Assembly: GCA_945878355.1 (NCBI GenBank)
Contig: CAMCTC010000007.1
Coordinates: 1-64,000 of the forward strand
Length of the DNA: 64,000 nucleotides
Source of the DNA: Bordetella parapertussis
GTDB taxonomy: Bacteria; Pseudomonadota; Gammaproteobacteria; Burkholderiales; Burkholderiaceae_C
Reading direction: 5' to 3'
Shown: positions 1 to 64,000 of the stretch, in pieces
Layout of the letters: each line of letters opens with the position of its first letter
Position numbering within the stretch: the first letter of the stretch is position 1
Notes under the pieces: model-generated
Told to the model about the DNA's origin: nothing
Seen by the model: the letters and a program-made list of their open reading frames with translations, nothing else
The model's database searches: none
Made by a program: the position numbers and the translations under genes

Positions 1-170
1 ATGGTGGCTCGGCGCTCGACAGGCACCCTGACGATGGGTACCGTCTAACAAGCTCTTGGCGCAGCGCCGGGTCACCGAAAATCAAGCCACGCTGCGGCAC
101 GACGACCCATCGCTCACGCTGCAGCCACAGGCGACGCAGGTTGGGTTGCCACCCCCCATGAGCCGCAGGA
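1..170. other. Left-edge stretch, no gene recognised
   Basis: No coding region is recognised here. A short open frame from base 1 to a TAA at 46-48 could be the tail of a gene lying outside the window, but 15 codons are too few to identify it. The open frame over 56-358 is GC-rich, has no family resemblance and overlaps the substrate-binding-protein remnant in another frame, so I treat it as non-coding. Confidence 0.4.
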
Positions 171-677
171 ATGACATTCCACCACACCCGTCCACTTGTC
201 GCGCTAGCACTCCTCGCTGGCTGCGCGCTGCCGGTCAACGCACAGATCAAGATGAAGACCATGGCCTACATCGGCTTCAGCGACGCGCTCGGCGAGGCCT
301 TTTATGCCGAGTTCGAAAAATTCGCCGCTGTGCGCAAGATCAGCATCGTCGCCCATGAGCGATCCGGCCAAGGCCCAGGCGATGGACTACGTGAAGCGCT
401 ATGAAGCGATGTACGGACCCGCGGCACGGTCTCGGCCTTCGGGGCTTACACCTGGGACGCAGGCCTGTTGCTGAGCCAGGCGATACCGGTCGCGCTCAAG
501 ACCGCGCAGCCAGGCACCTGGGAGTTCCGCGCCGCGCTGCGCGATGCGCTGGAAGCGGTGCACGACCTGAAGGTGTCGAACGGGGTGATCAACATGTCGA
601 AGAACGACCCCCTCGGACTGGACCAGCGCGCCCGAGTGATCGTTCGAATCGTCGGCGGAAAGTGGAAGCTCGACTGA
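171..677 (+). pseudogene. ABC transporter substrate-binding protein remnant (branched-chain amino acid type)
   Basis: The remnant begins with a signal peptide (VALALLAGCALPVNAQ) followed by a block starting MKTMAYIGFSDALGE. It then jumps to a C-terminal block (DPAKAQAMDYVKRYEAMYG, then FGAYTWDAGLLL, ending VRIVGGKWKLD). These pieces match, in order, the start, middle and end of periplasmic Leu/Ile/Val-type binding proteins (Peripl_BP_6). Such proteins are normally about 380 residues, and roughly half is missing. The reading frame shifts near 355-360 and again near 424, and a TGA lies at 402-404 in the first frame. The gene therefore carries at least two internal deletions plus frameshifts and cannot make a working transporter component. 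No permease or ATPase gene is adjacent. The family call rests on recognised motifs; the number of deletion events is inferred. Confidence 0.75.
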
Positions 678-725
678 CCCAGGACCAGCGCGTCCGGCAG
701 CTGCTGGAAGGCTGTCTGGGCCGCG

Positions 726-2027
726 TCAATCCAACGTCGCGGACAAAGCCTGGTCGATGTCCCAGAGGATGTCGTCGATGTGCTCGAGCCCGACCGAAAT
801 CCTGACCATGTCGGGCAGCACGCCGGCAGCGAGTTGCTGGGCCTCGTCGAGTTGGCGGTGGGTGGTCGATGCCGGGTGGCTGATCAGCGTGCGGGTGTCG
901 CCGATGTTGACGAGGTGGCTCATGAAGCGTGCCGACTCGATGAACTTTACCCCCTGCGCGACCCCGCCCTTGACACCGAAGGCGAGCAGGCCCGAGGCGC
1001 CCGGCACGCCGTCCACCTGGCGCATCTGGCGCTGCACCAGCGCATGCTGTGCATGGTCGGCCAGGCCAGGGTAGTTGACCCAGGCCACCCGCGAATGGCT
1101 GCGCAGGAATTCAGCCACCGCCAGTGCGTTGCGGCAATGGCGTTCCATGCGCAGCGGCAGGGTCTCGACGCCTTGCAGGATCTGCCAGGCGCTCATCGGG
1201 CTGAGCGATGCGCCGTAGACCCGCAGCGTCTCCATCCGCGCCCGCATCGAGAAGCCGAAGTCGCCGAAGGTCTCGTAGAACTTCACACCGTGGTATCCCG
1301 CCGACGGCTCCGTCATGCCGGGGAACTTGCCGTTGTCCCAGGGGAACTTGCCGCCCTCGACCATCACGCCACCCAGCGTGGTGCCGTGGCCAGCCAGGTA
1401 TTTGGTCGCTGAGTGCACGACGATGTCGGCGCCCAGTGCCAGCGGGTTGCACAGATAAGGGCTGGGCACGGTGTTGTCGACCACCAGTGGCACGCCGTGC
1501 GCATGCGCCACCTCGGCCACCGCAGCGATGTCCAGCACCACCAGGCTGGGGTTGCCCAGGGTCTCGGCGTAGACCGCTCGGGTGTTGGGCCGCATCGCCG
1601 CGGCAAAGGCCTCGGGCCGCTGCGCATCGACAAACGTCACCTCGATGCCGAACTTGGCCAGGCTGACCGCCAGCATCGTCACCGTGCCGCCGTACAGCGC
1701 ACCTGCGGCAACGACATGGTCACCAGACTGCAGCAGCGTCATCAGCGCCATCGCCTCGGCCGCCATGCCGCTGGCAGAAGCCACTGCGGCGCGGCCACCT
1801 TCGAGTGCAGCAACCCGCTCTTCCAAGGCCGCGACCGTCGGGTTGCTCAGCCTCGAGTAGATGTTGCCGAAGGTCTGCAGGTTGAATAGGCTGGCCGCAT
1901 GCTCGGCCGAATCAAAGACAAAGCTGGTGGTCTGGTAGATCGGCAGCGCGCGCGCGCCGGTGGCGGCGTCGGGAATCTGGCCCGCGTGGATCGCCAGGGT
2001 TTCGGGCTGAAATTTTCGATCGCTCAT
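726..2027 (-). CDS. metY: O-acetylhomoserine aminocarboxypropyltransferase (sulfhydrylase), MetY type
   Basis: This is a 433-residue PLP enzyme of the Cys/Met metabolism (cystathionine gamma-synthase-like) family. The family converts O-acetylhomoserine and sulfide (or methanethiol) to homocysteine (or methionine) in the cytoplasm. The start matches MetY enzymes (FQPETLAIHAGQ, then LPIYQTTSFVFDSAEHAA), and the PLP lysine is Lys209 in SATKYLAGHG. The length of about 430 and the long insert after this motif fit MetY better than MetB/MetC (about 390). It starts 19 bases after the stop of the CoA-binding gene and is probably co-transcribed with it. A second family member lies at 20086-21396. Exact acceptor and donor specificity (acetyl versus succinyl, sulfide versus cysteine) cannot be read from the sequence. 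Confidence 0.92.
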   Translation of the reverse strand: MSDRKFQPETLAIHAGQIPDAATGARALPIYQTTSFVFDSAEHAASLFNLQTFGNIYSRLSNPTVAALEERVAALEGGRAAVASASGMAAEAMALMTLLQSGDHVVAAGALYGGTVTMLAVSLAKFGIEVTFVDAQRPEAFAAAMRPNTRAVYAETLGNPSLVVLDIAAVAEVAHAHGVPLVVDNTVPSPYLCNPLALGADIVVHSATKYLAGHGTTLGGVMVEGGKFPWDNGKFPGMTEPSAGYHGVKFYETFGDFGFSMRARMETLRVYGASLSPMSAWQILQGVETLPLRMERHCRNALAVAEFLRSHSRVAWVNYPGLADHAQHALVQRQMRQVDGVPGASGLLAFGVKGGVAQGVKFIESARFMSHLVNIGDTRTLISHPASTTHRQLDEAQQLAAGVLPDMVRISVGLEHIDDILWDIDQALSATLD

Positions 2028-2046
2028 CGCTGCGGCTCCCAGGGGC

Positions 2047-2514
2047 TCAGCCCATTCGCCGGGCCGAAATCACCCCGGTGTTGACACCCGCCCAGTGCAG
2101 CCCGCCGAACAACCTGGCGTGCTCGATCTTGACGCAGCGGTCCATCACGCTGTCCAGGCCCGCCGCGCGGGCGCGGGCGTCGGCCTCGCGGTTGACGACA
2201 CCGATCTGCTGCCACAAGCATTTGGCACCCAGCGCGATCGCACTGTCGGCGATCGCGCCGACGTCCTCGCTGCGGCGGAACACGTCGACCATGTCGACCG
2301 GCTCATCGAGGTCTTCCAGCCGCGCCACACAGGCCATGCCCAGCACCGAGCTGCCGGCATAGCGCGGGTTGACCGGCAGGATGCGGTAGCCGTGCGATTG
2401 CATGTACTTGGCGGCGAAATAGCTCGGGCGATGCCACTCGGCCGACAACCCGACCACGGCGATCGTCCGGCAGGATTGGAGGATGCGGCGCAGGGCGATG
2501 ATGTCGACGGGCAT
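2047..2514 (-). CDS. CoA-binding domain protein (YccU/YneT type)
   Basis: This is a small Rossmann-fold CoA-binding protein of about 155 residues. The N-terminal nucleotide-binding strand-loop is IAVVGLSAEWHRPSYFAAKY, followed by GYRILPVNPRYAG, the central VDMVDVFRRSEDV motif and C-terminal VMDRCVKIEHARL. These are the typical marks of the CoA_binding_2 family, which resembles the alpha subunit of succinyl-CoA synthetase but is a stand-alone protein of unknown cellular role. I chose the ATG at 2512-2514 (MPVDIIALRR) over the earlier one at 2550, because the extra 12 residues do not look like family sequence. It is the first gene of a probable two-gene unit with metY. Confidence 0.85.
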   Translation of the reverse strand: MPVDIIALRRILQSCRTIAVVGLSAEWHRPSYFAAKYMQSHGYRILPVNPRYAGSSVLGMACVARLEDLDEPVDMVDVFRRSEDVGAIADSAIALGAKCLWQQIGVVNREADARARAAGLDSVMDRCVKIEHARLFGGLHWAGVNTGVISARRMG

Positions 2515-2584
2515 GGTGGCTGGGTCTCGGTCAAACCCGACTGTAACCACGACCTCGGCAGCGACTGCCTGATGTTGGCTCGCC

Positions 2585-2632
2585 CGCCAATCGGCCTGCC
2601 AATCGACCTGCCAATCGGCCCGCCAATCGGCC
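2585..2632. repeat. Four tandem 12-base repeats
   Basis: Four head-to-tail copies of a 12-base unit (consensus YGCCAATCGGCC, one copy with A for G) lie in the gap between the gamma-glutamyltranspeptidase stop and the CoA-binding gene. The unit is a multiple of three and leaves a plus-strand frame open, but no gene is evident there. It is probably a slippage-prone minisatellite. Confidence 0.85.
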
Positions 2633-2637
2633 CGCCC

Positions 2638-4458
2638 TCATTGCCCCATCACCACGCCCTCGCGCCTCGGGTCGGCGCCACCGAACCAGCCGTCACCACG
2701 GCGCTCGAGCGCCTGCAAGCCACTGGTCAGATCGATTTCGACAACACGGTGGCCACGAGACTTCAAAGCCTCGACCGTGGCGCGAGGAAAACGTCCGACT
2801 TCGAGCACAGTCGGACCGTTGAAGCTGCCGAAATTGGGCAAGTCGATCGCGCGCTGGGCATCCAGACCCCAGTCCAGCGCGCCGATCAGCGTCTTGGCGG
2901 TGAAGTGGATGATCGCCGGCCCGCCGGGCGAACCCACGCTCATCAGCAAACGGCCATCTCTGCGGTCGAACACCAGCGTCGGGCTCATGCTCGAGCGCGG
3001 CCGCTTGCCCGGCTGCACCCGGTTGGCCACCGGCCGGCCCTGACCATCGGCAGGCGCAAGCGAGAAATCGGTCAGTTCGTTGTTGAGCAAGAAACCGCCG
3101 GCCAGACCGGTGCCACCATCGGCCATCAGGCGCGCGCCAAAGGCCGCCTCGATCGTCGTCGTCATCGCCAATACCCGGCCTTGGCCGTCGACGATGCTGA
3201 TGTGGCTGGTGCCGTGCTCGGGCTGGTCAGCCTGTGCGCCCCAGGCGCTGCGCGAGACACCGGGCTGGCCAGGCTGGGCTTGCTGGACGCTTGTCGAGCC
3301 GATCAACGCGGCGCGCGACTGCAGGTAATCAGGGTCGAGCAGGCTGGTCCAACGCCCAGCCGGCGGTGCGACGAATTCAGGATCGGCAACATAGAGTGCC
3401 CGGTCGGCAAAAGCCAAGCGCGATGCCTCGGTGTAGGCGTGCAGCCAATCCGCGCTGGGCACACCGTCGACCAAGGGCGTGGCCACCGGCGCGCTACGCT
3501 CGAGCAGCCCAAGGATCTGCATCACCGCCAAGTGGCCTGACGAAGGCGGTGGCATGCCGCAGACGCGGTACCGCGCCTTCCAATCGGTGCAGATCGGCTC
3601 GCGCAGCTTGACCTCGTAGCCGGCCAGGTCAGCCAAGGTGATCCGACCGGGGTTGGTGGCGTGCTGCTGAACCCTGGCGACGACGTCAGCCGCCACCGAG
3701 CCCTGGTGCAGCGCAGCGCTGCCGCCGGCGGCGATGCGCCGCAAGACCTCGGCCAAGGCCGGATTGCGCAGCCGATGGCCCACCGGATGGGGCTGGCCAT
3801 CGGCGCGGTAGAAATAGGCTGCGGCCTGGGGATCTTGCCGCAGCGCGCTGTCCTCGCGCAGTTGACGATGCAGTCGCGGGCTGAGCGCAAATCCCTGTTC
3901 GGCGAGCGTGATCGCCGGCTGGAACAACTGTGCCCAGGGCAAGCGGCCCTGCGCACGGTGCGCGACCTCAAGCATCCTGACAGCGCCGGGAACGCCCACC
4001 GCCAGGCCGCCCACCACCGCCCGCGCGAACGGCATCGGCTTGCCGTCGGCGCCTAGAAACATGCGCTCGTCAGCGGCCGCAGGCGCGGTCTCGCGGCCGT
4101 CCCAGGCCTGCATCGCAAACCCGTCCCAGTGCAGCAGCAAAGCACCGCCGCCGATGCCGCTGGACTGTGGCTCGACCAAAGTCAACACCATCTGCACCGC
4201 CACCGCGGCGTCCACCGCACTGCCACCGGCCTTGAGCACCTGGAAGCCGGCATCGGTGGCCAGCGGGTTGGCAGCCGCCACCGCAAAGCGCGAAACCGCC
4301 CAGCCCGGCTTCGTGGCGTAGCCCGAGGGCCCTTCGGGCAGGGTCGGCGCTTCGTACTGCAAGGCAGGCGCCGCGCAGGAGGCCAGTAGCATCGGTGCCA
4401 GCCACAGCGCGCGCTGCGCGCCATTGAGCAGCGCGCGCAGTACGCGCAGTGCGCGCAT
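2638..4458 (-). CDS. ggt: Gamma-glutamyltranspeptidase, predicted lipoprotein (GGT paralog 1)
   Basis: This is an N-terminal-nucleophile hydrolase that cleaves or transfers the gamma-glutamyl group of glutathione and related peptides, normally in the periplasm after autocleavage into two subunits. The large-subunit motif PQSSGIGGGALLLHWDG and the small-subunit start GTSHISIVD are present. The predicted nucleophile is the Thr of GTSH (codon 3208-3210), followed by the conserved MTTTIEAAFGA and KRPRSSMSPT stretches. The open frame reaches 4599, but I prefer the start at 4458: it places a lipoprotein-type signal directly at the N-terminus, with lipobox LASC and the modified Cys at residue 28, and it avoids overlap with the upstream gene. 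An ATG at 4491 with an AGGA upstream is the alternative. It lies 70 bases downstream of paralog 2 on the same strand, so the two are probably co-transcribed. Confidence 0.9.
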   Translation of the reverse strand: MRALRVLRALLNGAQRALWLAPMLLASCAAPALQYEAPTLPEGPSGYATKPGWAVSRFAVAAANPLATDAGFQVLKAGGSAVDAAVAVQMVLTLVEPQSSGIGGGALLLHWDGFAMQAWDGRETAPAAADERMFLGADGKPMPFARAVVGGLAVGVPGAVRMLEVAHRAQGRLPWAQLFQPAITLAEQGFALSPRLHRQLREDSALRQDPQAAAYFYRADGQPHPVGHRLRNPALAEVLRRIAAGGSAALHQGSVAADVVARVQQHATNPGRITLADLAGYEVKLREPICTDWKARYRVCGMPPPSSGHLAVMQILGLLERSAPVATPLVDGVPSADWLHAYTEASRLAFADRALYVADPEFVAPPAGRWTSLLDPDYLQSRAALIGSTSVQQAQPGQPGVSRSAWGAQADQPEHGTSHISIVDGQGRVLAMTTTIEAAFGARLMADGGTGLAGGFLLNNELTDFSLAPADGQGRPVANRVQPGKRPRSSMSPTLVFDRRDGRLLMSVGSPGGPAIIHFTAKTLIGALDWGLDAQRAIDLPNFGSFNGPTVLEVGRFPRATVEALKSRGHRVVEIDLTSGLQALERRGDGWFGGADPRREGVVMGQ

Positions 4459-4528
4459 CTGGGTCCGGCCCAGCTTGTCGTCGTCGATCATTGTCAAAAA
4501 ATCATCCTTCACAGCGCCTGGCTGGCGA

Positions 4529-6679
4529 TCAAAATCCATTTGCACCACCGGCCCGTCGGGCATCGGCAGCGCCACGGTACAGCGGCCCGCCTGGGCCATC
4601 GTGGGTCACCGAGATACCGGCCACGCCGCTGTTCAGTCCCGTGACACCCAAGGTATTGGCATCATGACCGTGGCGCTCGCGCAAGACCGGGATCAGGCCG
4701 CTGATGCCCCGGTCTAGCTGCAATACCGATGCCGCCGAGCCCTGACCAGTCCAGTTGCCGGCATTGATCGCGGCCTGCAGATCCAGGCCATAGACCAGGT
4801 CACCGAGAAAGGTCTTGACGATGTAGTCAGGGATGGGGCCACCGCCCGCCGCGCCCCAGACCAAGCGCAGTCTGCCGCCGGCATCCAAGGCGATGGCAGG
4901 CGCGATCGAGCTGCGCGGTCGCCTGTTGGGCCCAAAGCCGTTGACGTCGCGCCCAACCAGGCCGGCAGAGAAGTTCGACATCGCGTTGTTGAGCATCATG
5001 CCGGCGGCCTCGATGTGCGCGCCCCAGTGGGTGTTGATGGTCGTGGTCATCGCCAGCGCGTTGCCCCATCCGTCGATGATGGCCAGGCTGCTGGTGGTGT
5101 TCCAGTCCTCGTCATGCATCGACCGCGACTCGGCAACCTCGGCAGCAGTTGCGGCGATCGCCACAGCGCTAGACCTGACGCCGGAGCGCACCGAATCGAT
5201 GGCGCTGTAGTCCGGAATGCCATCGGCCCGGCTGCCGGCTGCCACCGCGCCCAAAGCCCGGTCAGTGACGAGTGCCGCCCGCGCGTCCAGGTATGGTGAG
5301 GACAACAAGGCGCGAACACGTTGTTCGACGTTCGACACTGAAGGGTCACCCACGAACTGGCGTCGATCGGCGTTGGCGAGCCGACTCGCCTCACCGGCCA
5401 AGTGGTAGAAAGCCGCAGTCCCGAATGCCAGCTTGGCCAGGCTCTTGCGCTCGAGCAGCGCAAGCGACTGCAGCGTGACCAGGCCGCCGAACAGCGGCGC
5501 TGGCGGCGTGTAAACCGTGTAGCCAAAGCGCTGACCGACCAGCGGCATGCGTTCGATGGCCCGGTAATCGGCGAAATCGGCCGCCGCCATCAGGCTGGGG
5601 ATGCGCGCCGGCACGATAGGCGTCGAACTGCTGCCATCAGCGTTGTAGCGATCGGGCAGGGCCGAGTGGCAGTTTGGGCTGCCGTCGGCATGGCGCAGGT
5701 CGCTTTGGAATCGCTGCAGGATCGCGCTGGCAATCGGGCCATCGGGCTGGTAGAAAGCCGCGGCACCCCCGTCGCGCACGATCGCCATTGTGTTGGCGAG
5801 CGCCAGATTGGTGACCATCGTGCCGGGCGGCAAAGGCCTGGTGCCAGCGAGCGCGCAATAGCGGGCCCGGATGTCCGGGTACTGGCAGCGCAGCGGGCCC
5901 CAGCGGTTGCGGGCCAGGTTCCACCACGCGGGCACGCCGCCGACTTTCAACAAGTCGCCGGTCTCGTCGTCGGAAGTCTGGCCCGGGTTGTGGAGCGTGG
6001 CATACAGGTAGTCACTGAGCCTGAAGCCATCGCTGGCCAACCCGATCGCATCCTCCCAGAGCAAGCGCCAGGGCAGGCGACCATAGGCTTGATGCACCAG
6101 GTCCAGCACCTTGACCGTACCCGGCACGCCGGTGGCACGGCCCGAGATGTCGGTATGGGCTTGGTAGGCCGACAGGCTGCCGCCAAGGGCCTGGCCGCTG
6201 CGGCATTCGAGGTCAGACGAAACCGCCATCTGGTAGATCGAACGGGTGCCGTCCACCCCGACGGCCGCTGGCGAAGCGGCCAGACCGTCGAAGATTCGCA
6301 CCCGGCCGGAGGCAGCGTCGAAATAGCTGATGACACTGCCCCCACCCAGCCCCGACGCAAAGGGTTCCACCACGCCGAGCACGGCCTGCACCGCGACCGC
6401 CGCGTCGATCGCAGACCCCCCTTGCGCCAGCACCTTGCAACCAGCGGCCGAGGCCCGAACGTCGGCCGAGGCCACCATCACCCGGCGACCGGTCAGCGAC
6501 GCAGTCTGGGCATAGGGCGCGCTGGGCTGGGCCCGACAAAGCGCCGGGTTGAAGTCTTGTGCCGACAGATCGGCTGCGCAGACCGCACCGCATGCGAGGA
6601 CGAGCAACACCAGGCAAGAGGCCAGAGAGCCGCGGGTCGATGAAAAGTGGTTGGCGATCAAGATGACACACATTGTCAA
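4529..6679 (-). CDS. Gamma-glutamyltranspeptidase family protein (GGT paralog 2, divergent)
   Basis: This is a 716-residue secreted member of the GGT family, longer than the usual 560-600 residues. An N-terminal signal (SLASCLVLLVLACGAVCAAD) points to export. Family motifs include GGSAIDAAVAVQAVLGVVEP, GLGGGSVISYFD, ATGVPGTVKVLDLVHQAYG and RPRSSIAPAIAL. The expected nucleophile region reads DWNTTSSLAIID, with the likely catalytic Thr at residue 528 (codon 5096-5098). The His that usually follows the two Thr (TTH) is replaced by Ser, so activity or specificity may differ from classical GGT. Residues about 230-340 hold an extra segment rich in Trp and Cys that paralog 1 lacks. It is transcribed divergently from the gcv operon. 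Substrate is unknown. Confidence 0.87.
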   Translation of the reverse strand: MTMCVILIANHFSSTRGSLASCLVLLVLACGAVCAADLSAQDFNPALCRAQPSAPYAQTASLTGRRVMVASADVRASAAGCKVLAQGGSAIDAAVAVQAVLGVVEPFASGLGGGSVISYFDAASGRVRIFDGLAASPAAVGVDGTRSIYQMAVSSDLECRSGQALGGSLSAYQAHTDISGRATGVPGTVKVLDLVHQAYGRLPWRLLWEDAIGLASDGFRLSDYLYATLHNPGQTSDDETGDLLKVGGVPAWWNLARNRWGPLRCQYPDIRARYCALAGTRPLPPGTMVTNLALANTMAIVRDGGAAAFYQPDGPIASAILQRFQSDLRHADGSPNCHSALPDRYNADGSSSTPIVPARIPSLMAAADFADYRAIERMPLVGQRFGYTVYTPPAPLFGGLVTLQSLALLERKSLAKLAFGTAAFYHLAGEASRLANADRRQFVGDPSVSNVEQRVRALLSSPYLDARAALVTDRALGAVAAGSRADGIPDYSAIDSVRSGVRSSAVAIAATAAEVAESRSMHDEDWNTTSSLAIIDGWGNALAMTTTINTHWGAHIEAAGMMLNNAMSNFSAGLVGRDVNGFGPNRRPRSSIAPAIALDAGGRLRLVWGAAGGGPIPDYIVKTFLGDLVYGLDLQAAINAGNWTGQGSAASVLQLDRGISGLIPVLRERHGHDANTLGVTGLNSGVAGISVTHDGPGGPLYRGAADARRAGGANGF

Positions 6680-6689
6680 TCGAAGGGTG

Positions 6690-6720
6690 TCGACAGCGTT
6701 CTGGACCGCAGTGCTAGACT
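6690..6720 (+). promoter_or_regulatory. Probable promoter of the gcv operon
   Basis: An extended -10 element (TGC-TAGACT, hexamer 6715-6720) lies just before the glycine riboswitch. The best -35 candidate is TCGACA at 6690-6695, at a long 19-base spacing. Transcription would start near 6727, immediately before the first aptamer, which is what a riboswitch leader needs. Confidence 0.5.
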
Positions 6721-6728
6721 GCCACCCA

Positions 6729-6955
6729 TGTCAGGAGAGAGTGCGAGGGGCCAAACCCCAAGCACCGCCGAAGGCGCAGGGGCAAGACCTCCGAACGCTC
6801 AGGCAAAAGGACTGACATCGCGCCTGGATTGACAGGCGTTCCTCACTGGAGAGAGGCAGGTGGCATCGTCGGATGCGAGCCTGTCCACCGAAGGGGCAAA
6901 CGGGATCCTGGTCAACCAGCATCCCGCCAATCTCTCAGGTAAAGCGGACAGCGAG
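6729..6955 (+). promoter_or_regulatory. Tandem glycine riboswitch
   Basis: Two consecutive glycine aptamers are visible. The first has GGAGAGA at 6734, the core GCACCGCCGAAGGCGCA near 6761-6778, and CTCAGGCAAAAGGACTGACA near 6800. The second has GGAGAGAG at 6848, CCACCGAAGGGGCAAACGGG near 6885-6904, and CTCTCAGGTAAAGCGGACAG near 6931-6951. This is the classic cooperative two-aptamer arrangement, which in proteobacteria normally switches the glycine-cleavage operon on when glycine is high. The following 58 bases, up to the gcvT ATG, contain a C-run and a GGTGGCGGTG stretch that could form the expression platform. Confidence 0.95.
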
Positions 6956-7013
6956 GGCATCCTCCCCCCACCCTGGTGGCGGTGTACGGCAGTGCCTTCG
7001 AAAGATCCGAACC

Positions 7014-8126
7014 ATGTCTACAGACCTGCTCCAGACACCACTTCACGCGCTGCATGCCGAACTTGGCGCCCGCATGGTGCCGTTTGCGGGCTATGCGATG
7101 CCAGTGCAATACCCCGCCGGCATCCTGGCCGAGCACCGCTGGTGTCGAGACAGTGCGGCGCTGTTCGATGTCTCGCACATGGGTCAACTGCAGTTGCGTG
7201 GTGAAGACGCCGCTGCGGCACTCGAGTCGCTGCTGCCGCAAGCGATCATCGGCCTGGATCTGGGCAAGCAGCGCTATGCGTTCTTCACCAACCCGCAGGG
7301 CGGCCTGCTAGACGACCTGATGGTCACTTGCCGCGCTGATCATCTGTTTCTCGTCGTCAACGCTGGTCGCAAGGCTGAAGACATCCAACACCTGGTCACC
7401 CACATCGGACATCGCTGCAGCGTCGTGCCGCTGCCCGATCAAGCGCTGCTGGCACTGCAAGGACCGAAAGCGGTGCTGGCGCTGGCCCGGCTCAACCCCA
7501 GCATCGCGACGCTGGCCTTCATGACCGGCGGCGATTTCGAGCTCGCAGGCATAGACTGTTTCGTCACCCGATCGGGCTATACCGGTGAAGACGGATTCGA
7601 GATCTCGGTGCCAGGCTCACAAGCCGAGAGGCTGGCTCGCGCGCTGCTGGAGCAGGCCGAAGTCCGCCCTGCCGGGCTGGGCGCACGCGACACGCTTAGG
7701 CTAGAAGCCGGCCTGTGCCTGTACGGCCACGACATTGACGAGCGCACCACGCCGGTGGAAGCCGGCCTGGCCTGGGCGATCCAGAAAGTGCGCCGTCCCG
7801 GCGGTGCGCGTGCCGGTCACTACCCCGGCGCCAATGTGATCGAGGGCCAGCTCAGCCTGGGCTCAGCGGTCAAGCGGGTAGGCCTGACCGGTCTGGAGCG
7901 GGTGCCGGTGCGCGAGGGCTGCGCGATCGTCGACAGCCAAGGCCACCCGCTGGGCCGCGTGACCAGCGGTACGCTAGGGCCAACAGTGCACGAACCAGTG
8001 GCGATGGCCTATTTGCCGGCCAACCATGCCGGATTGCAGCACGAGGTCTACGCCGAGGTCCGTGGCAAGCGCCTGCCAATGCGCGTCACGCCGATGCCCT
8101 TCACCCCTCACCGCTACCACCGCTAG
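7014..8126 (+). CDS. gcvT: Glycine cleavage system T protein (aminomethyltransferase)
   Basis: GcvT transfers the methylene carbon from the aminomethyl-lipoyl H protein to tetrahydrofolate, releasing ammonia. The 370-residue protein starts MSTDLLQTPLHALHAELGAR and contains MVPFAGYAMPVQYPAGI, FDVSHMGQ, the central SGYTGEDGFEI motif and GLGARDTLRLEAGLCLYGHD. These are diagnostic folate-binding-fold segments. The open frame reaches back to 6873, but that part is riboswitch, so the ATG at 7014 is the right start. It is the first gene of gcvT-gcvH-gcvP and lies directly behind the glycine riboswitch. Confidence 0.97.
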   Translation: MSTDLLQTPLHALHAELGARMVPFAGYAMPVQYPAGILAEHRWCRDSAALFDVSHMGQLQLRGEDAAAALESLLPQAIIGLDLGKQRYAFFTNPQGGLLDDLMVTCRADHLFLVVNAGRKAEDIQHLVTHIGHRCSVVPLPDQALLALQGPKAVLALARLNPSIATLAFMTGGDFELAGIDCFVTRSGYTGEDGFEISVPGSQAERLARALLEQAEVRPAGLGARDTLRLEAGLCLYGHDIDERTTPVEAGLAWAIQKVRRPGGARAGHYPGANVIEGQLSLGSAVKRVGLTGLERVPVREGCAIVDSQGHPLGRVTSGTLGPTVHEPVAMAYLPANHAGLQHEVYAEVRGKRLPMRVTPMPFTPHRYHR

Positions 8127-8133
8127 AACCAAG

Positions 8134-8156
8134 TGCTGGGGGCACCAGCCCCAGCA
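8134..8156 (+). promoter_or_regulatory. Perfect hairpin between gcvT and gcvH
   Basis: An 8-base perfect inverted repeat, TGCTGGGG and CCCCAGCA, is separated by a 7-base loop and begins 8 bases after the gcvT stop. No T-run follows, so it is not a normal terminator. It may be a processing or 3'-end-stabilising element that adjusts gcvT versus gcvH/gcvP expression. Confidence 0.6.
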
Positions 8157-8211
8157 TTCGATTGAACGGTCCATATCCCATCGCCCCACTCAACCTGAAC
8201 AAGAACTGCCC

Positions 8212-8586
8212 ATGACCACCAAATTCACCGCCGACCACGAATGGATCAACATCGAGAACCAGGAAGCTGCCGTCGTCGGCATCACCCTGCACGCGCAGGA
8301 CGCGCTGGGCGATGTGGTATTCGTCGAGCTCCCCGAAGTCGGCCGCCACTTTGCGCAAGGCGAGGTGGCCGGCGTGGTCGAGTCGGTCAAAGCCGCAGCG
8401 GACATCTACATGCCGGTCAGCGGTGAGGTCGTCGAGGTCAACGAGGCGCTGCGCGCCGACCCGGCGCTGGCCAACACCGACCCGATGGGCGACGGCTGGT
8501 TTTTCAAGCTCAAGGCCAGCGACCGGGCGCAGTTCGACGCGCTGATGGACTCGCCGGGCTACGACGACCTGCTCAAGACGCTGTAA
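8212..8586 (+). CDS. gcvH: Glycine cleavage system H protein (lipoyl carrier)
   Basis: GcvH is the 124-residue lipoate-bearing shuttle between the P, T and L proteins. It begins MTTKFTADHEWINIE, and the lipoylated residue is Lys60 in VVESVKAAADIYMP. The preceding GDVVFVELPEVG and following GEVVEVNEAL complete the hybrid barrel-sandwich fold. The frame is open further upstream, but the ATG at 8212 is the only start that fits family length. It lies between gcvT and gcvP, with a 27-base gap to gcvP. Confidence 0.97.
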   Translation: MTTKFTADHEWINIENQEAAVVGITLHAQDALGDVVFVELPEVGRHFAQGEVAGVVESVKAAADIYMPVSGEVVEVNEALRADPALANTDPMGDGWFFKLKASDRAQFDALMDSPGYDDLLKTL

Positions 8587-8613
8587 GCCCCCTCACCCGA
8601 TCGAGATCCCAAC

Positions 8614-11514
<2,901 letters not shown>

Positions 11515-11529
11515 GCGCGCGATCGGGGT

Positions 11530-11548
11530 CCGCGACCTCGTGTCGCGG
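11530..11548 (+). terminator. Possible end-of-operon hairpin after gcvP
   Basis: A perfect 7-base stem (CCGCGAC / GTCGCGG, 5-base loop) lies about 15 bases after the gcvP stop. No T-tract follows, so a role as an intrinsic terminator is uncertain. Confidence 0.3.
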
Positions 11549-11616
11549 TCAGTCGCGATCGGCGACCGCCAGCGGCGGTAGCAAGACAGCGCCCACCTCC
11601 TCCAAAGTGCAGGCCG

Positions 11617-11704
11617 CCAGCGCAACAGTCGGCCGCCAGTCCCGCACCGGGTAGCTGTAGATCACCGGCGCCAGCGGCAGCATGCCGAAGACCATCGCCG
11701 ACGC
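11617..11704 (-). pseudogene. Broken third copy of the RND permease 3' end (copy C)
   Basis: On the minus strand this translates to [22 protein letters not shown]. It joins two parts of the RND permease C-terminus (MVFGMLPLA and [13 protein letters not shown]) that are about 95 bases farther apart in the intact gene, where they lie at about 13919-13955 and 13785-13823. It is thus a deletion-bearing duplicate. It lies between the gcv operon and the VapBC-like module. The surrounding 11549-11616 shows only weak further resemblance to the end of the pump gene. Confidence 0.75.
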
Positions 11705-11712
11705 GGTTGCGC

Positions 11713-11745
11713 TTGAGTTCTTTTTTACCTTACGATAAAGTAAGG
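11713..11745 (+). promoter_or_regulatory. VapBC promoter with palindromic operator
   Basis: TTGAGT (11713-11718) and TAAAGT (11736-11741) are 17 bases apart and form a plausible promoter. The -10 sits inside a perfect palindrome, CCTTAC-GATAAA-GTAAGG (11728-11745), 19 bases before the antitoxin ATG. AbrB-type antitoxins, with their toxins, commonly repress their own promoter by binding such sites. Confidence 0.6.
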
Positions 11746-11763
11746 AAAACGGGACTAGGCAAT

Positions 11764-12006
11764 ATGACAAGCGCAACCATCACGACCAAGGGTCAGATCA
11801 CCATCCCCGCCGAAGTACGCAACGCGCTGTCAGTCGGCAAAGGTGATCGCGTGGATTTCGTTCAGATCGAAGATGGGCAGTTCCTGTTCATGGCCGTGAA
11901 CCGGTCTGTCACTGAGCTGAAAGGCATGTTCGGCAAGCCTGAAAAGATCGCTTCCATCGAGGACATGAATCGCGCCATCGCGGCGCGTGGAGCTTCTGCA
12001 CGATGA
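11764..12006 (+). CDS. AbrB/SpoVT-family antitoxin (VapB-like)
   Basis: This is an 80-residue protein starting MTSATITTKGQITIPAEVR, the textbook swapped-hairpin AbrB DNA-binding domain, followed by a C-terminal segment (FGKPEKIASIEDMNRAIAA) that would bind and neutralise the toxin. The ATG at 11764 is preceded by an AGG-containing ribosome-binding site; the frame extends to 11707, but that part is promoter. It overlaps the toxin start by four bases (ATGA), the usual antitoxin-first coupling. Base composition is lower in GC than the neighbours, in keeping with an acquired module. Confidence 0.9.
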   Translation: MTSATITTKGQITIPAEVRNALSVGKGDRVDFVQIEDGQFLFMAVNRSVTELKGMFGKPEKIASIEDMNRAIAARGASAR

Positions 12007-12398
12007 TCGGCCTCGACACCAACGTACTGGTCCGCTACATCATGCAGGACGAGGCCAAACAAGCGGCCAAAGCGACAAAGCTGATTGAAGGGCTGACAGC
12101 AAAAGAGCCGGGCTTCATTGCCATCGTGTCGGTGGTTGAACTGGTGTGGGTCTTGTCCTCTTTTTATGGAAAAGACAAAGCGCAGATCGTACAAGCCCTC
12201 GACGTGATTCTGCGGTCAAAACAACTGGTGGTTGATCAGGCCGAGCATGTGGTTCGAGCCCTGCGAGCCTATGCTGCCGGCAATGCGGACTTCGCTGACT
12301 GCTTGATTGAACGCACTGCAGTGGCGGCAGGTTGCATTCGCACGATGACCTTTGACCTTGCTGCCAGCAAGACGGCGGGCATGACATTGATTCAATAG
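12003..12398 (+). CDS. vapC: PIN-domain toxin (VapC-like ribonuclease)
   Basis: This is a 131-residue PIN-domain protein. The four acidic positions expected to bind Mg2+/Mn2+ are present: Asp5 (GLDTNVLVRY), Glu46 (SVVELVWVL), Asp96/Asp99 (NADFADCLI) and Asp118 (TFDLAA). VapC toxins are site-specific RNases that cut tRNA or rRNA and are held inactive by the partner antitoxin. The upstream AbrB-like gene overlaps by four bases. The module sits between two broken copies of the RND pump 3' end. The RNA target cannot be predicted. Confidence 0.9.
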   Translation: MIGLDTNVLVRYIMQDEAKQAAKATKLIEGLTAKEPGFIAIVSVVELVWVLSSFYGKDKAQIVQALDVILRSKQLVVDQAEHVVRALRAYAAGNADFADCLIERTAVAAGCIRTMTFDLAASKTAGMTLIQ

Positions 12399-12518
12399 AA
12401 GGGTTGTATTGGCGCCGAGACAGTAATGTCGAACACGCGCTTGATCAGTCGGACCCAGCTGATCCGGCCCGGCCGTCGACCTGAGGCTCGCTGGCCACCG
12501 ACGTTATCGGCGAAGCGA

Positions 12519-12664
12519 GCGGCCGACGGTCACGTACCAAGTAGCTGTAGATCACCGGCACCACCACCAGCGTGAGCAAGGTGCTGGTGATCACGCCACC
12601 GATGATGGCCCGGCCCATCGGCGCCTGCATCTCGCCGCCCTCGTCCAGCGCGACCGCCAGGGGC
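12519..12664 (-). pseudogene. Second, truncated copy of the RND permease 3' end (copy B)
   Basis: This stretch matches the intact pump gene end at about 13780-13925, with roughly eight differences over about 146 bases by eye. On the minus strand it encodes [19 protein letters not shown] and then the last helix up to SYLVRDRRP, after which it has its own unrelated tail. The match stops abruptly on the right at about 12664. Within the 343-base gap from 12399 to 12741 nothing else is recognisable. It separates the VapBC-like and HicAB-like modules. Confidence 0.85.
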
Positions 12665-12741
12665 GGCGAGGTAGACCCCACTCGGCGCTTCGTCATGGCG
12701 CAGCATCTGCTGGCTTGAGAAGGCTCAGCTTGAGCCAATGC

Positions 12742-13116
12742 TCAGCGAGAGACTTCGCTGCGCGTGGTAACCCGTATGGCTGGCTTGCGTGCCGCTTTGC
12801 CGAGAGCACCCTCTGCCCATTTGTTCAGGCTGGTGCCGCTCCTGGCCGCCGCCTTGAGTGCAGCGGCATGTACTTCAGGCGCAATGCGCAGCATGACCTT
12901 GCCGCTTGCGGGCCTCTCCGGCGCCGAGCCGAGTTCCTTGGATGCGGCCAGATAGTCCTCGATGGCGACATGAAAGTTCGCCTCGAACTCGACCACCGAC
13001 TCTCCATGGAAGGCAATGATGTCGTCAACGTTCTGGACGCGCCCAACGATGATCTTGTCCTCTGTATCGAAAACCATGCTTGCCGTATAGCCCTTGTAGG
13101 ACATGGAATTGATCAT
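12742..13116 (-). CDS. hicB: HicB-family antitoxin
   Basis: This is a 124-residue two-part antitoxin. The N-terminal partial RNase-H-like fold (MSYKGYTASMVFDTEDKIIV, GRVQNVDDIIAFHGESV, EFEANFHVAIEDYLA) is the HicB core. The C-terminal VMLRIAPEVHAAALKAAARS-type ribbon-helix-helix (residues about 80-115) would bind DNA. It follows the HicA-like toxin gene with a four-base overlap (toxin first, as usual for hicAB). It is expected to block HicA and autoregulate the pair. Confidence 0.9.
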   Translation of the reverse strand: MINSMSYKGYTASMVFDTEDKIIVGRVQNVDDIIAFHGESVVEFEANFHVAIEDYLAASKELGSAPERPASGKVMLRIAPEVHAAALKAAARSGTSLNKWAEGALGKAARKPAIRVTTRSEVSR

Positions 13117-13367
13117 GATTTGATTCCCATTCTTGCGAGGAACTCGCGAACCGCCAAGACTCGATAGCGCAGAGCTTCTTTGCCAGGGTGAGGCCGATGA
13201 AGCGTCATCTCTCGACCGTTGAACTCGAAAGTGACGGATGAACCAGCTACCTCAACAACTTTGCACCCCGTCGCCTTCAACAGCGACTCAATGCGGACCC
13301 ATTCGATGTTCCCATTGAGTGGATCTGCGAGTACCTTCTCAAGCGTCTTGCGGTGCGTTCCGTTCAC
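13113..13367 (-). CDS. hicA: HicA-like toxin (mRNA interferase family)
   Basis: This is an 84-residue double-stranded-RNA-binding-like protein with a GTG start at 13367 (NGTHRKTLEKVLADP). The family pattern is clear: a helix-rich N-terminus, then WVRIESLLKATGCKVVE, GSSVTFEFNGREMTLHRPHP and a C-terminal helix (LAVREFLARMGI). The usual catalytic His of HicA (GSHxxF) is replaced here by GSSVTF, with a conserved His further on in LHRPHP, as in the longer HicA subgroup. The partner hicB directly follows. Toxicity is inferred from family and context only. Confidence 0.82.
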   Translation of the reverse strand: MNGTHRKTLEKVLADPLNGNIEWVRIESLLKATGCKVVEVAGSSVTFEFNGREMTLHRPHPGKEALRYRVLAVREFLARMGIKS

Positions 13368-13372
13368 GCTTT

Positions 13373-13407
13373 AAATGATAGCATTATTTATAAAACAGCA
13401 ATCATTT
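13373..13407 (-). promoter_or_regulatory. AT-rich hicAB promoter/operator region
   Basis: A perfect 7-base inverted repeat (AAATGAT at 13373-13379, ATCATTT at 13401-13407) brackets a 21-base AT-rich core immediately upstream of hicA. It stands out from the GC-rich surroundings. A TATCAT -10-like hexamer lies inside. It is a likely binding site for the HicB ribbon-helix-helix domain. Confidence 0.5.
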
Positions 13408-13439
13408 TCATCGAACAGAGAGACCGGTGATGGGCTGGT

Positions 13440-13692
13440 TTAGAAGCCCAACTGTCGAGCGGCGAGGGTCATCCCCGTGAGCGCTCTTCTGAGATCCGAA
13501 ATTGGTGCTGTGCTCGTGCCAGAGATTGGTCGCAATGCCTGCGAAGCGCGGCGTCAGTTCTCGCAGCGAAGCATCCTCGCGAGGCTGTAGAGATCTCCGA
13601 GGACCCAGCGGTCCCGAATCTTTGGGCCGTCGAATGTGAATATGGGCATGCCGCCCGACGTGCCGGCCAGTGGGCTCTCAAGCAAATGTGGC
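13440..13692 (-). pseudogene. Gene debris, including a SnoaL-like/ester-cyclase C-terminal remnant
   Basis: On the minus strand, 13554-13683 reads ESPLAGTSGGMPIFTFDGPK and then IRDRWVLGDLYSLARM before a stop. This resembles the last strand of SnoaL-like polyketide cyclase/ester cyclase proteins (pattern F.G.KI..RW...D). No start or N-terminal part is present. A further short frame ending at 13440 (LTGMTLAARQLGF) looks like another protein tail but is not identifiable. This 392-base gap (13368-13759) holds no intact gene. Confidence 0.5.
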
Positions 13693-13723
13693 TTTGCCAC
13701 TTTGCTTGATCCCCACGGGGGGC

Positions 13724-13741
13724 GGCCGGCTTCGGCCGGCC
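13724..13741 (-). terminator. Stable hairpin downstream of the RND operon
   Basis: A perfect 7-base GC stem (GGCCGGC / GCCGGCC) with a 4-base loop lies 18 bases past the stop of the RND permease. On the plus strand the loop is C(TTCG)G, an unusually stable tetraloop. No T-run follows on the minus strand, so its role as terminator or 3' stabiliser is tentative. Confidence 0.45.
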
Positions 13742-13759
13742 TTGGGGCGCTCAGCGCGC

Positions 13760-16700
13760 TCAGTCCCGATCGGCCGCCAGCGGCCGCCGGTCACGCACCA
13801 GATAGCTGTAGATCACCGGCACCACCACCAGCGTGAGCAAGGTACTGGTGATCACGCCGCCGATGATGGCCCGGCCCATCGGCGCCTGCATCTCGCCGCC
13901 CTCGTCCAGCGCGAGGGCCAGCGGCAACATGCCGAAGACCATCGCCGCGGTGGTCATCATGATAGGCCGCATCCGCGTCAGGCCGGCCTCCAGCAAAGCT
14001 TCGACCACCGTGGCGCCAGCCTTGCGGGCCTGGTTGGCGAAGTCCACCAGCAGGATCGCGTTCTTGGTCACCAGGCCCATCAGCATCACCAGCCCGATCA
14101 TCGAGAACACATTGAGCGTGCTGCGCGAGACCAGCAGCGCGATCATCACGCCGATCAGCGCCAGCGGCAGGCTGGCCATGATCGCGATCGGCTGCACGAA
14201 GCTGCCGAACTGGCTGGCCAGCACGATGTAGATGAAGATCACCGCCAGCCCCATCGCACCCAGCATCGCGCCAAAAGCTTCCTGTTGATCCTTGGTCTGC
14301 CCGCCGATGTCGAAGCTGTAGCCCGGCGGCAGCACGGTGGCCTTGACCAGCTTCTGCACGTCCTCACCGACCTCGCCGGCCGAGCGGCCGCTGACGCCGG
14401 CAAACACCGCCTCGCGTCGCTGCAGGTTCTGACGCCGGATGATCTCGGGGTTGTACACCGGTGTGATCGTGGCCACGCTGTCGAGTGTGATCGGTATGCC
14501 GTCCTTGGAGAACGCCACCGGCAGGCTGCGCATCTGATCGATGCGCTCGCGCTGGGCCTGGTTCAGACGCAGCACGACCTCAACCTGATCGCCGTCGGGC
14601 GTGGTCCAGTAGGTCGCGACCTCGCCGTTGACATAGGCGCGCAGGCTGGCGGCAAGCGCAGGCGCAGTCAGGCCGAGTTCGCGCACTGCAGCGGGCTTCA
14701 GGCGCACCGCGTAAGCCGGCAGTCCCGGCCGCACCGACAGCTCGACGTCGACCGTGCCTGGGATCTTCCTGACCTTGTCGGCAAACTCTGTTGCCACACG
14801 CGCCAGACCCTCGGCCTCCGGCCCCAGGATCGCGACATAGATCGGCCGGTTGAAGCCCAGTGCCGCATCGGTGCCAGGGATGGTGGCAACCTGACTGCGG
14901 ATGGCGGCTTCGACCTGTTTCTGACTGCGGCTGCGGTCCTTGCGGTCTTTGAGCGAGATGTTGAGCCAAGCCTGGTTGCGCTGCCCAGCACCGCCAACAA
15001 AGGTCGACACCGAGGCGACCTCAGGCAGCGCCAGCACGATGGCCTCGACCTGCGCCACCTTGGCGTCGCTGCGCTCCAGGCTGGAGCCCTCGGGCATGCG
15101 CAGCGCGAGCTGGGTGAAGCCCTGGTCAACCTCGGGGATGAACTCGCTGCCCACCAGCGGCGCGAGCGCGATCGCCCCAACGAAGCTTGCCAGACCCACG
15201 CTCAGCACCACGCCGCGCGGCGTGATCGTGGCGCGGCGCCACTGGCGCCGGCTGGACTTGTCGCGCTTGGCATCCGGACCAAAACCGTGGCCCCAGGCCG
15301 GCAGTGGCAATGGCCAGCGGCGCGCCGAGAACGCCCAGCGGATCAAGCTCTCGTACACCCGGTGCAACAAGTCCATGCCACGGTCGGTGGCGCGGATCAT
15401 CGCGCCGATCACGGGCAGGTTCTTCATGCGCACCGCAGGCGGGTCGTGCCACACCGACGACAGCATCGGGTCGAGTGTGAAGCTGACAAACAGGCTGACC
15501 AGCACCGCCACCGCCACCGTGACACCAAAGGGGTAGAAGAACTTGCCGATGATCCCGCCCATGAAGGCCACCGGCACGAACACCGCGCACAACGCAAAAG
15601 TGGTCGCCATCACCGCCAGGCCAATCTCCTGCGTGCCCTCTAACGCAGCCTGGTGGTGATTTTTGCCCATGCCGACATGACGCACGATGTTCTCGCGCAC
15701 CACGATTGCGTCGTCGATCAGCAAACCTATGCACAGCGAGAGCGCCATCATCGTCATGAAGTTCAGCGTGAAGCCAAAGGCATAGACCGCGATGAAGCTC
15801 GAGATCACTGCGATCGGCAGCGTGAGCCCGGTGATGATGGTCGAGCGCCAGGAATGCAGGAACAGGAAGACGATCAGCACGGTCAGCAGCGCGCCCTCGA
15901 CCAGCGTTCGCTTCAGACCCGTCAGCGACTGCTTGACCCAGTCGCTGTTGGCGTAGATCAGGCGCAACTCCATGTCCGGTGGCAGCGATTTGCGCAGCTC
16001 GGCCATCGCGTCCTTGACGGCATCGCCAGTGGCCACAATGTTGGCGTCCTGCTGCTTGAAGACGTTGAAACTGACCGCGCGCTGGCCGTTGATGCGTGCG
16101 GCTGAATCGAGTTCTTTCTCGCGCTCGACCAGCGAACCCAGGTCGCCGAGCGTGAGCGCGAGGCCGCCGCGACGCGCCACGACCAAGGCCGCAAAGTCGC
16201 GCGGATCGCGCACCCTGCCTTCGACACGCAGGATCGCATCCTGGCTGCGATCGGACAGCAACCCGACGGGTTGGTCGGCGTTGGCCTCGCGCAGCGCGGT
16301 GGCCACCTCGGCCGGCGTGACGCCATAGCTGCGCAAGCGCGCCGGGTCGAGGTCGATCCGAACCTCGCGCGTGGCCAGGCCCGAGATGTCGATGCGCGCC
16401 ACGCCTTCGACACGCTGCAAGCGTTTGTCGATCTGCTGGTCAGCCACCAGCGAGAGTTCACGCGCGCTGCGGGTCGGACTGAGCAAGGCCAGCACGACAA
16501 TGGGCTGGCTGTTGTCGTTGTTGAAGCGCGCCACCGTCGGCGCCTTGGCGTCGCGCGGCAGACTGCCTTGCACGGCCGACAGCCGGTCGCGCACCTCCTG
16601 CATCGCCCGGCTCATGTCGGCGTTGAGCGAGAACTCGACATTGGTCTGGCTTTTGCCCTCCAGGCTGCGCGAGCTGATGCGGCGAACGCCGGCAATGCTG

Positions 16701-16915
16701 TTGACGGCCGACTCGACCAGTTTGGTGATCTCGCGCTCCACCGCTTCGGGTGAGGCCCCGGGGTAGGCGACCTCGATGTAGGCGCCTGGCGGCGAGACAT
16801 CGGGCATCTGCTCGACGCCCAGGCGCGCGTAGGCGAAAAGCCCCAGCACACACAGCGCCACCATCACCATCACAGCGAACACCGGGTTGGCGATGGATAC
16901 ACGGGTGATCCACAT
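13760..16915 (-). CDS. RND efflux transporter permease (HAE-1/AcrB-like)
   Basis: This is a 1,051-residue inner-membrane proton-driven pump. It begins [20 protein letters not shown] (first helix) and shows the typical [20 protein letters not shown] and [11 protein letters not shown] porter segments. A run of helices around residue 390-410 contains the proton-relay Asp pair ([12 protein letters not shown]), the second porter half follows, and the last helices include [18 protein letters not shown] and [20 protein letters not shown]. Length and topology (12 helices, two large periplasmic loops) match the family. The adaptor gene precedes it by 38 bases; no outer-membrane factor gene is in the operon, so a TolC-like partner must come from elsewhere. 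Its 3' end has been copied twice into the toxin-antitoxin island downstream. Substrate is unknown. Confidence 0.94.
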
Positions 16916-16953
16916 CGGAGACCTTTGTCAGAGCTGGTGAGAAACGGCCGAGA

Positions 16954-18117
16954 TCAGCGCAGCGCTGCAGCGGAGGCCACCGCCGGCGCCATCAAGGCCA
17001 GCACCCGCGCAGCTGCGCCCTCGCGCAGGTTGTCGAAACGCACGGCCAGCAACTGGTCATCGGCACTCAGGCCCGACAGCACCTCGACTTGGCCGCCGGC
17101 CTCGTCGCGCCGGCCCAGTGTGACGGCGCGGCGCAACAGCAAGCCTTTGTCAATCAGCCAGACATGCGATTGACCGCCGGTCGAGCCGAGCGCCGTCAGC
17201 GGCACGACCAGTCGCTGCTGCAAATCAGGCAAGACCACACGGGCCACCGCATACTGGCCGGCACGCAAGCGTTCGCCGACATTGGTCACCCCCACGGTGA
17301 CGCCGATCGACCTGGTACCGGTCTCGACAGCCGGTGCGATGCGCGCAACCCGACCGGGCAGCGCTGCGTCCAATCCCTCGACCTGAACCTGCACCACCAT
17401 GCCAGGCGCCAGACGAGCCACCTCGTGGGTGCCGACATTGCCGGCCAGCTCCAGCATACCGATGTCAACCAAGGTGAGCACTTGCTGTTCGACCGTGACC
17501 TTCTCGCCGGGCAGCACGTGGCGCTTGGCGACGATGCCAGCGATCGGCGCGATCAGGCTGGCATCACGCTGTGCGACCTCGGTGATGGCCAGCGACGCTT
17601 GGGCCGCAGCCAGTGCTGCGCGAGCGGTGTCGAGGGTGGCGCGCGAGCTGTCCAGCGCGGTGCCTGAGATGAAATTCTGCATCGCCAAGCGCTCGTTGCT
17701 GGCATGGCTGCGTTCGGCTTGCAGCAAAGTGGCACGCGCTGATTCGAGGTTGGCGCCGCGCTCGGCGATTCGGCTGCCCAGGTCGGCCATGTCGATGCGG
17801 CCCAGCAACTGGCCAGCGCGCACTCTCGCACCTTCGACCACATCCAAGCTGAGCAAGGTGCCAGAGGCCTTGGAACGCAGCACGGCAGTGTTGGGCGCGA
17901 CCAGCGGGCCCGAGAACTCGATGAGCTGCGGCAGATTGACCCGCTTGGGCCGCAGCACCTCGTTGGCGCGGAAGTCCAGCGGTGCCGACGCCGCGGCGTC
18001 AGGCGACTTGGCGGCCTGCGCCAAACCCGCAGACCCACGCTGCTTCATCCAGAACGCCCCACCAGCCAACGCTGCCAACACCGCCAGGCTTGCCGCGATC
18101 AGCCAGCTCTTGCGCAT
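16954..18117 (-). CDS. RND efflux periplasmic adaptor subunit (membrane fusion protein)
   Basis: This 387-residue protein has a single N-terminal membrane anchor (SWLIAASLAVLAALAGGAFW). It then has the biotinyl-lipoyl-like half (GTLLSLDVVEGARVRAGQLL), an Ala-rich coiled-coil hairpin (about residues 120-180), the returning lipoyl half (LIAPIAGIVAKRHVLPGEKV) and beta-barrel and membrane-proximal domains. It would link the permease to an outer-membrane channel. The start at 18117 is chosen because AAGGAAG lies five bases upstream; the frame is open to 18153. The permease follows in the same operon. Confidence 0.92.
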   Translation of the reverse strand: MRKSWLIAASLAVLAALAGGAFWMKQRGSAGLAQAAKSPDAAASAPLDFRANEVLRPKRVNLPQLIEFSGPLVAPNTAVLRSKASGTLLSLDVVEGARVRAGQLLGRIDMADLGSRIAERGANLESARATLLQAERSHASNERLAMQNFISGTALDSSRATLDTARAALAAAQASLAITEVAQRDASLIAPIAGIVAKRHVLPGEKVTVEQQVLTLVDIGMLELAGNVGTHEVARLAPGMVVQVQVEGLDAALPGRVARIAPAVETGTRSIGVTVGVTNVGERLRAGQYAVARVVLPDLQQRLVVPLTALGSTGGQSHVWLIDKGLLLRRAVTLGRRDEAGGQVEVLSGLSADDQLLAVRFDNLREGAAARVLALMAPAVASAAALR

Positions 18118-18294
18118 CGATTCTTCCTTCATGGTTCTGCCCGCCATCGGCAAGCGAGCCGCAGTGTAGGGTGGCGATCAACTACGCCCCATCCCCGATG
18201 CGATCAAACGCAGCGCCTGCCGACAAGATGCAGGCGGCTGCGACGGACTGCGCCGCAGCGCAACAGGCTGCGACCTGGACTCAATCGAGGTCGT

Positions 18295-18321
18295 TGAGCG
18301 CCGCTGAGCGCCGCTGAGCGC
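18295..18321. repeat. Three short direct repeats
   Basis: Nearly three copies of the 10-base unit TGAGCGCCGC lie between the aroC stop and the adaptor start. This is probably simple slippage; no function is evident. Confidence 0.6.
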
Positions 18322-18324
18322 CAA

Positions 18325-19425
18325 TCAGGCCGCTGAACCCGCGATCGCCACCTGCGGCAGCTGCACATCGCCGCACTGGGCGCGGTGCCGCAGCGCATGG
18401 TCCATCAGCACCAGCGCCAGCATGGCCTCTGCGATCGGCGTCGCGCGGATGCCCACACAGGGATCGTGGCGGCCGAAGGTCTCGACCAGCGTGGGCTCGC
18501 CGGCCCGGTTGATCGACGCCTTCGGGCTGCGTATCGAGCTGGTGGGCTTGATCGCGATCGACACCACCAAGTCCTGGCCTGTGCTGATGCCACCCAGCAC
18601 GCCGCCAGCATGGTTGCTGGCAAAACCGGCCGGCGTCAAGGAGTCGCCATGCCAGCTGCCGCGCTGCGGCACGACGCCGAAACCGTCGCCGATCTCGACG
18701 CCCTTGACGGCGTTGATGCCCATCATCGCCCAGGCGATGTCGGCGTCGAGCTTGTCGAACAGCGGCTCACCCAGTCCGACCGGCACGCCGGTAGCGCGCA
18801 ACTCGATGCGTGCGCCGCAGGAGTCACCAGCGCGGCGCAACTCGTCCATATACGCCTCGAGCTGCAGCACGACGCCGGCATTGGGTGAATAGAACGGGTT
18901 GAGCGGGATCTGCGCCGCATCCTCGAAAGGGATCGCGATCTCGCCCAGCTGGCTCATCCACCCAGTGAAAACCGTGCCGTGCTGAAGCCGCAACCATTTC
19001 TTGGCGACCGCGCCAGCAGCGACCATCGGTGCGGTCAGGCGCGCCGACGAGCGCCCGCCGCCGCGCGGATCGCGCAAACCATATTTGCGCCAGTAGCTGT
19101 AATCGGCATGGCCCGGGCGAAAAGTGTCGAGGATATTGCCGTAGTCCTTGCTGCGCTGGTCGGTGTTGCGGATCAGCAGACAGATCGGCGTGCCGGTGCT
19201 CAGGCCTTCGTAGACCCCGGACAGGATCTCCACCGCATCGGGCTCATTGCGCTGGGTGACATGGCGGCTGGTGCCGGGGCGGCGCCGGTCGAGCTCAGGC
19301 TGGATGTCCTCGACGCCCAGCGCCAGACCGGGCGGGCAACCGTCGATCACGCAGCCGATAGCCGGCCCATGGCTTTCGCCGAAGTTGGTGACACGAAACA
19401 GGTCGCCGAAGGTGCTGCCGGACAT
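18325..19425 (-). CDS. aroC: Chorismate synthase
   Basis: AroC converts 5-enolpyruvylshikimate-3-phosphate to chorismate with reduced FMN, the last common step of aromatic biosynthesis. The 366-residue protein starts [20 protein letters not shown] (signature 1). It contains [54 protein letters not shown] (signature 2), [20 protein letters not shown] and [20 protein letters not shown] (signature 3). It is complete and of normal length. It lies downstream of a CBS-domain gene, with a terminator between them, so it probably has its own promoter within 19426-19501. Confidence 0.97.
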
Positions 19426-19444
19426 GGTGGGCTCGATGCAAATT

Positions 19445-19473
19445 GAAAAAGCCCGGTGCCATCAGAGCCCCGG
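19445..19473 (-). terminator. Intrinsic terminator after the CBS-domain gene
   Basis: On the minus strand, CCGGGGC and GCACCGG form a 7-base stem with one mismatch and a 7-base loop. Two bases later comes a run of five T (plus-strand As at 19446-19450). It lies about 30 bases after the CBS gene stop and just before aroC. Confidence 0.65.
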
Positions 19474-19501
19474 ACCCGCCGGATTGTCGCAGCCGCCGCC
19501 T

Positions 19502-19966
19502 CTAGACCTTGGGCGCTTCGGCGCCCTCTTCGTCGACTGGCCAGTCGCGGATATAGGCCTTGAGCATGCGGTTCTCGAAGTCCTGGCCCTCGACCACCGC
19601 CTTGGCCACGTCGTAGAACGAGACCACGCCCATCAGCGTCCTGCCGTCCTGGACCGGCATGTAGCGGGCGTGGCGGCCGAGCATCATGCGTCGCACCTCG
19701 TCGATCTCGGTCTCTGGCGTGCAGGTCAGCGGCGCATCGTCCATCACGGTGCGAACCGTCAGCGTGCCGAGCTGGCCGTTGTTCTTGACCACTGCGGCGA
19801 TCACCTCTCGGAAGGTGAGCATGCCCACCAGATCACCGTATTCCATCACCACCAATGAGCCAATGTCGTTACCCGCCATGGTCTCTACAGCGTGCTGCAA
19901 GGACTGCGCGGGGGACACGGTGAACAAGGTGCTGCCCTTGACGCGGAGGATGTCGCTGACTTTCAT
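19502..19966 (-). CDS. CBS-domain pair protein
   Basis: This is a 154-residue protein made of two CBS motifs: residues about 1-65 (MKVSDILRVKGSTLFTVSP, then NDIGSLVVMEYGDLVGMLTF) and about 75-135 (TVRTVMDDAPLTCTPETEID, GRHARYMPVQDGRTLMGVVS). CBS pairs bind adenine nucleotides and act as energy or redox sensors; the partner of this stand-alone form is unknown. The start at 19966 is fixed by AGGAG seven bases upstream; the longer open frame to 20164 overlaps the divergent neighbour. The C-terminus is acidic (VDEEGAEAPKV). Confidence 0.92.
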   Translation of the reverse strand: MKVSDILRVKGSTLFTVSPAQSLQHAVETMAGNDIGSLVVMEYGDLVGMLTFREVIAAVVKNNGQLGTLTVRTVMDDAPLTCTPETEIDEVRRMMLGRHARYMPVQDGRTLMGVVSFYDVAKAVVEGQDFENRMLKAYIRDWPVDEEGAEAPKV

Positions 19967-20085
19967 GGAGGTTCTCCTGGGTAATCCGGCTCGGGTCGCT
20001 CGCGAGCTTGTCGCGCAAGCGCCTGCCGGGTGGAAAAACATAGCACACAATTGAACGCTGCAACAGCTCAGTTTGAACCCTGACC

Positions 20086-21396
20086 ATGCCTGGATACAGC
20101 GACCCCGGATTTGACACGCTGGCGCTTCACGCTGGCGCGGTGCCTGACCCTGCCACCGGCGCAAGAGCCGTGCCGATCCACCTCAGCACCTCGTTCGTGT
20201 TCCAGAGCAGCGAGCACGCCGCCTCGCTGTTCAACATGGAGCGGTCCGGCCATGTCTACAGCCGCATCAGCAACCCGACCAACGCGGTGTTGGAAGAACG
20301 GATTGCCGCGCTGGAGGGCGGCGCTGGCGCGATCGCCACGGCCAGCGGCCAGGCCGCGCTGCACCTGGCCATCGCGACGATTGCCGGTGCCGGCCACCAC
20401 ATCGTGGCCAGCAGCGCGCTCTATGGTGGATCGCACAACCTGCTGCACTACACGCTGCGTCGATTCGGCATCGAAACCACCTTCGTCCAGCCCGGTGACA
20501 TTGACGGCTGGCGCGCCGCGATCCGGCCCGAGACCCGGTTGCTGTTCGGCGAGACTCTGGGCAACCCGGGGCTGGAGGTGCTCGACATCCCGACTGTGTC
20601 AGCGGTCGCCCACGACGCCGGCCTGCCGCTGCTGGTGGACTCGACCTTCACACCGCCTTGGCTGCTCAAACCACTGGACCACGGCGCGGACCTGGTCATG
20701 CACTCGGCCACCAAGTTCTTGTCAGGCCACGGCACGGTGGTCGGCGGCCTGCTGGTCGACGGCGGTGTGTTCGATTGGGACGCGGCACACCAGCGCTCGG
20801 GCCGTTTTGCCGAACTGGCCGAGCCCTACGAGGGCTTTCACGGCATGGTGTTCACCGAGGAGAGCACGGTCGGCGCGTTCTTGCTGCGCGCGCGCCGCGA
20901 AGGACTGCGTGACTTCGGCGCCTGTATGAGCCCGCACAGCGCCTGGCTGATCCTGCAAGGCATAGAAACCTTGCCGCTGCGCATGGCGCGCCACATCGAG
21001 AACTCGCGCAAGGTCGTGGGCTTCCTGGCTGCGCACCCGATGGTTGCCCGGGTCGGCTACCCCGAGCTCGAATCCCACCCCAGCCATGCACTGGCCAAGG
21101 TGCTGCTGCCGCGAGGCGCAGGCGCGGTGTTCAGCTTCGACCTGAAAGGCTCCAGAGCCCAAGGCGTGGCCTTCATCGAGGCGCTGAAGATCTTCTCGCA
21201 CCTGGCCAATGTCGGCGATTGCCGCTCGCTGGTGATCCACCCGGCATCGACCACCCATTTCCGGATGGACGATGCCGCGCTGGCGCGTGCCGGCATCAGC
21301 GCCGGGACGATTCGGCTGTCGATTGGACTGGAAGACGCCGATGATTTGATCGACGACCTCAAGCGCGCGCTCAAGGCAGCGGAGAAGTCGGCATGA
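20086..21396 (+). CDS. Cys/Met metabolism PLP enzyme (MetY/cystathionine gamma-synthase family)
   Basis: This is a 436-residue PLP-dependent transsulfuration/sulfhydrylation enzyme. It starts MPGYSDPGFDTLALHAGAVP, has the substrate-binding VYSRISNPTNAVLEERIAAL, and carries the PLP lysine Lys210 in SATKFLSGHG. The region PYEGFHGMVFTEES is typical of the 430-residue O-acetylhomoserine sulfhydrylase branch. It is a clear paralog of the gene at 726-2027, but differs enough to suggest a separate substrate or regulation. It overlaps the following hydrolase gene by four bases (ATGA), so the two are translationally coupled. Divergent from the CBS gene; about 119 bases between them hold both promoters. 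Confidence 0.88.
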   Translation: MPGYSDPGFDTLALHAGAVPDPATGARAVPIHLSTSFVFQSSEHAASLFNMERSGHVYSRISNPTNAVLEERIAALEGGAGAIATASGQAALHLAIATIAGAGHHIVASSALYGGSHNLLHYTLRRFGIETTFVQPGDIDGWRAAIRPETRLLFGETLGNPGLEVLDIPTVSAVAHDAGLPLLVDSTFTPPWLLKPLDHGADLVMHSATKFLSGHGTVVGGLLVDGGVFDWDAAHQRSGRFAELAEPYEGFHGMVFTEESTVGAFLLRARREGLRDFGACMSPHSAWLILQGIETLPLRMARHIENSRKVVGFLAAHPMVARVGYPELESHPSHALAKVLLPRGAGAVFSFDLKGSRAQGVAFIEALKIFSHLANVGDCRSLVIHPASTTHFRMDDAALARAGISAGTIRLSIGLEDADDLIDDLKRALKAAEKSA

Positions 21397-22220
21397 ATCT
21401 GATCGTCAACGCGGCGAGCGGCCCACTGCCGGCTTACGTCTACACCGGCGGCAAACCCTTAGACCCGACGCTGCCCTGCGTCGTGTTCTGCCACGGTGCA
21501 CTGCACGATCACAGCGTCTGGACGCTGCTGGCTCGCTGGTGCGCCCACCACGGCCACAGCGTGCTGGCGATCGATCTGCCAGGCCACGGCCGCAGCCCCG
21601 GACCGATGCCGGATTCGGTGGAAGCGTCGGCTGACTGGCTGCTGGCCCTGTTGGCGGCGGCCGGCGTTCGCAGCCAGGCCACGCTGGTGGGCCACAGCAT
21701 GGGCTCACTGATTGCGCTGGAGGCCGCTGCACGGGCGCCCGACTTGGTTCAGCGCTTGGTGATGGTGGGCACGGCCTACCCCATGAAGGTTTCGCAAGCC
21801 TTGCTCGACACCGCGCGCGACGCGCCGCTCAAGGCCATCGACATGGTCAACGCGTTCTCGATCAGCACCCTCGCCGCGAAGCCCTCGTTCCCAGGCCCAG
21901 GCATGTGGTTGCACGGCAGCAACCGGGCGCTGATGCGCCGCGTGCTGGCGGGACCGAATGCCGAGGGCTGCGCGATCAACTTGTTCCACCATGACTTCAG
22001 TGTCTGCGACCGCTACGCCAACGCATTGGCGGCAGCGGCCCAGGTTCGGTGTCCGGTGACGATGGTGCTGGGCGCGCAGGACCAGATGACACCGCCGCGC
22101 AGTACGCGCGAAATCGCCGCCGCGCTCAAAGCCAGCATCGTGACGCTGAACTCGGGCCATTCACTGCCCGCCGAAGACCCAGAGGGCCTGCTGGCGGCTC
22201 TGGCCCAAGCCCTGAGTTGA
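21393..22220 (+). CDS. Alpha/beta-fold hydrolase
   Basis: This is a 275-residue alpha/beta hydrolase. The oxyanion loop (VVFCHGALHDHSVW), nucleophile elbow (GHSMGS, Ser as nucleophile), an Asp in VLGAQDQMTPP and the catalytic His in LNSGHSLPAEDPEG form the expected triad. No signal peptide is present, so it should be cytoplasmic. The tight coupling to the PLP enzyme suggests a related substrate, possibly an acyl-homoserine or thioester side product, but this is only inferred. Homoserine acetyltransferases (MetX) share the fold but are longer. Confidence 0.88.
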   Translation: MNLIVNAASGPLPAYVYTGGKPLDPTLPCVVFCHGALHDHSVWTLLARWCAHHGHSVLAIDLPGHGRSPGPMPDSVEASADWLLALLAAAGVRSQATLVGHSMGSLIALEAAARAPDLVQRLVMVGTAYPMKVSQALLDTARDAPLKAIDMVNAFSISTLAAKPSFPGPGMWLHGSNRALMRRVLAGPNAEGCAINLFHHDFSVCDRYANALAAAAQVRCPVTMVLGAQDQMTPPRSTREIAAALKASIVTLNSGHSLPAEDPEGLLAALAQALS

Positions 22221-22344
22221 CGCCCGGCTGGGTTGGTCGACCCTGGGTCATCGGCTCGGTAGCTGACCCACGCCAGGCATTGAATCAAACGCGTTGCCGC
22301 AGCATGACAAGCCTTGAACGCGCTGCGGCACAATCCCTGCCACC

Positions 22345-23685
22345 ATGAGCCTGGTCTTCCCGCACACCTTCATTCCTTGGTTTAGGGCCGTCGCGCCCTA
22401 TATCCACGCCTACCGTGGCAAGACATTCGTCGTCGGCATGGCAGGCGAGTTGATTGCCGCCGGCAAGCTCAATGCTTTTGTCCAGGACTTGGCGATCCTG
22501 CATGCGATGGGTATCAAATTGGTGTTGGTACACGGATTTCGACCGCAAGTCGATGAACAACTCGCGGCCAAAGGTCATAGCTCGCGCTACAGCCACGGTA
22601 TACGAATCACCGACGCGATAACACTTGACTGCGCGCAAGAGGCCGCCGGCCAATTGCGCTTCGAGATCGAGGCTGCTTTCTCACAGGGTTTGCCCAACAC
22701 CCCGATGGCCAATGCCACGGTGCGGGTGGTATCGGGAAATTTCCTCACCGCGCGTCCCGTGGGTATCGTCGATGGTGTCGACTTCATCCACTCGGGCTTG
22801 GTACGGCGGGTCGATTCGGCAACGATACGGCGTGCCATCGATATCGGCGCGCTGGTGTTGCTCAGCCCTTTTGGATTTTCTCCCACTGGCGAGGCCTTCA
22901 ATCTGCGAATGGAGGAGGTCGCCACCGCCACCGCCATCGCTTTGCAGGCCGACAAACTGCTTTTCATGACCGAGACTGCCGGCATCCGTGAAGATCCCGA
23001 CAACCTCGAGAGCGAGATCGACACCGAACTCGCGCTGGCAGATGCCCGCCGTTTGCTCGGCACTTTGCAAGCCCCGGTCGCCCCCAGCGATCTGGGCTTT
23101 TACCTGCAGCATTGCGTCAAGGCCTGCGAAGGCGGCGTGGAGCGCTCACACATCCTGCCGTTCGCGGTCGACGGCGCGATATTGCAAGAAATCTTCACCC
23201 ACGACGGCATCGGCACCATGGTGGTCGATGAAAAACTCGAGCGCCTGCACGAAGCCACGGCCGACGACGTCGGCGGCATCCTGCAGCTGATCGAGCCCTT
23301 CGAGCGGGACGGCACATTGGTGCGGCGCGAACGGACCGAGATCGAGCGCGACATTGCCAATTACACCGTGATCTCCCACGACGGCGTGATCTTCGGCTGC
23401 GCTGCGCTGTACGCCTACCCTGAATCGCGCACCGGCGAAATGGCGGCGCTGACGGTCTCGCCCGCAGTCCAGGGCGAGGGTGACGGCGAACGCATCCTCA
23501 AAAGGGTCGAGCAGCGCGCCAAGGCGCAAGGGCTGGACAGTATCTTCGTGCTCACCACCCGCACCATGCACTGGTTCATCAAACGCGGCTTCGCGCAAGT
23601 CGACCCTGATTGGCTGCCCGAAGCTCGCAAACGCAAGTACAACTGGGACCGGCGCTCGCAGGTTCTGGTCAAGAAACTGGGCTGA
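22345..23685 (+). CDS. argA: Amino-acid N-acetyltransferase (N-acetylglutamate synthase)
   Basis: ArgA acetylates glutamate with acetyl-CoA, the first step of arginine biosynthesis. The 446-residue protein has the classical two-domain form. An amino-acid-kinase-like domain (residues about 20-290: FVVGMAGELIAAGKLNAFVQ, IKLVLVHGFRPQVDEQL) probably carries the arginine feedback site. A C-terminal GNAT domain (about 300-440: VISHDGVIFGCAALYAYP, MAALTVSPAVQGEGDGERIL) does the catalysis. It is complete, with its own promoter presumably in the 124-base gap upstream. Confidence 0.95.
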   Translation: MSLVFPHTFIPWFRAVAPYIHAYRGKTFVVGMAGELIAAGKLNAFVQDLAILHAMGIKLVLVHGFRPQVDEQLAAKGHSSRYSHGIRITDAITLDCAQEAAGQLRFEIEAAFSQGLPNTPMANATVRVVSGNFLTARPVGIVDGVDFIHSGLVRRVDSATIRRAIDIGALVLLSPFGFSPTGEAFNLRMEEVATATAIALQADKLLFMTETAGIREDPDNLESEIDTELALADARRLLGTLQAPVAPSDLGFYLQHCVKACEGGVERSHILPFAVDGAILQEIFTHDGIGTMVVDEKLERLHEATADDVGGILQLIEPFERDGTLVRRERTEIERDIANYTVISHDGVIFGCAALYAYPESRTGEMAALTVSPAVQGEGDGERILKRVEQRAKAQGLDSIFVLTTRTMHWFIKRGFAQVDPDWLPEARKRKYNWDRRSQVLVKKLG

Positions 23686-23726
23686 AGCCCCAACGCTAGA
23701 AGTCCAAACCGCCAAGGAGAATCAAC

Positions 23727-23999
23727 ATGGCCCGCACCGTGCAATGCGTCTATCTGAAGAAAGAGGCCGATGGTCTCGATTTCGTCCCCTACCCAGGCGA
23801 GTTGGGCAAGCGACTCTATGCCAACGTCAGCAAGGAAGCCTGGGCGCTCTGGCTCAAGCACCAGACCATGCTCGTCAACGAAAACCGCCTCAACCTTGCA
23901 GACCAGCGCGCGCGCCAGTATCTGGCCAGGCAGATGGAACGCTACTTCTTTGGCGAAGGCGTGGATCAACCAGCCGGTTACGTGCCACCTGCAGCCTGA
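23727..23999 (+). CDS. yggX: Fe(2+)-trafficking protein YggX
   Basis: This is a 90-residue protein of the YggX family, implicated in iron handling and protection of Fe-S clusters from oxidation. It has the conserved start [19 protein letters not shown], the single N-terminal Cys7, [20 protein letters not shown] and the [20 protein letters not shown] helix. A strong AAGGAG ribosome-binding site lies about seven bases before the ATG. It is 41 bases downstream of argA and may be co-transcribed with it. Confidence 0.96.
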
Positions 24000-24110
24000 A
24001 CCGCAAAGTGCTCAATCGTGATATCAGGGTTATCCGAAAAAATTCTCGTGGCAGCGTTTCTGAAAATTGCGGTACACTAACGCAGTCATCAATTTCAACG
24101 GAGTCCTAAT

Positions 24111-24425
24111 ATGTCCACACTGCAAGATCTGCTGTCGCAACGCGCTGAAATCGAAAAACGCATCGCCGATGTTCAGCGTGAAGCACGCTCCGAGGCTATC
24201 GGCCGGGTCAAGACCATGATGGCAGAGTTTGGCCTGAGCGCTGCCGATATCGCTGGAAAGTCCGTCAGCGGCCGCGCTGCGGGCGTGGTCAAACCCACGG
24301 GCAAGGTTGCCGCGAAATACCGCAATGCCGCCACTGGTGATACCTGGACCGGCCGCGGCCTGCAGCCCAAGTGGCTCAAGGCAGCCCTGGCAACGGGTGC
24401 AAAGATCTCTGATTTCACGATCTGA
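24111..24425 (+). CDS. H-NS family nucleoid-associated DNA-binding protein
   Basis: This is a 104-residue H-NS/BpH3-type protein. The N-terminal coiled-coil oligomerisation helix (LQDLLSQRAEIEKRIADVQR) and the C-terminal DNA-binding domain with KYRNAATGDTWTGRGLQPKW (the TWTGRG core contacts the AT-rich minor groove) are both intact. Such proteins silence AT-rich, acquired genes, and the low-GC control regions of the toxin-antitoxin modules nearby would be natural targets. The upstream region (24000-24110) is AT-richer than average and contains TACACT at 24073-24078 as a possible -10. It is followed by a perfect terminator, so it is a single-gene unit. Confidence 0.93.
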   Translation: MSTLQDLLSQRAEIEKRIADVQREARSEAIGRVKTMMAEFGLSAADIAGKSVSGRAAGVVKPTGKVAAKYRNAATGDTWTGRGLQPKWLKAALATGAKISDFTI

Positions 24426-24459
24426 CCATGACCTGATTCGGCAGCATTGCTGAGTCCTG

Positions 24460-24491
24460 ACGGCCCGGGTGATACCGGGCCGTTGTCATTT
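24460..24491 (+). terminator. Intrinsic terminator of the H-NS-like gene
   Basis: A perfect 9-base stem, ACGGCCCGG and CCGGGCCGT, with a 6-base loop (24460-24483) is followed by a T-rich TTGTCATTT. It lies 35 bases after the stop codon, between the H-NS-like gene and dnaG. Confidence 0.85.
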
Positions 24492-24528
24492 CGGGCGCCA
24501 GCATCTCGCGCTTGGATAGACTGCCGGG

Positions 24529-26493
24529 GTGCTGCCTCAAGGATTTGTCCAGGATCTGCTGTCCCGTGTCGACGTCGTCGAGGTCGTGGGGCGCCATGTC
24601 GAACTGAAAAAGGCCGGCATCAACCACAAGGGTCTGTGCCCCTTCCACGGCGAAAAGTCGCCCAGCTTTATCGTCAGCCCTTCGCGCCAGACCTACCACT
24701 GCTTTGGCTGTGGGGTTCACGGCGACGCCATCCGATTCTTGACCGAACACCACGGCATGGGATTCATGGACGCGGTGCGCGACCTGGCTCAGCAAGTCGG
24801 GCTGACCGTGCCAGAGCGCCAAGACAGCCCCGAAGACCGAGCCCGCGCCGACGCCGAAAAGTCCCAGCGCGCCACGCTCAGCGAAGTACTGGCCAAAGCC
24901 GGCGAACATTACCGCAGCGCGCTCAAGGCCAGTCCCCGCGCAGTGGCCTATCTGAAAAAGCGCGGCCTGACCGGCGCCGTCGCAGCCCGCTTCGGTATGG
25001 GCTATGCACCCGAGGGCTGGCGCACGCTGGCGGGGGTGTTTCCGCGCTACGACGACCCGCTGCTCAGCGAATGCGGCTTGGTGATCGTCAACGGAGACGA
25101 AGGCGAGGAGCAAAAACGCTACGACCGCTTCCGCGACCGGATCATGTTCCCGATCCGCTCGGTGCGCGGGGAAGTCATCGGCTTCGGCGGCCGGGTGCTC
25201 GATGTCGGCGAGCCCAAGTACCTCAATTCGCCTGAAACGCCGGTCTTCCACAAAGGGCAAGAACTCTACGGCCTGTTCGAAGCCCGCCAGGGGCTTCGCG
25301 CCAAGGGCTACGCACTGGTCGTCGAAGGCTATATGGACGTGGTGGCGCTGGCCCAGTGGGGTTATCCCAACGCGGTGGCCACGCTGGGGACGGCGTGTAC
25401 CGCAGAGCATGTGGCCAAGCTGTTCCGCTTCACCGAGTCGGTGATCTTCAGCTTCGACGGCGACGCCGCCGGACGCCGCGCAGCTGGACGCGCGCTCGAG
25501 GCGGCCCTGCCTCACGCCAGCGACCTGCGCAGCGTCCGCTTCCTGTTCCTGCCAGCCGAACACGACCCCGATTCCTTCATCCGCGAACAAGGACCCGAGG
25601 CTTTCGAGCGCGAAGTGGCCCAGGCCGTGCCGCTGTCGACCCAGCTGATTGCGCAGGCTGGCGCTGACTGCGATCTGGCGACCCCTGAGGGTCGCTCGAG
25701 AATGCTCACGCAGGCCGGCCCCTTGGTCGAATTGCTGCCCGACGGACTGCTGCGCGAGCAACTGGTGCAAGCATTGGCCAAGTTGGGTGGGATCGCGGTC
25801 GAAGTGCTCCAAGCCCATTGGGCCAAACGAGGCAAGCCGCGCGCCGGGCCCGATGCCGCTGGCCCGGCCCATGCGTCAGACCGAGGCGACCGCGCCGACG
25901 ATGCCGACCCGAGGGACTACCAAGACCGGGGCAGCAATGGGTGGCGCAACAATCGCCAGGCCCATGGGCGGCTTCGCCTGCACCCCATGGGGGGCCGGCG
26001 CCTGCCGCCCCAGGCCGCCACTTTGCTTGACCGCACAGCCTGGCTGCTGGCTCGCCATGCCGCGGTGTGGCTTGACCTGCCTGGCGAGTCGCATGATTTT
26101 CTGATCGCCCAGCCCGCACCCTACAACCAGTTTTTTGCCGGCTTGGAGCGCGTGCTGCACGAACACGGCGCCGTCACGATGGCCGCGCTGCTCGGCGAGT
26201 TGCGCGGCAGTCAAACCGGGGCAGCTGAGGATGGTGAGCTGGACCAGGCCAAGCTGCGTGAGCTGCTGGACCGGTTGGCCGGCTACCACGAAGTCGAAGA
26301 CGAGGAGTCGCCCGCATTGCTGGTCGAGGCCGTGCTGCGCCGACTGCACCAGCGAGCGGTGGCCGACGAACTGCAGTGGCTGATCGAATCTGGTGAGCTG
26401 TCTGAAGCGGCCACCGAACGCCGAAACGCCTTGTTCGCACTGACGGCCGAGCTCAAGAAGAATTTGTCACCGGCATCGTCGCACGGCCGCTGA
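24529..26493 (+). CDS. dnaG: DNA primase
   Basis: DnaG makes the RNA primers for replication. The 654-residue protein starts with a GTG (LPQGFVQDLLSRVDVVEVVG). The zinc-binding CHC2 finger uses Cys37, His40, Cys58 and Cys61 (GLCPFHGEKSPSF, YHCFGCGVHGDA). The central RNA-polymerase domain includes RFRDRIMFPIRSVRGEVIGF, and TOPRIM carries VVEGYMDVVALAQWG and FSFDGDAAGRRAAGRALE. The C-terminal helicase-binding domain follows a long low-complexity linker (about residues 430-500). The GTG start lies just after the H-NS terminator. The usual neighbours rpsU/yqeY and rpoD are not present. Confidence 0.96.
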   Translation: MLPQGFVQDLLSRVDVVEVVGRHVELKKAGINHKGLCPFHGEKSPSFIVSPSRQTYHCFGCGVHGDAIRFLTEHHGMGFMDAVRDLAQQVGLTVPERQDSPEDRARADAEKSQRATLSEVLAKAGEHYRSALKASPRAVAYLKKRGLTGAVAARFGMGYAPEGWRTLAGVFPRYDDPLLSECGLVIVNGDEGEEQKRYDRFRDRIMFPIRSVRGEVIGFGGRVLDVGEPKYLNSPETPVFHKGQELYGLFEARQGLRAKGYALVVEGYMDVVALAQWGYPNAVATLGTACTAEHVAKLFRFTESVIFSFDGDAAGRRAAGRALEAALPHASDLRSVRFLFLPAEHDPDSFIREQGPEAFEREVAQAVPLSTQLIAQAGADCDLATPEGRSRMLTQAGPLVELLPDGLLREQLVQALAKLGGIAVEVLQAHWAKRGKPRAGPDAAGPAHASDRGDRADDADPRDYQDRGSNGWRNNRQAHGRLRLHPMGGRRLPPQAATLLDRTAWLLARHAAVWLDLPGESHDFLIAQPAPYNQFFAGLERVLHEHGAVTMAALLGELRGSQTGAAEDGELDQAKLRELLDRLAGYHEVEDEESPALLVEAVLRRLHQRAVADELQWLIESGELSEAATERRNALFALTAELKKNLSPASSHGR

Positions 26494-26624
26494 GCGTTGA
26501 GGTCGGCGCAACTGGGCCGCCGGGAGTGGGCCTCGCCTCAGGACCTCAGCCCTTTGCTGGACGCGTCGAATCTAGGTCAGCCGCGCTGGCCGAGCGTCAC
26601 ATTTTCACGATTAAACTGGCTTGC

Positions 26625-27569
26625 ATGACGAGCATTGCCGAACGGACAGTTTTGTTCGCCGACCTGCGGGGCAGCACAGCGCTCTATGGCAGCCTGGGCA
26701 ACGCTGAAGCCACATCGGTGGTGACGCACACTGTCAATGCACTGGCACGGGCGGTGCCGGCTTGCGGCGGCGAACTGGTCAAGACCCTGGGCGACGGCTT
26801 GATGGCGGTGTTCGACAGCTCGGCCGATGGCTTGCAGTCGGCACAGCAGATGCATGAAGAGCTCGACCGCCTGGTCAGTCGGGGTCGTGAGCATGGCGCC
26901 TCTGCCGGTCTGCGTAGCTTGCGCTTGCAAGTGGCGCTGGCACGTGGCGAGGTGGTCGAGATGGCAGGAGATTGCTTCGGCGACGCGGTCAACGTCGCTG
27001 CACGCCTGATAGACCACGCGAGCGACAACGAAACACTGGTCACCGACGAAGTGCTGGCAGGCCTGTCGATGGTGCTCAGACCCCGCTTTCGCTCGCTCGA
27101 CTGGATGCACTTGCGCGGCCGCGCTGCGCCGGTCCATGTACACGTGCTGGGTCGCCGTCGCGCTGTCGATGCGGTCGCCACCCAGTTCGGCGAGGTGGCC
27201 AGAACCATGGAGCCCGAATCGGTTCGACTGGTCTGGCTCGACAGCAAGGAAGTTTTTGACGGTGCCCACATGCCCGTCATGCTGGGCCGCAGCCGACAGG
27301 CCAATTTTCGAGTCGACGATGGCCGTGTTTCACGCTCGCACGCTAGGCTGGACTGGCAGGGCGGGGCCTTTCAGCTCACCGATCTGAGCTACAACGGCAC
27401 CTATGTTCGGTTCGGCAACGCCGTGGAAACCATCACGCTGCGACGCCGTCAATGCACGCTCCATGGCTCGGGTTGGATCGGCCTGGGCGGCTCGCCCAGC
27501 GATCCCACGGCGCCCAGTATTCGCTTCGAACTGCTGTCGTTCGGCGACACCCTGCCTATGCGGCCTTGA
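26625..27569 (+). CDS. Class III nucleotide cyclase domain fused to an FHA domain
   Basis: This is a 314-residue two-domain signalling protein. The N-terminal adenylate/guanylate cyclase homology domain (residues 1-180) has VLFADLRGSTALYG (metal-binding Asp13) and KTLGDGLMAVFDS (second metal Asp), plus GDCFGDAVNVAARL. The C-terminal FHA domain (about 215-310) has MLGRSRQANF, DDGRVSRSHARL and LSYNGTYVRFG, the phospho-threonine-binding loops. The ATG at 26625 gives a clean domain start. No membrane segment or sensor is attached, so regulation may come through phospho-protein binding. Whether it makes cAMP, cGMP or neither is not determined. It is alone between dnaG and hemH. Confidence 0.9.
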   Translation: MTSIAERTVLFADLRGSTALYGSLGNAEATSVVTHTVNALARAVPACGGELVKTLGDGLMAVFDSSADGLQSAQQMHEELDRLVSRGREHGASAGLRSLRLQVALARGEVVEMAGDCFGDAVNVAARLIDHASDNETLVTDEVLAGLSMVLRPRFRSLDWMHLRGRAAPVHVHVLGRRRAVDAVATQFGEVARTMEPESVRLVWLDSKEVFDGAHMPVMLGRSRQANFRVDDGRVSRSHARLDWQGGAFQLTDLSYNGTYVRFGNAVETITLRRRQCTLHGSGWIGLGGSPSDPTAPSIRFELLSFGDTLPMRP

Positions 27570-27641
27570 CCGGTCCGCTCCAAGCACGACTGCGCCCGGC
27601 GTGCATCCACACCCAGCGCGCATCGTCGACAATCGTCCCCG

Positions 27642-28733
27642 ATGAGCTTCGCCCCCGAACCCCCTTACGCCCACGGCAATGCCGAACGCAGCGCCGTGCT
27701 GCTGGTCAACCTGGGCACACCCGAGGCGCCCACTGCTGCTGCGCTTCGACGCTACCTCGGGCAATTCCTGTGGGACCGGCGCGTCGTCGAGATCCCGCGA
27801 CCACTGTGGTGGCTGATCCTGCACGGCGTGATCCTGCGGCTGAGGCCGGCCAAATCAGCGGCCAAATACGCCTCGATCTGGACTGACGCCGGCTCGCCGC
27901 TGCTGACCTGGACCGCCGCGCAGGCCGCGCGCTTGCAAGATTTGCTGCAGGCACGCGGCCACGAACTCGTTGTTCGCCACGCGATGCGCTACGGCGAGCC
28001 AGCAGTCGCCCGCACGCTGGACGAGCTCAAAGCCGCCGGCGTGACAAGACTGCTGGTGTTGCCGCTCTACCCGCAATTTGCCGCTGCCACCACGGCGAGC
28101 AGCATCGACGCAGTCGCCCAATGGGCGCTGCGGGTGCGCCGCGTGCCCGAACTGCGTTTCATCAACCATTACCACGACGATCCCGGCTACATCGCGGCAC
28201 TCGCCCACAGCGTGCGAACCCATTGGGCCAAGCAAGGCCGCGGCCAGAAGCTGGTGATGAGCTTCCACGGCGTGCCGGCACGCAGCCTGGCGCTGGGTGA
28301 CCCCTACCACTGCGAATGCCACAAGACGGCCCGCCTGCTGGCCGAGGCGCTGGCGCTGACGCCTGAAGACTACATCGTGACCTTCCAGAGCCGTCTGGGG
28401 CGGGCCAAGTGGCTAGAGCCCTACACCGAGCCCAGCGTCAAGCGACTGGCGGGCGAAGGCATCAAACACCTCGACGCGATCTGCCCGGGCTTCGCAGCGG
28501 ACAACCTTGAGACGCTCGAGGAGATCGCGATCGAGGCCCGGGACGCTTTCATCGCGGCCGGTGGCGAGAAATTCAATTTCATCGCCTGCCTCAACGACTC
28601 GCCAGACTGGATCGCGGCGCTCGGCGACTTGGCCGAACGCCACTTGCAAGGGTGGCCGACCCGCGTGGCAGCAGATCCTGAGGCCTTGGCGAAACAACGC
28701 CAACGAGCGCTGGCGCTGGGTGCCTCAGATTGA
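27642..28733 (+). CDS. hemH: Ferrochelatase
   Basis: HemH inserts Fe2+ into protoporphyrin IX, the last haem step, at the inner membrane. The 363-residue protein begins with SAVLLVNLGTPEAPT, the family start. It has LRRYLGQFLWDRRVVEIPR, the catalytic His209 in MSFHGVPARSL, DPYHCECHKTARLL, and VTFQSRLGRAKWLEPYTEP followed by the CPGFAADNLETLEEI acidic motif. It heads a tight cluster with hslR and the grpE-dnaK-dnaJ heat-shock genes, a common Burkholderiales order. Confidence 0.97.
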   Translation: MSFAPEPPYAHGNAERSAVLLVNLGTPEAPTAAALRRYLGQFLWDRRVVEIPRPLWWLILHGVILRLRPAKSAAKYASIWTDAGSPLLTWTAAQAARLQDLLQARGHELVVRHAMRYGEPAVARTLDELKAAGVTRLLVLPLYPQFAAATTASSIDAVAQWALRVRRVPELRFINHYHDDPGYIAALAHSVRTHWAKQGRGQKLVMSFHGVPARSLALGDPYHCECHKTARLLAEALALTPEDYIVTFQSRLGRAKWLEPYTEPSVKRLAGEGIKHLDAICPGFAADNLETLEEIAIEARDAFIAAGGEKFNFIACLNDSPDWIAALGDLAERHLQGWPTRVAADPEALAKQRQRALALGASD

Positions 28734-28772
28734 GCTTGCGACCGGGTTTGGACCACACCATCGGCTGAACTG

Positions 28773-29222
28773 ATGACCAAGAGCACGAAAAACTTGCCCG
28801 TGGCGGCAGCTGCGGCGATGAGGCTCGACAAGTGGCTCTGGGCAGCCCGCTTCTACAAGACCCGTTCGCTGGCCACCGAAGAAATCGACAAAGGCCGCAT
28901 CAACGTCAACGCCCAACAAGCCAAGCCCTCGCGCGACCTGAGGATAGGCGACACCGTGGTGATGCGCCAAGGGCCGGTGCAACGCACCATCGTGGTCATG
29001 GGCTTGAGCATGGTTAGAGGGCCGGCGCCACAGGCCCAGGCGCTGTACGAGGAAACCGCTGACAGCATTCAAGACCGGACCCGGGCCGCTGAAGCCCGAC
29101 GCTTGGCGGCGGAGCCGGCGCTGTCGATCGAGCAGGGTCGACCGACCAAACGCGATCGGCGTGACATCGAGCGCACCCAGCACGACTGGCAGCGCTGGAG
29201 CGCGTCGGTCGACGACAGTTGA
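28773..29222 (+). CDS. hslR: S4-domain RNA-binding protein (HslR/Hsp15-like)
   Basis: This is a 149-residue protein with an N-terminal S4 RNA-binding fold (MRLDKWLWAARFYKTRSLAT, EIDKGRINVNAQQAKPSRDL) and a basic C-terminal tail (KRDRRDIERTQHDWQRW). Hsp15 binds 50S subunits carrying stalled nascent chains and is heat-inducible. Its place next to grpE-dnaK-dnaJ fits that role. The ATG at 28818 would give a start directly at the S4 domain; I kept the first ATG at 28773, 39 bases after hemH. Confidence 0.9.
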   Translation: MTKSTKNLPVAAAAAMRLDKWLWAARFYKTRSLATEEIDKGRINVNAQQAKPSRDLRIGDTVVMRQGPVQRTIVVMGLSMVRGPAPQAQALYEETADSIQDRTRAAEARRLAAEPALSIEQGRPTKRDRRDIERTQHDWQRWSASVDDS

Positions 29223-29312
29223 AGTCGCATCGTCGCTGCTGGCGTCGAGCACCGCGCCCGCGCCAACGACCAATATCGGCGTCAGACCCAGCACCAGCGC
29301 CGAAATACCCCT

Positions 29313-29340
29313 CTTGAACCACGGGATTGGGCCCCCATAT
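29313..29340 (+). promoter_or_regulatory. Sigma-32 (heat-shock) promoter of grpE
   Basis: CTTGAA (29313-29318) and CCCCATAT (29333-29340) are separated by 14 bases. This is an almost exact match to the RpoH consensus (CTTGAAA, 13-15 bases, CCCCATNT). It lies 50 bases upstream of the grpE ATG. Confidence 0.85.
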
Positions 29341-29390
29341 CGAGATTGACTGTGTTCAACCCCTTCAGAAAAGCCCGAAAAGCCCCCGAC

Positions 29391-29948
29391 ATGACGACGC
29401 CGGAGAACCACCCCACCGTGCCACATTCAGCCGATCAAACCGCCAACCCCTCAGAGCCAGGGATTGAAATTCCGACCCTCAGTGCCGAGCAAATCCTGAC
29501 GCAACGATTGGCTGAGTTGGAGGCCAAGCACGCTGAGGTTTCTGATGCCTATCTGCGGGCCAAGGCCGAGGCCGAGAACACCCGCCGCCGCGCAGATGAA
29601 GACATCAGCAAGGCCCGCAAGTTCGCGATCGAATCCTTTGCCGAGAGCCTGCTACCGGTCAAGGACAGCCTGGAGGCCGCCATCGCGATGCCCGAGGCCA
29701 AGGTCGAGCAAGTGCTTGAAGGCGTTCACGCCACCTTGCGCCAACTGGGCGCTGCGCTAGACCGCAACAAGGTGCTGCAGATCGCACCGCCAGCTGGTAC
29801 CAAGTTCGATCCGCACCAGCATCAGGCCATCAGCGTCGTGCCAGCCGATCAGGATGCCAATACCGTCGTGGCCGTGCTGCAAAAAGGCTACCTGATCGCC
29901 GACCGGGTGCTGCGGCCCGCGCTGGTCACGGTGGCCGCGCCCAAGTGA
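29391..29948 (+). CDS. grpE: Nucleotide exchange factor GrpE
   Basis: GrpE releases ADP from DnaK. The 185-residue protein has an acidic disordered N-terminus, a long coiled-coil ([40 protein letters not shown]) and the C-terminal beta-domain with [12 protein letters not shown] and [21 protein letters not shown] prefer the ATG at 29391. The frame also opens at a TTG at 29346, which lies only a few bases after the heat-shock -10, so the resulting transcript would barely contain that start. Confidence 0.95.
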
Positions 29949-29985
29949 CCTGAAGCAAACGCCGGCCCGCCGTGCGAACCGCGGC

Positions 29986-30013
29986 CTTGAAAGTCACTGG
30001 CCGGCCCGCATCT
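29986..30013 (+). promoter_or_regulatory. Second sigma-32 promoter, in front of dnaK
   Basis: CTTGAA (29986-29991, followed by A) and CCGCATCT (30006-30013) have a 14-base spacing. It matches the RpoH consensus with one mismatch in the -10 (CCGC for CCCC). It lies in the 100-base gap between grpE and dnaK, 35 bases before the ATG, and would give extra dnaK-dnaJ transcript on heat shock. Confidence 0.7.
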
Positions 30014-30048
30014 CAAACAACAGCAAACATCCTCTACTGGAGCATCAC

Positions 30049-31992
30049 ATGGGCAGAATCATCGGCATCGACCTGGGCACCACCAATTCTTGCGTGGCGA
30101 TCATGGAAGGCAACACCACCAAGGTGATCGAAAACAGCGAAGGTGCCCGCACCACGCCATCGATCATCGCCTACCAGGAAGATGGTGAAGTGCTGGTCGG
30201 CGCGTCTGCCAAGCGCCAGGCCGTGACGAACCCGCGCAACACGCTGTACGCCGTCAAGCGCCTGATCGGTCGCAAATTCTCCGAAAAGGAAGTGCAGAAA
30301 GACATCAACCTGATGCCTTACACCATCGCCGCCGCCGACAACGGCGATGCCTGGGTGGAGGTTCGGGGCAAGAAGATCGCGCCGCCTCAAGTCAGCGCCG
30401 AAGTGCTGCGCAAGATGAAGAAGACCGCCGAGGACTACCTGGGCGAAGAAGTGACCGAGGCCGTGATCACGGTGCCGGCCTATTTCAACGACAGCCAGCG
30501 CCAAGCGACCAAGGATGCCGGCCGTATCGCTGGTCTGGATGTCAAGCGCATCATCAACGAGCCCACCGCTGCGGCCTTGGCCTTTGGTCTGGACAAGCAC
30601 ACCACCGGCGACCGCAAGATCGCGGTGTTCGACTTGGGCGGCGGCACCTTCGACATCTCGATCATCGAGATCGCCGACGTCGACGGTGAAAAGCAATTCG
30701 AGGTGCTGTCGACCAACGGCGACACCTTCCTGGGTGGCGAGGACTTCGACCAGCGCTTGATCGACTACATCGTCGCCGAGTTCAAGAAGGAACAAGGCGT
30801 CGACCTGACCAAGGACGTGCTGGCACTGCAGCGCCTGAAAGAAGCCGCCGAGAAGGCAAAGATCGAGCTGTCGAGCAACACCCAGACCGATGTCAACCTG
30901 CCGTACATCACGGCCGACGCCAACGGCCCGCGCCACCTCAACATCAAGCTCACCCGCGCCAAACTCGAGTCCTTGGTCGATGAGTTGATCGAGCGCACGA
31001 TGGAGCCTTGCCGGGTCGCGATCAAAGACGCTGGCGTCAAGGTCAGTGACATCGACGACGTGATCCTGGTCGGCGGCATGAGCCGCATGCCCAAGGTGCA
31101 GGAGAAGGTCAAGGAGTTCTTCGGCAAGGAACCGCGCAAGGATGTCAACCCTGATGAAGCGGTTGCGGTCGGTGCGGCGATCCAGGGCCAGGTGCTGGGC
31201 GGCGAGCGCAAGGACGTGCTGCTGCTTGACGTCACCCCGCTGAGCCTGGGCATCGAGACGCTGGGCGGCGTGATGACGAAGATGATCAAGAAGAATACGA
31301 CGATCCCGACCAAATTCGCCCAGACTTTCTCGACTGCCGACGACAACCAGCCGGCGGTGACGATCAAGGTCTATCAGGGCGAGCGCGAGTTGGCCGTGGG
31401 CAACAAGAGCCTGGGCGAATTCAACCTCGAAGGCATCCCGCCGTCGCCGCGTGGTTTGCCGCAGATCGAGGTCACTTTCGACATCGACGCCAACGGCATC
31501 CTGCACGTCGGCGCCAAGGACAAGGCCACCGGCAAGGAAAACAAGATCACCATCAAGGCGAACTCGGGTTTGACCGAAGACGAGATCCAGAAGATGGTCA
31601 AGGACGCCGAGCTCAACGCGGCCGAAGACGCCAAGAAGGTTGAGCTGGTTCAGGCCCGCAACCAAGCCGACGGCATGATCCACTCGGTGCGCAAGAGCTT
31701 GGGCGAGTTCGGCGACAAGCTCGACGCTGGCGAGAAAGAAAAGATCGAAGAAGCGCTGAAAGAGGCTGAAGAAGCGCTCAAGAGCGATGACAAGGCCACG
31801 ATCGACGCCAAGACCGAGGCCTTGATGACGGTGAGTCAGAAGCTGGGCGAGAAGATGTATGCCGAGCAAGCCGCTGCTGCGGCCGGGGCTGCGGGCGGCC
31901 CGGCGGGCGCTGAATCACCGGCAGGCGCAGCGCCGAAAGCTGCGGCCGACGACAATGTGGTCGACGCCGAATTCAAGGAAGTCAAGAAGTGA
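30049..31992 (+). CDS. dnaK: Molecular chaperone DnaK (Hsp70)
   Basis: This is a 647-residue Hsp70. The nucleotide-binding domain has [38 protein letters not shown], the [10 protein letters not shown] phosphate loop and [14 protein letters not shown]. The substrate domain and helical lid are complete, ending in an Ala/Gly-rich linker and the C-terminal [14 protein letters not shown] co-chaperone-binding tail. A GGAG ribosome-binding site lies about eight bases before the ATG. It works with GrpE and DnaJ, whose genes flank it, and has its own heat-shock promoter. Confidence 0.98.
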
Positions 31993-32000
31993 TATGGGTC

Positions 32001-32017
32001 GCAGCCCTTGGGGCTGC
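32001..32017 (+). promoter_or_regulatory. dnaK-dnaJ intergenic hairpin
   Basis: A perfect 7-base stem, GCAGCCC and GGGCTGC, with a 3-base loop lies about 10 bases after the dnaK stop. There is no T-run. It could partly terminate or process the transcript so that less dnaJ than dnaK is made. Confidence 0.5.
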
Positions 32018-32102
32018 GCCTGCATTTCGCCGCGTTCGGGGTGACAGTCCATGGTCTGTCCCTCAACGCGGCGGTTTCGTTTTCCAAGTCTGAGATTGAT
32101 CC

Positions 32103-33242
32103 ATGGCCAAGCGCGATTTCTACGACATCCTCGGCGTGCCCAAGAACGCCGCCGACGACGACATCAAAAAGGCCTACCGCAAGCTGGCCATGAAGCACCA
32201 CCCTGACCGCAACCAGGGTGAAGGCGACGACACGAAGAAGTCCGAAGAGAAGTTCAAGGAGGCCAAAGAGGCTTACGAGATGCTTTCGGACCCGAAGAAG
32301 CGCGCGGCCTACGACCAGCATGGCCACGCCGGCGTCGACCCGAACCGGGGCGGGCCAGGTGCCGAAGGCATGGGCGGTTTCGCGGAGGCCTTCGGCGACA
32401 TCTTCGGCGACATCTTCAACGGCGGCGGCCGGCGTGGCGGCGGCGGCGGGCAACAGGTGTTCCGCGGCGCCGACCTGAGCTACGCGATGGAGATCACCCT
32501 CGAAGAAGCCGCGCGCGGCAAGGACGCGCAGATCCGGATCCCGAGCTGGGAGAGTTGCGACACTTGCCATGGCACAGGCGCCAAGCCCGGCACCAGCGCC
32601 AAGACCTGCACCACCTGCAACGGCGCTGGCACGGTGCACATGCGTCAGGGTTTTTTCAGCATCCAACAGACCTGCCCGCACTGCCACGGCAGCGGCAAGA
32701 TCATCCCCGAGCCCTGCACCAGCTGCAACGGTGCCGGCAAGATCAAACGCCAGAAGACGCTCGAGGTCAAGATCCCCGCCGGCATCGGCGAAGGCATGCG
32801 GATCCGGTCGGCCGGCAACGGTGAACCTGGCACCAACGGTGGCCCGGCGGGGGATCTCTACATCGAGATCCGCGTCAAAGACCACGACATCTTCGAACGC
32901 GACGGCGACGACCTGCACTGCACCGTGCCGGTGTCGTTCACAACCGTAGCGCTAGGCGGGTCGATCGAAGTACCCACGCTGGCCGGCAAGGCCGAGATCG
33001 AGCTGCCCGAAGGCACCCAGCACGGCAAGACCTTCAGGCTGCGCGGCAAGGGCATCAAGGGCCTGCGCTCGAGTTATCCCGGCGACCTCTACGCCCATGT
33101 CTCGGTGGAAACACCAGTCAAGCTCACCGAGCACCAGCGCAAGCTGCTCAAGGAACTGGATGAGGCGCTGAAGAAAGGCGGCGAGAAGCATTCGCCCAAT
33201 GCCAAGAGCTGGACCGACAGGGTCAAGGACTTGTTCAAATAG
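32103..33242 (+). CDS. dnaJ: Molecular chaperone DnaJ (Hsp40, type I)
   Basis: DnaJ delivers substrates to DnaK and stimulates its ATPase. The 379-residue protein has the J-domain ([23 protein letters not shown] motif in [12 protein letters not shown]), a Gly-rich linker (about 80-120), four CxxCxGxG zinc motifs ([32 protein letters not shown]) and the C-terminal substrate-binding domains. It is a complete type I DnaJ of normal length, last of the heat-shock cluster. Confidence 0.98.
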
Positions 33243-33284
33243 TCACAAGGCCAGCCTCAACACCCAACGCAACCAGGACCTCAA

Positions 33285-33821
33285 ATGACCCGACTTCCCT
33301 TGCTCACCAACGAACAGGTCGGCACGACCGACCTGGTGGCCTCGATCCGCAAGCGCCGCGGCGGCGAGTTGACGGACCTCGACCGCTTGCTGCTGCACAG
33401 CCCGGCGTTTGCCACCGGTTGGGGCGAGTTGATGGGCCGGGTTCGTGGTGCGCTCGATATGCCACCGCTGCTGCGCGAGTTGGCGATGTGCGGTGTCGCG
33501 GTGCTGACCGGCGCCGAGTTCGAGTTCTACCACCATGCGCCGATCTACCTGGAAGCCGGTGGCAGCCCGGAGCAGTTGGCCGCGCTGCGCCGCTTGGGCG
33601 AAGACAACGCAGTGGCCGCCGATCCCTTGTTCGGACCGGACCAGCAGGCCACGCTCGCGCTGGTGGTCGAAATGACGCGCCAGGTCAAGGTCAGCGACGC
33701 CACCTTCGCCCGTGCCCGCGCCGTGCTCGGCAGCGACCAGAAGATGTTCGAGCTGGTGGGCGTGATCGCTGCCTACAACATGGTCGCGCGCATCCTGGTG
33801 GCGATGCAGCTCGAACCCTGA
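33285..33821 (+). CDS. Carboxymuconolactone decarboxylase/AhpD-fold protein
   Basis: This is a 178-residue all-helical protein of the AhpD/CMD-like fold. The central segment LRELAMCGVAVLTGAEFEFY with HHAPIYLEAGGSPEQLAALR corresponds to the family core, where AhpD proteins have a catalytic CxxC-His. Here only one Cys is present and the second position is replaced, so it is probably not a peroxidase. These stand-alone proteins are often annotated only as CMD-family. It begins 42 bases after dnaJ, behind AGGACC. Confidence 0.8.
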   Translation: MTRLPLLTNEQVGTTDLVASIRKRRGGELTDLDRLLLHSPAFATGWGELMGRVRGALDMPPLLRELAMCGVAVLTGAEFEFYHHAPIYLEAGGSPEQLAALRRLGEDNAVAADPLFGPDQQATLALVVEMTRQVKVSDATFARARAVLGSDQKMFELVGVIAAYNMVARILVAMQLEP

Positions 33822-33851
33822 CAGCACCACCACGACGGCGGGTCACTGACC

Positions 33852-34028
33852 ATGGCCATGCGCCTTGGTTTCCAGCTCGGCCCCCGTTTGCTGGGCTGGC
33901 TGGCCAGCGCCTCCGGTAACCGCTGGTCCTTCGGTGGCGTGTTGCCTCTGGTGTTGCTGGGCTGGATCGCCGCTCTGGCGTTGACGCCAGCTGACACTGC
34001 CAAGCCTGCAGCGCGAAGATCGGCCTGA
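33852..34028 (+). CDS. Small hypothetical membrane protein (58 residues)
   Basis: This short open frame starts at the ATG at 33852 (or 33858) and ends at TGA 34026-34028. It reads MAMRLGFQLGPRLLGWLASA, then a clear membrane helix (GVLPLVLLGWIAALALTP) and a basic tail. One transmembrane segment is evident; no family is recognised. It fills the gap between the CMD-like and DUF349 genes, in the same direction. Confidence 0.45.
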   Translation: MAMRLGFQLGPRLLGWLASASGNRWSFGGVLPLVLLGWIAALALTPADTAKPAARRSA

Positions 34029-34118
34029 GCGCACTGCGCCTACACTGCGCGCAGCGCCGGCGACCGCCCCGCATTCATCCGTTCTACCGACCTGACCGGT
34101 GCCTCGCACCGCGACCCC

Positions 34119-36977
34119 ATGCTGAGCTGGCTCTTCAAGAAACGCGGCGTCCCTGGCGCGCCGAAAGCGACTCCTGCTGCCGCGCAAGTCCTCCAAAAAC
34201 CTCAGCCCGCAGGGCCTTCCAAAGCCGAGATCAAGGCCAAACAGATAGCAGCCGACAAAGCCTTGTGGAGCCCCAGACTGGCCTTGGCGCAAGGCGACGA
34301 TTCTGCGCTGCTGGCAGTGGCGATCGGGTCGCCCTTGCTAGACATCAAGCTCGCCGCGGTAGCGCTGCTGGAAAGTGAAGACTCGCTACGCCAGGCCGAA
34401 CGCGAATTCCGCAACCACGATCGACGGGTCCACAGTGAGGCCAAACGCCGGTTCGAAGCGGCGGTGGCGCAGCGCGAGTCGCGCGCCAAAGCCGAAACGC
34501 TGATCGAGGCGCTGGCGCGATTGACCGACCCACAAGCCGTCGCGCTCAACCACCTGGCCGCAATCGACCGCGACTGGACAGCATTGGACGCCAGGCGTTT
34601 GCAGGCCGATCAGCTGACCCGCTTCAACGAACTGCGCCAGAGCCTGGAAGCCGCGATGCATGCCAGCGCCGAACAGCAACAGCGCCTGCAGCGCTGGACT
34701 GCCGACGCCAACCGTGCGCTGACCGATTTGCGCCATGCCTGCGTCCAGGCAGCGGCCACCGGCATGGCGGACGACACTCGCCAAGCCTGCCAAGCCGCCC
34801 AAGCGGTGCGTGACCTGGCCCCCGAGTCACCGTCCGCCGCTTTGCTGGAGCAGACCCTGGCAGCGGCACTGCACACCGCAGCGCTGCTGGCGGCCCGACT
34901 GGCATGGCTCGCCGAGCTTGACCAGCCGCCAAGCCAGGCGGAGGGCCAGTCACCGACCGATAGCTCGGCCCCGCTGGACGAGACAGCAAACCCGACGCAG
35001 CTTGCCAACACCGGACCGGAGGCCCAGACGCCGGCGCAGCAATGGCAGGCCATGCCGGCCTTGGCCGATGGCGATCTGGCCCGCTCGCTGAACCAGCGTT
35101 TCGAGCAGTGGTTGCTCGCGCAGCAACCCGAGCCGGCTCGCGCTGCCAAGCCTGCCACCGTCAACAAGCCCGCTCCGATACCTGACGACAGGCTGAAGGC
35201 ATTGCAAGCCTTGCTGCTGCAGGCCGAGACCGCGCTGGCCGACGGTGAAACGGAGGCGATGCAACAAGCGCTGCAAGCCGCCGACGCGGCGTTGGCGGCG
35301 ATGCCCGGCGTGCATCTCGGGGACGCACTGCGCGCGCGGCGCCAAGCCTTGCACGCCGAGCGTTCAAGGCTGATGGACTGGCAACGATGGGGTGGCGCAC
35401 TGGCCCGCGAGGGTTTGGTCGCTGAAGCCGAAGGCCTGGCCAGGCTGACGATGGCGGCCGCAGGCGATCGGGCGATCGGCGCTGAAAACACCCTGCCCTC
35501 TGATCCCAGCGGTCCACCGTCGATCGCCTCGACCGAAGCCCTCCCCGAAGCGACGGCCCCAGGCGAGGCGGCAGTTGATGCAAGCGATGCGCCAGTCGCA
35601 GCCTTGTCACCGCGGGTCGCCAGCGACACGGGCACCCGGTTGAACTTGAAAGCCCATGGTGATGCGATCCATGCGTTGCGCCTGCGCTGGAAGGAGCTCG
35701 ACCGCCTAGGCGCAGCCGCCCATCAGCCGCTGTGGCAGCGCTTCGACGCGGCGCTTGAGGCTGCATACCAGCCCGTTGCCATCCAGCGCGCCGCTTTGCA
35801 GGCCGCGCGCGAAGAAAACTTGTCGGCCCGCCAGGCTTTGCTGGCGACGCTGCAGGCACTGCCCGATGTGTCAGCCGATGACGGTATTGATTGGAAGGAG
35901 CCGCTGCGCGCGCTGGACCGCTTCCACCAAGCCTGGCGCCAGCTCGGCCCGGTAGAACACACGGTGCCACCGGCTGCGCGGGCAGCGCTCTTGCAAGCCA
36001 TGCGCGACCAGCTGGCGCGCATCGAACTGCCGCTTCAGCAAGCCCGTCAGGCCGCCGAGGCCGTGCGCGAAGACTTGATCGCACGCGCCCAATCCTTGGC
36101 GCAAGAGCTTGTCGCCAACCCTGATGTGCGCGACGCCAGCCAACGCCTGCGCGAATTGCAAGCGCATTGGCAGCAGCATGCGCGCGCGCTGCCGCTGGCG
36201 CGCAGTGTCGAAAACGCACTCTGGACCCGCTTCAAATCGGCCTGCGACGCGGTGTTCGCACAGCGCGAAGCGGCTTTCAACGCCCGCGACGCTGAACTGG
36301 CCGCCCGGCTGGCGCAGCGCCAAGCGCTGCTGGAGCGCCTGTCGGGCATCCATCACGAGACCGAAGCCGACGCCGGCCGCACCTTGGCCGAGGTCGACCG
36401 CGCTTGGCGCCAGGCTGCCGAATTGCCACCCGCTTCGGCCCATGGGCTGGAGGCACGCTTTCGCGACGCCCGTGCGCTGGCCGTGCAGCGCCTGGTCGAA
36501 CTGGGCCGCGATCGCTGGCAAGCCGAATGCGACAGCTTGGCCGCAAAGATCGCGCTGTGCGAGCAGCGCGAGTCAGGCGCCACCGACGACCCAGCCCAGC
36601 GCTGGGCCGTCATCGGTGTCTTGCCAGCGGTCTGGGAGCAAGCGATGACCCAGCGCTGGTCGAGCCCGCTGACAGGGCCGGGACCACTGGCCGTGTCAGC
36701 GTTCGACGACCTGCTGCTGCAACTGGAGACCGCGCTCGATCTGCCGGCAACGCCCGAGCAGCAGGACGCCAGGCGTCAGCTCAAGCTGCGCACGCTCAAG
36801 GACACGCTCGAAGGCCGTGCCGATGCCAGCCATGGACCTCGCAGCGATCTGCTGCTGGCCGCGCTGCGGCAGCGCGGCTTGACGCCGCCCCAGCAGCAGC
36901 GTCTGCAGACGCTGATCGCTGCTTTGCGTGGCGCCACGCCCGGATTTCTGCTGCCTGACAGCGCACGGCGAAGCTGA
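34119..36977 (+). CDS. DUF349 domain-containing protein
   Basis: This is a 952-residue Ala/Gln-rich, mostly helical protein. After a short N-terminus (LSWLFKKRGVPGAP) it is dominated by coiled-coil. At least three DUF349-type blocks are visible in the C-terminal half, each with a Trp, a Gly or spacer, and LW.RFxAA: LRLRWKELDRLGAAAHQPLW (about 509-528), FHQAWRQLGPVEH (about 604) and LQAHWQQHARALP (about 680). No signal or membrane helix is seen. DUF349 proteins are conserved in beta-proteobacteria but have no firmly established function. It ends convergently with the DegT-type gene. Confidence 0.75.
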   Translation: MLSWLFKKRGVPGAPKATPAAAQVLQKPQPAGPSKAEIKAKQIAADKALWSPRLALAQGDDSALLAVAIGSPLLDIKLAAVALLESEDSLRQAEREFRNHDRRVHSEAKRRFEAAVAQRESRAKAETLIEALARLTDPQAVALNHLAAIDRDWTALDARRLQADQLTRFNELRQSLEAAMHASAEQQQRLQRWTADANRALTDLRHACVQAAATGMADDTRQACQAAQAVRDLAPESPSAALLEQTLAAALHTAALLAARLAWLAELDQPPSQAEGQSPTDSSAPLDETANPTQLANTGPEAQTPAQQWQAMPALADGDLARSLNQRFEQWLLAQQPEPARAAKPATVNKPAPIPDDRLKALQALLLQAETALADGETEAMQQALQAADAALAAMPGVHLGDALRARRQALHAERSRLMDWQRWGGALAREGLVAEAEGLARLTMAAAGDRAIGAENTLPSDPSGPPSIASTEALPEATAPGEAAVDASDAPVAALSPRVASDTGTRLNLKAHGDAIHALRLRWKELDRLGAAAHQPLWQRFDAALEAAYQPVAIQRAALQAAREENLSARQALLATLQALPDVSADDGIDWKEPLRALDRFHQAWRQLGPVEHTVPPAARAALLQAMRDQLARIELPLQQARQAAEAVREDLIARAQSLAQELVANPDVRDASQRLRELQAHWQQHARALPLARSVENALWTRFKSACDAVFAQREAAFNARDAELAARLAQRQALLERLSGIHHETEADAGRTLAEVDRAWRQAAELPPASAHGLEARFRDARALAVQRLVELGRDRWQAECDSLAAKIALCEQRESGATDDPAQRWAVIGVLPAVWEQAMTQRWSSPLTGPGPLAVSAFDDLLLQLETALDLPATPEQQDARRQLKLRTLKDTLEGRADASHGPRSDLLLAALRQRGLTPPQQQRLQTLIAALRGATPGFLLPDSARRS

Positions 36978-37038
36978 ACCGCGCGACGACGAACAGCCAG
37001 CCCGGCGGATTCATCGACCGCGCCAAGCCGCTTGGCGA

Positions 37039-38226
37039 TCAGCTGCCGGAGACCAGTTCGGCGATGCGACCCACGTCGTCGCCAGTCATCCGGCTGTGGA
37101 TGGGCAGGCACAGAATCTGGTCAGCGATGCGATGCGCCTGTACCAAGGCCTGCGGTCGAGCCGAGGGCAGATGCCGATACGCGGGCATCTGAGAGATCAG
37201 CGGCCAGAAGTAGCGCCTCGCGCCAACACCTTGTTCGCGCAAACAGTGCATCAATGCGTCGCGGCTGGTACGGTGATGCGGCTCGACCAGGATCGGGAAA
37301 TAAGCATGGTTGGCCTGAACGTCGGCCGAGCATGGCAGGCAGCGGATGCCTTCGATACCGGCCAGTGCGAGTCGGTAGGTTCGGTCGACGGCAGATCGGC
37401 GCGAGATCACGGCGTCCAGGCTTCGGAGTTGCAACAGGCCGAGCGCGGCGCTGAACTCGTTCATCTTGCCGTTGAGGCCGGGTTCGCCGAAGGTCGATTC
37501 GTCGACGATGCCGTGATTCTTCAGACGATCCAGTCGCTGCTTGAGCAGCGGATCGCGGCAGACGATCGCACCGCCCTCAAAGGTCTGGAAGACCTTGGTC
37601 GCGTGAAAGCTGACCACCGACAGGTCGCCATGCGCCAACAGGCTGCCGCCCGCTTGGCGAACGCCAAAGGCATGGGCTGCGTCGTAGACCAAGGGCAGGC
37701 TATGGCGTTGCGCCAAGTCGGCGAACGCAGCCGTGTCACAAGGCGTGCCAAAGCAATGCACCGGCAACAGCGAAACAGTGTCTGGCGTGATCAGCGCCTC
37801 GGCGTGGACCGGGCACAGGTTGAGCGACACCGGATCGATGTCGGCAAACACGGGTGTGAAGCCTGCCCAGTCGATCGCATTGGCTGTTGCAACGAATGAA
37901 AAAGGCGTCGTGATGATCTCGCCGCGCCGGCCAAGGGTTCGCAACGCAGCCATCAACGCTGTGCTGGCGTTGTTGTACAGGCTGAGTTGGTCGACGCCCA
38001 GATAGCCGCGCAGCGAGGCCTCGAAGGCCAGGTGCTGCGGTCCGTTGTTGCTGAGATGGCCGCCGGCCCAGATCTGCTGCAGCAGCGGCAACAATTCGGC
38101 CAGCGGCGGCAGTTCGGGATCGCCGAGCCGGATGCCGGCGCCGGGCGCCATCAGGTTGAGGTCAGCAGGCAGCACAGTCTCGGACAGAAGGTTCAATGGG
38201 ACGTCAGACGCAGCGGCATTCACCAA
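37039..38226 (-). CDS. DegT/DnrJ/EryC1/StrS-family sugar aminotransferase
   Basis: This is a 395-residue PLP enzyme of the VioA/PglE/StrS type, which aminates nucleotide-linked keto-sugars. Motifs include WAGGHLSNNGPQHLAFEASL, TTPFSFVATANAIDWAGFTP, YDAAHAFGV and the PLP lysine in SFHATKVFQTFEGGAIV, followed by LKNHGIVDES and GKMNEFSAALGLLQL. The open frame begins with a TTG at 38226; an ATG at 38151 (MAPGAGIRLGDPELP) may be the true start, since family proteins usually begin about there. It lies 70 bases downstream of giant protein 1 on the same strand. With the acetyltransferase at 48269-48934 it would make a 4-acetamido sugar; no dehydratase is in the window, so the keto-sugar must come from elsewhere. 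Confidence 0.9.
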   Translation of the reverse strand: MVNAAASDVPLNLLSETVLPADLNLMAPGAGIRLGDPELPPLAELLPLLQQIWAGGHLSNNGPQHLAFEASLRGYLGVDQLSLYNNASTALMAALRTLGRRGEIITTPFSFVATANAIDWAGFTPVFADIDPVSLNLCPVHAEALITPDTVSLLPVHCFGTPCDTAAFADLAQRHSLPLVYDAAHAFGVRQAGGSLLAHGDLSVVSFHATKVFQTFEGGAIVCRDPLLKQRLDRLKNHGIVDESTFGEPGLNGKMNEFSAALGLLQLRSLDAVISRRSAVDRTYRLALAGIEGIRCLPCSADVQANHAYFPILVEPHHRTSRDALMHCLREQGVGARRYFWPLISQMPAYRHLPSARPQALVQAHRIADQILCLPIHSRMTGDDVGRIAELVSGS

Positions 38227-38296
38227 CGCTTCAGCACAAGCTTACCCGGTTCGGTCGCTCGTGCGCCGGATGGCTCGCGGCCGACGGCCATGCGCC

Positions 38297-41200
38297 TCAA
38301 ATCGCCAGACTCTCCTCCCAGTAATCAAACCCACCGCTGCCAACCCGCTGCAAGCCCGAAATCATCGGTTGCATCGACTTGGCGCCCAGCAGGTAGGCGC
38401 CGGTCAGTCGACCTGTCGGACCCGCAGATTGGCTAGACAACAACTCGTTGTCGATCGATGACAGCCCTGGCAGCGTCAACGCCAGGTCCAGCCCGGCTCC
38501 TGCATGGTCGAGGTACTCGTCGGCCTGGCTGCGCAGCGACGAGATACCCATCGACGGGGCCGAGCCCAGCCCACCGGCCTTGGGCGTCAGTGCGCTGAGC
38601 CAGGCCGCCAGATCGGCCGAATTGACCGTGCTGGCCTGCAACACTGCGGGCGCAGCAGTCCCGCGCGGGGTCAGTCCGGTAGTCACCACCAACTGCTGGC
38701 GAACCGTCGCGTCATCGACCAGCGTGAACATCGAACTGCCGTTGGCACCGCCGTCGCGCAACACGATGCCCCGCGCAGCATCGACATTGACCCTCGCCGC
38801 GTCGACCTCGACCACCGCAGACTGCGAGCCGGCCTGGTAGAGCGGCCCGTTGCCGCGCATCACGACCTCGGCCGCACGCACGTTGACAGCGTTATCGGCA
38901 TCGGCATCGCGGATCACACCAGCCGAGCTGCTGAGACTGACCGTTCCCGAAACCGTTGCCGAACGCACATCGAGCGTGGCCACGGCGAGGTCCGCCCTGG
39001 CCTGCAAGCTGATGTTGGCACCTCCCGTGGTCAGCGAAGATCCAGCCGCCATGTCGATACCCCCCGACGCGTCGATCGTCAGGCTGTGAGCGACAGGCAG
39101 CACCAGACTCTGGCCGGAGACCGCGATATCGCGGCCGAACACCGACAGCGAACCCGCGACCACATGCGACAGAGTCGCGCTGTTGAGTGTCACCGGGCCG
39201 GCGTTGGCCGCAGCATGACCATCGGCCGCCACCGTGCCGATCATCACCTGCGCAAAGCCCTGCAGCTTGTCCAGCAACTCCGGGCTCAGGTTCAGCGCGC
39301 CCGCCGCATTGCTCGCGCCGACCGAAATCGCACCGCCCTGGGTCGCAGTCGTCAAGCTGGCGTTGGCAGCGCCAGACCCTTGCACCAGGCCCAGCAACTG
39401 CAGCGCGTTGGCCGAGATCACCAGGTCGCCATCCTGACCCAAAGTCACCCCGTGCAACACCACCTGCGACGCGCCCACGATGTGCAGCGTCCCGCCGTCG
39501 AGCAGCACCAGCGCGTCGAAGCTGACCTTGCCGCTGGCCTGGACGTACAGCTCACCCGCCACATGCACCGACTGCTGGAAGCTGACGTTGACCGCGTCCT
39601 CGATGTGCAAGCTGCTCAGCGCCGCGCTGGCGCCGATCGCACCGTCGAACTCCACGTTGCCGCCATTGCCGTCGATCACCAACGCATCCACAGCCAGCGC
39701 CGTGCCCGTCTGCGCATTGACCGCTCGGCGCAACACGATGTCGCCGCCGGCAGCGCCTTTCTGGTTCGCCACGATGCGCAGCGTGCCGTCGATCTTGAGC
39801 GCGTCGTCGACATTCACCCCGGCGTCCACCAGCAAGCGGGCGTTGGTGGCGTGGGTCGTGCTGCCCGAACCCAGGATCGTCAACGAGGCCGCACTGAATT
39901 CGCCTTGCAAGACAATCTCGCTACCCGCACCACGGGCGTCGAGCAGCACCGGGTCGGCAAAGCGCACTGGCTGCTCGTTGGCCACGATGAAGATCCCCTG
40001 GTCGGGCGCCAGGCCACTGCCAAAGACGATGGTCTTGAAACCCGGCATCAGCTTGGCCAGTTCGCTCTGCCCGAGGAACATCGAATCAGGGTAGACCGTC
40101 GGCAGAGACTCGTCGCCGATCGCAATGTCACGCGTCGGGTCGAAGGGCCGGAAACTCAGCGTCGCGCCCACACTGCTGACCGGCGCGCTGATGTTGATCG
40201 TGTTGCCGACCAGGTTCAAGTCCTTGCCCTGGGCGTCCAGAGGCTGCGTGATGTCCGTGCCGCCGGTCTCCGACGACAGTCCGGTCTGGCCCTGGGTGTA
40301 GACCTTGTCGATCTTGATGTCACCCAACGCATGCACCGTGACCTGCCCACTGCCTGACGCAATGCCAGCGCCCCCGCCGGCCGAGACAATCGAACTGCTG
40401 GCACCGCCCGCATCGAGCGTGACCGCGCCGCTCCCGTCAGCACGCACCGCCAGTCCATCGCCGTTGCCGCCATCGGTCAGCGTGATGCTGCCGTTGATGG
40501 TACGCAGCACGATGGCGCCGTTGTTGCCGGTCGCCAGATCGGATTGCGGCGCACTCTTGAACCATGCGCTGCTGCCGTCGGCGTTCAAGCCCTTCACGCT
40601 CACCGTGACCGCGCCCACTGTCACCGAGTCCAACTCAGCCAGGTACAGGCCCGTCGCGCCGGATCCGCCGCTGTAGGCGCTCAACAAGTCCACCGCGGTG
40701 CGCAGGAACTGGTGTGCCGTACCGATGGACCCACCGGCTTCCAGCCTGAGCGTGTTCGCGCCGACGTTGAGCTCGCCGCCGGCCAGGCTCAAGATCGAGC
40801 CCGCGTCGGCCACCAGGCTGACCTCTCGGGCGGTCACCAGACCCAGCGTCAGGTCGGTCGCTGCACTCAGCCGCAGGCTGCTGCCCAAGGCGCCGACCTT
40901 GGCACCGCCGGCCATCGTCAGCGCGCCGCCATGCGCATCGATCGAAATCGTGCCGGGCGCAGCCGTCTTGAGATCGGCAGCAGCGCCGAGAACCACGGCA
41001 TCGGCGGCCCGGATCATCAAGTCGCCCGAGCCCGATGTCATCGAGGTCTGCACGCTGACCGAACCTGATCCACCCAAGCCTGCCTCAAGCGAGACCTTGC
41101 CGCCGCCCTGCGCGGCGACAACAACCGCAGAGCTGCCAAGCGCACCCTCAGACAGGACCAGCGAACCTCCAGCACGCAACACGATGCTGCCACCGGCCAA

Positions 41201-44200
41201 GGTGTGCACGCCAGACAGCAGCGAATCGCCCTGGGTCGACGACTGGGCCGTACCGTCGGGCTTGACGCGATTGACCAGCAGCACTGCCGTCTGGCCCACC
41301 TCCAGCGCCGTCGCATCACTGAGGTGCAAGCCGCCCGAATCGGTCGTCGCGCTGAGCGACTGCACTTCGGTGTTGATGAAATCTTGACTGCTGCCTATGC
41401 CGTTCCCAGCGCCCAACGCGCTCAACTGCAGCTGGTTTGCATAGACATCGACGATGCCGACGGAGGCCGCGTCCGCATGACCCAGGATCGACCCGGCACG
41501 GCTGCCCAAGCTCACCGACCCCCAACTGCCCTGCGCCGCAGCCAGGCGCGCATCGACCAGGCCCAGCTTGATGTCGCCCACCGCCGCGAAGCGCATGTTG
41601 CCGCCCAGGCTGGCGGTGCTCGTGCCCTCACCCATCGTGATCACCGCGCCGGCCTGTACGTCGATGGTCTTGCTCGCCGCAGCGATGTTGGCGTTTTGCA
41701 GCAGACTGCGGCCCGCGTCCAGACTGATGCTGCCGCCACTGCTCGTCAGGTTCGCGGCCAGCAAGATGTCACCCTCGGCACCACCTGCGGCGAGCAGCAA
41801 GTTGCCCGCAGCACTTACCGCTGCGGTGGCCAAGCTGTTGATCGCGCCGGCAGCGGTCACCAGGACCAGGTTGCCGTCGGACAACAAGCCTGACGGCAAA
41901 GCGTCCGGACTCAAGTCCACCGCAGCCAATCCGTCTGCGCCGACCCGGTTCACTGCCACCGGCACGGTCTGGCCCAGCGTCAGCGCCGTCGACTCCATCA
42001 AGTACAGCCCACCCGATCCCGCTGCGCCATTGACACGAGAAGCTTCCGTCTCGAGGGCATTGTTGGGCTCGCCGACGCTGCCGGCCGCTGCGCTGAAACG
42101 AAGCTCGGCGGCGTAGAAATCGACCCGGCCCACCACGGTCTCGCCAGCGTTGTCCAGGATAGAACCCGCAAGGCTGAACACGCCCAAGCTTCCCCAGGTG
42201 GCCTGGTCTGTGATGGTCCCGTTGACTCGGTCTGCCACAGAGCGCGCGTCCAGTACGCCAACCGTGATATCGGCTGCCGCAGCAGCCATCAAATTGCCGC
42301 CCGCGGTGACGACCACCGCACCGTCGGCCATCGTGATCGCACGAGCAGCCAACAGATCAATGGTTTTGCCCGCCGAGCCAGCCATGATGTCGGCGTTCTG
42401 CAGCAGGTCGCGGCCCGCGCTCAGGCTGATGTTGCCGCCGCTGCTCGTCAGCGCCGCACCCAGCGTGATGTCGCTGCTCGCGCCGCCCACCTTGACCAAT
42501 GCGTTACCCGCCACCGTCACCGCGCCAGTGGACAAGGTCGTGATCGATCCAGCCAGGCTCACCAGCGCCAAATTGCCGCCCGACACCAGGTCGGACTGCG
42601 CCGCGTCGCCGGTCGCCGCGCTGCCTGCATCCGATGCCACCCGGTTCACCGCCACCGCAGCGGTTTGACCCAGCGTCAGCGCGGTCGACTCGGTCAGGAA
42701 CAGGCCTCCCGCACCCGCTGCGCCGCTCAGACGAGCGGCTTCAAGTTCCAGCGCATTGCTGCCAACGCCGATGCCCATGGCCGACGCGCTCAGCCGCAAT
42801 TCGTTTGCGTACAGGTCGACCGTGTTCGCCACCGCCTCGAGCGCGTTGTCGAGCATCGAGCCAGCACTGCTGAGCACGCTCACCGCGCCCCAATTGCCTT
42901 GGTCCACCACCCCAGCACCACTTCGACCCGCCGCCGTGCGCGCATCCACCAGACCCAGCGTGATGTCGCCCACCGCCTCCAGGCGGATCTTGCCGCCATC
43001 GCTTTGCACCACCGCGCCATCCGCCATCACGATCGCCGCGCCTGCCGCCAGGTCTATCGTCGCCACCACGCCTGTCGTGCTGACATCGCTTTCCGCCGCC
43101 AGCGTCAAGCTGCCGCCAGCCAGCAGGCTCAGCGACCCGCCACCGGCTTGCAGCGCAGCGTTCAGCGTCAGCTCACCCGCTGTGGCCTGCAGGCGCACAG
43201 GGCCGCTGCCGACGGTCATGCCCGCCGATGCTGCCGTGCCGGCGTTGACCACCACCGCGCCAGTTGCGCTGACCAGCACCACCGCACCTGCGCCGGTGGC
43301 TATAAGGTCCTCCTGCGCCGCTTGGCTCGTCGCTGCCGACGTGCCATTGCTCGCCACCCGCGGCACATTGACCGTCAGCGTGTCGACCGTCACGCCATCG
43401 CTCTCGGCGATGAACAGCCCGCCCGCGCCCGCGTTGGCAGTCAAGGTCGCCACCGTCGTCTCGACCGCGTTGCCACCCACCCCGATCGCGTTGCCAGCCC
43501 GCAAGATCAATCCCGCCGCCGTGACGTCGACCTCGTTATCGCCCGCGGCGTCACCATCGCTGATATTGCCCGCCGTTCCCGCCACAACGATCACCTTGCC
43601 CAGTCCTGCGGCCAAGGTCTCTAGCGTCAGGTTGCCCGACGCGCGCAACGAGATGTTGCCGTCGGTCGTGGCGATGCCGCTCACCGCGTCGGCCATCACG
43701 ATGCCGCCACCGGCCACCAGGTCGACGCTTGTTGCGCCCAGCGCCGTCAACACATCGGCGTTGAGCTCGATGTCACTGGCTGCGTCCAAGCTGACGTGAC
43801 CTCGCGCAGCAACTGCACCGGCCGCAGCGACACCGGTGGTGCGCAGGTCGGCGTTGATCACCAACCTGGCGCCCGCGCCCGCAGCCTTCAACAACACATT
43901 GCCCGCAGCCTGGACGCCGAGCGTGCCGGCATCGGCATCGCCCTCGTTGACCGTCAGCGTGCCTGCCAGCGTCTGCAGCACCAGGTTGCCTGACGACACC
44001 GCATCCGACAGCATGGGGTCGGAAGTGCTGACCAGTTGCGCGCCCAAGGTCCTCAAACCCAGCACACGCTGGACGCTGATGGCGTCGAGTTGGTCGACGA
44101 TCAGCGCGTCGGTTTCGGTGATGAACAGTCCGCCAGTTCCCGTGCCGGCCACCACCGCCGCCAACCTGGCGACCGTCGTCTGCAGCGGCGCCGTGCCGGT

Positions 44201-47200
44201 ACCTGCACCGTCACCATTGGCCACACCCGTGGTCACGATGCGCAGCGCGACAGCGCTGATGTCGATGTCGGTGCTGCCCGAATCGGTCAACTTGCTCGCA
44301 CTCAGGCTGACGCTGGCGCCGCTGATGATTGCCCCTATCGTCATCGCACCGGCGGCCACATAGCGGATGTTGCCCGGCGCATTGGCTGTCGCACCGTCTG
44401 CCATCGCCACTGCACCGCCGGCCTGCACGTCAATCGTGCCACCGCTGGTCAGCAGCTTGCCGGCCGACGCCTGGGCGATGTCGCCTTGCGCGAACAGCGA
44501 GATCCAGCCACTGCCGGCATCGACCGGTGCGTTCAGGCTGATCGCACCTGCGGCGGTGATAGGCGTCGCGGTGGCGTTCCAAGCCGCCGACAGCAGGATC
44601 GAGCCCATGCCAGTGGCCTGGACCGCTTGGTCGACCACCATCGCGCCGGCGCCGGTCCTGCCGGTGCTCAGGATGATCGACCCACCCGACAGAGCGCTCA
44701 AGCCGCTGAGCGCGGTGGTGCCGAAGCGGCTGTCGGCGGCCAAACCGGCCGCCGACACGCGCTTGACCGTCAACTCGGCCACGGTGCCAACCGTCACACC
44801 GTCGGCTTCGGCGATGAAGATGCCACCGGCATCGGACCTGGCGCTCAGCGTCGCCACCTTGGTCGTGATCGACGCAGCGGCCGGGCCGATGCCCGCGCCC
44901 GCCTCCATCCTCAAGCTGCCAGCGCTGACATTGACCAGGCCGCCGGCGTCGGTGATTGCGCTGGCGCGAATGCTGACGGCGCCGGTGCCGGCGCTGAGTT
45001 GTCCCAAGGCCACGTTGCCGGCCGTCTCGATGCGCTGCGCACTGTTGTTGGTGAGCAAGCTGGCGGTGCTGGCCATGGTCACGCCGGCGAAGCCGGCGCT
45101 GAGGTCCAGCGTCTGTCCCGCCGCGCTCACGGCGACCGCCGAGTTGGCTTGCACCATCAAGGCATTGGCCGCCAGCAGGCTGATGCTGCCGCTGGTCGAA
45201 CCGATGTTGGCGTACACGCCGATCGAACCAGCCGGCGCCTGCAGCAGCAGGTGACCGCTGCCCGATGTCGTCGCGGTCGACGCCACCGGACCACTGACCA
45301 GCAGGTCGCCCGCGGTCACCGTCAGCGCCATCGACCCGGCGCCTGCGGCCGCACCCGCCAGCGTGACTGTGTTGAGGATCAGCGCGCTCTCTTCGATCAG
45401 GTAGAGGCCGCCGCCACTGGTGTCGCTGGCCGTCAGTGACACGATGCGCGTGCGCAGCGCACCGCTGGTACCCGTGGCCGCACCGGTGCCTATGCCGGTC
45501 GAGGCGCCCAAGCTGGTGCTGCCACCGATCAGGTTGGGCGTGTCGCCTGTCAGCCAGTCGATGATCGCGCCGCCGCTCGTCGTCGCGCCAAGACTGCCGC
45601 CGACCTCGACCTGGCTGAGCTTGATGTCGCCACCCGCCACCAGGCTGGCGCTGCCGGCCTGCAGCGAGACGATGTGCTTGCCATCGGTCATCGTGATCGC
45701 GCCACCGGCAATCAGCGACACCGTGCCGCCGCTGGTGCCCGACGAAATGCCCGAGCCCGAGCTGATGTGGCCGCCCAGCGTGATCGCGCCGCTGGTCGCG
45801 GTCAGCGACACCGGGCTTGCAGAACTGTCCAGCAAGTCGATATTGGCCGCGGTGGTGATCGCGCGGCCAGCGCTCAGCGTCAGCGGGCCCGCGTTGCTGA
45901 GCCCCTGGTTGATCAACAAGTCCTTGCCTGTGCCACCGGCCGTCAGCGTGACCGCGCCCGAGCCTGCGGTCGTCACGCCAAAGCCAGGGCTGGCGACCGA
46001 CAACACGGTGACACTGCCACCAGCGGTGACCAAGGACAGGGATTCGCTGCCGGTCGACCCCTGGGCCAGACGAAACACATCGACATCGCCGGTGATCACG
46101 CTGCTGGCAAACAGCGCGGAGCCACGCGCCACATTGACACCGACGAGCAGACTGCCAGAAGTCAGGTTGGTCACGTCGACCGTGTTGGTCTCGACCGACC
46201 CGAGCGCAACGCCAGTCACCGCTCTGACGGTCAGCTTCAACGCTCGGGTCGCTTCGGCCGCGAGTCCGTCAACGTTGTCGTCGACCTCGCGCACCGAGCC
46301 GGTGGCGGAGTACAGCGTCAGCTCCTGCGCCTCGGTCTCGTTGCGGATTTCGATGTTGCTGTAGGCATCAAGCCTCAACATTGCCGCCGATGCGGTACTC
46401 AAGGTGCTGGTGGGGTCAACAGCGTCGACCACGGTGATAGAACCACCGTACAGCGTCGCGCTGTCCAGGAACAAAGGGTTGGCGCTGCGGCTCCCGAGTT
46501 GCAAGGCGCCGGCCGTCGATGCGGCGTGACCGCTGCTGTTGACACCGATGACGAAAGCGCTGAAACCATCGGCGAAAGCACTCATTTCGGCCGCATCGAC
46601 ATCGAGCACGCCGGTCGTCGCCGAGCCAGGCACCAAGCCAATCGCGATGGGCAGGGTCGGCGTGGTCGGCAGCAGCGTGACAAGGCCCTGGCCCTGCATC
46701 AGCGACTCGGTGATCTGCAACTCGATTTCGTCGGCCTGAAGCCAGATCTCGCCCTTGCTGCTGTCGCTGGCCACACCCGTCAGCGTCACGCTGCTGGTCG
46801 CCGGAAATGACACCAGCGTGGCCCCCCGAACGATCAAATCCCCACCGGCACTGATCTTCACCGCCTTCAAAAACGTGACCGTGCCGCTGGCATTGATGAC
46901 GAGGTTGCCATCGATGGTCACTTCACCGCCGAAGGTCACATCGTGCACTGTGGCGGGCGTGCCGACGGCCTCTGCGCCGATCACCAGATCAGCGCCGCCA
47001 CCGGTCAGCGTGACGTCCTGGTTGAACACCACATTGCCGCTGGCATTGACGATGCGCAGGTCGCCCGACATGGCCACCGACTGGACGAACAACACCGATG
47101 CGGCAGTCGTGACCGTGATCCCGTTGAGCAAGTCCGTGGTACCGGCCTCGCCCTCGGTCTGGCCTGCCGCGACCCTGCCGTTGAAGCTCAGGTTGCCGCC

Positions 47201-48115
47201 GGCAGACAGGGTCAGCGTGTCGGCCACGGTTGTGGTCGCGGGATCGCCACCGACGAAGTTCTTCTGCCCGGACGCCAGGTCTGCCGTGGGCGTGCCGATC
47301 ACGATATTGCCGACAGCCGTGATGGCGCGCGCGCCGCTGATCCTGGCCGAATCGTTGAGCGTGTAGGCGCCTGCGTTGGCGGTGGAGTCGGCACTGATGG
47401 TCGTCGTGTGACCCGACCCGAAGATCGTGATCTCAGGCGCGGTCAGGTCGGTGGCCTGGTGCACCTCGCCGCCCGCACCGTTCGAATACAGCACCAGGCT
47501 GTGGTCCAGGTTCAGCCCGGTGTTGCCGGCGGTGCTGAGGTAGATCGGATTCGCGCCGCCATCGACACCGATGACCGTTCGGCCCAAGCTGTCCTGGATC
47601 GCGCCCAGGGCCTGCGGATCGATCACCCGTGCGCCGCTCGCAGCACTGCCCATGCCCAGGGCGTCGCCAAGCACGATTGCAGTGCTCGCATCGACAGACC
47701 GGAACGCAGCGACCTCTAAGGTCTCCATCCCGCGCAAGGTCTGCGCACCCAGGCCCAGAGAGTTCTCCAAGAACCCGGCTCGGCCGGCACTGCGCGCCAG
47801 GTCGAAGGTCGCCGCATCGACGGCGAAGTCGCTGGCCAGCATGACAGTCGACTCGGTCACCGGCTCGGCGACAAATCGAGGCGTCAAGCCGACCGGCGCC
47901 AACGAATCTGGCAGCACCGGCAGATGCGCCAGGCCGTCGGCGTCGTAAGCCGCCAACAGCGCATGGTCCAGGTCCGGGTTCGGCAGCAGCAGGGCCTGCA
48001 CGACACCAACCAAGGGGTCGGCTGACAGCAGCAAGCGCGGCTCCATCGGTTCAAGCCGATACGCGCCACGCACCAGCGAAGACAATCGACGAAAGCTGTT
48101 CTTGGCGTTGCGCAC
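38297..48115 (-). CDS. Giant LEPR-xLL-type repetitive surface protein (giant 1)
   Basis: This is a 3,272-residue acidic, Ser/Thr/Gly/Ala-rich beta-repeat protein, probably an adhesin. The N-terminus (GTG start) is basic and carries RLEPMEPRLLLSADPLVG at about residues 21-38, the signature of the LEPR-xLL N-terminal domain found on very large repetitive bacterial proteins. There is no classical signal peptide and no two-partner-secretion domain. The body is built from strand-rich repeats (for example GGNISLSAGRDLLQNAD, TIDLLAARAITMADGAVV, LFLTESTALTLGQT) in tandem units of about 226-232 residues (about 41.3-43.4 kb). The C-terminal 40 residues (YLLGAKSMQPMISGLQRVGS, then GFDYWEESLAI) match giant 2. 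Most of 39134-40500 is near-identical to giant 2. Export route and ligand are unknown; type I or an unnamed route is possible. Confidence 0.88.
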   Translation of the reverse strand: MRNAKNSFRRLSSLVRGAYRLEPMEPRLLLSADPLVGVVQALLLPNPDLDHALLAAYDADGLAHLPVLPDSLAPVGLTPRFVAEPVTESTVMLASDFAVDAATFDLARSAGRAGFLENSLGLGAQTLRGMETLEVAAFRSVDASTAIVLGDALGMGSAASGARVIDPQALGAIQDSLGRTVIGVDGGANPIYLSTAGNTGLNLDHSLVLYSNGAGGEVHQATDLTAPEITIFGSGHTTTISADSTANAGAYTLNDSARISGARAITAVGNIVIGTPTADLASGQKNFVGGDPATTTVADTLTLSAGGNLSFNGRVAAGQTEGEAGTTDLLNGITVTTAASVLFVQSVAMSGDLRIVNASGNVVFNQDVTLTGGGADLVIGAEAVGTPATVHDVTFGGEVTIDGNLVINASGTVTFLKAVKISAGGDLIVRGATLVSFPATSSVTLTGVASDSSKGEIWLQADEIELQITESLMQGQGLVTLLPTTPTLPIAIGLVPGSATTGVLDVDAAEMSAFADGFSAFVIGVNSSGHAASTAGALQLGSRSANPLFLDSATLYGGSITVVDAVDPTSTLSTASAAMLRLDAYSNIEIRNETEAQELTLYSATGSVREVDDNVDGLAAEATRALKLTVRAVTGVALGSVETNTVDVTNLTSGSLLVGVNVARGSALFASSVITGDVDVFRLAQGSTGSESLSLVTAGGSVTVLSVASPGFGVTTAGSGAVTLTAGGTGKDLLINQGLSNAGPLTLSAGRAITTAANIDLLDSSASPVSLTATSGAITLGGHISSGSGISSGTSGGTVSLIAGGAITMTDGKHIVSLQAGSASLVAGGDIKLSQVEVGGSLGATTSGGAIIDWLTGDTPNLIGGSTSLGASTGIGTGAATGTSGALRTRIVSLTASDTSGGGLYLIEESALILNTVTLAGAAAGAGSMALTVTAGDLLVSGPVASTATTSGSGHLLLQAPAGSIGVYANIGSTSGSISLLAANALMVQANSAVAVSAAGQTLDLSAGFAGVTMASTASLLTNNSAQRIETAGNVALGQLSAGTGAVSIRASAITDAGGLVNVSAGSLRMEAGAGIGPAAASITTKVATLSARSDAGGIFIAEADGVTVGTVAELTVKRVSAAGLAADSRFGTTALSGLSALSGGSIILSTGRTGAGAMVVDQAVQATGMGSILLSAAWNATATPITAAGAISLNAPVDAGSGWISLFAQGDIAQASAGKLLTSGGTIDVQAGGAVAMADGATANAPGNIRYVAAGAMTIGAIISGASVSLSASKLTDSGSTDIDISAVALRIVTTGVANGDGAGTGTAPLQTTVARLAAVVAGTGTGGLFITETDALIVDQLDAISVQRVLGLRTLGAQLVSTSDPMLSDAVSSGNLVLQTLAGTLTVNEGDADAGTLGVQAAGNVLLKAAGAGARLVINADLRTTGVAAAGAVAARGHVSLDAASDIELNADVLTALGATSVDLVAGGGIVMADAVSGIATTDGNISLRASGNLTLETLAAGLGKVIVVAGTAGNISDGDAAGDNEVDVTAAGLILRAGNAIGVGGNAVETTVATLTANAGAGGLFIAESDGVTVDTLTVNVPRVASNGTSAATSQAAQEDLIATGAGAVVLVSATGAVVVNAGTAASAGMTVGSGPVRLQATAGELTLNAALQAGGGSLSLLAGGSLTLAAESDVSTTGVVATIDLAAGAAIVMADGAVVQSDGGKIRLEAVGDITLGLVDARTAAGRSGAGVVDQGNWGAVSVLSSAGSMLDNALEAVANTVDLYANELRLSASAMGIGVGSNALELEAARLSGAAGAGGLFLTESTALTLGQTAAVAVNRVASDAGSAATGDAAQSDLVSGGNLALVSLAGSITTLSTGAVTVAGNALVKVGGASSDITLGAALTSSGGNISLSAGRDLLQNADIMAGSAGKTIDLLAARAITMADGAVVVTAGGNLMAAAAADITVGVLDARSVADRVNGTITDQATWGSLGVFSLAGSILDNAGETVVGRVDFYAAELRFSAAAGSVGEPNNALETEASRVNGAAGSGGLYLMESTALTLGQTVPVAVNRVGADGLAAVDLSPDALPSGLLSDGNLVLVTAAGAINSLATAAVSAAGNLLLAAGGAEGDILLAANLTSSGGSISLDAGRSLLQNANIAAASKTIDVQAGAVITMGEGTSTASLGGNMRFAAVGDIKLGLVDARLAAAQGSWGSVSLGSRAGSILGHADAASVGIVDVYANQLQLSALGAGNGIGSSQDFINTEVQSLSATTDSGGLHLSDATALEVGQTAVLLVNRVKPDGTAQSSTQGDSLLSGVHTLAGGSIVLRAGGSLVLSEGALGSSAVVVAAQGGGKVSLEAGLGGSGSVSVQTSMTSGSGDLMIRAADAVVLGAAADLKTAAPGTISIDAHGGALTMAGGAKVGALGSSLRLSAATDLTLGLVTAREVSLVADAGSILSLAGGELNVGANTLRLEAGGSIGTAHQFLRTAVDLLSAYSGGSGATGLYLAELDSVTVGAVTVSVKGLNADGSSAWFKSAPQSDLATGNNGAIVLRTINGSITLTDGGNGDGLAVRADGSGAVTLDAGGASSSIVSAGGGAGIASGSGQVTVHALGDIKIDKVYTQGQTGLSSETGGTDITQPLDAQGKDLNLVGNTINISAPVSSVGATLSFRPFDPTRDIAIGDESLPTVYPDSMFLGQSELAKLMPGFKTIVFGSGLAPDQGIFIVANEQPVRFADPVLLDARGAGSEIVLQGEFSAASLTILGSGSTTHATNARLLVDAGVNVDDALKIDGTLRIVANQKGAAGGDIVLRRAVNAQTGTALAVDALVIDGNGGNVEFDGAIGASAALSSLHIEDAVNVSFQQSVHVAGELYVQASGKVSFDALVLLDGGTLHIVGASQVVLHGVTLGQDGDLVISANALQLLGLVQGSGAANASLTTATQGGAISVGASNAAGALNLSPELLDKLQGFAQVMIGTVAADGHAAANAGPVTLNSATLSHVVAGSLSVFGRDIAVSGQSLVLPVAHSLTIDASGGIDMAAGSSLTTGGANISLQARADLAVATLDVRSATVSGTVSLSSSAGVIRDADADNAVNVRAAEVVMRGNGPLYQAGSQSAVVEVDAARVNVDAARGIVLRDGGANGSSMFTLVDDATVRQQLVVTTGLTPRGTAAPAVLQASTVNSADLAAWLSALTPKAGGLGSAPSMGISSLRSQADEYLDHAGAGLDLALTLPGLSSIDNELLSSQSAGPTGRLTGAYLLGAKSMQPMISGLQRVGSGGFDYWEESLAI
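39134..40500 (-). repeat. Segment shared with giant 2 (copy 1)
   Basis: This segment aligns base-for-base with 51601-52967 at a constant offset of 12,467, with no insertions or deletions seen at the points checked and only scattered substitutions. It encodes the C-proximal block beginning VKVYTQGQTGLSS-type sequence and running to TLSHVVAGSL. Same orientation in both genes. Confidence 0.88.
41295..43365 (-). repeat. Tandem ~226-232-residue modules in giant 1
   Basis: The motif that reads ALTLGQT on the minus strand recurs at about 41295, 41973 and 42669, giving periods of 678 and 696 bases (226 and 232 codons). Each unit has the order TESTALTLGQ, SLAGSITTLS, LTSSGGNISL, ITMADGAV, WGSLGVFSLA, SILDNA. 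A further, more diverged unit extends to about 43365. Confidence 0.75.
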
Positions 48116-48268
48116 AGGGTGATTCCCAATCAGGGGTGGACTGCCAAACGACCAAAACCGCCCGACAATGAATCGTTCTGACAGGGTGCCAGAAACAGAC
48201 CACGAAAAACTGACAGCTTCTTGCCAGTAACGATTCGATCGTTTTTGACCTGTTGCCGCAGCAAAGGC

Positions 48269-48934
48269 TCAGCGCCTGACGACGCGCCCCGGGTTGCCGA
48301 TCAGCGTGCTGTCGGCAGGCAAAGACTTCAAGCAGGCCGCACCGGGCGCGAGCACGCAGCGCGACCCGATCGACAGCCCTGGCGCCGTCACGCTGTTGGC
48401 GCCGAGCAGCACATCCTCGCCGACGGTGACATGACCACCCACCCAGGCGCCAGGCAGCACGATGCTGTTGTTGCCCAGCCGACTGTCGTGGCCGATCACC
48501 GCGTTGTGCATCAGCAGCACGTCGCGGCCAATCGTCGTCATCGCGCCGACATTGACATGGGTGGCGATCACGCAGCCAGGCGCTAGCGTGGCGGCCTTCG
48601 ACACTGTCGCCGAAGCCGACACCAACGCGCTGGCGGGCAGCAAGCCGGCGGCGGCTGCCGCCAACTGCATCGCGCGCCGGCGCGGCAGATCCAGAAAACC
48701 CGACACATAGTGGGTTGCCTGGGCACAGGCTGCCGCCCAGTCGGTGATCACCGGCAGGCCGAAAAAAGAGCCAGCGGCAAACTGCGGGTCGACGTAGACA
48801 GCGCAAAACAGCTCGGCGCCTGCGAGCTCGACGATGTCGCGCGCCAGCGCACCGGCGCCGATCAGCAGCCGCCGCTCGGCCAGCGGCACCGGCCACAACA
48901 GCGACTTGGGATGGAAGAGCGCGGTCTCAGCCAT
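48269..48934 (-). CDS. NeuD/PglD-family acetyltransferase (left-handed beta-helix)
   Basis: This is a 221-residue sugar N/O-acetyltransferase. The N-terminal Rossmann-like substrate domain (RRLLIGAGALARDIVELAG) is followed by hexapeptide repeats (NVGAMTTIGRDVLLMHNAVI, VGGHVTVGEDVLLGANSV). The likely catalytic His is in NAVIGHDSRLGNNSIV. PglD-type members acetylate UDP-4-amino sugars produced by DegT-type aminotransferases; NeuD members acetylate sialic acid. The frame is open to 49519, but that part overlaps the glycosyltransferase; the ATG at 48934 lies two bases before that gene's stop codon region, the usual coupled arrangement. Third gene of the giant-protein locus. Confidence 0.88.
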   Translation of the reverse strand: MAETALFHPKSLLWPVPLAERRLLIGAGALARDIVELAGAELFCAVYVDPQFAAGSFFGLPVITDWAAACAQATHYVSGFLDLPRRRAMQLAAAAAGLLPASALVSASATVSKAATLAPGCVIATHVNVGAMTTIGRDVLLMHNAVIGHDSRLGNNSIVLPGAWVGGHVTVGEDVLLGANSVTAPGLSIGSRCVLAPGAACLKSLPADSTLIGNPGRVVRR

Positions 48935-48936
48935 GG

Positions 48937-50676
48937 TCAACACGCTTTGGCCGCAGGCGTCACGCCGCTCGGCCCACCGCTGCAGTACAGCGCTACCGGA
49001 GCCTGCCCAGCCACCCAGCGCGACCACATCGCCTCCAAGGCCTGCTCGAACCCATGCGCCACCTGTTGCTCGCGCAGCAAGGGCAGCGCAGCGATGCGGC
49101 CGCGCATGCCAGCTCTCAACGCGGCCAGTTCGTCGATGCGTGTCGACCAATGCTGGGCCATCTCGACCAACTGCTGCGTGCTGTCGGCGATGAAGCCTGA
49201 CAAACCGGTGTGGTGCAACACCGCTGCGCTCTGGCGCCCGGGCATCGTGGCGCCAGCCAGTGTCAGCACCGGCACACCCATCCACAAGGCGATCGCGGTG
49301 GTCGTGCCACCTGAGAAAGTGCAAGCGTCGAGCACCAGGTCCACCTCGTGGTGCAGCGCCAGAAAATCGGCCAACGGCAAGCGCGGCCTGAAACTGAGCC
49401 GGGCCGGATCGACGCCGCCAGCGGCGATCCGGGTGCGAATCGAGCTGGCCAACGCCGCGTCGTCGCAATGCCCGATCACCAAGGTCGACTCCGGCACCGC
49501 ACGCAACACATCGGCCCACAGCCGCAAGGTGTTGTCGCCCAGCTTGGCCACTCGATGGAAACTACCGAACACCAGCCGCCCGCTGACCAAAGCAGGCAAT
49601 GGCTTGACCGCAGGCGCTTCGATCGGCGGCTCGAAAGTGACTGCTGCGGGCAGACGAACCAATTTCTCGACAAACTGCTCGTCGCAAGCCCCGGACGGCG
49701 CCATCACCTCGTCGGTGAGGAAGTAGTCCATCGCCGAAAGCCCGGTGGTGCAGGGGTAACCGATCCAGCTGGCCTGGATCGGTGCAGCGCGGCGTGCGAA
49801 CACACCCAGCCGATTGCCAGCGGTGTGTCCCGACAAGTCGATCAACAGGTCGATGGCATCGGCACGGATGCGCTCGGTCAGCGCCTCGTCGCTCAGGCCG
49901 TGCACATCGGTCCAACGCTGGCACAGCGGGCGCAGAGACTGCGTGACCGCATCGGCAGGCATCGCGTCGTTGGCGTAGACATGGATCTCAAAGCGCCAGC
50001 GGTCGAGGTGTCGCCAGACTGGGTTGATGAAATAGGCCAGCGCGTGGTCGCGCAGGTCAGCCGACACGAAGCCTATGCGCAAGCGCGCCTTGCCGGGCTC
50101 GCGCAGTGCCGCGAAAGTCGGCGCTTCGGCCTCATGCTCGAAGGCCAAGCCTTGCTCGCGGTGTCGCGCATAGAGCGCGTCGGCCGACAGCTCTTCAAGG
50201 TGGGTCAGCGAAAACAGCAGGTTGCTGCGGGCGCTGACCAGCGCCTGGTCGAGTTCGATCGCTCGTCGAAAACAGCCTCCCGCCGCCTCGAGCTGGCCTG
50301 ATCGCTTGAGCGCAGCCCCCAGGTTGTTGTGGTGCGACGCGACATCGGGCTCGAGCTCGATGGCCCGGCGCAACGCCGGCTCGGCGTCGCGCGGACGGCG
50401 CAGCATCAGCCACATCTGGCCCACCTCGCCAAGGGTCTGGCCATCGGGACTGCAGTCCACCGTGCGCTGCAAGCGCTCGATCGCCAGGTCCGGTCGACCG
50501 CCCAGCAGCGCCAGCCTGGCGAGTTCGAACCAGACCTGTCCCTGGCGCGGATCGCGCGCCAGCAACTGCCGGCCCAGCGCCTCGGCATCGGCAAAGCGGC
50601 TCGCGGCTGACAGGGCTCGCAACTGCGCCAACGGGGCATCGGCCCAACCCTGCGGCAAAGGCATCAAATCAGACAT
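48937..50676 (-). CDS. TPR-containing O-GlcNAc transferase-like glycosyltransferase (GT41, SPINDLY type)
   Basis: This is a 579-residue soluble enzyme. Residues about 20-170 are TPR-like helices (ADAEALGRQLLARDPRQGQV, ASHHNNLGAALKRSGQLEAA). The GT41 catalytic half begins RIGFVSADLRDHALAYF and contains IDLLIDLSGHTAGNRLGVFA, PIQASWIGYPCTTGLSAMDY, RLVFGSFHRVAKLGDNTLRL and VDLVLDACTFSGGTTTAIAL, where UDP-sugar is bound. Bacterial GT41 enzymes include HMW1C, which glycosylates an adhesin encoded next to it, and SPY/OGT-like enzymes. Here it lies between two giant Ser/Thr-rich proteins and next to sugar-modifying genes, so adhesin glycosylation is the natural inference. Cytoplasmic action before export would be expected. 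Confidence 0.9.
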   Translation of the reverse strand: MSDLMPLPQGWADAPLAQLRALSAASRFADAEALGRQLLARDPRQGQVWFELARLALLGGRPDLAIERLQRTVDCSPDGQTLGEVGQMWLMLRRPRDAEPALRRAIELEPDVASHHNNLGAALKRSGQLEAAGGCFRRAIELDQALVSARSNLLFSLTHLEELSADALYARHREQGLAFEHEAEAPTFAALREPGKARLRIGFVSADLRDHALAYFINPVWRHLDRWRFEIHVYANDAMPADAVTQSLRPLCQRWTDVHGLSDEALTERIRADAIDLLIDLSGHTAGNRLGVFARRAAPIQASWIGYPCTTGLSAMDYFLTDEVMAPSGACDEQFVEKLVRLPAAVTFEPPIEAPAVKPLPALVSGRLVFGSFHRVAKLGDNTLRLWADVLRAVPESTLVIGHCDDAALASSIRTRIAAGGVDPARLSFRPRLPLADFLALHHEVDLVLDACTFSGGTTTAIALWMGVPVLTLAGATMPGRQSAAVLHHTGLSGFIADSTQQLVEMAQHWSTRIDELAALRAGMRGRIAALPLLREQQVAHGFEQALEAMWSRWVAGQAPVALYCSGGPSGVTPAAKAC

Positions 50677-50757
50677 GAGATTGGCAAAACCCTGATGAAA
50701 TCAAGCACAAAGATAACAAAGTCGGCCAGCGCGATATCGGCCTGGCGAGCGAGGCCA

Positions 50758-53700
50758 TCAAATCACCAGACTCTCCTCCCAGTAATCAAAGCTGTCAGCA
50801 CCAACGGGCTGCAGACCCGAGCTGCACGGCTGCAGCGCCTTGGCGCCGAGCAAGTAAGCCTTGGCCAATCGGTCAGCGAGACCGTAGGACTGGGGCAACA
50901 GCATGTCCGAAGCGCTGAGCGAAATGCCCGAGACAGTCATCGCCGCGTCATAGCCCAGATGGTCGAGATAGTCAGCCGTATTGCCGTGCACAGGCACCGC
51001 AGCAGACAGCACCGATTGCGAGAATTTTGCCGCCCCCAGCAGGCCAGCGCCACGCTGCAAGGCCGACAACCAGGTGGCGAACTCACTCGCATTCGAAGTC
51101 ATTTGCTGGATCGCGGTGGGCGTCGAGGTTTCGCGCAGCGCTGGACCTTTGACGACGAGTTCCTGGCGCACCGTCGAGCCGTCGACCATGTTGAACACCG
51201 AAGATCCATCTGCGCCGCCGTCGCGCATCACCACGCCATGGCCCGCATCCACGTTCACACGCTGGGCATCCACCTCAATCACTGCGGCCTGCGAACCCGC
51301 CTGGTGGAGCGGGCCATCGCCGCGCATCACCACCGCGCCAGCATAGATGTTGACGCTGCTGTCGAGGTCGGCATCGCTGATAACACCCGACTGGCTGCTG
51401 AGTGTGACCGTGCCGCTGCGGTCGCTTGCGCGCAGGTCCAGCGTAGTCACCGCAACATTGCCACGGGCCTGCAGTGTCAGATCGACTCCCGGCGCCCTCA
51501 GCCCGGACCCGGCATTCATCGTGATGCTGCCCGCTGCATCGAGCCCAACAAACGCGCTCTGATGCAGCGTCGAGACCGAGCCGCTGAGCTCGATGTTGCC
51601 GCCGAACACCGCCAGCGAACCCGCGACCACATGCGACAGCGCCGCGCTGTTGAGTGTCACCGGGCCGGCGTTGACCGCAGCGTGGCCATCGGCCGCCACC
51701 GTGCCGATCATCACCTGCGCAAAGCCCTGCAGCTTGTCCAGCAACTCCGGGCTCAGGTTCAACGCGCCCGCCGCATTGCTCGCGCCGACCGAAATCGCAC
51801 CGCCCTGGGTCGCAGTCGTCAAGCTGGCGTTGGCAGCGCCAGACCCCTGCACCACGCCCAGCAACTGCAGCGCGTTGGCCGAGATCACCAGGTCGCCATC
51901 CTGGCCCAAGGTCACCCCGTGCAACACCACCTGCGACGCGCCCACGATGTGCAGCGTCCCGCCGTCGAGCAGCACCAGATCGTCAAAGCTGACCTTGCCG
52001 CTGGCCTGGACGTACAGCTCACCCGCCACATGCACCGACTGCTGGAAGCTGACGTTGAGCGCATCCTCGATGTGCAAGCTGCTCAGCGCCGCGATGGCGC
52101 CGATCGCCCCGTCGAACTCCACGTTGCCGCCATTGCCGTCGATCACCAACGCGTCAACGGCCAGCGCCGTGCCCGTCTGCGCATTGACTGCCCGACGCAA
52201 CACGATGTCGCCGCCGGCAGCGCCCTTCTGGTTCGCCACGATGCGCAGCGTGCCGTCGATCTTGAGCGCGTCGTCGACATTCACCCCGGCGTCCACCAGC
52301 AAGCGGGCGTTGGTGGCATGGGTCGTGCTGCCCGAACCCAGGATCGTCAACGAGGCCGCGCTGAGCTCGCCTTGCAAGACGATCGCGCTGCCCGCACCAC
52401 GGGCGTCGAGCAGCACCGGGTCGGCAAAGCGCACCGGCTGCTCGTCGGCCACGATGAAGATCCCCTGGTCGGGCGCCAGGCCACTGCCAAAGACGATGGT
52501 CTTGAAACCCGGCATCAGCTTGACCAGATCGCTCTGCCCGAGGAACATCGAATCAGGGTAGACCGTCGGCAGAGACTCGTCGCCGATCGCAATGTCACGC
52601 GTCGGATCGAAGGGCCGGAAACTCAGCGTCGCACCCACACTGCTGACCGGCGCGTTGATGTTGATCGTGTTGCCGATCAGGTTCAAGTCCTTGCCCTGGG
52701 CGTCCAGCGGCTGCATGATGTCCGTGCCGCCGGTCTCCGACGACAGTCCGGTCTGGCCCTGGGTATAGACCTTGTCGACCTTGATGTCACCCAGCGCATG
52801 CACCGTGATCTGGCCGCTGCCCGATGCAATGCCAGCGCCTCCGCCGGTCGAGACAACCGAACTGCTGGCACCGCCCACATCGATCGAGACCTCGCCGCTG
52901 CCGTCAGCACGCACCGCCAGACCATCGCCGTTGCCGCCATCGGTCAGCGTGATGCTGCCGTTGACGGTGCGCAGCACGATGTTGCCGTTGCCTGATGTGA
53001 TCAGATCGGACTGAGCCACGCCGACCCGCGAAATACCGGCGCCGCCCACGTCCACGCGCTCCACCGTGACTTGCACCACGCCCAAGGTCAGCGCATCGCT
53101 CTCGAGCAGGTTGATGCCCCCCGAGCCGGCGCGTGCGCTGAGCACGCCGACCGTGGTCTCGATCGCATTGGCGCCCAAGCCCAGCGTCCCGATGCCCAAG
53201 GCTGCAGACAGCTTCAGACCACCTGCCACCACATCGACCTGGCTGTCACCGCCGTCCAGCACCGATCCCGCCGTGGCGCTGAGCTCGACATTGCCGCTGG
53301 TGCTGACACCGCCCAGCGTCACGCTCTGCGCCGCGATGAGCGAGATGTTGCCGCTGCCTGAAGCGATCAGGCTGCGGTCAGCCTGGGTGATGCTGCCCAT
53401 GCCGGCGACGATCTGGACCGTGCCGGTCGCCGCCGCGCGGAGGTCGGCTTGGTCGGCAAAGATCACCGACCGACCGGCGAGCACGCTGAGCGCGCCGCCG
53501 CCGCTGACGATGTCGGCGTTGACCAGGATGTCGGTCGCCGCGTTGATCGTCTGAACCAGCACCCTGCCCGTGCCATCGGCACGGATCGCGACATGGGCCT
53601 CGCCCGCTGTGCCATCGGCCAGCGTGAGCTTGCCATTGGTGGTGCGCAACACGATGCTGCCGTTGCCCGTCGTGATCAGGTCGGACTGTGTCGTGCCTGC

Positions 53701-56700
53701 GCGTTCGCTGGTGCTCGCGTCTGCACTGACCCGCTGCACCGTGACCTGCACGTCGCCCAGCGTCAGCGCATCGCTCTCAAGCAGATTGATGCCGCCAGAT
53801 CCGGCATGAGCGCTGAGCGTGGCCAGCGTCGTTTCGATCGCGTTGGCACCCACACCGGTTGAGCCAACACCCGAGCCCGCGACCAGCTTCAAGCTACCGG
53901 CCACCACATCGACCAGGCTGTCGCCACCGTCGAGTATCGAACCCGCAGTTGCGGTGATCTCGACCTTGCCGGCCGTGCTCACACCGCCCAGCGTCACGTC
54001 TTGCGCAGCGAGCAGCGCGATGTTGCCGCCGCCCGCGGTGATCAGGCTGTTGTCAGCCTGGACGATGCTGCCGCTGCCCGCGACGACGTCCACCGTCGCG
54101 CCGCTGCCCGCACGCAGGTCAGCCAGCGCAGCGAAGACCACGCTTCGCCCGGCCATAACGCTGACAGCAGCCTTGTCGACAACGATGTCGGCGTTGACGA
54201 GGATGTCGGCCGCTGCGTCGATCGCCTCGATCAACACCTTGCCGCTGCCGTTGGCATTGACGGCCTTGCCGTCGGTGTTGCCGTCATTCAGCGTGATGCT
54301 GCCCTTGCTCGTGCGCAGCACGATGTTGCCGCTGTTGGCAGTCACCAGGTCGAACTGGCTCAGGCCGATCTGCGCGCTGACACCCGCGTCTGCGCCGACC
54401 TTCTGCACCGTGACCTGCACCGCACCCACTGTCAGTGCGTCGCTCTCGAGCAGGTTGATGCCGAGCGCGCCAGCGTTGGCACTGAGCACGCCAACTGCCG
54501 TCTCGATCGCATTGGCGCCCAAGCCCAGCGTCCCGATACCCAAGCCTGCGATCAGCTTCAGACCACCTGCCTGCACATCGACATGGCTGTCGCCACCGTC
54601 CAGCACCGATCCCGCCGTGGCGCTGACCTCGACATTGCCGCTGGTGCTGACACCGCCCAGCGTCACGTTCTCCGCCGCCATGAGCGAGATGTTGCCGCTG
54701 CCCGAGGCGATCAGGCTGCGGTCAGCCTGGGTGATGCTGCCCACGCCGGCGACGATCTGGACCGTGCCGGTCGCCGCCGCGCGGAGGTCGGCTTGGTCGC
54801 CGAAGATCACCGACCGACCGGCCAGCACGCTGAGCGCGCCGCCGCCGCTGACGATATCGGCATTGACCAGGACGTCGGTCGCCGCGTTGATCGCCTGGAC
54901 CAGCACCCTGCCTGTGCCATCGGCGCGGATCGCGACATGGGCCTCACCCGCAGCGCCATCGGCCAGCGAGAGGTTGCCGTTGGTCGTGCGCAGCACGATG
55001 CCACCGTTGGCGGTCGTGATCAGGTCGGACTGGGTCACCCCCGCGCGTTCGCTGGTGGCCGCATCCGCGCTCACCTGCTGCACCGTGACCTGCACATCGC
55101 CCAAGGTCAGCGCATCGCTGTCGAGCAGGTTGATGCCGCCAGATCCGGCACGCGCGCTGATCGTGCCCACCGTCGTTTCGATCGAGTTGCTCCCACCACC
55201 CAGCGAGCCGACACCCGAACCCGCGACCAGCTTCAAGCTGCCAGCCACCACGTCGACCAGGCTGTCGCCGCCGTCGAATACCGAACCCGCAGTCGCGGTG
55301 ATCTCGACCTTGCCAGCCGTGCTCACCCCGCCCAGCGTCACGCTTTGCGCCGCAAGCAGCGCGATGTTGCCGCCGTCTGCGGTGATCAGGCTGTTGTCGG
55401 CCTGGACGATGCTGGCGCTGCCGGCAACGATCTGGATCGTTGCGCCCTTGCCGGCGCGGACGTCGGACGCTGCGCCCAACACCACCCCGCGCCCGGCCAG
55501 CACGCTGACCGCGCCGCTGTCGATGACGATGTCGGCGTTGACCAAGACATCGGTCGCCGCCTGGATCGACTCGATCAGCACCCTGCCCGTGCCGTTGACG
55601 CTGACGGCACTGCCGTCGCTGTTGCCGTCATTCAGCGTGATGCTGCCGTTGCTCGTTCGCAGCACGATGCTGCCACTGTCGGTGGCCACCAGGTCGGACT
55701 GCGCCGCACCGATCAGGTCCACGCCAAGCGCATCCGCACCGACCCGCTGCGCGGTGACCTGCACCGTACCCACAGTCAGCGCGCCGCTGCCCAGCAAGTT
55801 GATGCCGAGCGCGCCAGCACTGGCACTGAGCACCGCCGCCGTCACATCGATAGCCTTGGCGCCCAGGCCCAGCGATCCGATGCCCGATCCGGCCACCAGC
55901 TTCAGGCTGCCGGCCACCAGGTCGACCAGCGTGTCGCCACTCTCGAAGATCGAGCCAGCGGTCGCGTTGACCTCGACACTGCCGCCGCTGCTGACCCGAC
56001 CCAGGGTCAGATCCCAGGCCGCATGCAGCAAGATGTTGCCGCTGCCCGACGTGACGAGGCTGTTGCCGGCCAGCGTCAAGCTGCCCGCCGCAGCATCGAC
56101 GTCGATCGTGCCCATCGCGCCAGTGCGCAGGTCGGCAGCCGAGTTCAGGCGGATTGCACCGCCCGACAACAGGCTCAGCGCACCGTTGCCACTGACGATG
56201 TCAGCGTTGGCGACGATGTCATTGCCCACGCCCAAGGTCTGAACCAGCACCTTGCCTGCACCATCGGCGCCTATGGCCGTGCCCGCCACACCCGCCGTGC
56301 CGTCATCCAGCGTGATGGCACCACGGGTCGTGCGCAGCACGACGCTGCCGTTGCCGGTCGTCAACAGGTCCGACCGGTTCGCGCCGATGAGTTCGCTGGT
56401 GCTCGCATCGGCGCCAACTCTTTGCACCGTGACCTGCACATCACCCACGGTCAGCGCATCGGCCTCAAGCAAGTTGATACCCCCCGAGCCGGCGCGAGCG
56501 CTGACCACGGACACCGTGGTCTTGAGCGCCGTCGCGCCCGACCCCAGCGCGCCCACGCTGTTGCCGGCCACCAGACTCAGACCTGCGGCGACCACCTCCG
56601 AATCCTCCTCGCCACGGCCCAGGATAGCGCCTGCGGTCGCGCTGACCTCGACCCGGCCCGGCGTCTTGACAACACCGAGCACCACGTCCTGACCAGCCAG

Positions 56701-59700
56701 CAGGCGCACATTACCGACCGCGTCGATCAGGCTGGTCTTGCTCATCATGATCGACGCGCTCGCGCCGGCTTCGATATCGACCGAGCCCAGCGTCCTCAGT
56801 TCGGCGGCTGCGCCCAGCGCGAGCTGGCCGCTGGCCAGCAGCGTCAGGTGACCGGTGCTGCTGCGAACGACAGCATTCAAGCCCAGGCTGCCCGCCGTGC
56901 TTTGCAGCAGCAGGTTGCCGCCACCTTGCGCACTCACCGCCCGGTCCACCGTCAGCGCAGCGCTGGCCCTCAACACCACCGAACCGTCGCCGCCCAAGCT
57001 GGCAACACCGACCTGCGCCGCACTCACCGGTCCTGCTTGCGCAACGCCACTGGCATCGACCCGGTTCACCGCCAGCGCGGCGCTGCTGCCCACCGTCACC
57101 GTGTTGGCCTCGCTGACGAACACGCCACCCAGGGCCGCACTCGCACTGATCAAGTCGACATCGGTCTCGATATGGTTGACGCCTGTGCCGATCGAGCTGC
57201 CCGCATCGAGCCTCAGCTCACGCGCATAGACATCGACCGCGCTGTCTGCAACCGCCGCCGGGTTGTCGACGATGGCCGCGCCGGCCAGCAAGCTGACCGA
57301 GCCCCAGAGGCCGGCGCTGCTGCGAGCATCGATCTGACCCAGCGTCAGCGTCGTGCGGGCGTCGTAGTGGATGTTGCCGCCTGCCGAGCGCGTGATCGCG
57401 CCATCGGCCATCGTGATCGATCCGGTCTGCGCCTGCAGGTCTATCGTCCCCGCGCCTGCGGTCACGATGCTGCCTGTTGCCGACTGCGTGATGCTGCTAC
57501 TGGCCAGCAGCGTGACCGAGCCGGTGTCCGCATCCAGCGATGCGTTCAGCGCCAGACTGCCCGCCTCCACCTCCACGCGCAGTGAACCACCGCCCACCGC
57601 TGCGATCGCCGTTGCCGCACTGGCCGTGCCGCCGTTGACCGTCAGGTCGCCTGCCAGCACCGTCAGCACCAGCGCGCCACCAGCGTTGGTGCGCAAGTCT
57701 TCGCCACCGGCCGTCAACGTGGTCGCCGTCCCGTCGACACCCACGCGTTGCAGCGTCGCGCTCACCGCGTCGACCGTCAAAGCGCCGGCCGAGCTGACGA
57801 AAGCACCTCCGGCGCTCAGCGCCAAGGTGTTCACCGCCAGGTCGAGCTTGTCGCTGGCGCTGCCGATCGCGCCGCCCGCCTGCATAAACAGTTTGCCGGC
57901 AAGCACATCGATGCTGGCATCAGCGTCGACGATGCCGCCCGATGCCACCAGCACCACGGCGCCGGTCGGGTTGCCGATCAAGCGGCCCAATGACAGGTCA
58001 CCGCCCAAGGCCTGGATTCGGATGTCACGGCCCGCAGTGATCAAGGTCTCGTCAGCGCCGATGCTCATCGTCACCGCAGTGCCCGCTTGCAGGTCCACGG
58101 TGCCAGCGGTCGTGATGTCGCCGGCCGACGCCATGACCAGACTCGCGCCGGCGATCACGGTCACATGGCCTGCCGAGGCCCCGGTGCTCAGCGCCTGGTT
58201 CACCAGCACCGACCCGGCCGTGCTCTGCAGCAGCAGGTTGGCGCCGGCCGAGACCGACTGGTCCACCGTCAAGCTGCCGCTGGCCATCAACACCACCGCA
58301 GCGCCTTGCGCGACCACGCCGGACTGCGGGCCTTCGGACGGGCCACTGAGCGCCATGCCGTTGGCATCCACCCGGTTCACGCCGATCGCATCGCTGCGGC
58401 CCACCGTCAACTGATTGGTATCGCTGATGAAGACACCACCGCCAGAAGCGCTGGCGCTGACAACGCCGACATCGGTCTCGAGGTGGTTGGCGCCGCTGCC
58501 GATCGCGGTGCCGGCAGCGAGCCTGAGCTGGTTCGCGTACACGTCCACGATGCTGTCGTCCACTGCCACCGTGTTGTCGACAATGGCCGCGCCGGCCACC
58601 AGGCTGACCGAGCCCCAGTTGCCGCTGCTGCTGCGGGCGTCGATCTGGCCCAGCGTCAGCGTCGTGTGCGCGTCGTAGCGGATGTTGCCGCCAACCGTCT
58701 GCGCCACCGCGCCGTCGGCCATCGTGATCGACCCGGTCAGTGCCTGCACGTCTAGCGTTCCGGTGCCCGCAGTCGCGACGTCGCCAGTCGCGGACTGGGT
58801 GATGTTGGCCTTGGCCAGCAAACTCACCGAACCGGTGCCCGCGTCGAGCGAAGAGTTCAACGCCAGGCTGCCCGCCTGAACGTCGAGCAGCACCGAGCCG
58901 CTGCCGCCAGCAACCATGCCCGCGTTGGGGCTCGCCGTGCCGCCGTTGACCGTCAGGTCGCCGGTCAGCACCGTCAGCACCAGCGGTCCGCCAGCAGTCG
59001 AGCGCAGGTCTTCGCCACCCGCCGTCACCGGCGTCGCCACGCCGTCAACGCCCACACGTTGAAGCGTCGCGACCACCGCGTCCACCGCCAGCCCATGGGC
59101 CGAGGTGATGAAGCCACCGCCCGCGCCGGCGCTCAGTGCCAGCGTGTCCACCGAGACCTCGACCTTGTCGCTGCTGCTGCCGACTGCGCCGCCGGCCTGC
59201 AAGTACAGCTTGCCGGCGCTGACATCGCTGCCAGCGTCACCGTCGATGATGTTGCCCGATGCGGTCAACACCACGTTGCCGGTCGCGCCGCTGACCAACT
59301 GCCCCAGCGCCAAGTCGCCGCCCAGCGCTTGAACCCGGATGTCGCGACCCGCATTGATCACTGCCTCGTCGGTGCCCAGGGTCATCGTCACCGCTGCGCC
59401 GGCTTGCAGGTCCACCGTCCCGCCGGTCGTGATGTCGCCCGCAGCGGCCAGCCTCAGGTCCGAAGCTGCGACCAGCGTCACGTTGCCACTGGCGGGCGTT
59501 GCCGCCGTGCTCAAGGCCTGGTTCAGCTGGATGCTGCCAAATGTGGACTGCAGCAACAGGTTGCCGCTGCCGCTGGCCTTGACAGCCAGATCGACCGTCA
59601 GCGTGCCACCGGCCACCAGCACCACCGAGCCATTGCCCGCCTGAGACACCACGCCCACCTGCGCCACGTCGCTCGGGCCCGTCGTCGCCAGGCCACCCTG

Positions 59701-62700
59701 GTCGTTGACCCGGTTCACACCGATGGCCATCGTCAGCCCCGCCGACAAGGCATCGGCCTCGCTGACAAAGATGCCGCCGGCAGCAGCACTGAGCGCAGCG
59801 CTGAGCGTCACCACCGCAGTCTCGATGTGGTTGCTGCCTTCGCCGATGGTGGTGACAGCGCTGAGTTTGAGCTGGTTGGCGAACACGTCGACCGTGCTGT
59901 CGCCGACTGCGGTCGGGTTATCCAGAATCGCCGCGCCGGCGACCAGGCTGACCGAGCCCCAATTCCACGGGATGTCTTGGACCGCACCAGTGCCGTCGCG
60001 CAACCTGGCGTCGATCTGGCCCAGCGTCAGGTTTGTGCTCGCTTCGTAGCGGATATTGCCGCCCGAGGTCTGCGACACCGCGCCGTCGGCCATCGTGACC
60101 GAACCCGTCACCGCTTTCACGTCGATCGTGCTGACCGCACCGGCCACCGTGAGGTCGCCGGCTGCCGACTGGTTGATGCTTCCCTGGGCCAGCAAAGTCA
60201 CCGATCCACCCGCCGCGTTGATGCCGGCGTTGACGGCGATGCTGCCCGCCGCAGTGCTCGACACCCGGCTGGCGTTGAGCAGCACGTTGCCGCTGCCGCT
60301 CGCGGTGACCGCTTCGCTGACCAGCAGCGCGCCGTCGTGCGTGACGCCGTTGGTCAGCACAATGTTGCCCGTCACCAGCAAGCCAGACTGCAGCGCGTCG
60401 GTGATCACCGAGGCGCTCACCACGCCGCCCGCCGTGACGGTCACAGTGCCGTCGGCCCTGACGCGGTTGACCGTCACCGGCAAACCGGCAATCTCCAGGC
60501 CGTTGATTTCACTGAGGAACAAGTCACCGGTCACCGGCGCGCTGAGCTTGCCGATGCTGGTCTCGATCACGTTGGCCGCGCTGCCCACGCCCGATGCCGC
60601 CTGCAAGCGCAAGCTGTTGGCCTTGACATTGACCGAGACCACCGACCCTGGCCCGTCGTTGTTGTCGCTGATCGCACCGCCCGAGACCACGCTGACCGAC
60701 CCGCCCAGCGGGCTGGCGCCGGCGTTCAGATAGCCCAGCGCGATATTGCCGACGGCGGCCACACGCAGCGCCGAGTTGCTGGTGGCGATGCTGCCACCGC
60801 CGCCCATGGTCACCGTGGTGCCCGCTTGAGCGTCCACCGTCTGGCCAGCGGCCAGGGTCTCGATCTTGGTCGTGGTCGCCGTGCCGATGGCCAGAGCGCC
60901 TTGGGCTGACAAGCTGATGCTGCCAGTGCTCGACGACACATTCGATGCCAAGGACATATTGCCCACGGCAGTCGACAGCAGGATATGGCCACCCGCGGTG
61001 TTGCCGGCGCCAATCGCCAACAAGCCTGCCCCCTTGGTGACCGTGACCGTGCTGCCCGAAACCGTCGCATCGAAGCTGTCGCTGGCGTCGATCGCTGTCT
61101 TGAGCGCAGCGGCGATGCTGGCCATCGTGGCGCCTGTCCCGGCCTTGACGCTGAACGCAGTACCCCCCAGATCGATCGTGTAAGTGCTGCCAAACATCGC
61201 CGTCAGCGTGCCGAGGTTGACCGTCCGGGCATCGTCGACCAGCGGTGTCGCGGCCACCGCGTTGATCGCCGAAGCGGCCAGCGCAGCGCCGGTGGCGTTG
61301 CTCTTCACCACGCCGGCCACCGTCAGGTCACCCGTGAGCAAGCTGAGCACCAGCGAGCCTGCGGTGGCCGTGTTGCCCGACAGCGTGACGTTGTTCAGCG
61401 TCAGGCTGTCGGCCTCGGTGATGAACATGCCGCCGCTGCTGCTGTTGTCACCCGACAGGCTGGCCAGCTCGGTGCGCAGCTTGCCGCCGGTCGTCGCGCC
61501 CACCGCGTCGGCAGCGCCTATGCCAGTGGCAGCGTGCAGGTTGGCTGACAAGCCACGCAGGTTCGCGCCGTCGCCGGTCAGGCCGTCGATGATCCCGCCA
61601 GCGCTGCTGGTGACCGTGATCGTGGTCTGCACATCGACCAGGCCCAGCGTGATGTCGCCTGCTGCGCTCAGCGTGGCCTGGCCGCCCGAGCCCAGCGAGC
61701 TGATGCTCACGCCAACGGCTGCCATCGTGATCGCGTCGGCCGAGACCAGCGTGACCGCGCCGCGCGCAGCGCTGATCGAGCGGTCGACCAGGATGTCCTC
61801 GCCGCTGCCTTGCGCCTCGAGCCTGATCGTGCCGCCGCCGAGCACGTTGACGCCCTGGAATCCGGCGGCCACCGTGATCGACCCGCTCTTGGCCAACAGG
61901 CTGATGCTTTCAGTGGCGTTGACATTGGCCAGCGACTGGTCCAGCCTGCGCACCTGCACGTCACCGGTGATCACGCTGCTGGAGAACAGGCCCGTGCTGC
62001 GCGCCGCGTTGACCACCAGCGTGATGTCGCCGCTGGTGGTGTTGCGCACATCGATCGCGCCAACTTCCAAGGAACCCAAGGCGATGCCGGTGGCCGCCTG
62101 CACGGTCAGCAGCGGCGTGCGGATCGCCTCGCCCAGCAGCGGGTCCATCGTGTCGTCGGCCTGGCTGACGCGGCCAGCGGCCGAGTACAGCGTCACGGCC
62201 TGGGCCTCGACCTCGTTGCGGACCTCGATGTTGTTGACCGCGTCCAGCGTCAGGGTTTCGCCCGTGGACAAGCGCAGCGTCGTGTTGACGTTGCCAGCGT
62301 CGACCACCGTGATCGATCCGCCGTAGATCGAGGCGTCGTCACGGAACAACTCGTCGAGCGCTGCCTTGGCGCTGTCGGCAACCAGCGGTGTGCCGTTGCG
62401 TCCGCCTACCAGCACCGCGCCAGCACCCGCCAGCGCGTGACCGTCGCCGCCCACGCGGCCGATGGCGATGCGGCTGAAGCCGTCGGCCAATGTCCCCAGC
62501 TCAGCCGTTTCAAGGTTCAGAACACCCTCGGTGGCAGCCCCGGTGGGCGAACCCACGGCGATGTCCAGCGTCGGCGTGGTCGGCAACAGCGTCACCAGGC
62601 CCAGGCCGCTGAGCATCGAAGCCCCCATTCGCAGGTCGATTTCATCGGCCTGCAACCAGATGTCGCCGGTGGTCGCCGCGACCGGCGTCAGCGTCAAGGC

Positions 62701-64000
62701 ACTGCCTGTGACGAAGTAGATCTGGCTCGCGCCACGGACGATGAGGTTGCCGCCGTTGCTGATCGTCACGCCTTTGTTGAAGATCACGCGACCGGTGGCG
62801 TTGATGACCAGATTGCCATCGACGGTGACCGCTTCGTCGAACACCACGTCGTGCGCCGTCGCTGCAGTGCCGGCCGCCTCGGCGCCGATCACCAGGTCAC
62901 CACCACCGCCCGACAGTGCAATCGAGCCGTGGAACTCGATGTTGCCGCTGGCGTTGATGCGCAGATCGCCTGCGATCGCGATCGACTTGACGAAATCGAC
63001 GTCCACTGCGGCAGTGATCGTGATGCCGTTGATCAAGTCGGTGACGCCGATGTCCGGGGTTTCCGCCTGGCCCGCGGCCACCATGCCGTTGAACCGGATG
63101 TTGCCGCCCGCGCTGAGCGTCAGCACATCGAGCCCTGCCGTCGGCACGGGCGTGCTCGGATCACCGCCGACGAAGTTCATCTCGCCGGCCGGCAGGTCGG
63201 CATCGGGCGTGCCCATCGTGATGTCACCAACCGCCGTGATGCTGCGCTGGCCGCTGACGCGGGCCGAGTCGTTGAGCATGTAGTTGCCGACGCTCGCGAC
63301 CTGGTTGGCCATGATCGTGGTGGTGTGGCCCGAGCCATAGATCGCGATGTCGGGTGCCAACACATCGGTGCCGACATAGATCTCGCCACCCGCGCCATTG
63401 GCGTACAGCACCAGATTGTCCCTGACCTCGATGCCGGTGTTGCCGACCGTGACCAGGTAAATCGGGTTAGCGCCACCCTCCGACCCGACGACGATCTGGC
63501 GGAACCCGTCCTGGATCTGAGCGATATCGGGCTTCTCGATCCACAGCGCCTCTTTCTGGCTGTAGGCGTTGGTATTGTTCTTCTGCACCAGCACCATGTC
63601 ACCGACCACGATCACCCGTGTCGGGTCGATCGGCGCGATGCTCAGCGTCGCACCGGCGCTGCGCAGCGTGCCCAGCAGCGAGAAGTCGTCGGCAGCGATC
63701 ACGATGTCCTGTCCGCTGGCGTCCACCGAACCCGACACAGTCTGTGTGCCGGTCAGGTTGAGCGCATTGGTCTGGCCGCCTCGCGACCCGCTGCCCGCGG
63801 GCGCGCCGACCGTCACCGCATCGGTCGAGATGATCGAAACGTTCTCGCGCTCGCTGCTGCCGACCAACAACTTGCTGGCGTCGACGAAGATAGACAGCGG
63901 GCTGAACATGAATCCCGCCACCGCATGGCCGACCTCGTGCATCGCAGTCAGCGTCAAGGTGCCGGCGCTGGTCTGCACAAAAGCGCCTCCCGCAGTTCGC
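50758..64000 (-). CDS. Giant repetitive surface protein (giant 2), N-terminus beyond the window
   Basis: This is an open frame of more than 4,400 codons, still open at the right edge (frame continues through base 64000), so the start and any LEPR motif lie outside. From N to C it has: an early segment with a zinc-protease-like HEVGH at 63925-63939; a block homologous to the N-part of giant 1 (GGANPIYLVTVGNTG, YGSGHTTTIMANQ, MLNDSARVSGQRSITAVGD); a ~1.3 kb higher-order repeat block (about 57-60.5 kb); an alternating 669/675-base repeat block (about 53.1-56.4 kb); the ~1.37 kb segment shared with giant 1; and the C-terminal tail YLLGAKALQPCSSGLQPVGA followed by FDYWEESLVI. Ser/Thr/Ala/Gly-rich with almost no Cys. 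Probably a surface adhesin or matrix protein. It heads the minus-strand cluster of glycosylation genes. Confidence 0.87.
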   Translation of the reverse strand, partial: RTAGGAFVQTSAGTLTLTAMHEVGHAVAGFMFSPLSIFVDASKLLVGSSERENVSIISTDAVTVGAPAGSGSRGGQTNALNLTGTQTVSGSVDASGQDIVIAADDFSLLGTLRSAGATLSIAPIDPTRVIVVGDMVLVQKNNTNAYSQKEALWIEKPDIAQIQDGFRQIVVGSEGGANPIYLVTVGNTGIEVRDNLVLYANGAGGEIYVGTDVLAPDIAIYGSGHTTTIMANQVASVGNYMLNDSARVSGQRSITAVGDITMGTPDADLPAGEMNFVGGDPSTPVPTAGLDVLTLSAGGNIRFNGMVAAGQAETPDIGVTDLINGITITAAVDVDFVKSIAIAGDLRINASGNIEFHGSIALSGGGGDLVIGAEAAGTAATAHDVVFDEAVTVDGNLVINATGRVIFNKGVTISNGGNLIVRGASQIYFVTGSALTLTPVAATTGDIWLQADEIDLRMGASMLSGLGLVTLLPTTPTLDIAVGSPTGAATEGVLNLETAELGTLADGFSRIAIGRVGGDGHALAGAGAVLVGGRNGTPLVADSAKAALDELFRDDASIYGGSITVVDAGNVNTTLRLSTGETLTLDAVNNIEVRNEVEAQAVTLYSAAGRVSQADDTMDPLLGEAIRTPLLTVQAATGIALGSLEVGAIDVRNTTSGDITLVVNAARSTGLFSSSVITGDVQVRRLDQSLANVNATESISLLAKSGSITVAAGFQGVNVLGGGTIRLEAQGSGEDILVDRSISAARGAVTLVSADAITMAAVGVSISSLGSGGQATLSAAGDITLGLVDVQTTITVTSSAGGIIDGLTGDGANLRGLSANLHAATGIGAADAVGATTGGKLRTELASLSGDNSSSGGMFITEADSLTLNNVTLSGNTATAGSLVLSLLTGDLTVAGVVKSNATGAALAASAINAVAATPLVDDARTVNLGTLTAMFGSTYTIDLGGTAFSVKAGTGATMASIAAALKTAIDASDSFDATVSGSTVTVTKGAGLLAIGAGNTAGGHILLSTAVGNMSLASNVSSSTGSISLSAQGALAIGTATTTKIETLAAGQTVDAQAGTTVTMGGGGSIATSNSALRVAAVGNIALGYLNAGASPLGGSVSVVSGGAISDNNDGPGSVVSVNVKANSLRLQAASGVGSAANVIETSIGKLSAPVTGDLFLSEINGLEIAGLPVTVNRVRADGTVTVTAGGVVSASVITDALQSGLLVTGNIVLTNGVTHDGALLVSEAVTASGSGNVLLNASRVSSTAAGSIAVNAGINAAGGSVTLLAQGSINQSAAGDLTVAGAVSTIDVKAVTGSVTMADGAVSQTSGGNIRYEASTNLTLGQIDARLRDGTGAVQDIPWNWGSVSLVAGAAILDNPTAVGDSTVDVFANQLKLSAVTTIGEGSNHIETAVVTLSAALSAAAGGIFVSEADALSAGLTMAIGVNRVNDQGGLATTGPSDVAQVGVVSQAGNGSVVLVAGGTLTVDLAVKASGSGNLLLQSTFGSIQLNQALSTAATPASGNVTLVAASDLRLAAAGDITTGGTVDLQAGAAVTMTLGTDEAVINAGRDIRVQALGGDLALGQLVSGATGNVVLTASGNIIDGDAGSDVSAGKLYLQAGGAVGSSSDKVEVSVDTLALSAGAGGGFITSAHGLAVDAVVATLQRVGVDGVATPVTAGGEDLRSTAGGPLVLTVLTGDLTVNGGTASPNAGMVAGGSGSVLLDVQAGSLALNSSLDAGTGSVSLLAKANITQSATGDVATAGTGTLDVQALTGSITMADGAVAQTVGGNIRYDAHTTLTLGQIDARSSSGNWGSVSLVAGAAIVDNTVAVDDSIVDVYANQLRLAAGTAIGSGANHLETDVGVVSASASGGGVFISDTNQLTVGRSDAIGVNRVDANGMALSGPSEGPQSGVVAQGAAVVLMASGSLTVDQSVSAGANLLLQSTAGSVLVNQALSTGASAGHVTVIAGASLVMASAGDITTAGTVDLQAGTAVTMSIGADETLITAGRDIRIQALGGDLSLGRLIGNPTGAVVLVASGGIVDADASIDVLAGKLFMQAGGAIGSASDKLDLAVNTLALSAGGAFVSSAGALTVDAVSATLQRVGVDGTATTLTAGGEDLRTNAGGALVLTVLAGDLTVNGGTASAATAIAAVGGGSLRVEVEAGSLALNASLDADTGSVTLLASSSITQSATGSIVTAGAGTIDLQAQTGSITMADGAITRSAGGNIHYDARTTLTLGQIDARSSAGLWGSVSLLAGAAIVDNPAAVADSAVDVYARELRLDAGSSIGTGVNHIETDVDLISASAALGGVFVSEANTVTVGSSAALAVNRVDASGVAQAGPVSAAQVGVASLGGDGSVVLRASAALTVDRAVSAQGGGNLLLQSTAGSLGLNAVVRSSTGHLTLLASGQLALGAAAELRTLGSVDIEAGASASIMMSKTSLIDAVGNVRLLAGQDVVLGVVKTPGRVEVSATAGAILGRGEEDSEVVAAGLSLVAGNSVGALGSGATALKTTVSVVSARAGSGGINLLEADALTVGDVQVTVQRVGADASTSELIGANRSDLLTTGNGSVVLRTTRGAITLDDGTAGVAGTAIGADGAGKVLVQTLGVGNDIVANADIVSGNGALSLLSGGAIRLNSAADLRTGAMGTIDVDAAAGSLTLAGNSLVTSGSGNILLHAAWDLTLGRVSSGGSVEVNATAGSIFESGDTLVDLVAGSLKLVAGSGIGSLGLGAKAIDVTAAVLSASAGALGINLLGSGALTVGTVQVTAQRVGADALGVDLIGAAQSDLVATDSGSIVLRTSNGSITLNDGNSDGSAVSVNGTGRVLIESIQAATDVLVNADIVIDSGAVSVLAGRGVVLGAASDVRAGKGATIQIVAGSASIVQADNSLITADGGNIALLAAQSVTLGGVSTAGKVEITATAGSVFDGGDSLVDVVAGSLKLVAGSGVGSLGGGSNSIETTVGTISARAGSGGINLLDSDALTLGDVQVTVQQVSADAATSERAGVTQSDLITTANGGIVLRTTNGNLSLADGAAGEAHVAIRADGTGRVLVQAINAATDVLVNADIVSGGGALSVLAGRSVIFGDQADLRAAATGTVQIVAGVGSITQADRSLIASGSGNISLMAAENVTLGGVSTSGNVEVSATAGSVLDGGDSHVDVQAGGLKLIAGLGIGTLGLGANAIETAVGVLSANAGALGINLLESDALTVGAVQVTVQKVGADAGVSAQIGLSQFDLVTANSGNIVLRTSKGSITLNDGNTDGKAVNANGSGKVLIEAIDAAADILVNADIVVDKAAVSVMAGRSVVFAALADLRAGSGATVDVVAGSGSIVQADNSLITAGGGNIALLAAQDVTLGGVSTAGKVEITATAGSILDGGDSLVDVVAGSLKLVAGSGVGSTGVGANAIETTLATLSAHAGSGGINLLESDALTLGDVQVTVQRVSADASTSERAGTTQSDLITTGNGSIVLRTTNGKLTLADGTAGEAHVAIRADGTGRVLVQTINAATDILVNADIVSGGGALSVLAGRSVIFADQADLRAAATGTVQIVAGMGSITQADRSLIASGSGNISLIAAQSVTLGGVSTSGNVELSATAGSVLDGGDSQVDVVAGGLKLSAALGIGTLGLGANAIETTVGVLSARAGSGGINLLESDALTLGVVQVTVERVDVGGAGISRVGVAQSDLITSGNGNIVLRTVNGSITLTDGGNGDGLAVRADGSGEVSIDVGGASSSVVSTGGGAGIASGSGQITVHALGDIKVDKVYTQGQTGLSSETGGTDIMQPLDAQGKDLNLIGNTININAPVSSVGATLSFRPFDPTRDIAIGDESLPTVYPDSMFLGQSDLVKLMPGFKTIVFGSGLAPDQGIFIVADEQPVRFADPVLLDARGAGSAIVLQGELSAASLTILGSGSTTHATNARLLVDAGVNVDDALKIDGTLRIVANQKGAAGGDIVLRRAVNAQTGTALAVDALVIDGNGGNVEFDGAIGAIAALSSLHIEDALNVSFQQSVHVAGELYVQASGKVSFDDLVLLDGGTLHIVGASQVVLHGVTLGQDGDLVISANALQLLGVVQGSGAANASLTTATQGGAISVGASNAAGALNLSPELLDKLQGFAQVMIGTVAADGHAAVNAGPVTLNSAALSHVVAGSLAVFGGNIELSGSVSTLHQSAFVGLDAAGSITMNAGSGLRAPGVDLTLQARGNVAVTTLDLRASDRSGTVTLSSQSGVISDADLDSSVNIYAGAVVMRGDGPLHQAGSQAAVIEVDAQRVNVDAGHGVVMRDGGADGSSVFNMVDGSTVRQELVVKGPALRETSTPTAIQQMTSNASEFATWLSALQRGAGLLGAAKFSQSVLSAAVPVHGNTADYLDHLGYDAAMTVSGISLSASDMLLPQSYGLADRLAKAYLLGAKALQPCSSGLQPVGADSFDYWEESLVI
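51601..52967 (-). repeat. Segment shared with giant 1 (copy 2)
   Basis: This is the partner of 39134-40500 (offset 12,467). Direct orientation, about 1.37 kb, near-identical by eye; both flanks diverge quickly, which points to recent duplication or gene conversion. Confidence 0.88.
53062..56433 (-). repeat. Alternating higher-order tandem repeat in giant 2
   Basis: A landmark (CACCGTGAC and variants) recurs at 53062, 53737, 54406, 55081, 55750 and 56425. The spacings are 675, 669, 675, 669 and 675 bases. The units alternate between an A type (SADASTSERAGTTQSD, ADGTAGEAHVAIRADG) and a B type (GADAGVSAQIGLSQFD, NDGNTDGKAVNANG), so the true repeat is a 1,344-base AB dimer (448 residues). Confidence 0.88.
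57329..60020 (-). repeat. Second higher-order repeat block in giant 2
   Basis: TCGATCTGRC landmarks (encoding LGQIDAR) lie at 57329, 58640 and 60011, spaced 1,311 and 1,371 bases. Each long unit comprises an ADGAV/LGQIDAR/WGSVSL/DVYANQL module and a TLQRVGVDG/GGEDLR/LTVNGGTA module, about 437-457 residues. The block continues less regularly on both sides. Confidence 0.8.

What the first reader, a model, noticed from the sequence alone, without database searches (positions are those of the whole stretch)
37039..64000. Candidate dedicated glycosylation system for giant LEPR-type adhesins
Five collinear minus-strand genes form one locus: giant protein 2 (more than 4,400 residues), a TPR/GT41 OGT-like transferase, a NeuD/PglD-like acetyltransferase, giant protein 1 (3,272 residues) and a DegT-type aminotransferase. 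The small genes are almost gapless (transferase to acetyltransferase separated by two bases; aminotransferase 70 bases after giant 1). Known precedent: HMW1C, a GT41 enzyme, glycosylates the neighbouring HMW1 adhesin. Here the targets would be LEPR-xLL beta-repeat proteins with no two-partner-secretion domain, and the locus seems to bring its own sugar-tailoring enzymes. I know of no described system with this combination.
Basis: partly seen in the sequence, partly recalled or inferred. Interest (0 to 1): 0.85.

Follow-up and report, generated by a model that had tools for sequence, protein, structure and literature searches.

The report
Giant LEPR proteins with glycosylation genes
Two enormous bacterial proteins sit among three genes that probably make a sugar and attach it to them, and their relatives in other bacteria sit beside an unusual export machine whose cargo was unknown and which they most likely use.

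Summary
The five minus-strand genes are real. Giant 1 has a LEPR-XLL N-terminus; giant 2 runs off the window, so its own N-terminus is unseen. The small genes encode a TPR-GT41 enzyme, a NeuD/VioB-like transferase and a DesI-like DegT aminotransferase.

The glycosylation idea survives an independent test, but as a rare accessory. In Azohydromonas australica the same trio (49-58% identity) is one operon, divergent from a LEPR-type export cassette; a distant second GT41 lineage lies beside LEPR giants in two MAGs. Yet no close GT41 relative lay within 30 kb of 75 LEPR places in 399 genomes.

What LEPR giants regularly have is an export cassette: SapC, TolC-like, three HlyD-type proteins (one fused to an M50 protease) and a diverged SecA. 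All 56 LEPR genomes among 399 encode the M50-HlyD protein, against 38 of 343 others. Kamneva et al. (2015) described this locus, role "completely unknown". I propose LEPR giants as its cargo.

Likely mechanism: the trio makes an acylated 4-amino-4,6-dideoxyhexose, which GT41 adds to the giants in the cytoplasm before export. Activities, acceptor and export are untested, and the window ends before a cassette could be seen.

The parts
50758..64000 (-). Giant 2, at least 4,413 aa, N-terminus beyond the window; beta-solenoid repeats of 448-residue period; ends FDYWEESLVI
48937..50676 (-). TPR-GT41 glycosyltransferase, 579 aa, SPINDLY/OGT type
48269..48934 (-). NeuD/VioB-like hexapeptide sugar N-acyltransferase, 221 aa
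48209..48228 (-). Terminator-like hairpin between the NeuD-like gene and giant 1 (consensus match only, not enriched over shuffles)
38297..48115 (-). Giant 1, 3,272 aa, LEPR-XLL N-terminal motif at residues 20-39, ends FDYWEESLAI
37039..38226 (-). DegT-family sugar aminotransferase, 395 aa from a TTG start (true start may be a later ATG), closest to DesI

Best explanation
The locus encodes two secreted or surface beta-solenoid giants of the LEPR-XLL kind and an accessory three-gene cytoplasmic protein-glycosylation module. Inferred steps: (1) the DegT enzyme aminates an NDP-4-keto-6-deoxyhexose to a 4-amino-4,6-dideoxyhexose (viosamine/Qui4N type); (2) the NeuD/VioB-like enzyme N-acylates it; (3) the TPR-GT41 enzyme binds the giants through its TPR arm and transfers the sugar to Ser/Thr in the cytoplasm; (4) the giants, marked by the LEPR-XLL N-terminus and a W-x-E-x-L-x-hydrophobic C-terminus, are exported by a SecA-like / HlyD / M50-HlyD / TolC / SapC machine encoded elsewhere in this genome, perhaps upstream of giant 2 beyond the window. 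Shown here: the genes; the trio a second time beside such a cassette; a second GT41 lineage beside LEPR giants; the statistical tie of LEPR giants to the cassette. Not shown: enzyme activities, glycan, acceptor, export, and a cassette in the window's own genome.
Against: GT41 is absent near most LEPR giants. The Azohydromonas contig ends before any giant is seen beside the trio. The Poisson figure weakens to 0.058 at 10 kb. Several trio relatives are flagellar. DegT and NeuD miss the cut-offs of their best subfamily models. LpxA chains, not VioB or PglD, rank first for the NeuD-like protein. Ser/Thr content of the giants is not unusual. SecA Walker A is degenerate in 11 of 28 rows, Azohydromonas included. 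No cassette gene is in the window.
Confidence: 0.55

Rival explanations
1. Passenger module: GT41, NeuD and DegT are a flagellin- or polysaccharide-type sugar set that came to lie between the giants by chance and acts on another molecule.
For: Among 20 related GT41 loci fetched, flagellin is found in 7 and DegT in 11, with MotA, FlhB and FlhA in L105 and flagellin in L102. GT41 is not near most LEPR giants.
Against: The same trio sits beside a LEPR-type cassette in a second genus, with no flagellin hit in that 20 kb; a distant GT41 lineage is also LEPR-adjacent in two genomes; no flagellar gene was found among the window ORFs scanned.
Confidence: 0.27
2. The giants leave by another route (an ordinary type I or two-partner system encoded elsewhere) and the SecA/HlyD/M50 cassette is a neighbour with another job.
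For: A Vibrio LEPR-XLL giant is reported with C-terminal RTX and serralysin domains, a type I feature (PMC10868602, one passage). The acidic-hydrophobic C-terminus resembles type I signals (recalled).
Against: 56 of 56 LEPR genomes in the sample carry the M50-HlyD gene. 0 of 32 cassette loci show an ORF with both a Walker A and an ABC signature (a regex proxy without positive control). No TPS domain in Pfam.
Confidence: 0.15
3. The GT41 is a SPINDLY/OGT-like regulator of cytosolic proteins and its place next to the giants has no functional meaning.
For: Best PDB matches are SPINDLY (7y4i, 4.3e-81) and OGTs.
Against: It is two bases from a sugar acyltransferase gene and its clade mate lies in an operon with DegT and NeuD, which a UDP-GlcNAc or GDP-fucose user would not need.
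Confidence: 0.06

Closest known systems
HMW1/HMW1C of Haemophilus (GT41 beside a beta-helical adhesin)
   Different: GT41 here is TPR/SPINDLY type, NF049992 17.1 bits against 1000; no TPS domain; sugar-tailoring genes are added.
Flagellin O-glycosylation by cytoplasmic TPR glycosyltransferases (Caulobacter FlmG; GT41-DegT pairs at betaproteobacterial flagellar loci)
   Same: TPR plus glycosyltransferase, cytoplasmic action before export, TPR as acceptor-binding arm (FlmG, PMC7591256, passages); GT41-DegT pairs as in L102, L105, L106, L110.
   Different: No flagellin here; FlmG uses pseudaminic acid; the proposed acceptors are LEPR giants.
Modified viosamine on Pseudomonas syringae flagellin (vioA, vioB, vioT)
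   Same: A 4-amino-4,6-dideoxyglucose derivative on Ser (PMC3958885, passages); VioA/VioB-like logic (gene names recalled).
   Different: The transferase family and the target protein differ.
SecA_DEAD / HlyD / M50 locus of Kamneva et al. 2015 (PMC4452313)
   Same: Secondary SecA_DEAD protein with GAF-HlyD, M50-HlyD and HlyD/OEP proteins and no ABC transporter (abstract and sections 16-17 read).
   Different: No cargo is named there; LEPR, SapC and giant have 0 occurrences. Here LEPR giants are proposed as cargo and SapC as a part.
LEPR-XLL domain proteins (NF012209)
   Same: Giant 1 is a member above cut-off.
   Different: In the 2 library papers that use the name (one passage read) I saw no export route or sugar module for them.

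Membership tests
LEPR-XLL domain proteins (NF012209) | N-terminal LEPR-XLL model above its cut-off | tested here: met
   Giant 1, 30.0 bits against 17
LEPR-XLL domain proteins (NF012209) | same, for giant 2 | not testable with these tools
   Its N-terminus lies beyond the window; homology to giant 1 only
TPR-GT41 O-glycosyltransferases (OGT/SPINDLY type) | TPR arm plus GT41 catalytic domain | tested here: met
   PF13844 and TPR families; SPINDLY best PDB match
TPR-GT41 O-glycosyltransferases (OGT/SPINDLY type) | transfer of sugar to Ser/Thr of a protein | not testable with these tools
   needs an assay
HMW1C-type N-glycosyltransferases | NF049992 model above its cut-off | tested here: not met
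   17.1 bits against 1000
HMW1-type TPS adhesins | two-partner-secretion domain in the giant | tested here: not met
   no such Pfam match at E<=0.1 in either giant, giant 2's N-terminus unseen
DesI-type aminotransferases (TIGR04427) | equivalog cut-off of 650 bits | tested here: not met
   best model but 254.3 bits; general DegT family PF01041 is met
NeuD/PglB/VioB sugar acetyltransferases (TIGR03570) | subfamily cut-off of 160.8 bits | tested here: not met
   best model but 119.5 bits; hexapeptide fold PF00132 is met
SecA_DEAD/HlyD/M50 locus (Kamneva 2015) | secondary SecA_DEAD, GAF-HlyD, M50-HlyD and OEP genes together, for LEPR relatives | tested here: met
   M50-HlyD plus SecA-like genes in 30 of 36 loci examined; Pfam
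SecA_DEAD/HlyD/M50 locus (Kamneva 2015) | same genes in the window's genome | not testable with these tools
   window ends in giant 2; no genome held
Type I secretion system | ABC transporter in the cassette | tested here: inconclusive
   0 of 32 cassette loci with an ABC-like ORF by a regex proxy without positive control

The most novel reading that the evidence does not exclude
LEPR-XLL proteins are the dedicated cargo of an ABC-free export machine (diverged SecA paralogue, M50 intramembrane protease fused to HlyD, two further HlyD adaptors, TolC-like channel, SapC) that moves single chains of up to about 16,000 residues. The N-terminal LEPLEPRxLLSAD token (with VEPRILYAAD- and LEERLLYAAD-like variants) and the C-terminal W-x-E-x-L-x-L token are its signals, the M50 part handles the N-terminal token, and the system recruited cytoplasmic GT41 O-glycosylation at least twice.
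Probability: 0.42. Interest if true: 0.85.

Novelty: new variant of a known kind. Interest (0 to 1): 0.66.

Why it matters
It would extend GT41 protein glycosylation from flagellins and two-partner adhesins to LEPR giants, with a predicted sugar and a ready target. More broadly, it would give a cargo to an export locus reported in 2015 whose role was called completely unknown, joining an orphan secretion machine and an unexplained N-terminal motif into one testable system.

Tried and rejected
GT41-LEPR linkage as a general rule: rejected (0 of 75 LEPR places with a close GT41 within 30 kb; 2 of 62 loci). At genome level GT41 is only weakly commoner with LEPR (17 of 56 against 63 of 343, Fisher 0.033, uncorrected for kinship). 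Rubrivivax G028 GT41 of the same length (579 aa): 33% identical and no giant hit on its contig. A giant beside the Azohydromonas trio: the ends of contigs C8 and C114 do not overlap. More clade members: 199 relatives of Azohydromonas gave 5 further hits of 40-48%, 392 genomes of the Massilia MAG's family gave 5 further hits of 30-34%; 8 of these 10 hit genomes had new regions read or were already fetched around the hit, the other two (G032, G060); none shows a LEPR motif or cassette gene (L145 is only 5 kb). Ser/Thr enrichment of the giants: none. Foldseek on the repeat model: nothing at E<=0.001; VIA-align's second look shows beta-helix shape only. Of 38 genomes with M50-HlyD but no LEPR hit, 20 were read: a variant token on a giant in 5 of 20 loci; 8 of 20 (L163-L170) hold more distant M50-HlyD genes without a SecA hit. 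The broadened token was found in 30 of 59 loci with an M50-HlyD gene and in 5 of 66 others, all five being LEPR or Massilia/Tepidiphilus/Rubrivivax giant loci already known.

Full report
OBSERVATION. The five genes exist as described. On the minus strand the order is giant 2, TPR-GT41, NeuD-like, giant 1, DegT. Giant 1 has an NF012209 LEPR-XLL match (30.0 bits, cut-off 17). Giant 2 is open to the window's end, so its start and its own LEPR motif are not visible. Both giants share a near-identical C-terminal stretch (DNA 38696-40523 and 51163-52990, 88% identical) and end in FDYWEESL-x-I. Pfam found no TPS domain. Nineteen further ORFs of the window are metabolic or housekeeping genes, one RND pump with its HlyD-type adaptor, or without a match; none is SecA-like, SapC, M50-HlyD or flagellar. 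No genome is held for the window.

THE SUGAR GENES. GT41 best matches SPINDLY (7y4i, 4.3e-81), a bacterial TPR protein (5djs) and human OGT; it is not HMW1C-type (NF049992 17.1 bits, cut-off 1000). DegT's best NCBIfam model is DesI (254.3 bits, below the cut-off of 650) and its best PDB chain is 2po3; that 2po3 is DesI is recalled. The NeuD-like protein matches NeuD/VioB best among NCBIfam models (119.5 bits, below 160.8); in the PDB LpxA chains come first, then PglD, perosamine N-acetyltransferase and VioB, all weak. By pathway logic (recalled), a DesI/VioA-like and a VioB-like enzyme give an acylated 4-amino-4,6-dideoxyhexose; modified viosamine decorates P. syringae flagellin (PMC3958885, passages).

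IS THE SUGAR MODULE TIED TO LEPR GIANTS? A scan of GTDB genome contigs with an alignment of eight giants returned 62 LEPR loci. The window's GT41 finds a relative in 2 of 62, NeuD and DegT in 0 of 62 (flanks at most 10 kb, often shorter). For 30 loci of the 62 the whole genomes were searched: PF13844 occurs in 17 of 30 (36 merged genes) and within 2 kb of a LEPR place for 2 genes, 0.08 expected (Poisson 0.003; 0.058 at 10 kb). Among 399 genomes of the family of G002 the window's GT41 puts one hit ahead: Azohydromonas australica (G010; 56% over 430 aa). There DegT, GT41 and NeuD form one operon (53, 49, 58%), divergent from SapC-OEP-small HlyD-MFP-M50/HlyD-SecA. The contig ends about 410 bases past NeuD, so no giant is seen beside the trio; LEPR giants lie on other contigs of that genome. 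In a tree of 70 GT41 cores (quick method, SH-aLRT only) the window and Azohydromonas enzymes sit in a clade of eight (99), and the GT41s of a Massilia MAG (L018) and a Tepidiphilus MAG (L024) form a separate clade (100). In L018 the GT41 ORF ends about 100 bases before the LEPR ORF on the same strand; in L024 it is divergent, about 340 bases away. Twenty related GT41 loci show flagellin in 7 and DegT in 11, one with a weak NeuD; L105 has MotA, FlhB and FlhA and L102 a flagellin. So the module resembles flagellin-glycosylation sets and seems to have been recruited to LEPR systems rarely, with a second GT41 lineage independently.

THE REGULAR PARTNER. Pfam on neighbours of LEPR giants showed SapC, an outer-membrane efflux protein, HlyD adaptors, an M50-HlyD fusion and a SecA paralogue. 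In the 30 LEPR genomes SecA_DEAD is found in 30, with a second, diverged match in 28 by my reading of the rows (not G013, G023; some are fragments), and SapC in 29. tblastn over 36 loci finds M50-HlyD plus SecA-like genes in 30 and the complete order SapC-OEP-small HlyD-MFP-M50/HlyD-SecA in 14; some loci overlap, and L018, L024, L027, L040, L078 and L117 lack one or both genes. HExxH of the M50 part is kept in 29 of 29 rows; Walker A of the SecA-like protein in 17 of 28, degenerate in 11 that include Azohydromonas and Rubrivivax, so its role as the motor is doubtful in that branch. No ABC-like ORF was found in 32 loci (regex proxy, no positive control). In the 399-genome sample LEPR occurs in 56 and M50-HlyD (E<=1e-20) in 94; all 56 LEPR genomes have it (Fisher 2.6e-43, uncorrected for kinship), and 49 of 75 LEPR places (45 of 56 genomes) have it within 20 kb, about 1.4 expected assuming 5 Mb genomes. 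In the same sample 0 of 75 LEPR places have a GT41 hit (E<=1e-70, three candidates scored per genome) within 30 kb; that threshold would miss the L018/L024 lineage. Of the 38 genomes with M50-HlyD but no LEPR hit, 20 were read: 5 loci show a giant with a variant token (VEPRILYAAD twice, IEPRLLYSAD, LEERLLYAAD, MEERILHSAD).

PRIOR ART. Kamneva et al. 2015 (PMC4452313; abstract and sections 16-17 read) reported secondary SecA_DEAD proteins with GAF-HlyD, M50-HlyD and HlyD/OEP proteins, saw no ABC transporter, and called the broader role completely unknown. LEPR, SapC and giant have 0 occurrences there. LEPR-XLL appears in 2 papers of the library; one passage was read. Searches combining SecA, HlyD, SapC, TolC, giant and LEPR listed no paper that by title and abstract start links LEPR giants to this locus. 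The library lacks most subscription journals and preprints, so a link may be in print elsewhere.

MECHANISM AND VERDICT. Best reading: a cytoplasmic TPR-GT41 enzyme with its own donor-tailoring enzymes decorates LEPR giants before they leave through the SecA/HlyD/M50/TolC cassette. FlmG of Caulobacter is the model for such cytoplasmic, TPR-guided action (PMC7591256, passages). The giant-cassette tie is strong by genomics; the sugar-giant tie rests on two genera for the trio and two more genomes for GT41 alone. Acceptor, glycan and export are untested.

Noticed in passing
window 6722-6961 (+): Tandem glycine riboswitch aptamers (RF00504, 54.9 and 50.3 bits) before the gcvT-gcvH-gcvP genes.
   Followed up: no
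window 726-2027 (-) and 20086-21396 (+): Two Cys/Met-metabolism PLP enzymes, DNA 65% identical over 898 columns, on opposite strands.
   Followed up: no
window 12515-12664 and 13776-13925: A 150-base direct repeat, 93% identical.
   Followed up: no
L012 2694-4841 and L061 5177-7375: The M50 part of the M50-HlyD fusion best matches the daptide biosynthesis intramembrane metalloprotease model NF041824 (164 and 158 bits, below its cut-off of 300), a possible evolutionary link to peptide maturation.
   Followed up: no
L010, L012, L017, L026, L099, L112, L119, L121 SecA-like genes: The SecA-like protein has lost a recognisable Walker A in 11 of 28 rows while the cassette stays intact; what drives export there is open.
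   Followed up: partly
G028 C98, G002 C89, G004 C1, G001 C11: Two LEPR giants lie head to tail, about 11,500-12,600 and 2,700-2,900 aa by open frame; in the window GT41 and the NeuD-like gene lie between the two giants (coordinates).
   Followed up: partly
L151, L155, L160, L161, L162: Giants beside M50-HlyD/SecA genes that NF012209 misses carry variant N-terminal tokens, so the LEPR family is wider than its model.
   Followed up: partly
L039 7273-9060: A carbamoyltransferase gene about 1 kb upstream of the LEPR match in Massilia glaciei, perhaps another modification enzyme.
   Followed up: no
G022 C14 and G016 C41: LEPR open frames of 16,048 and 15,822 residues, among the longest bacterial reading frames I know of (comparison recalled).
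   Followed up: no
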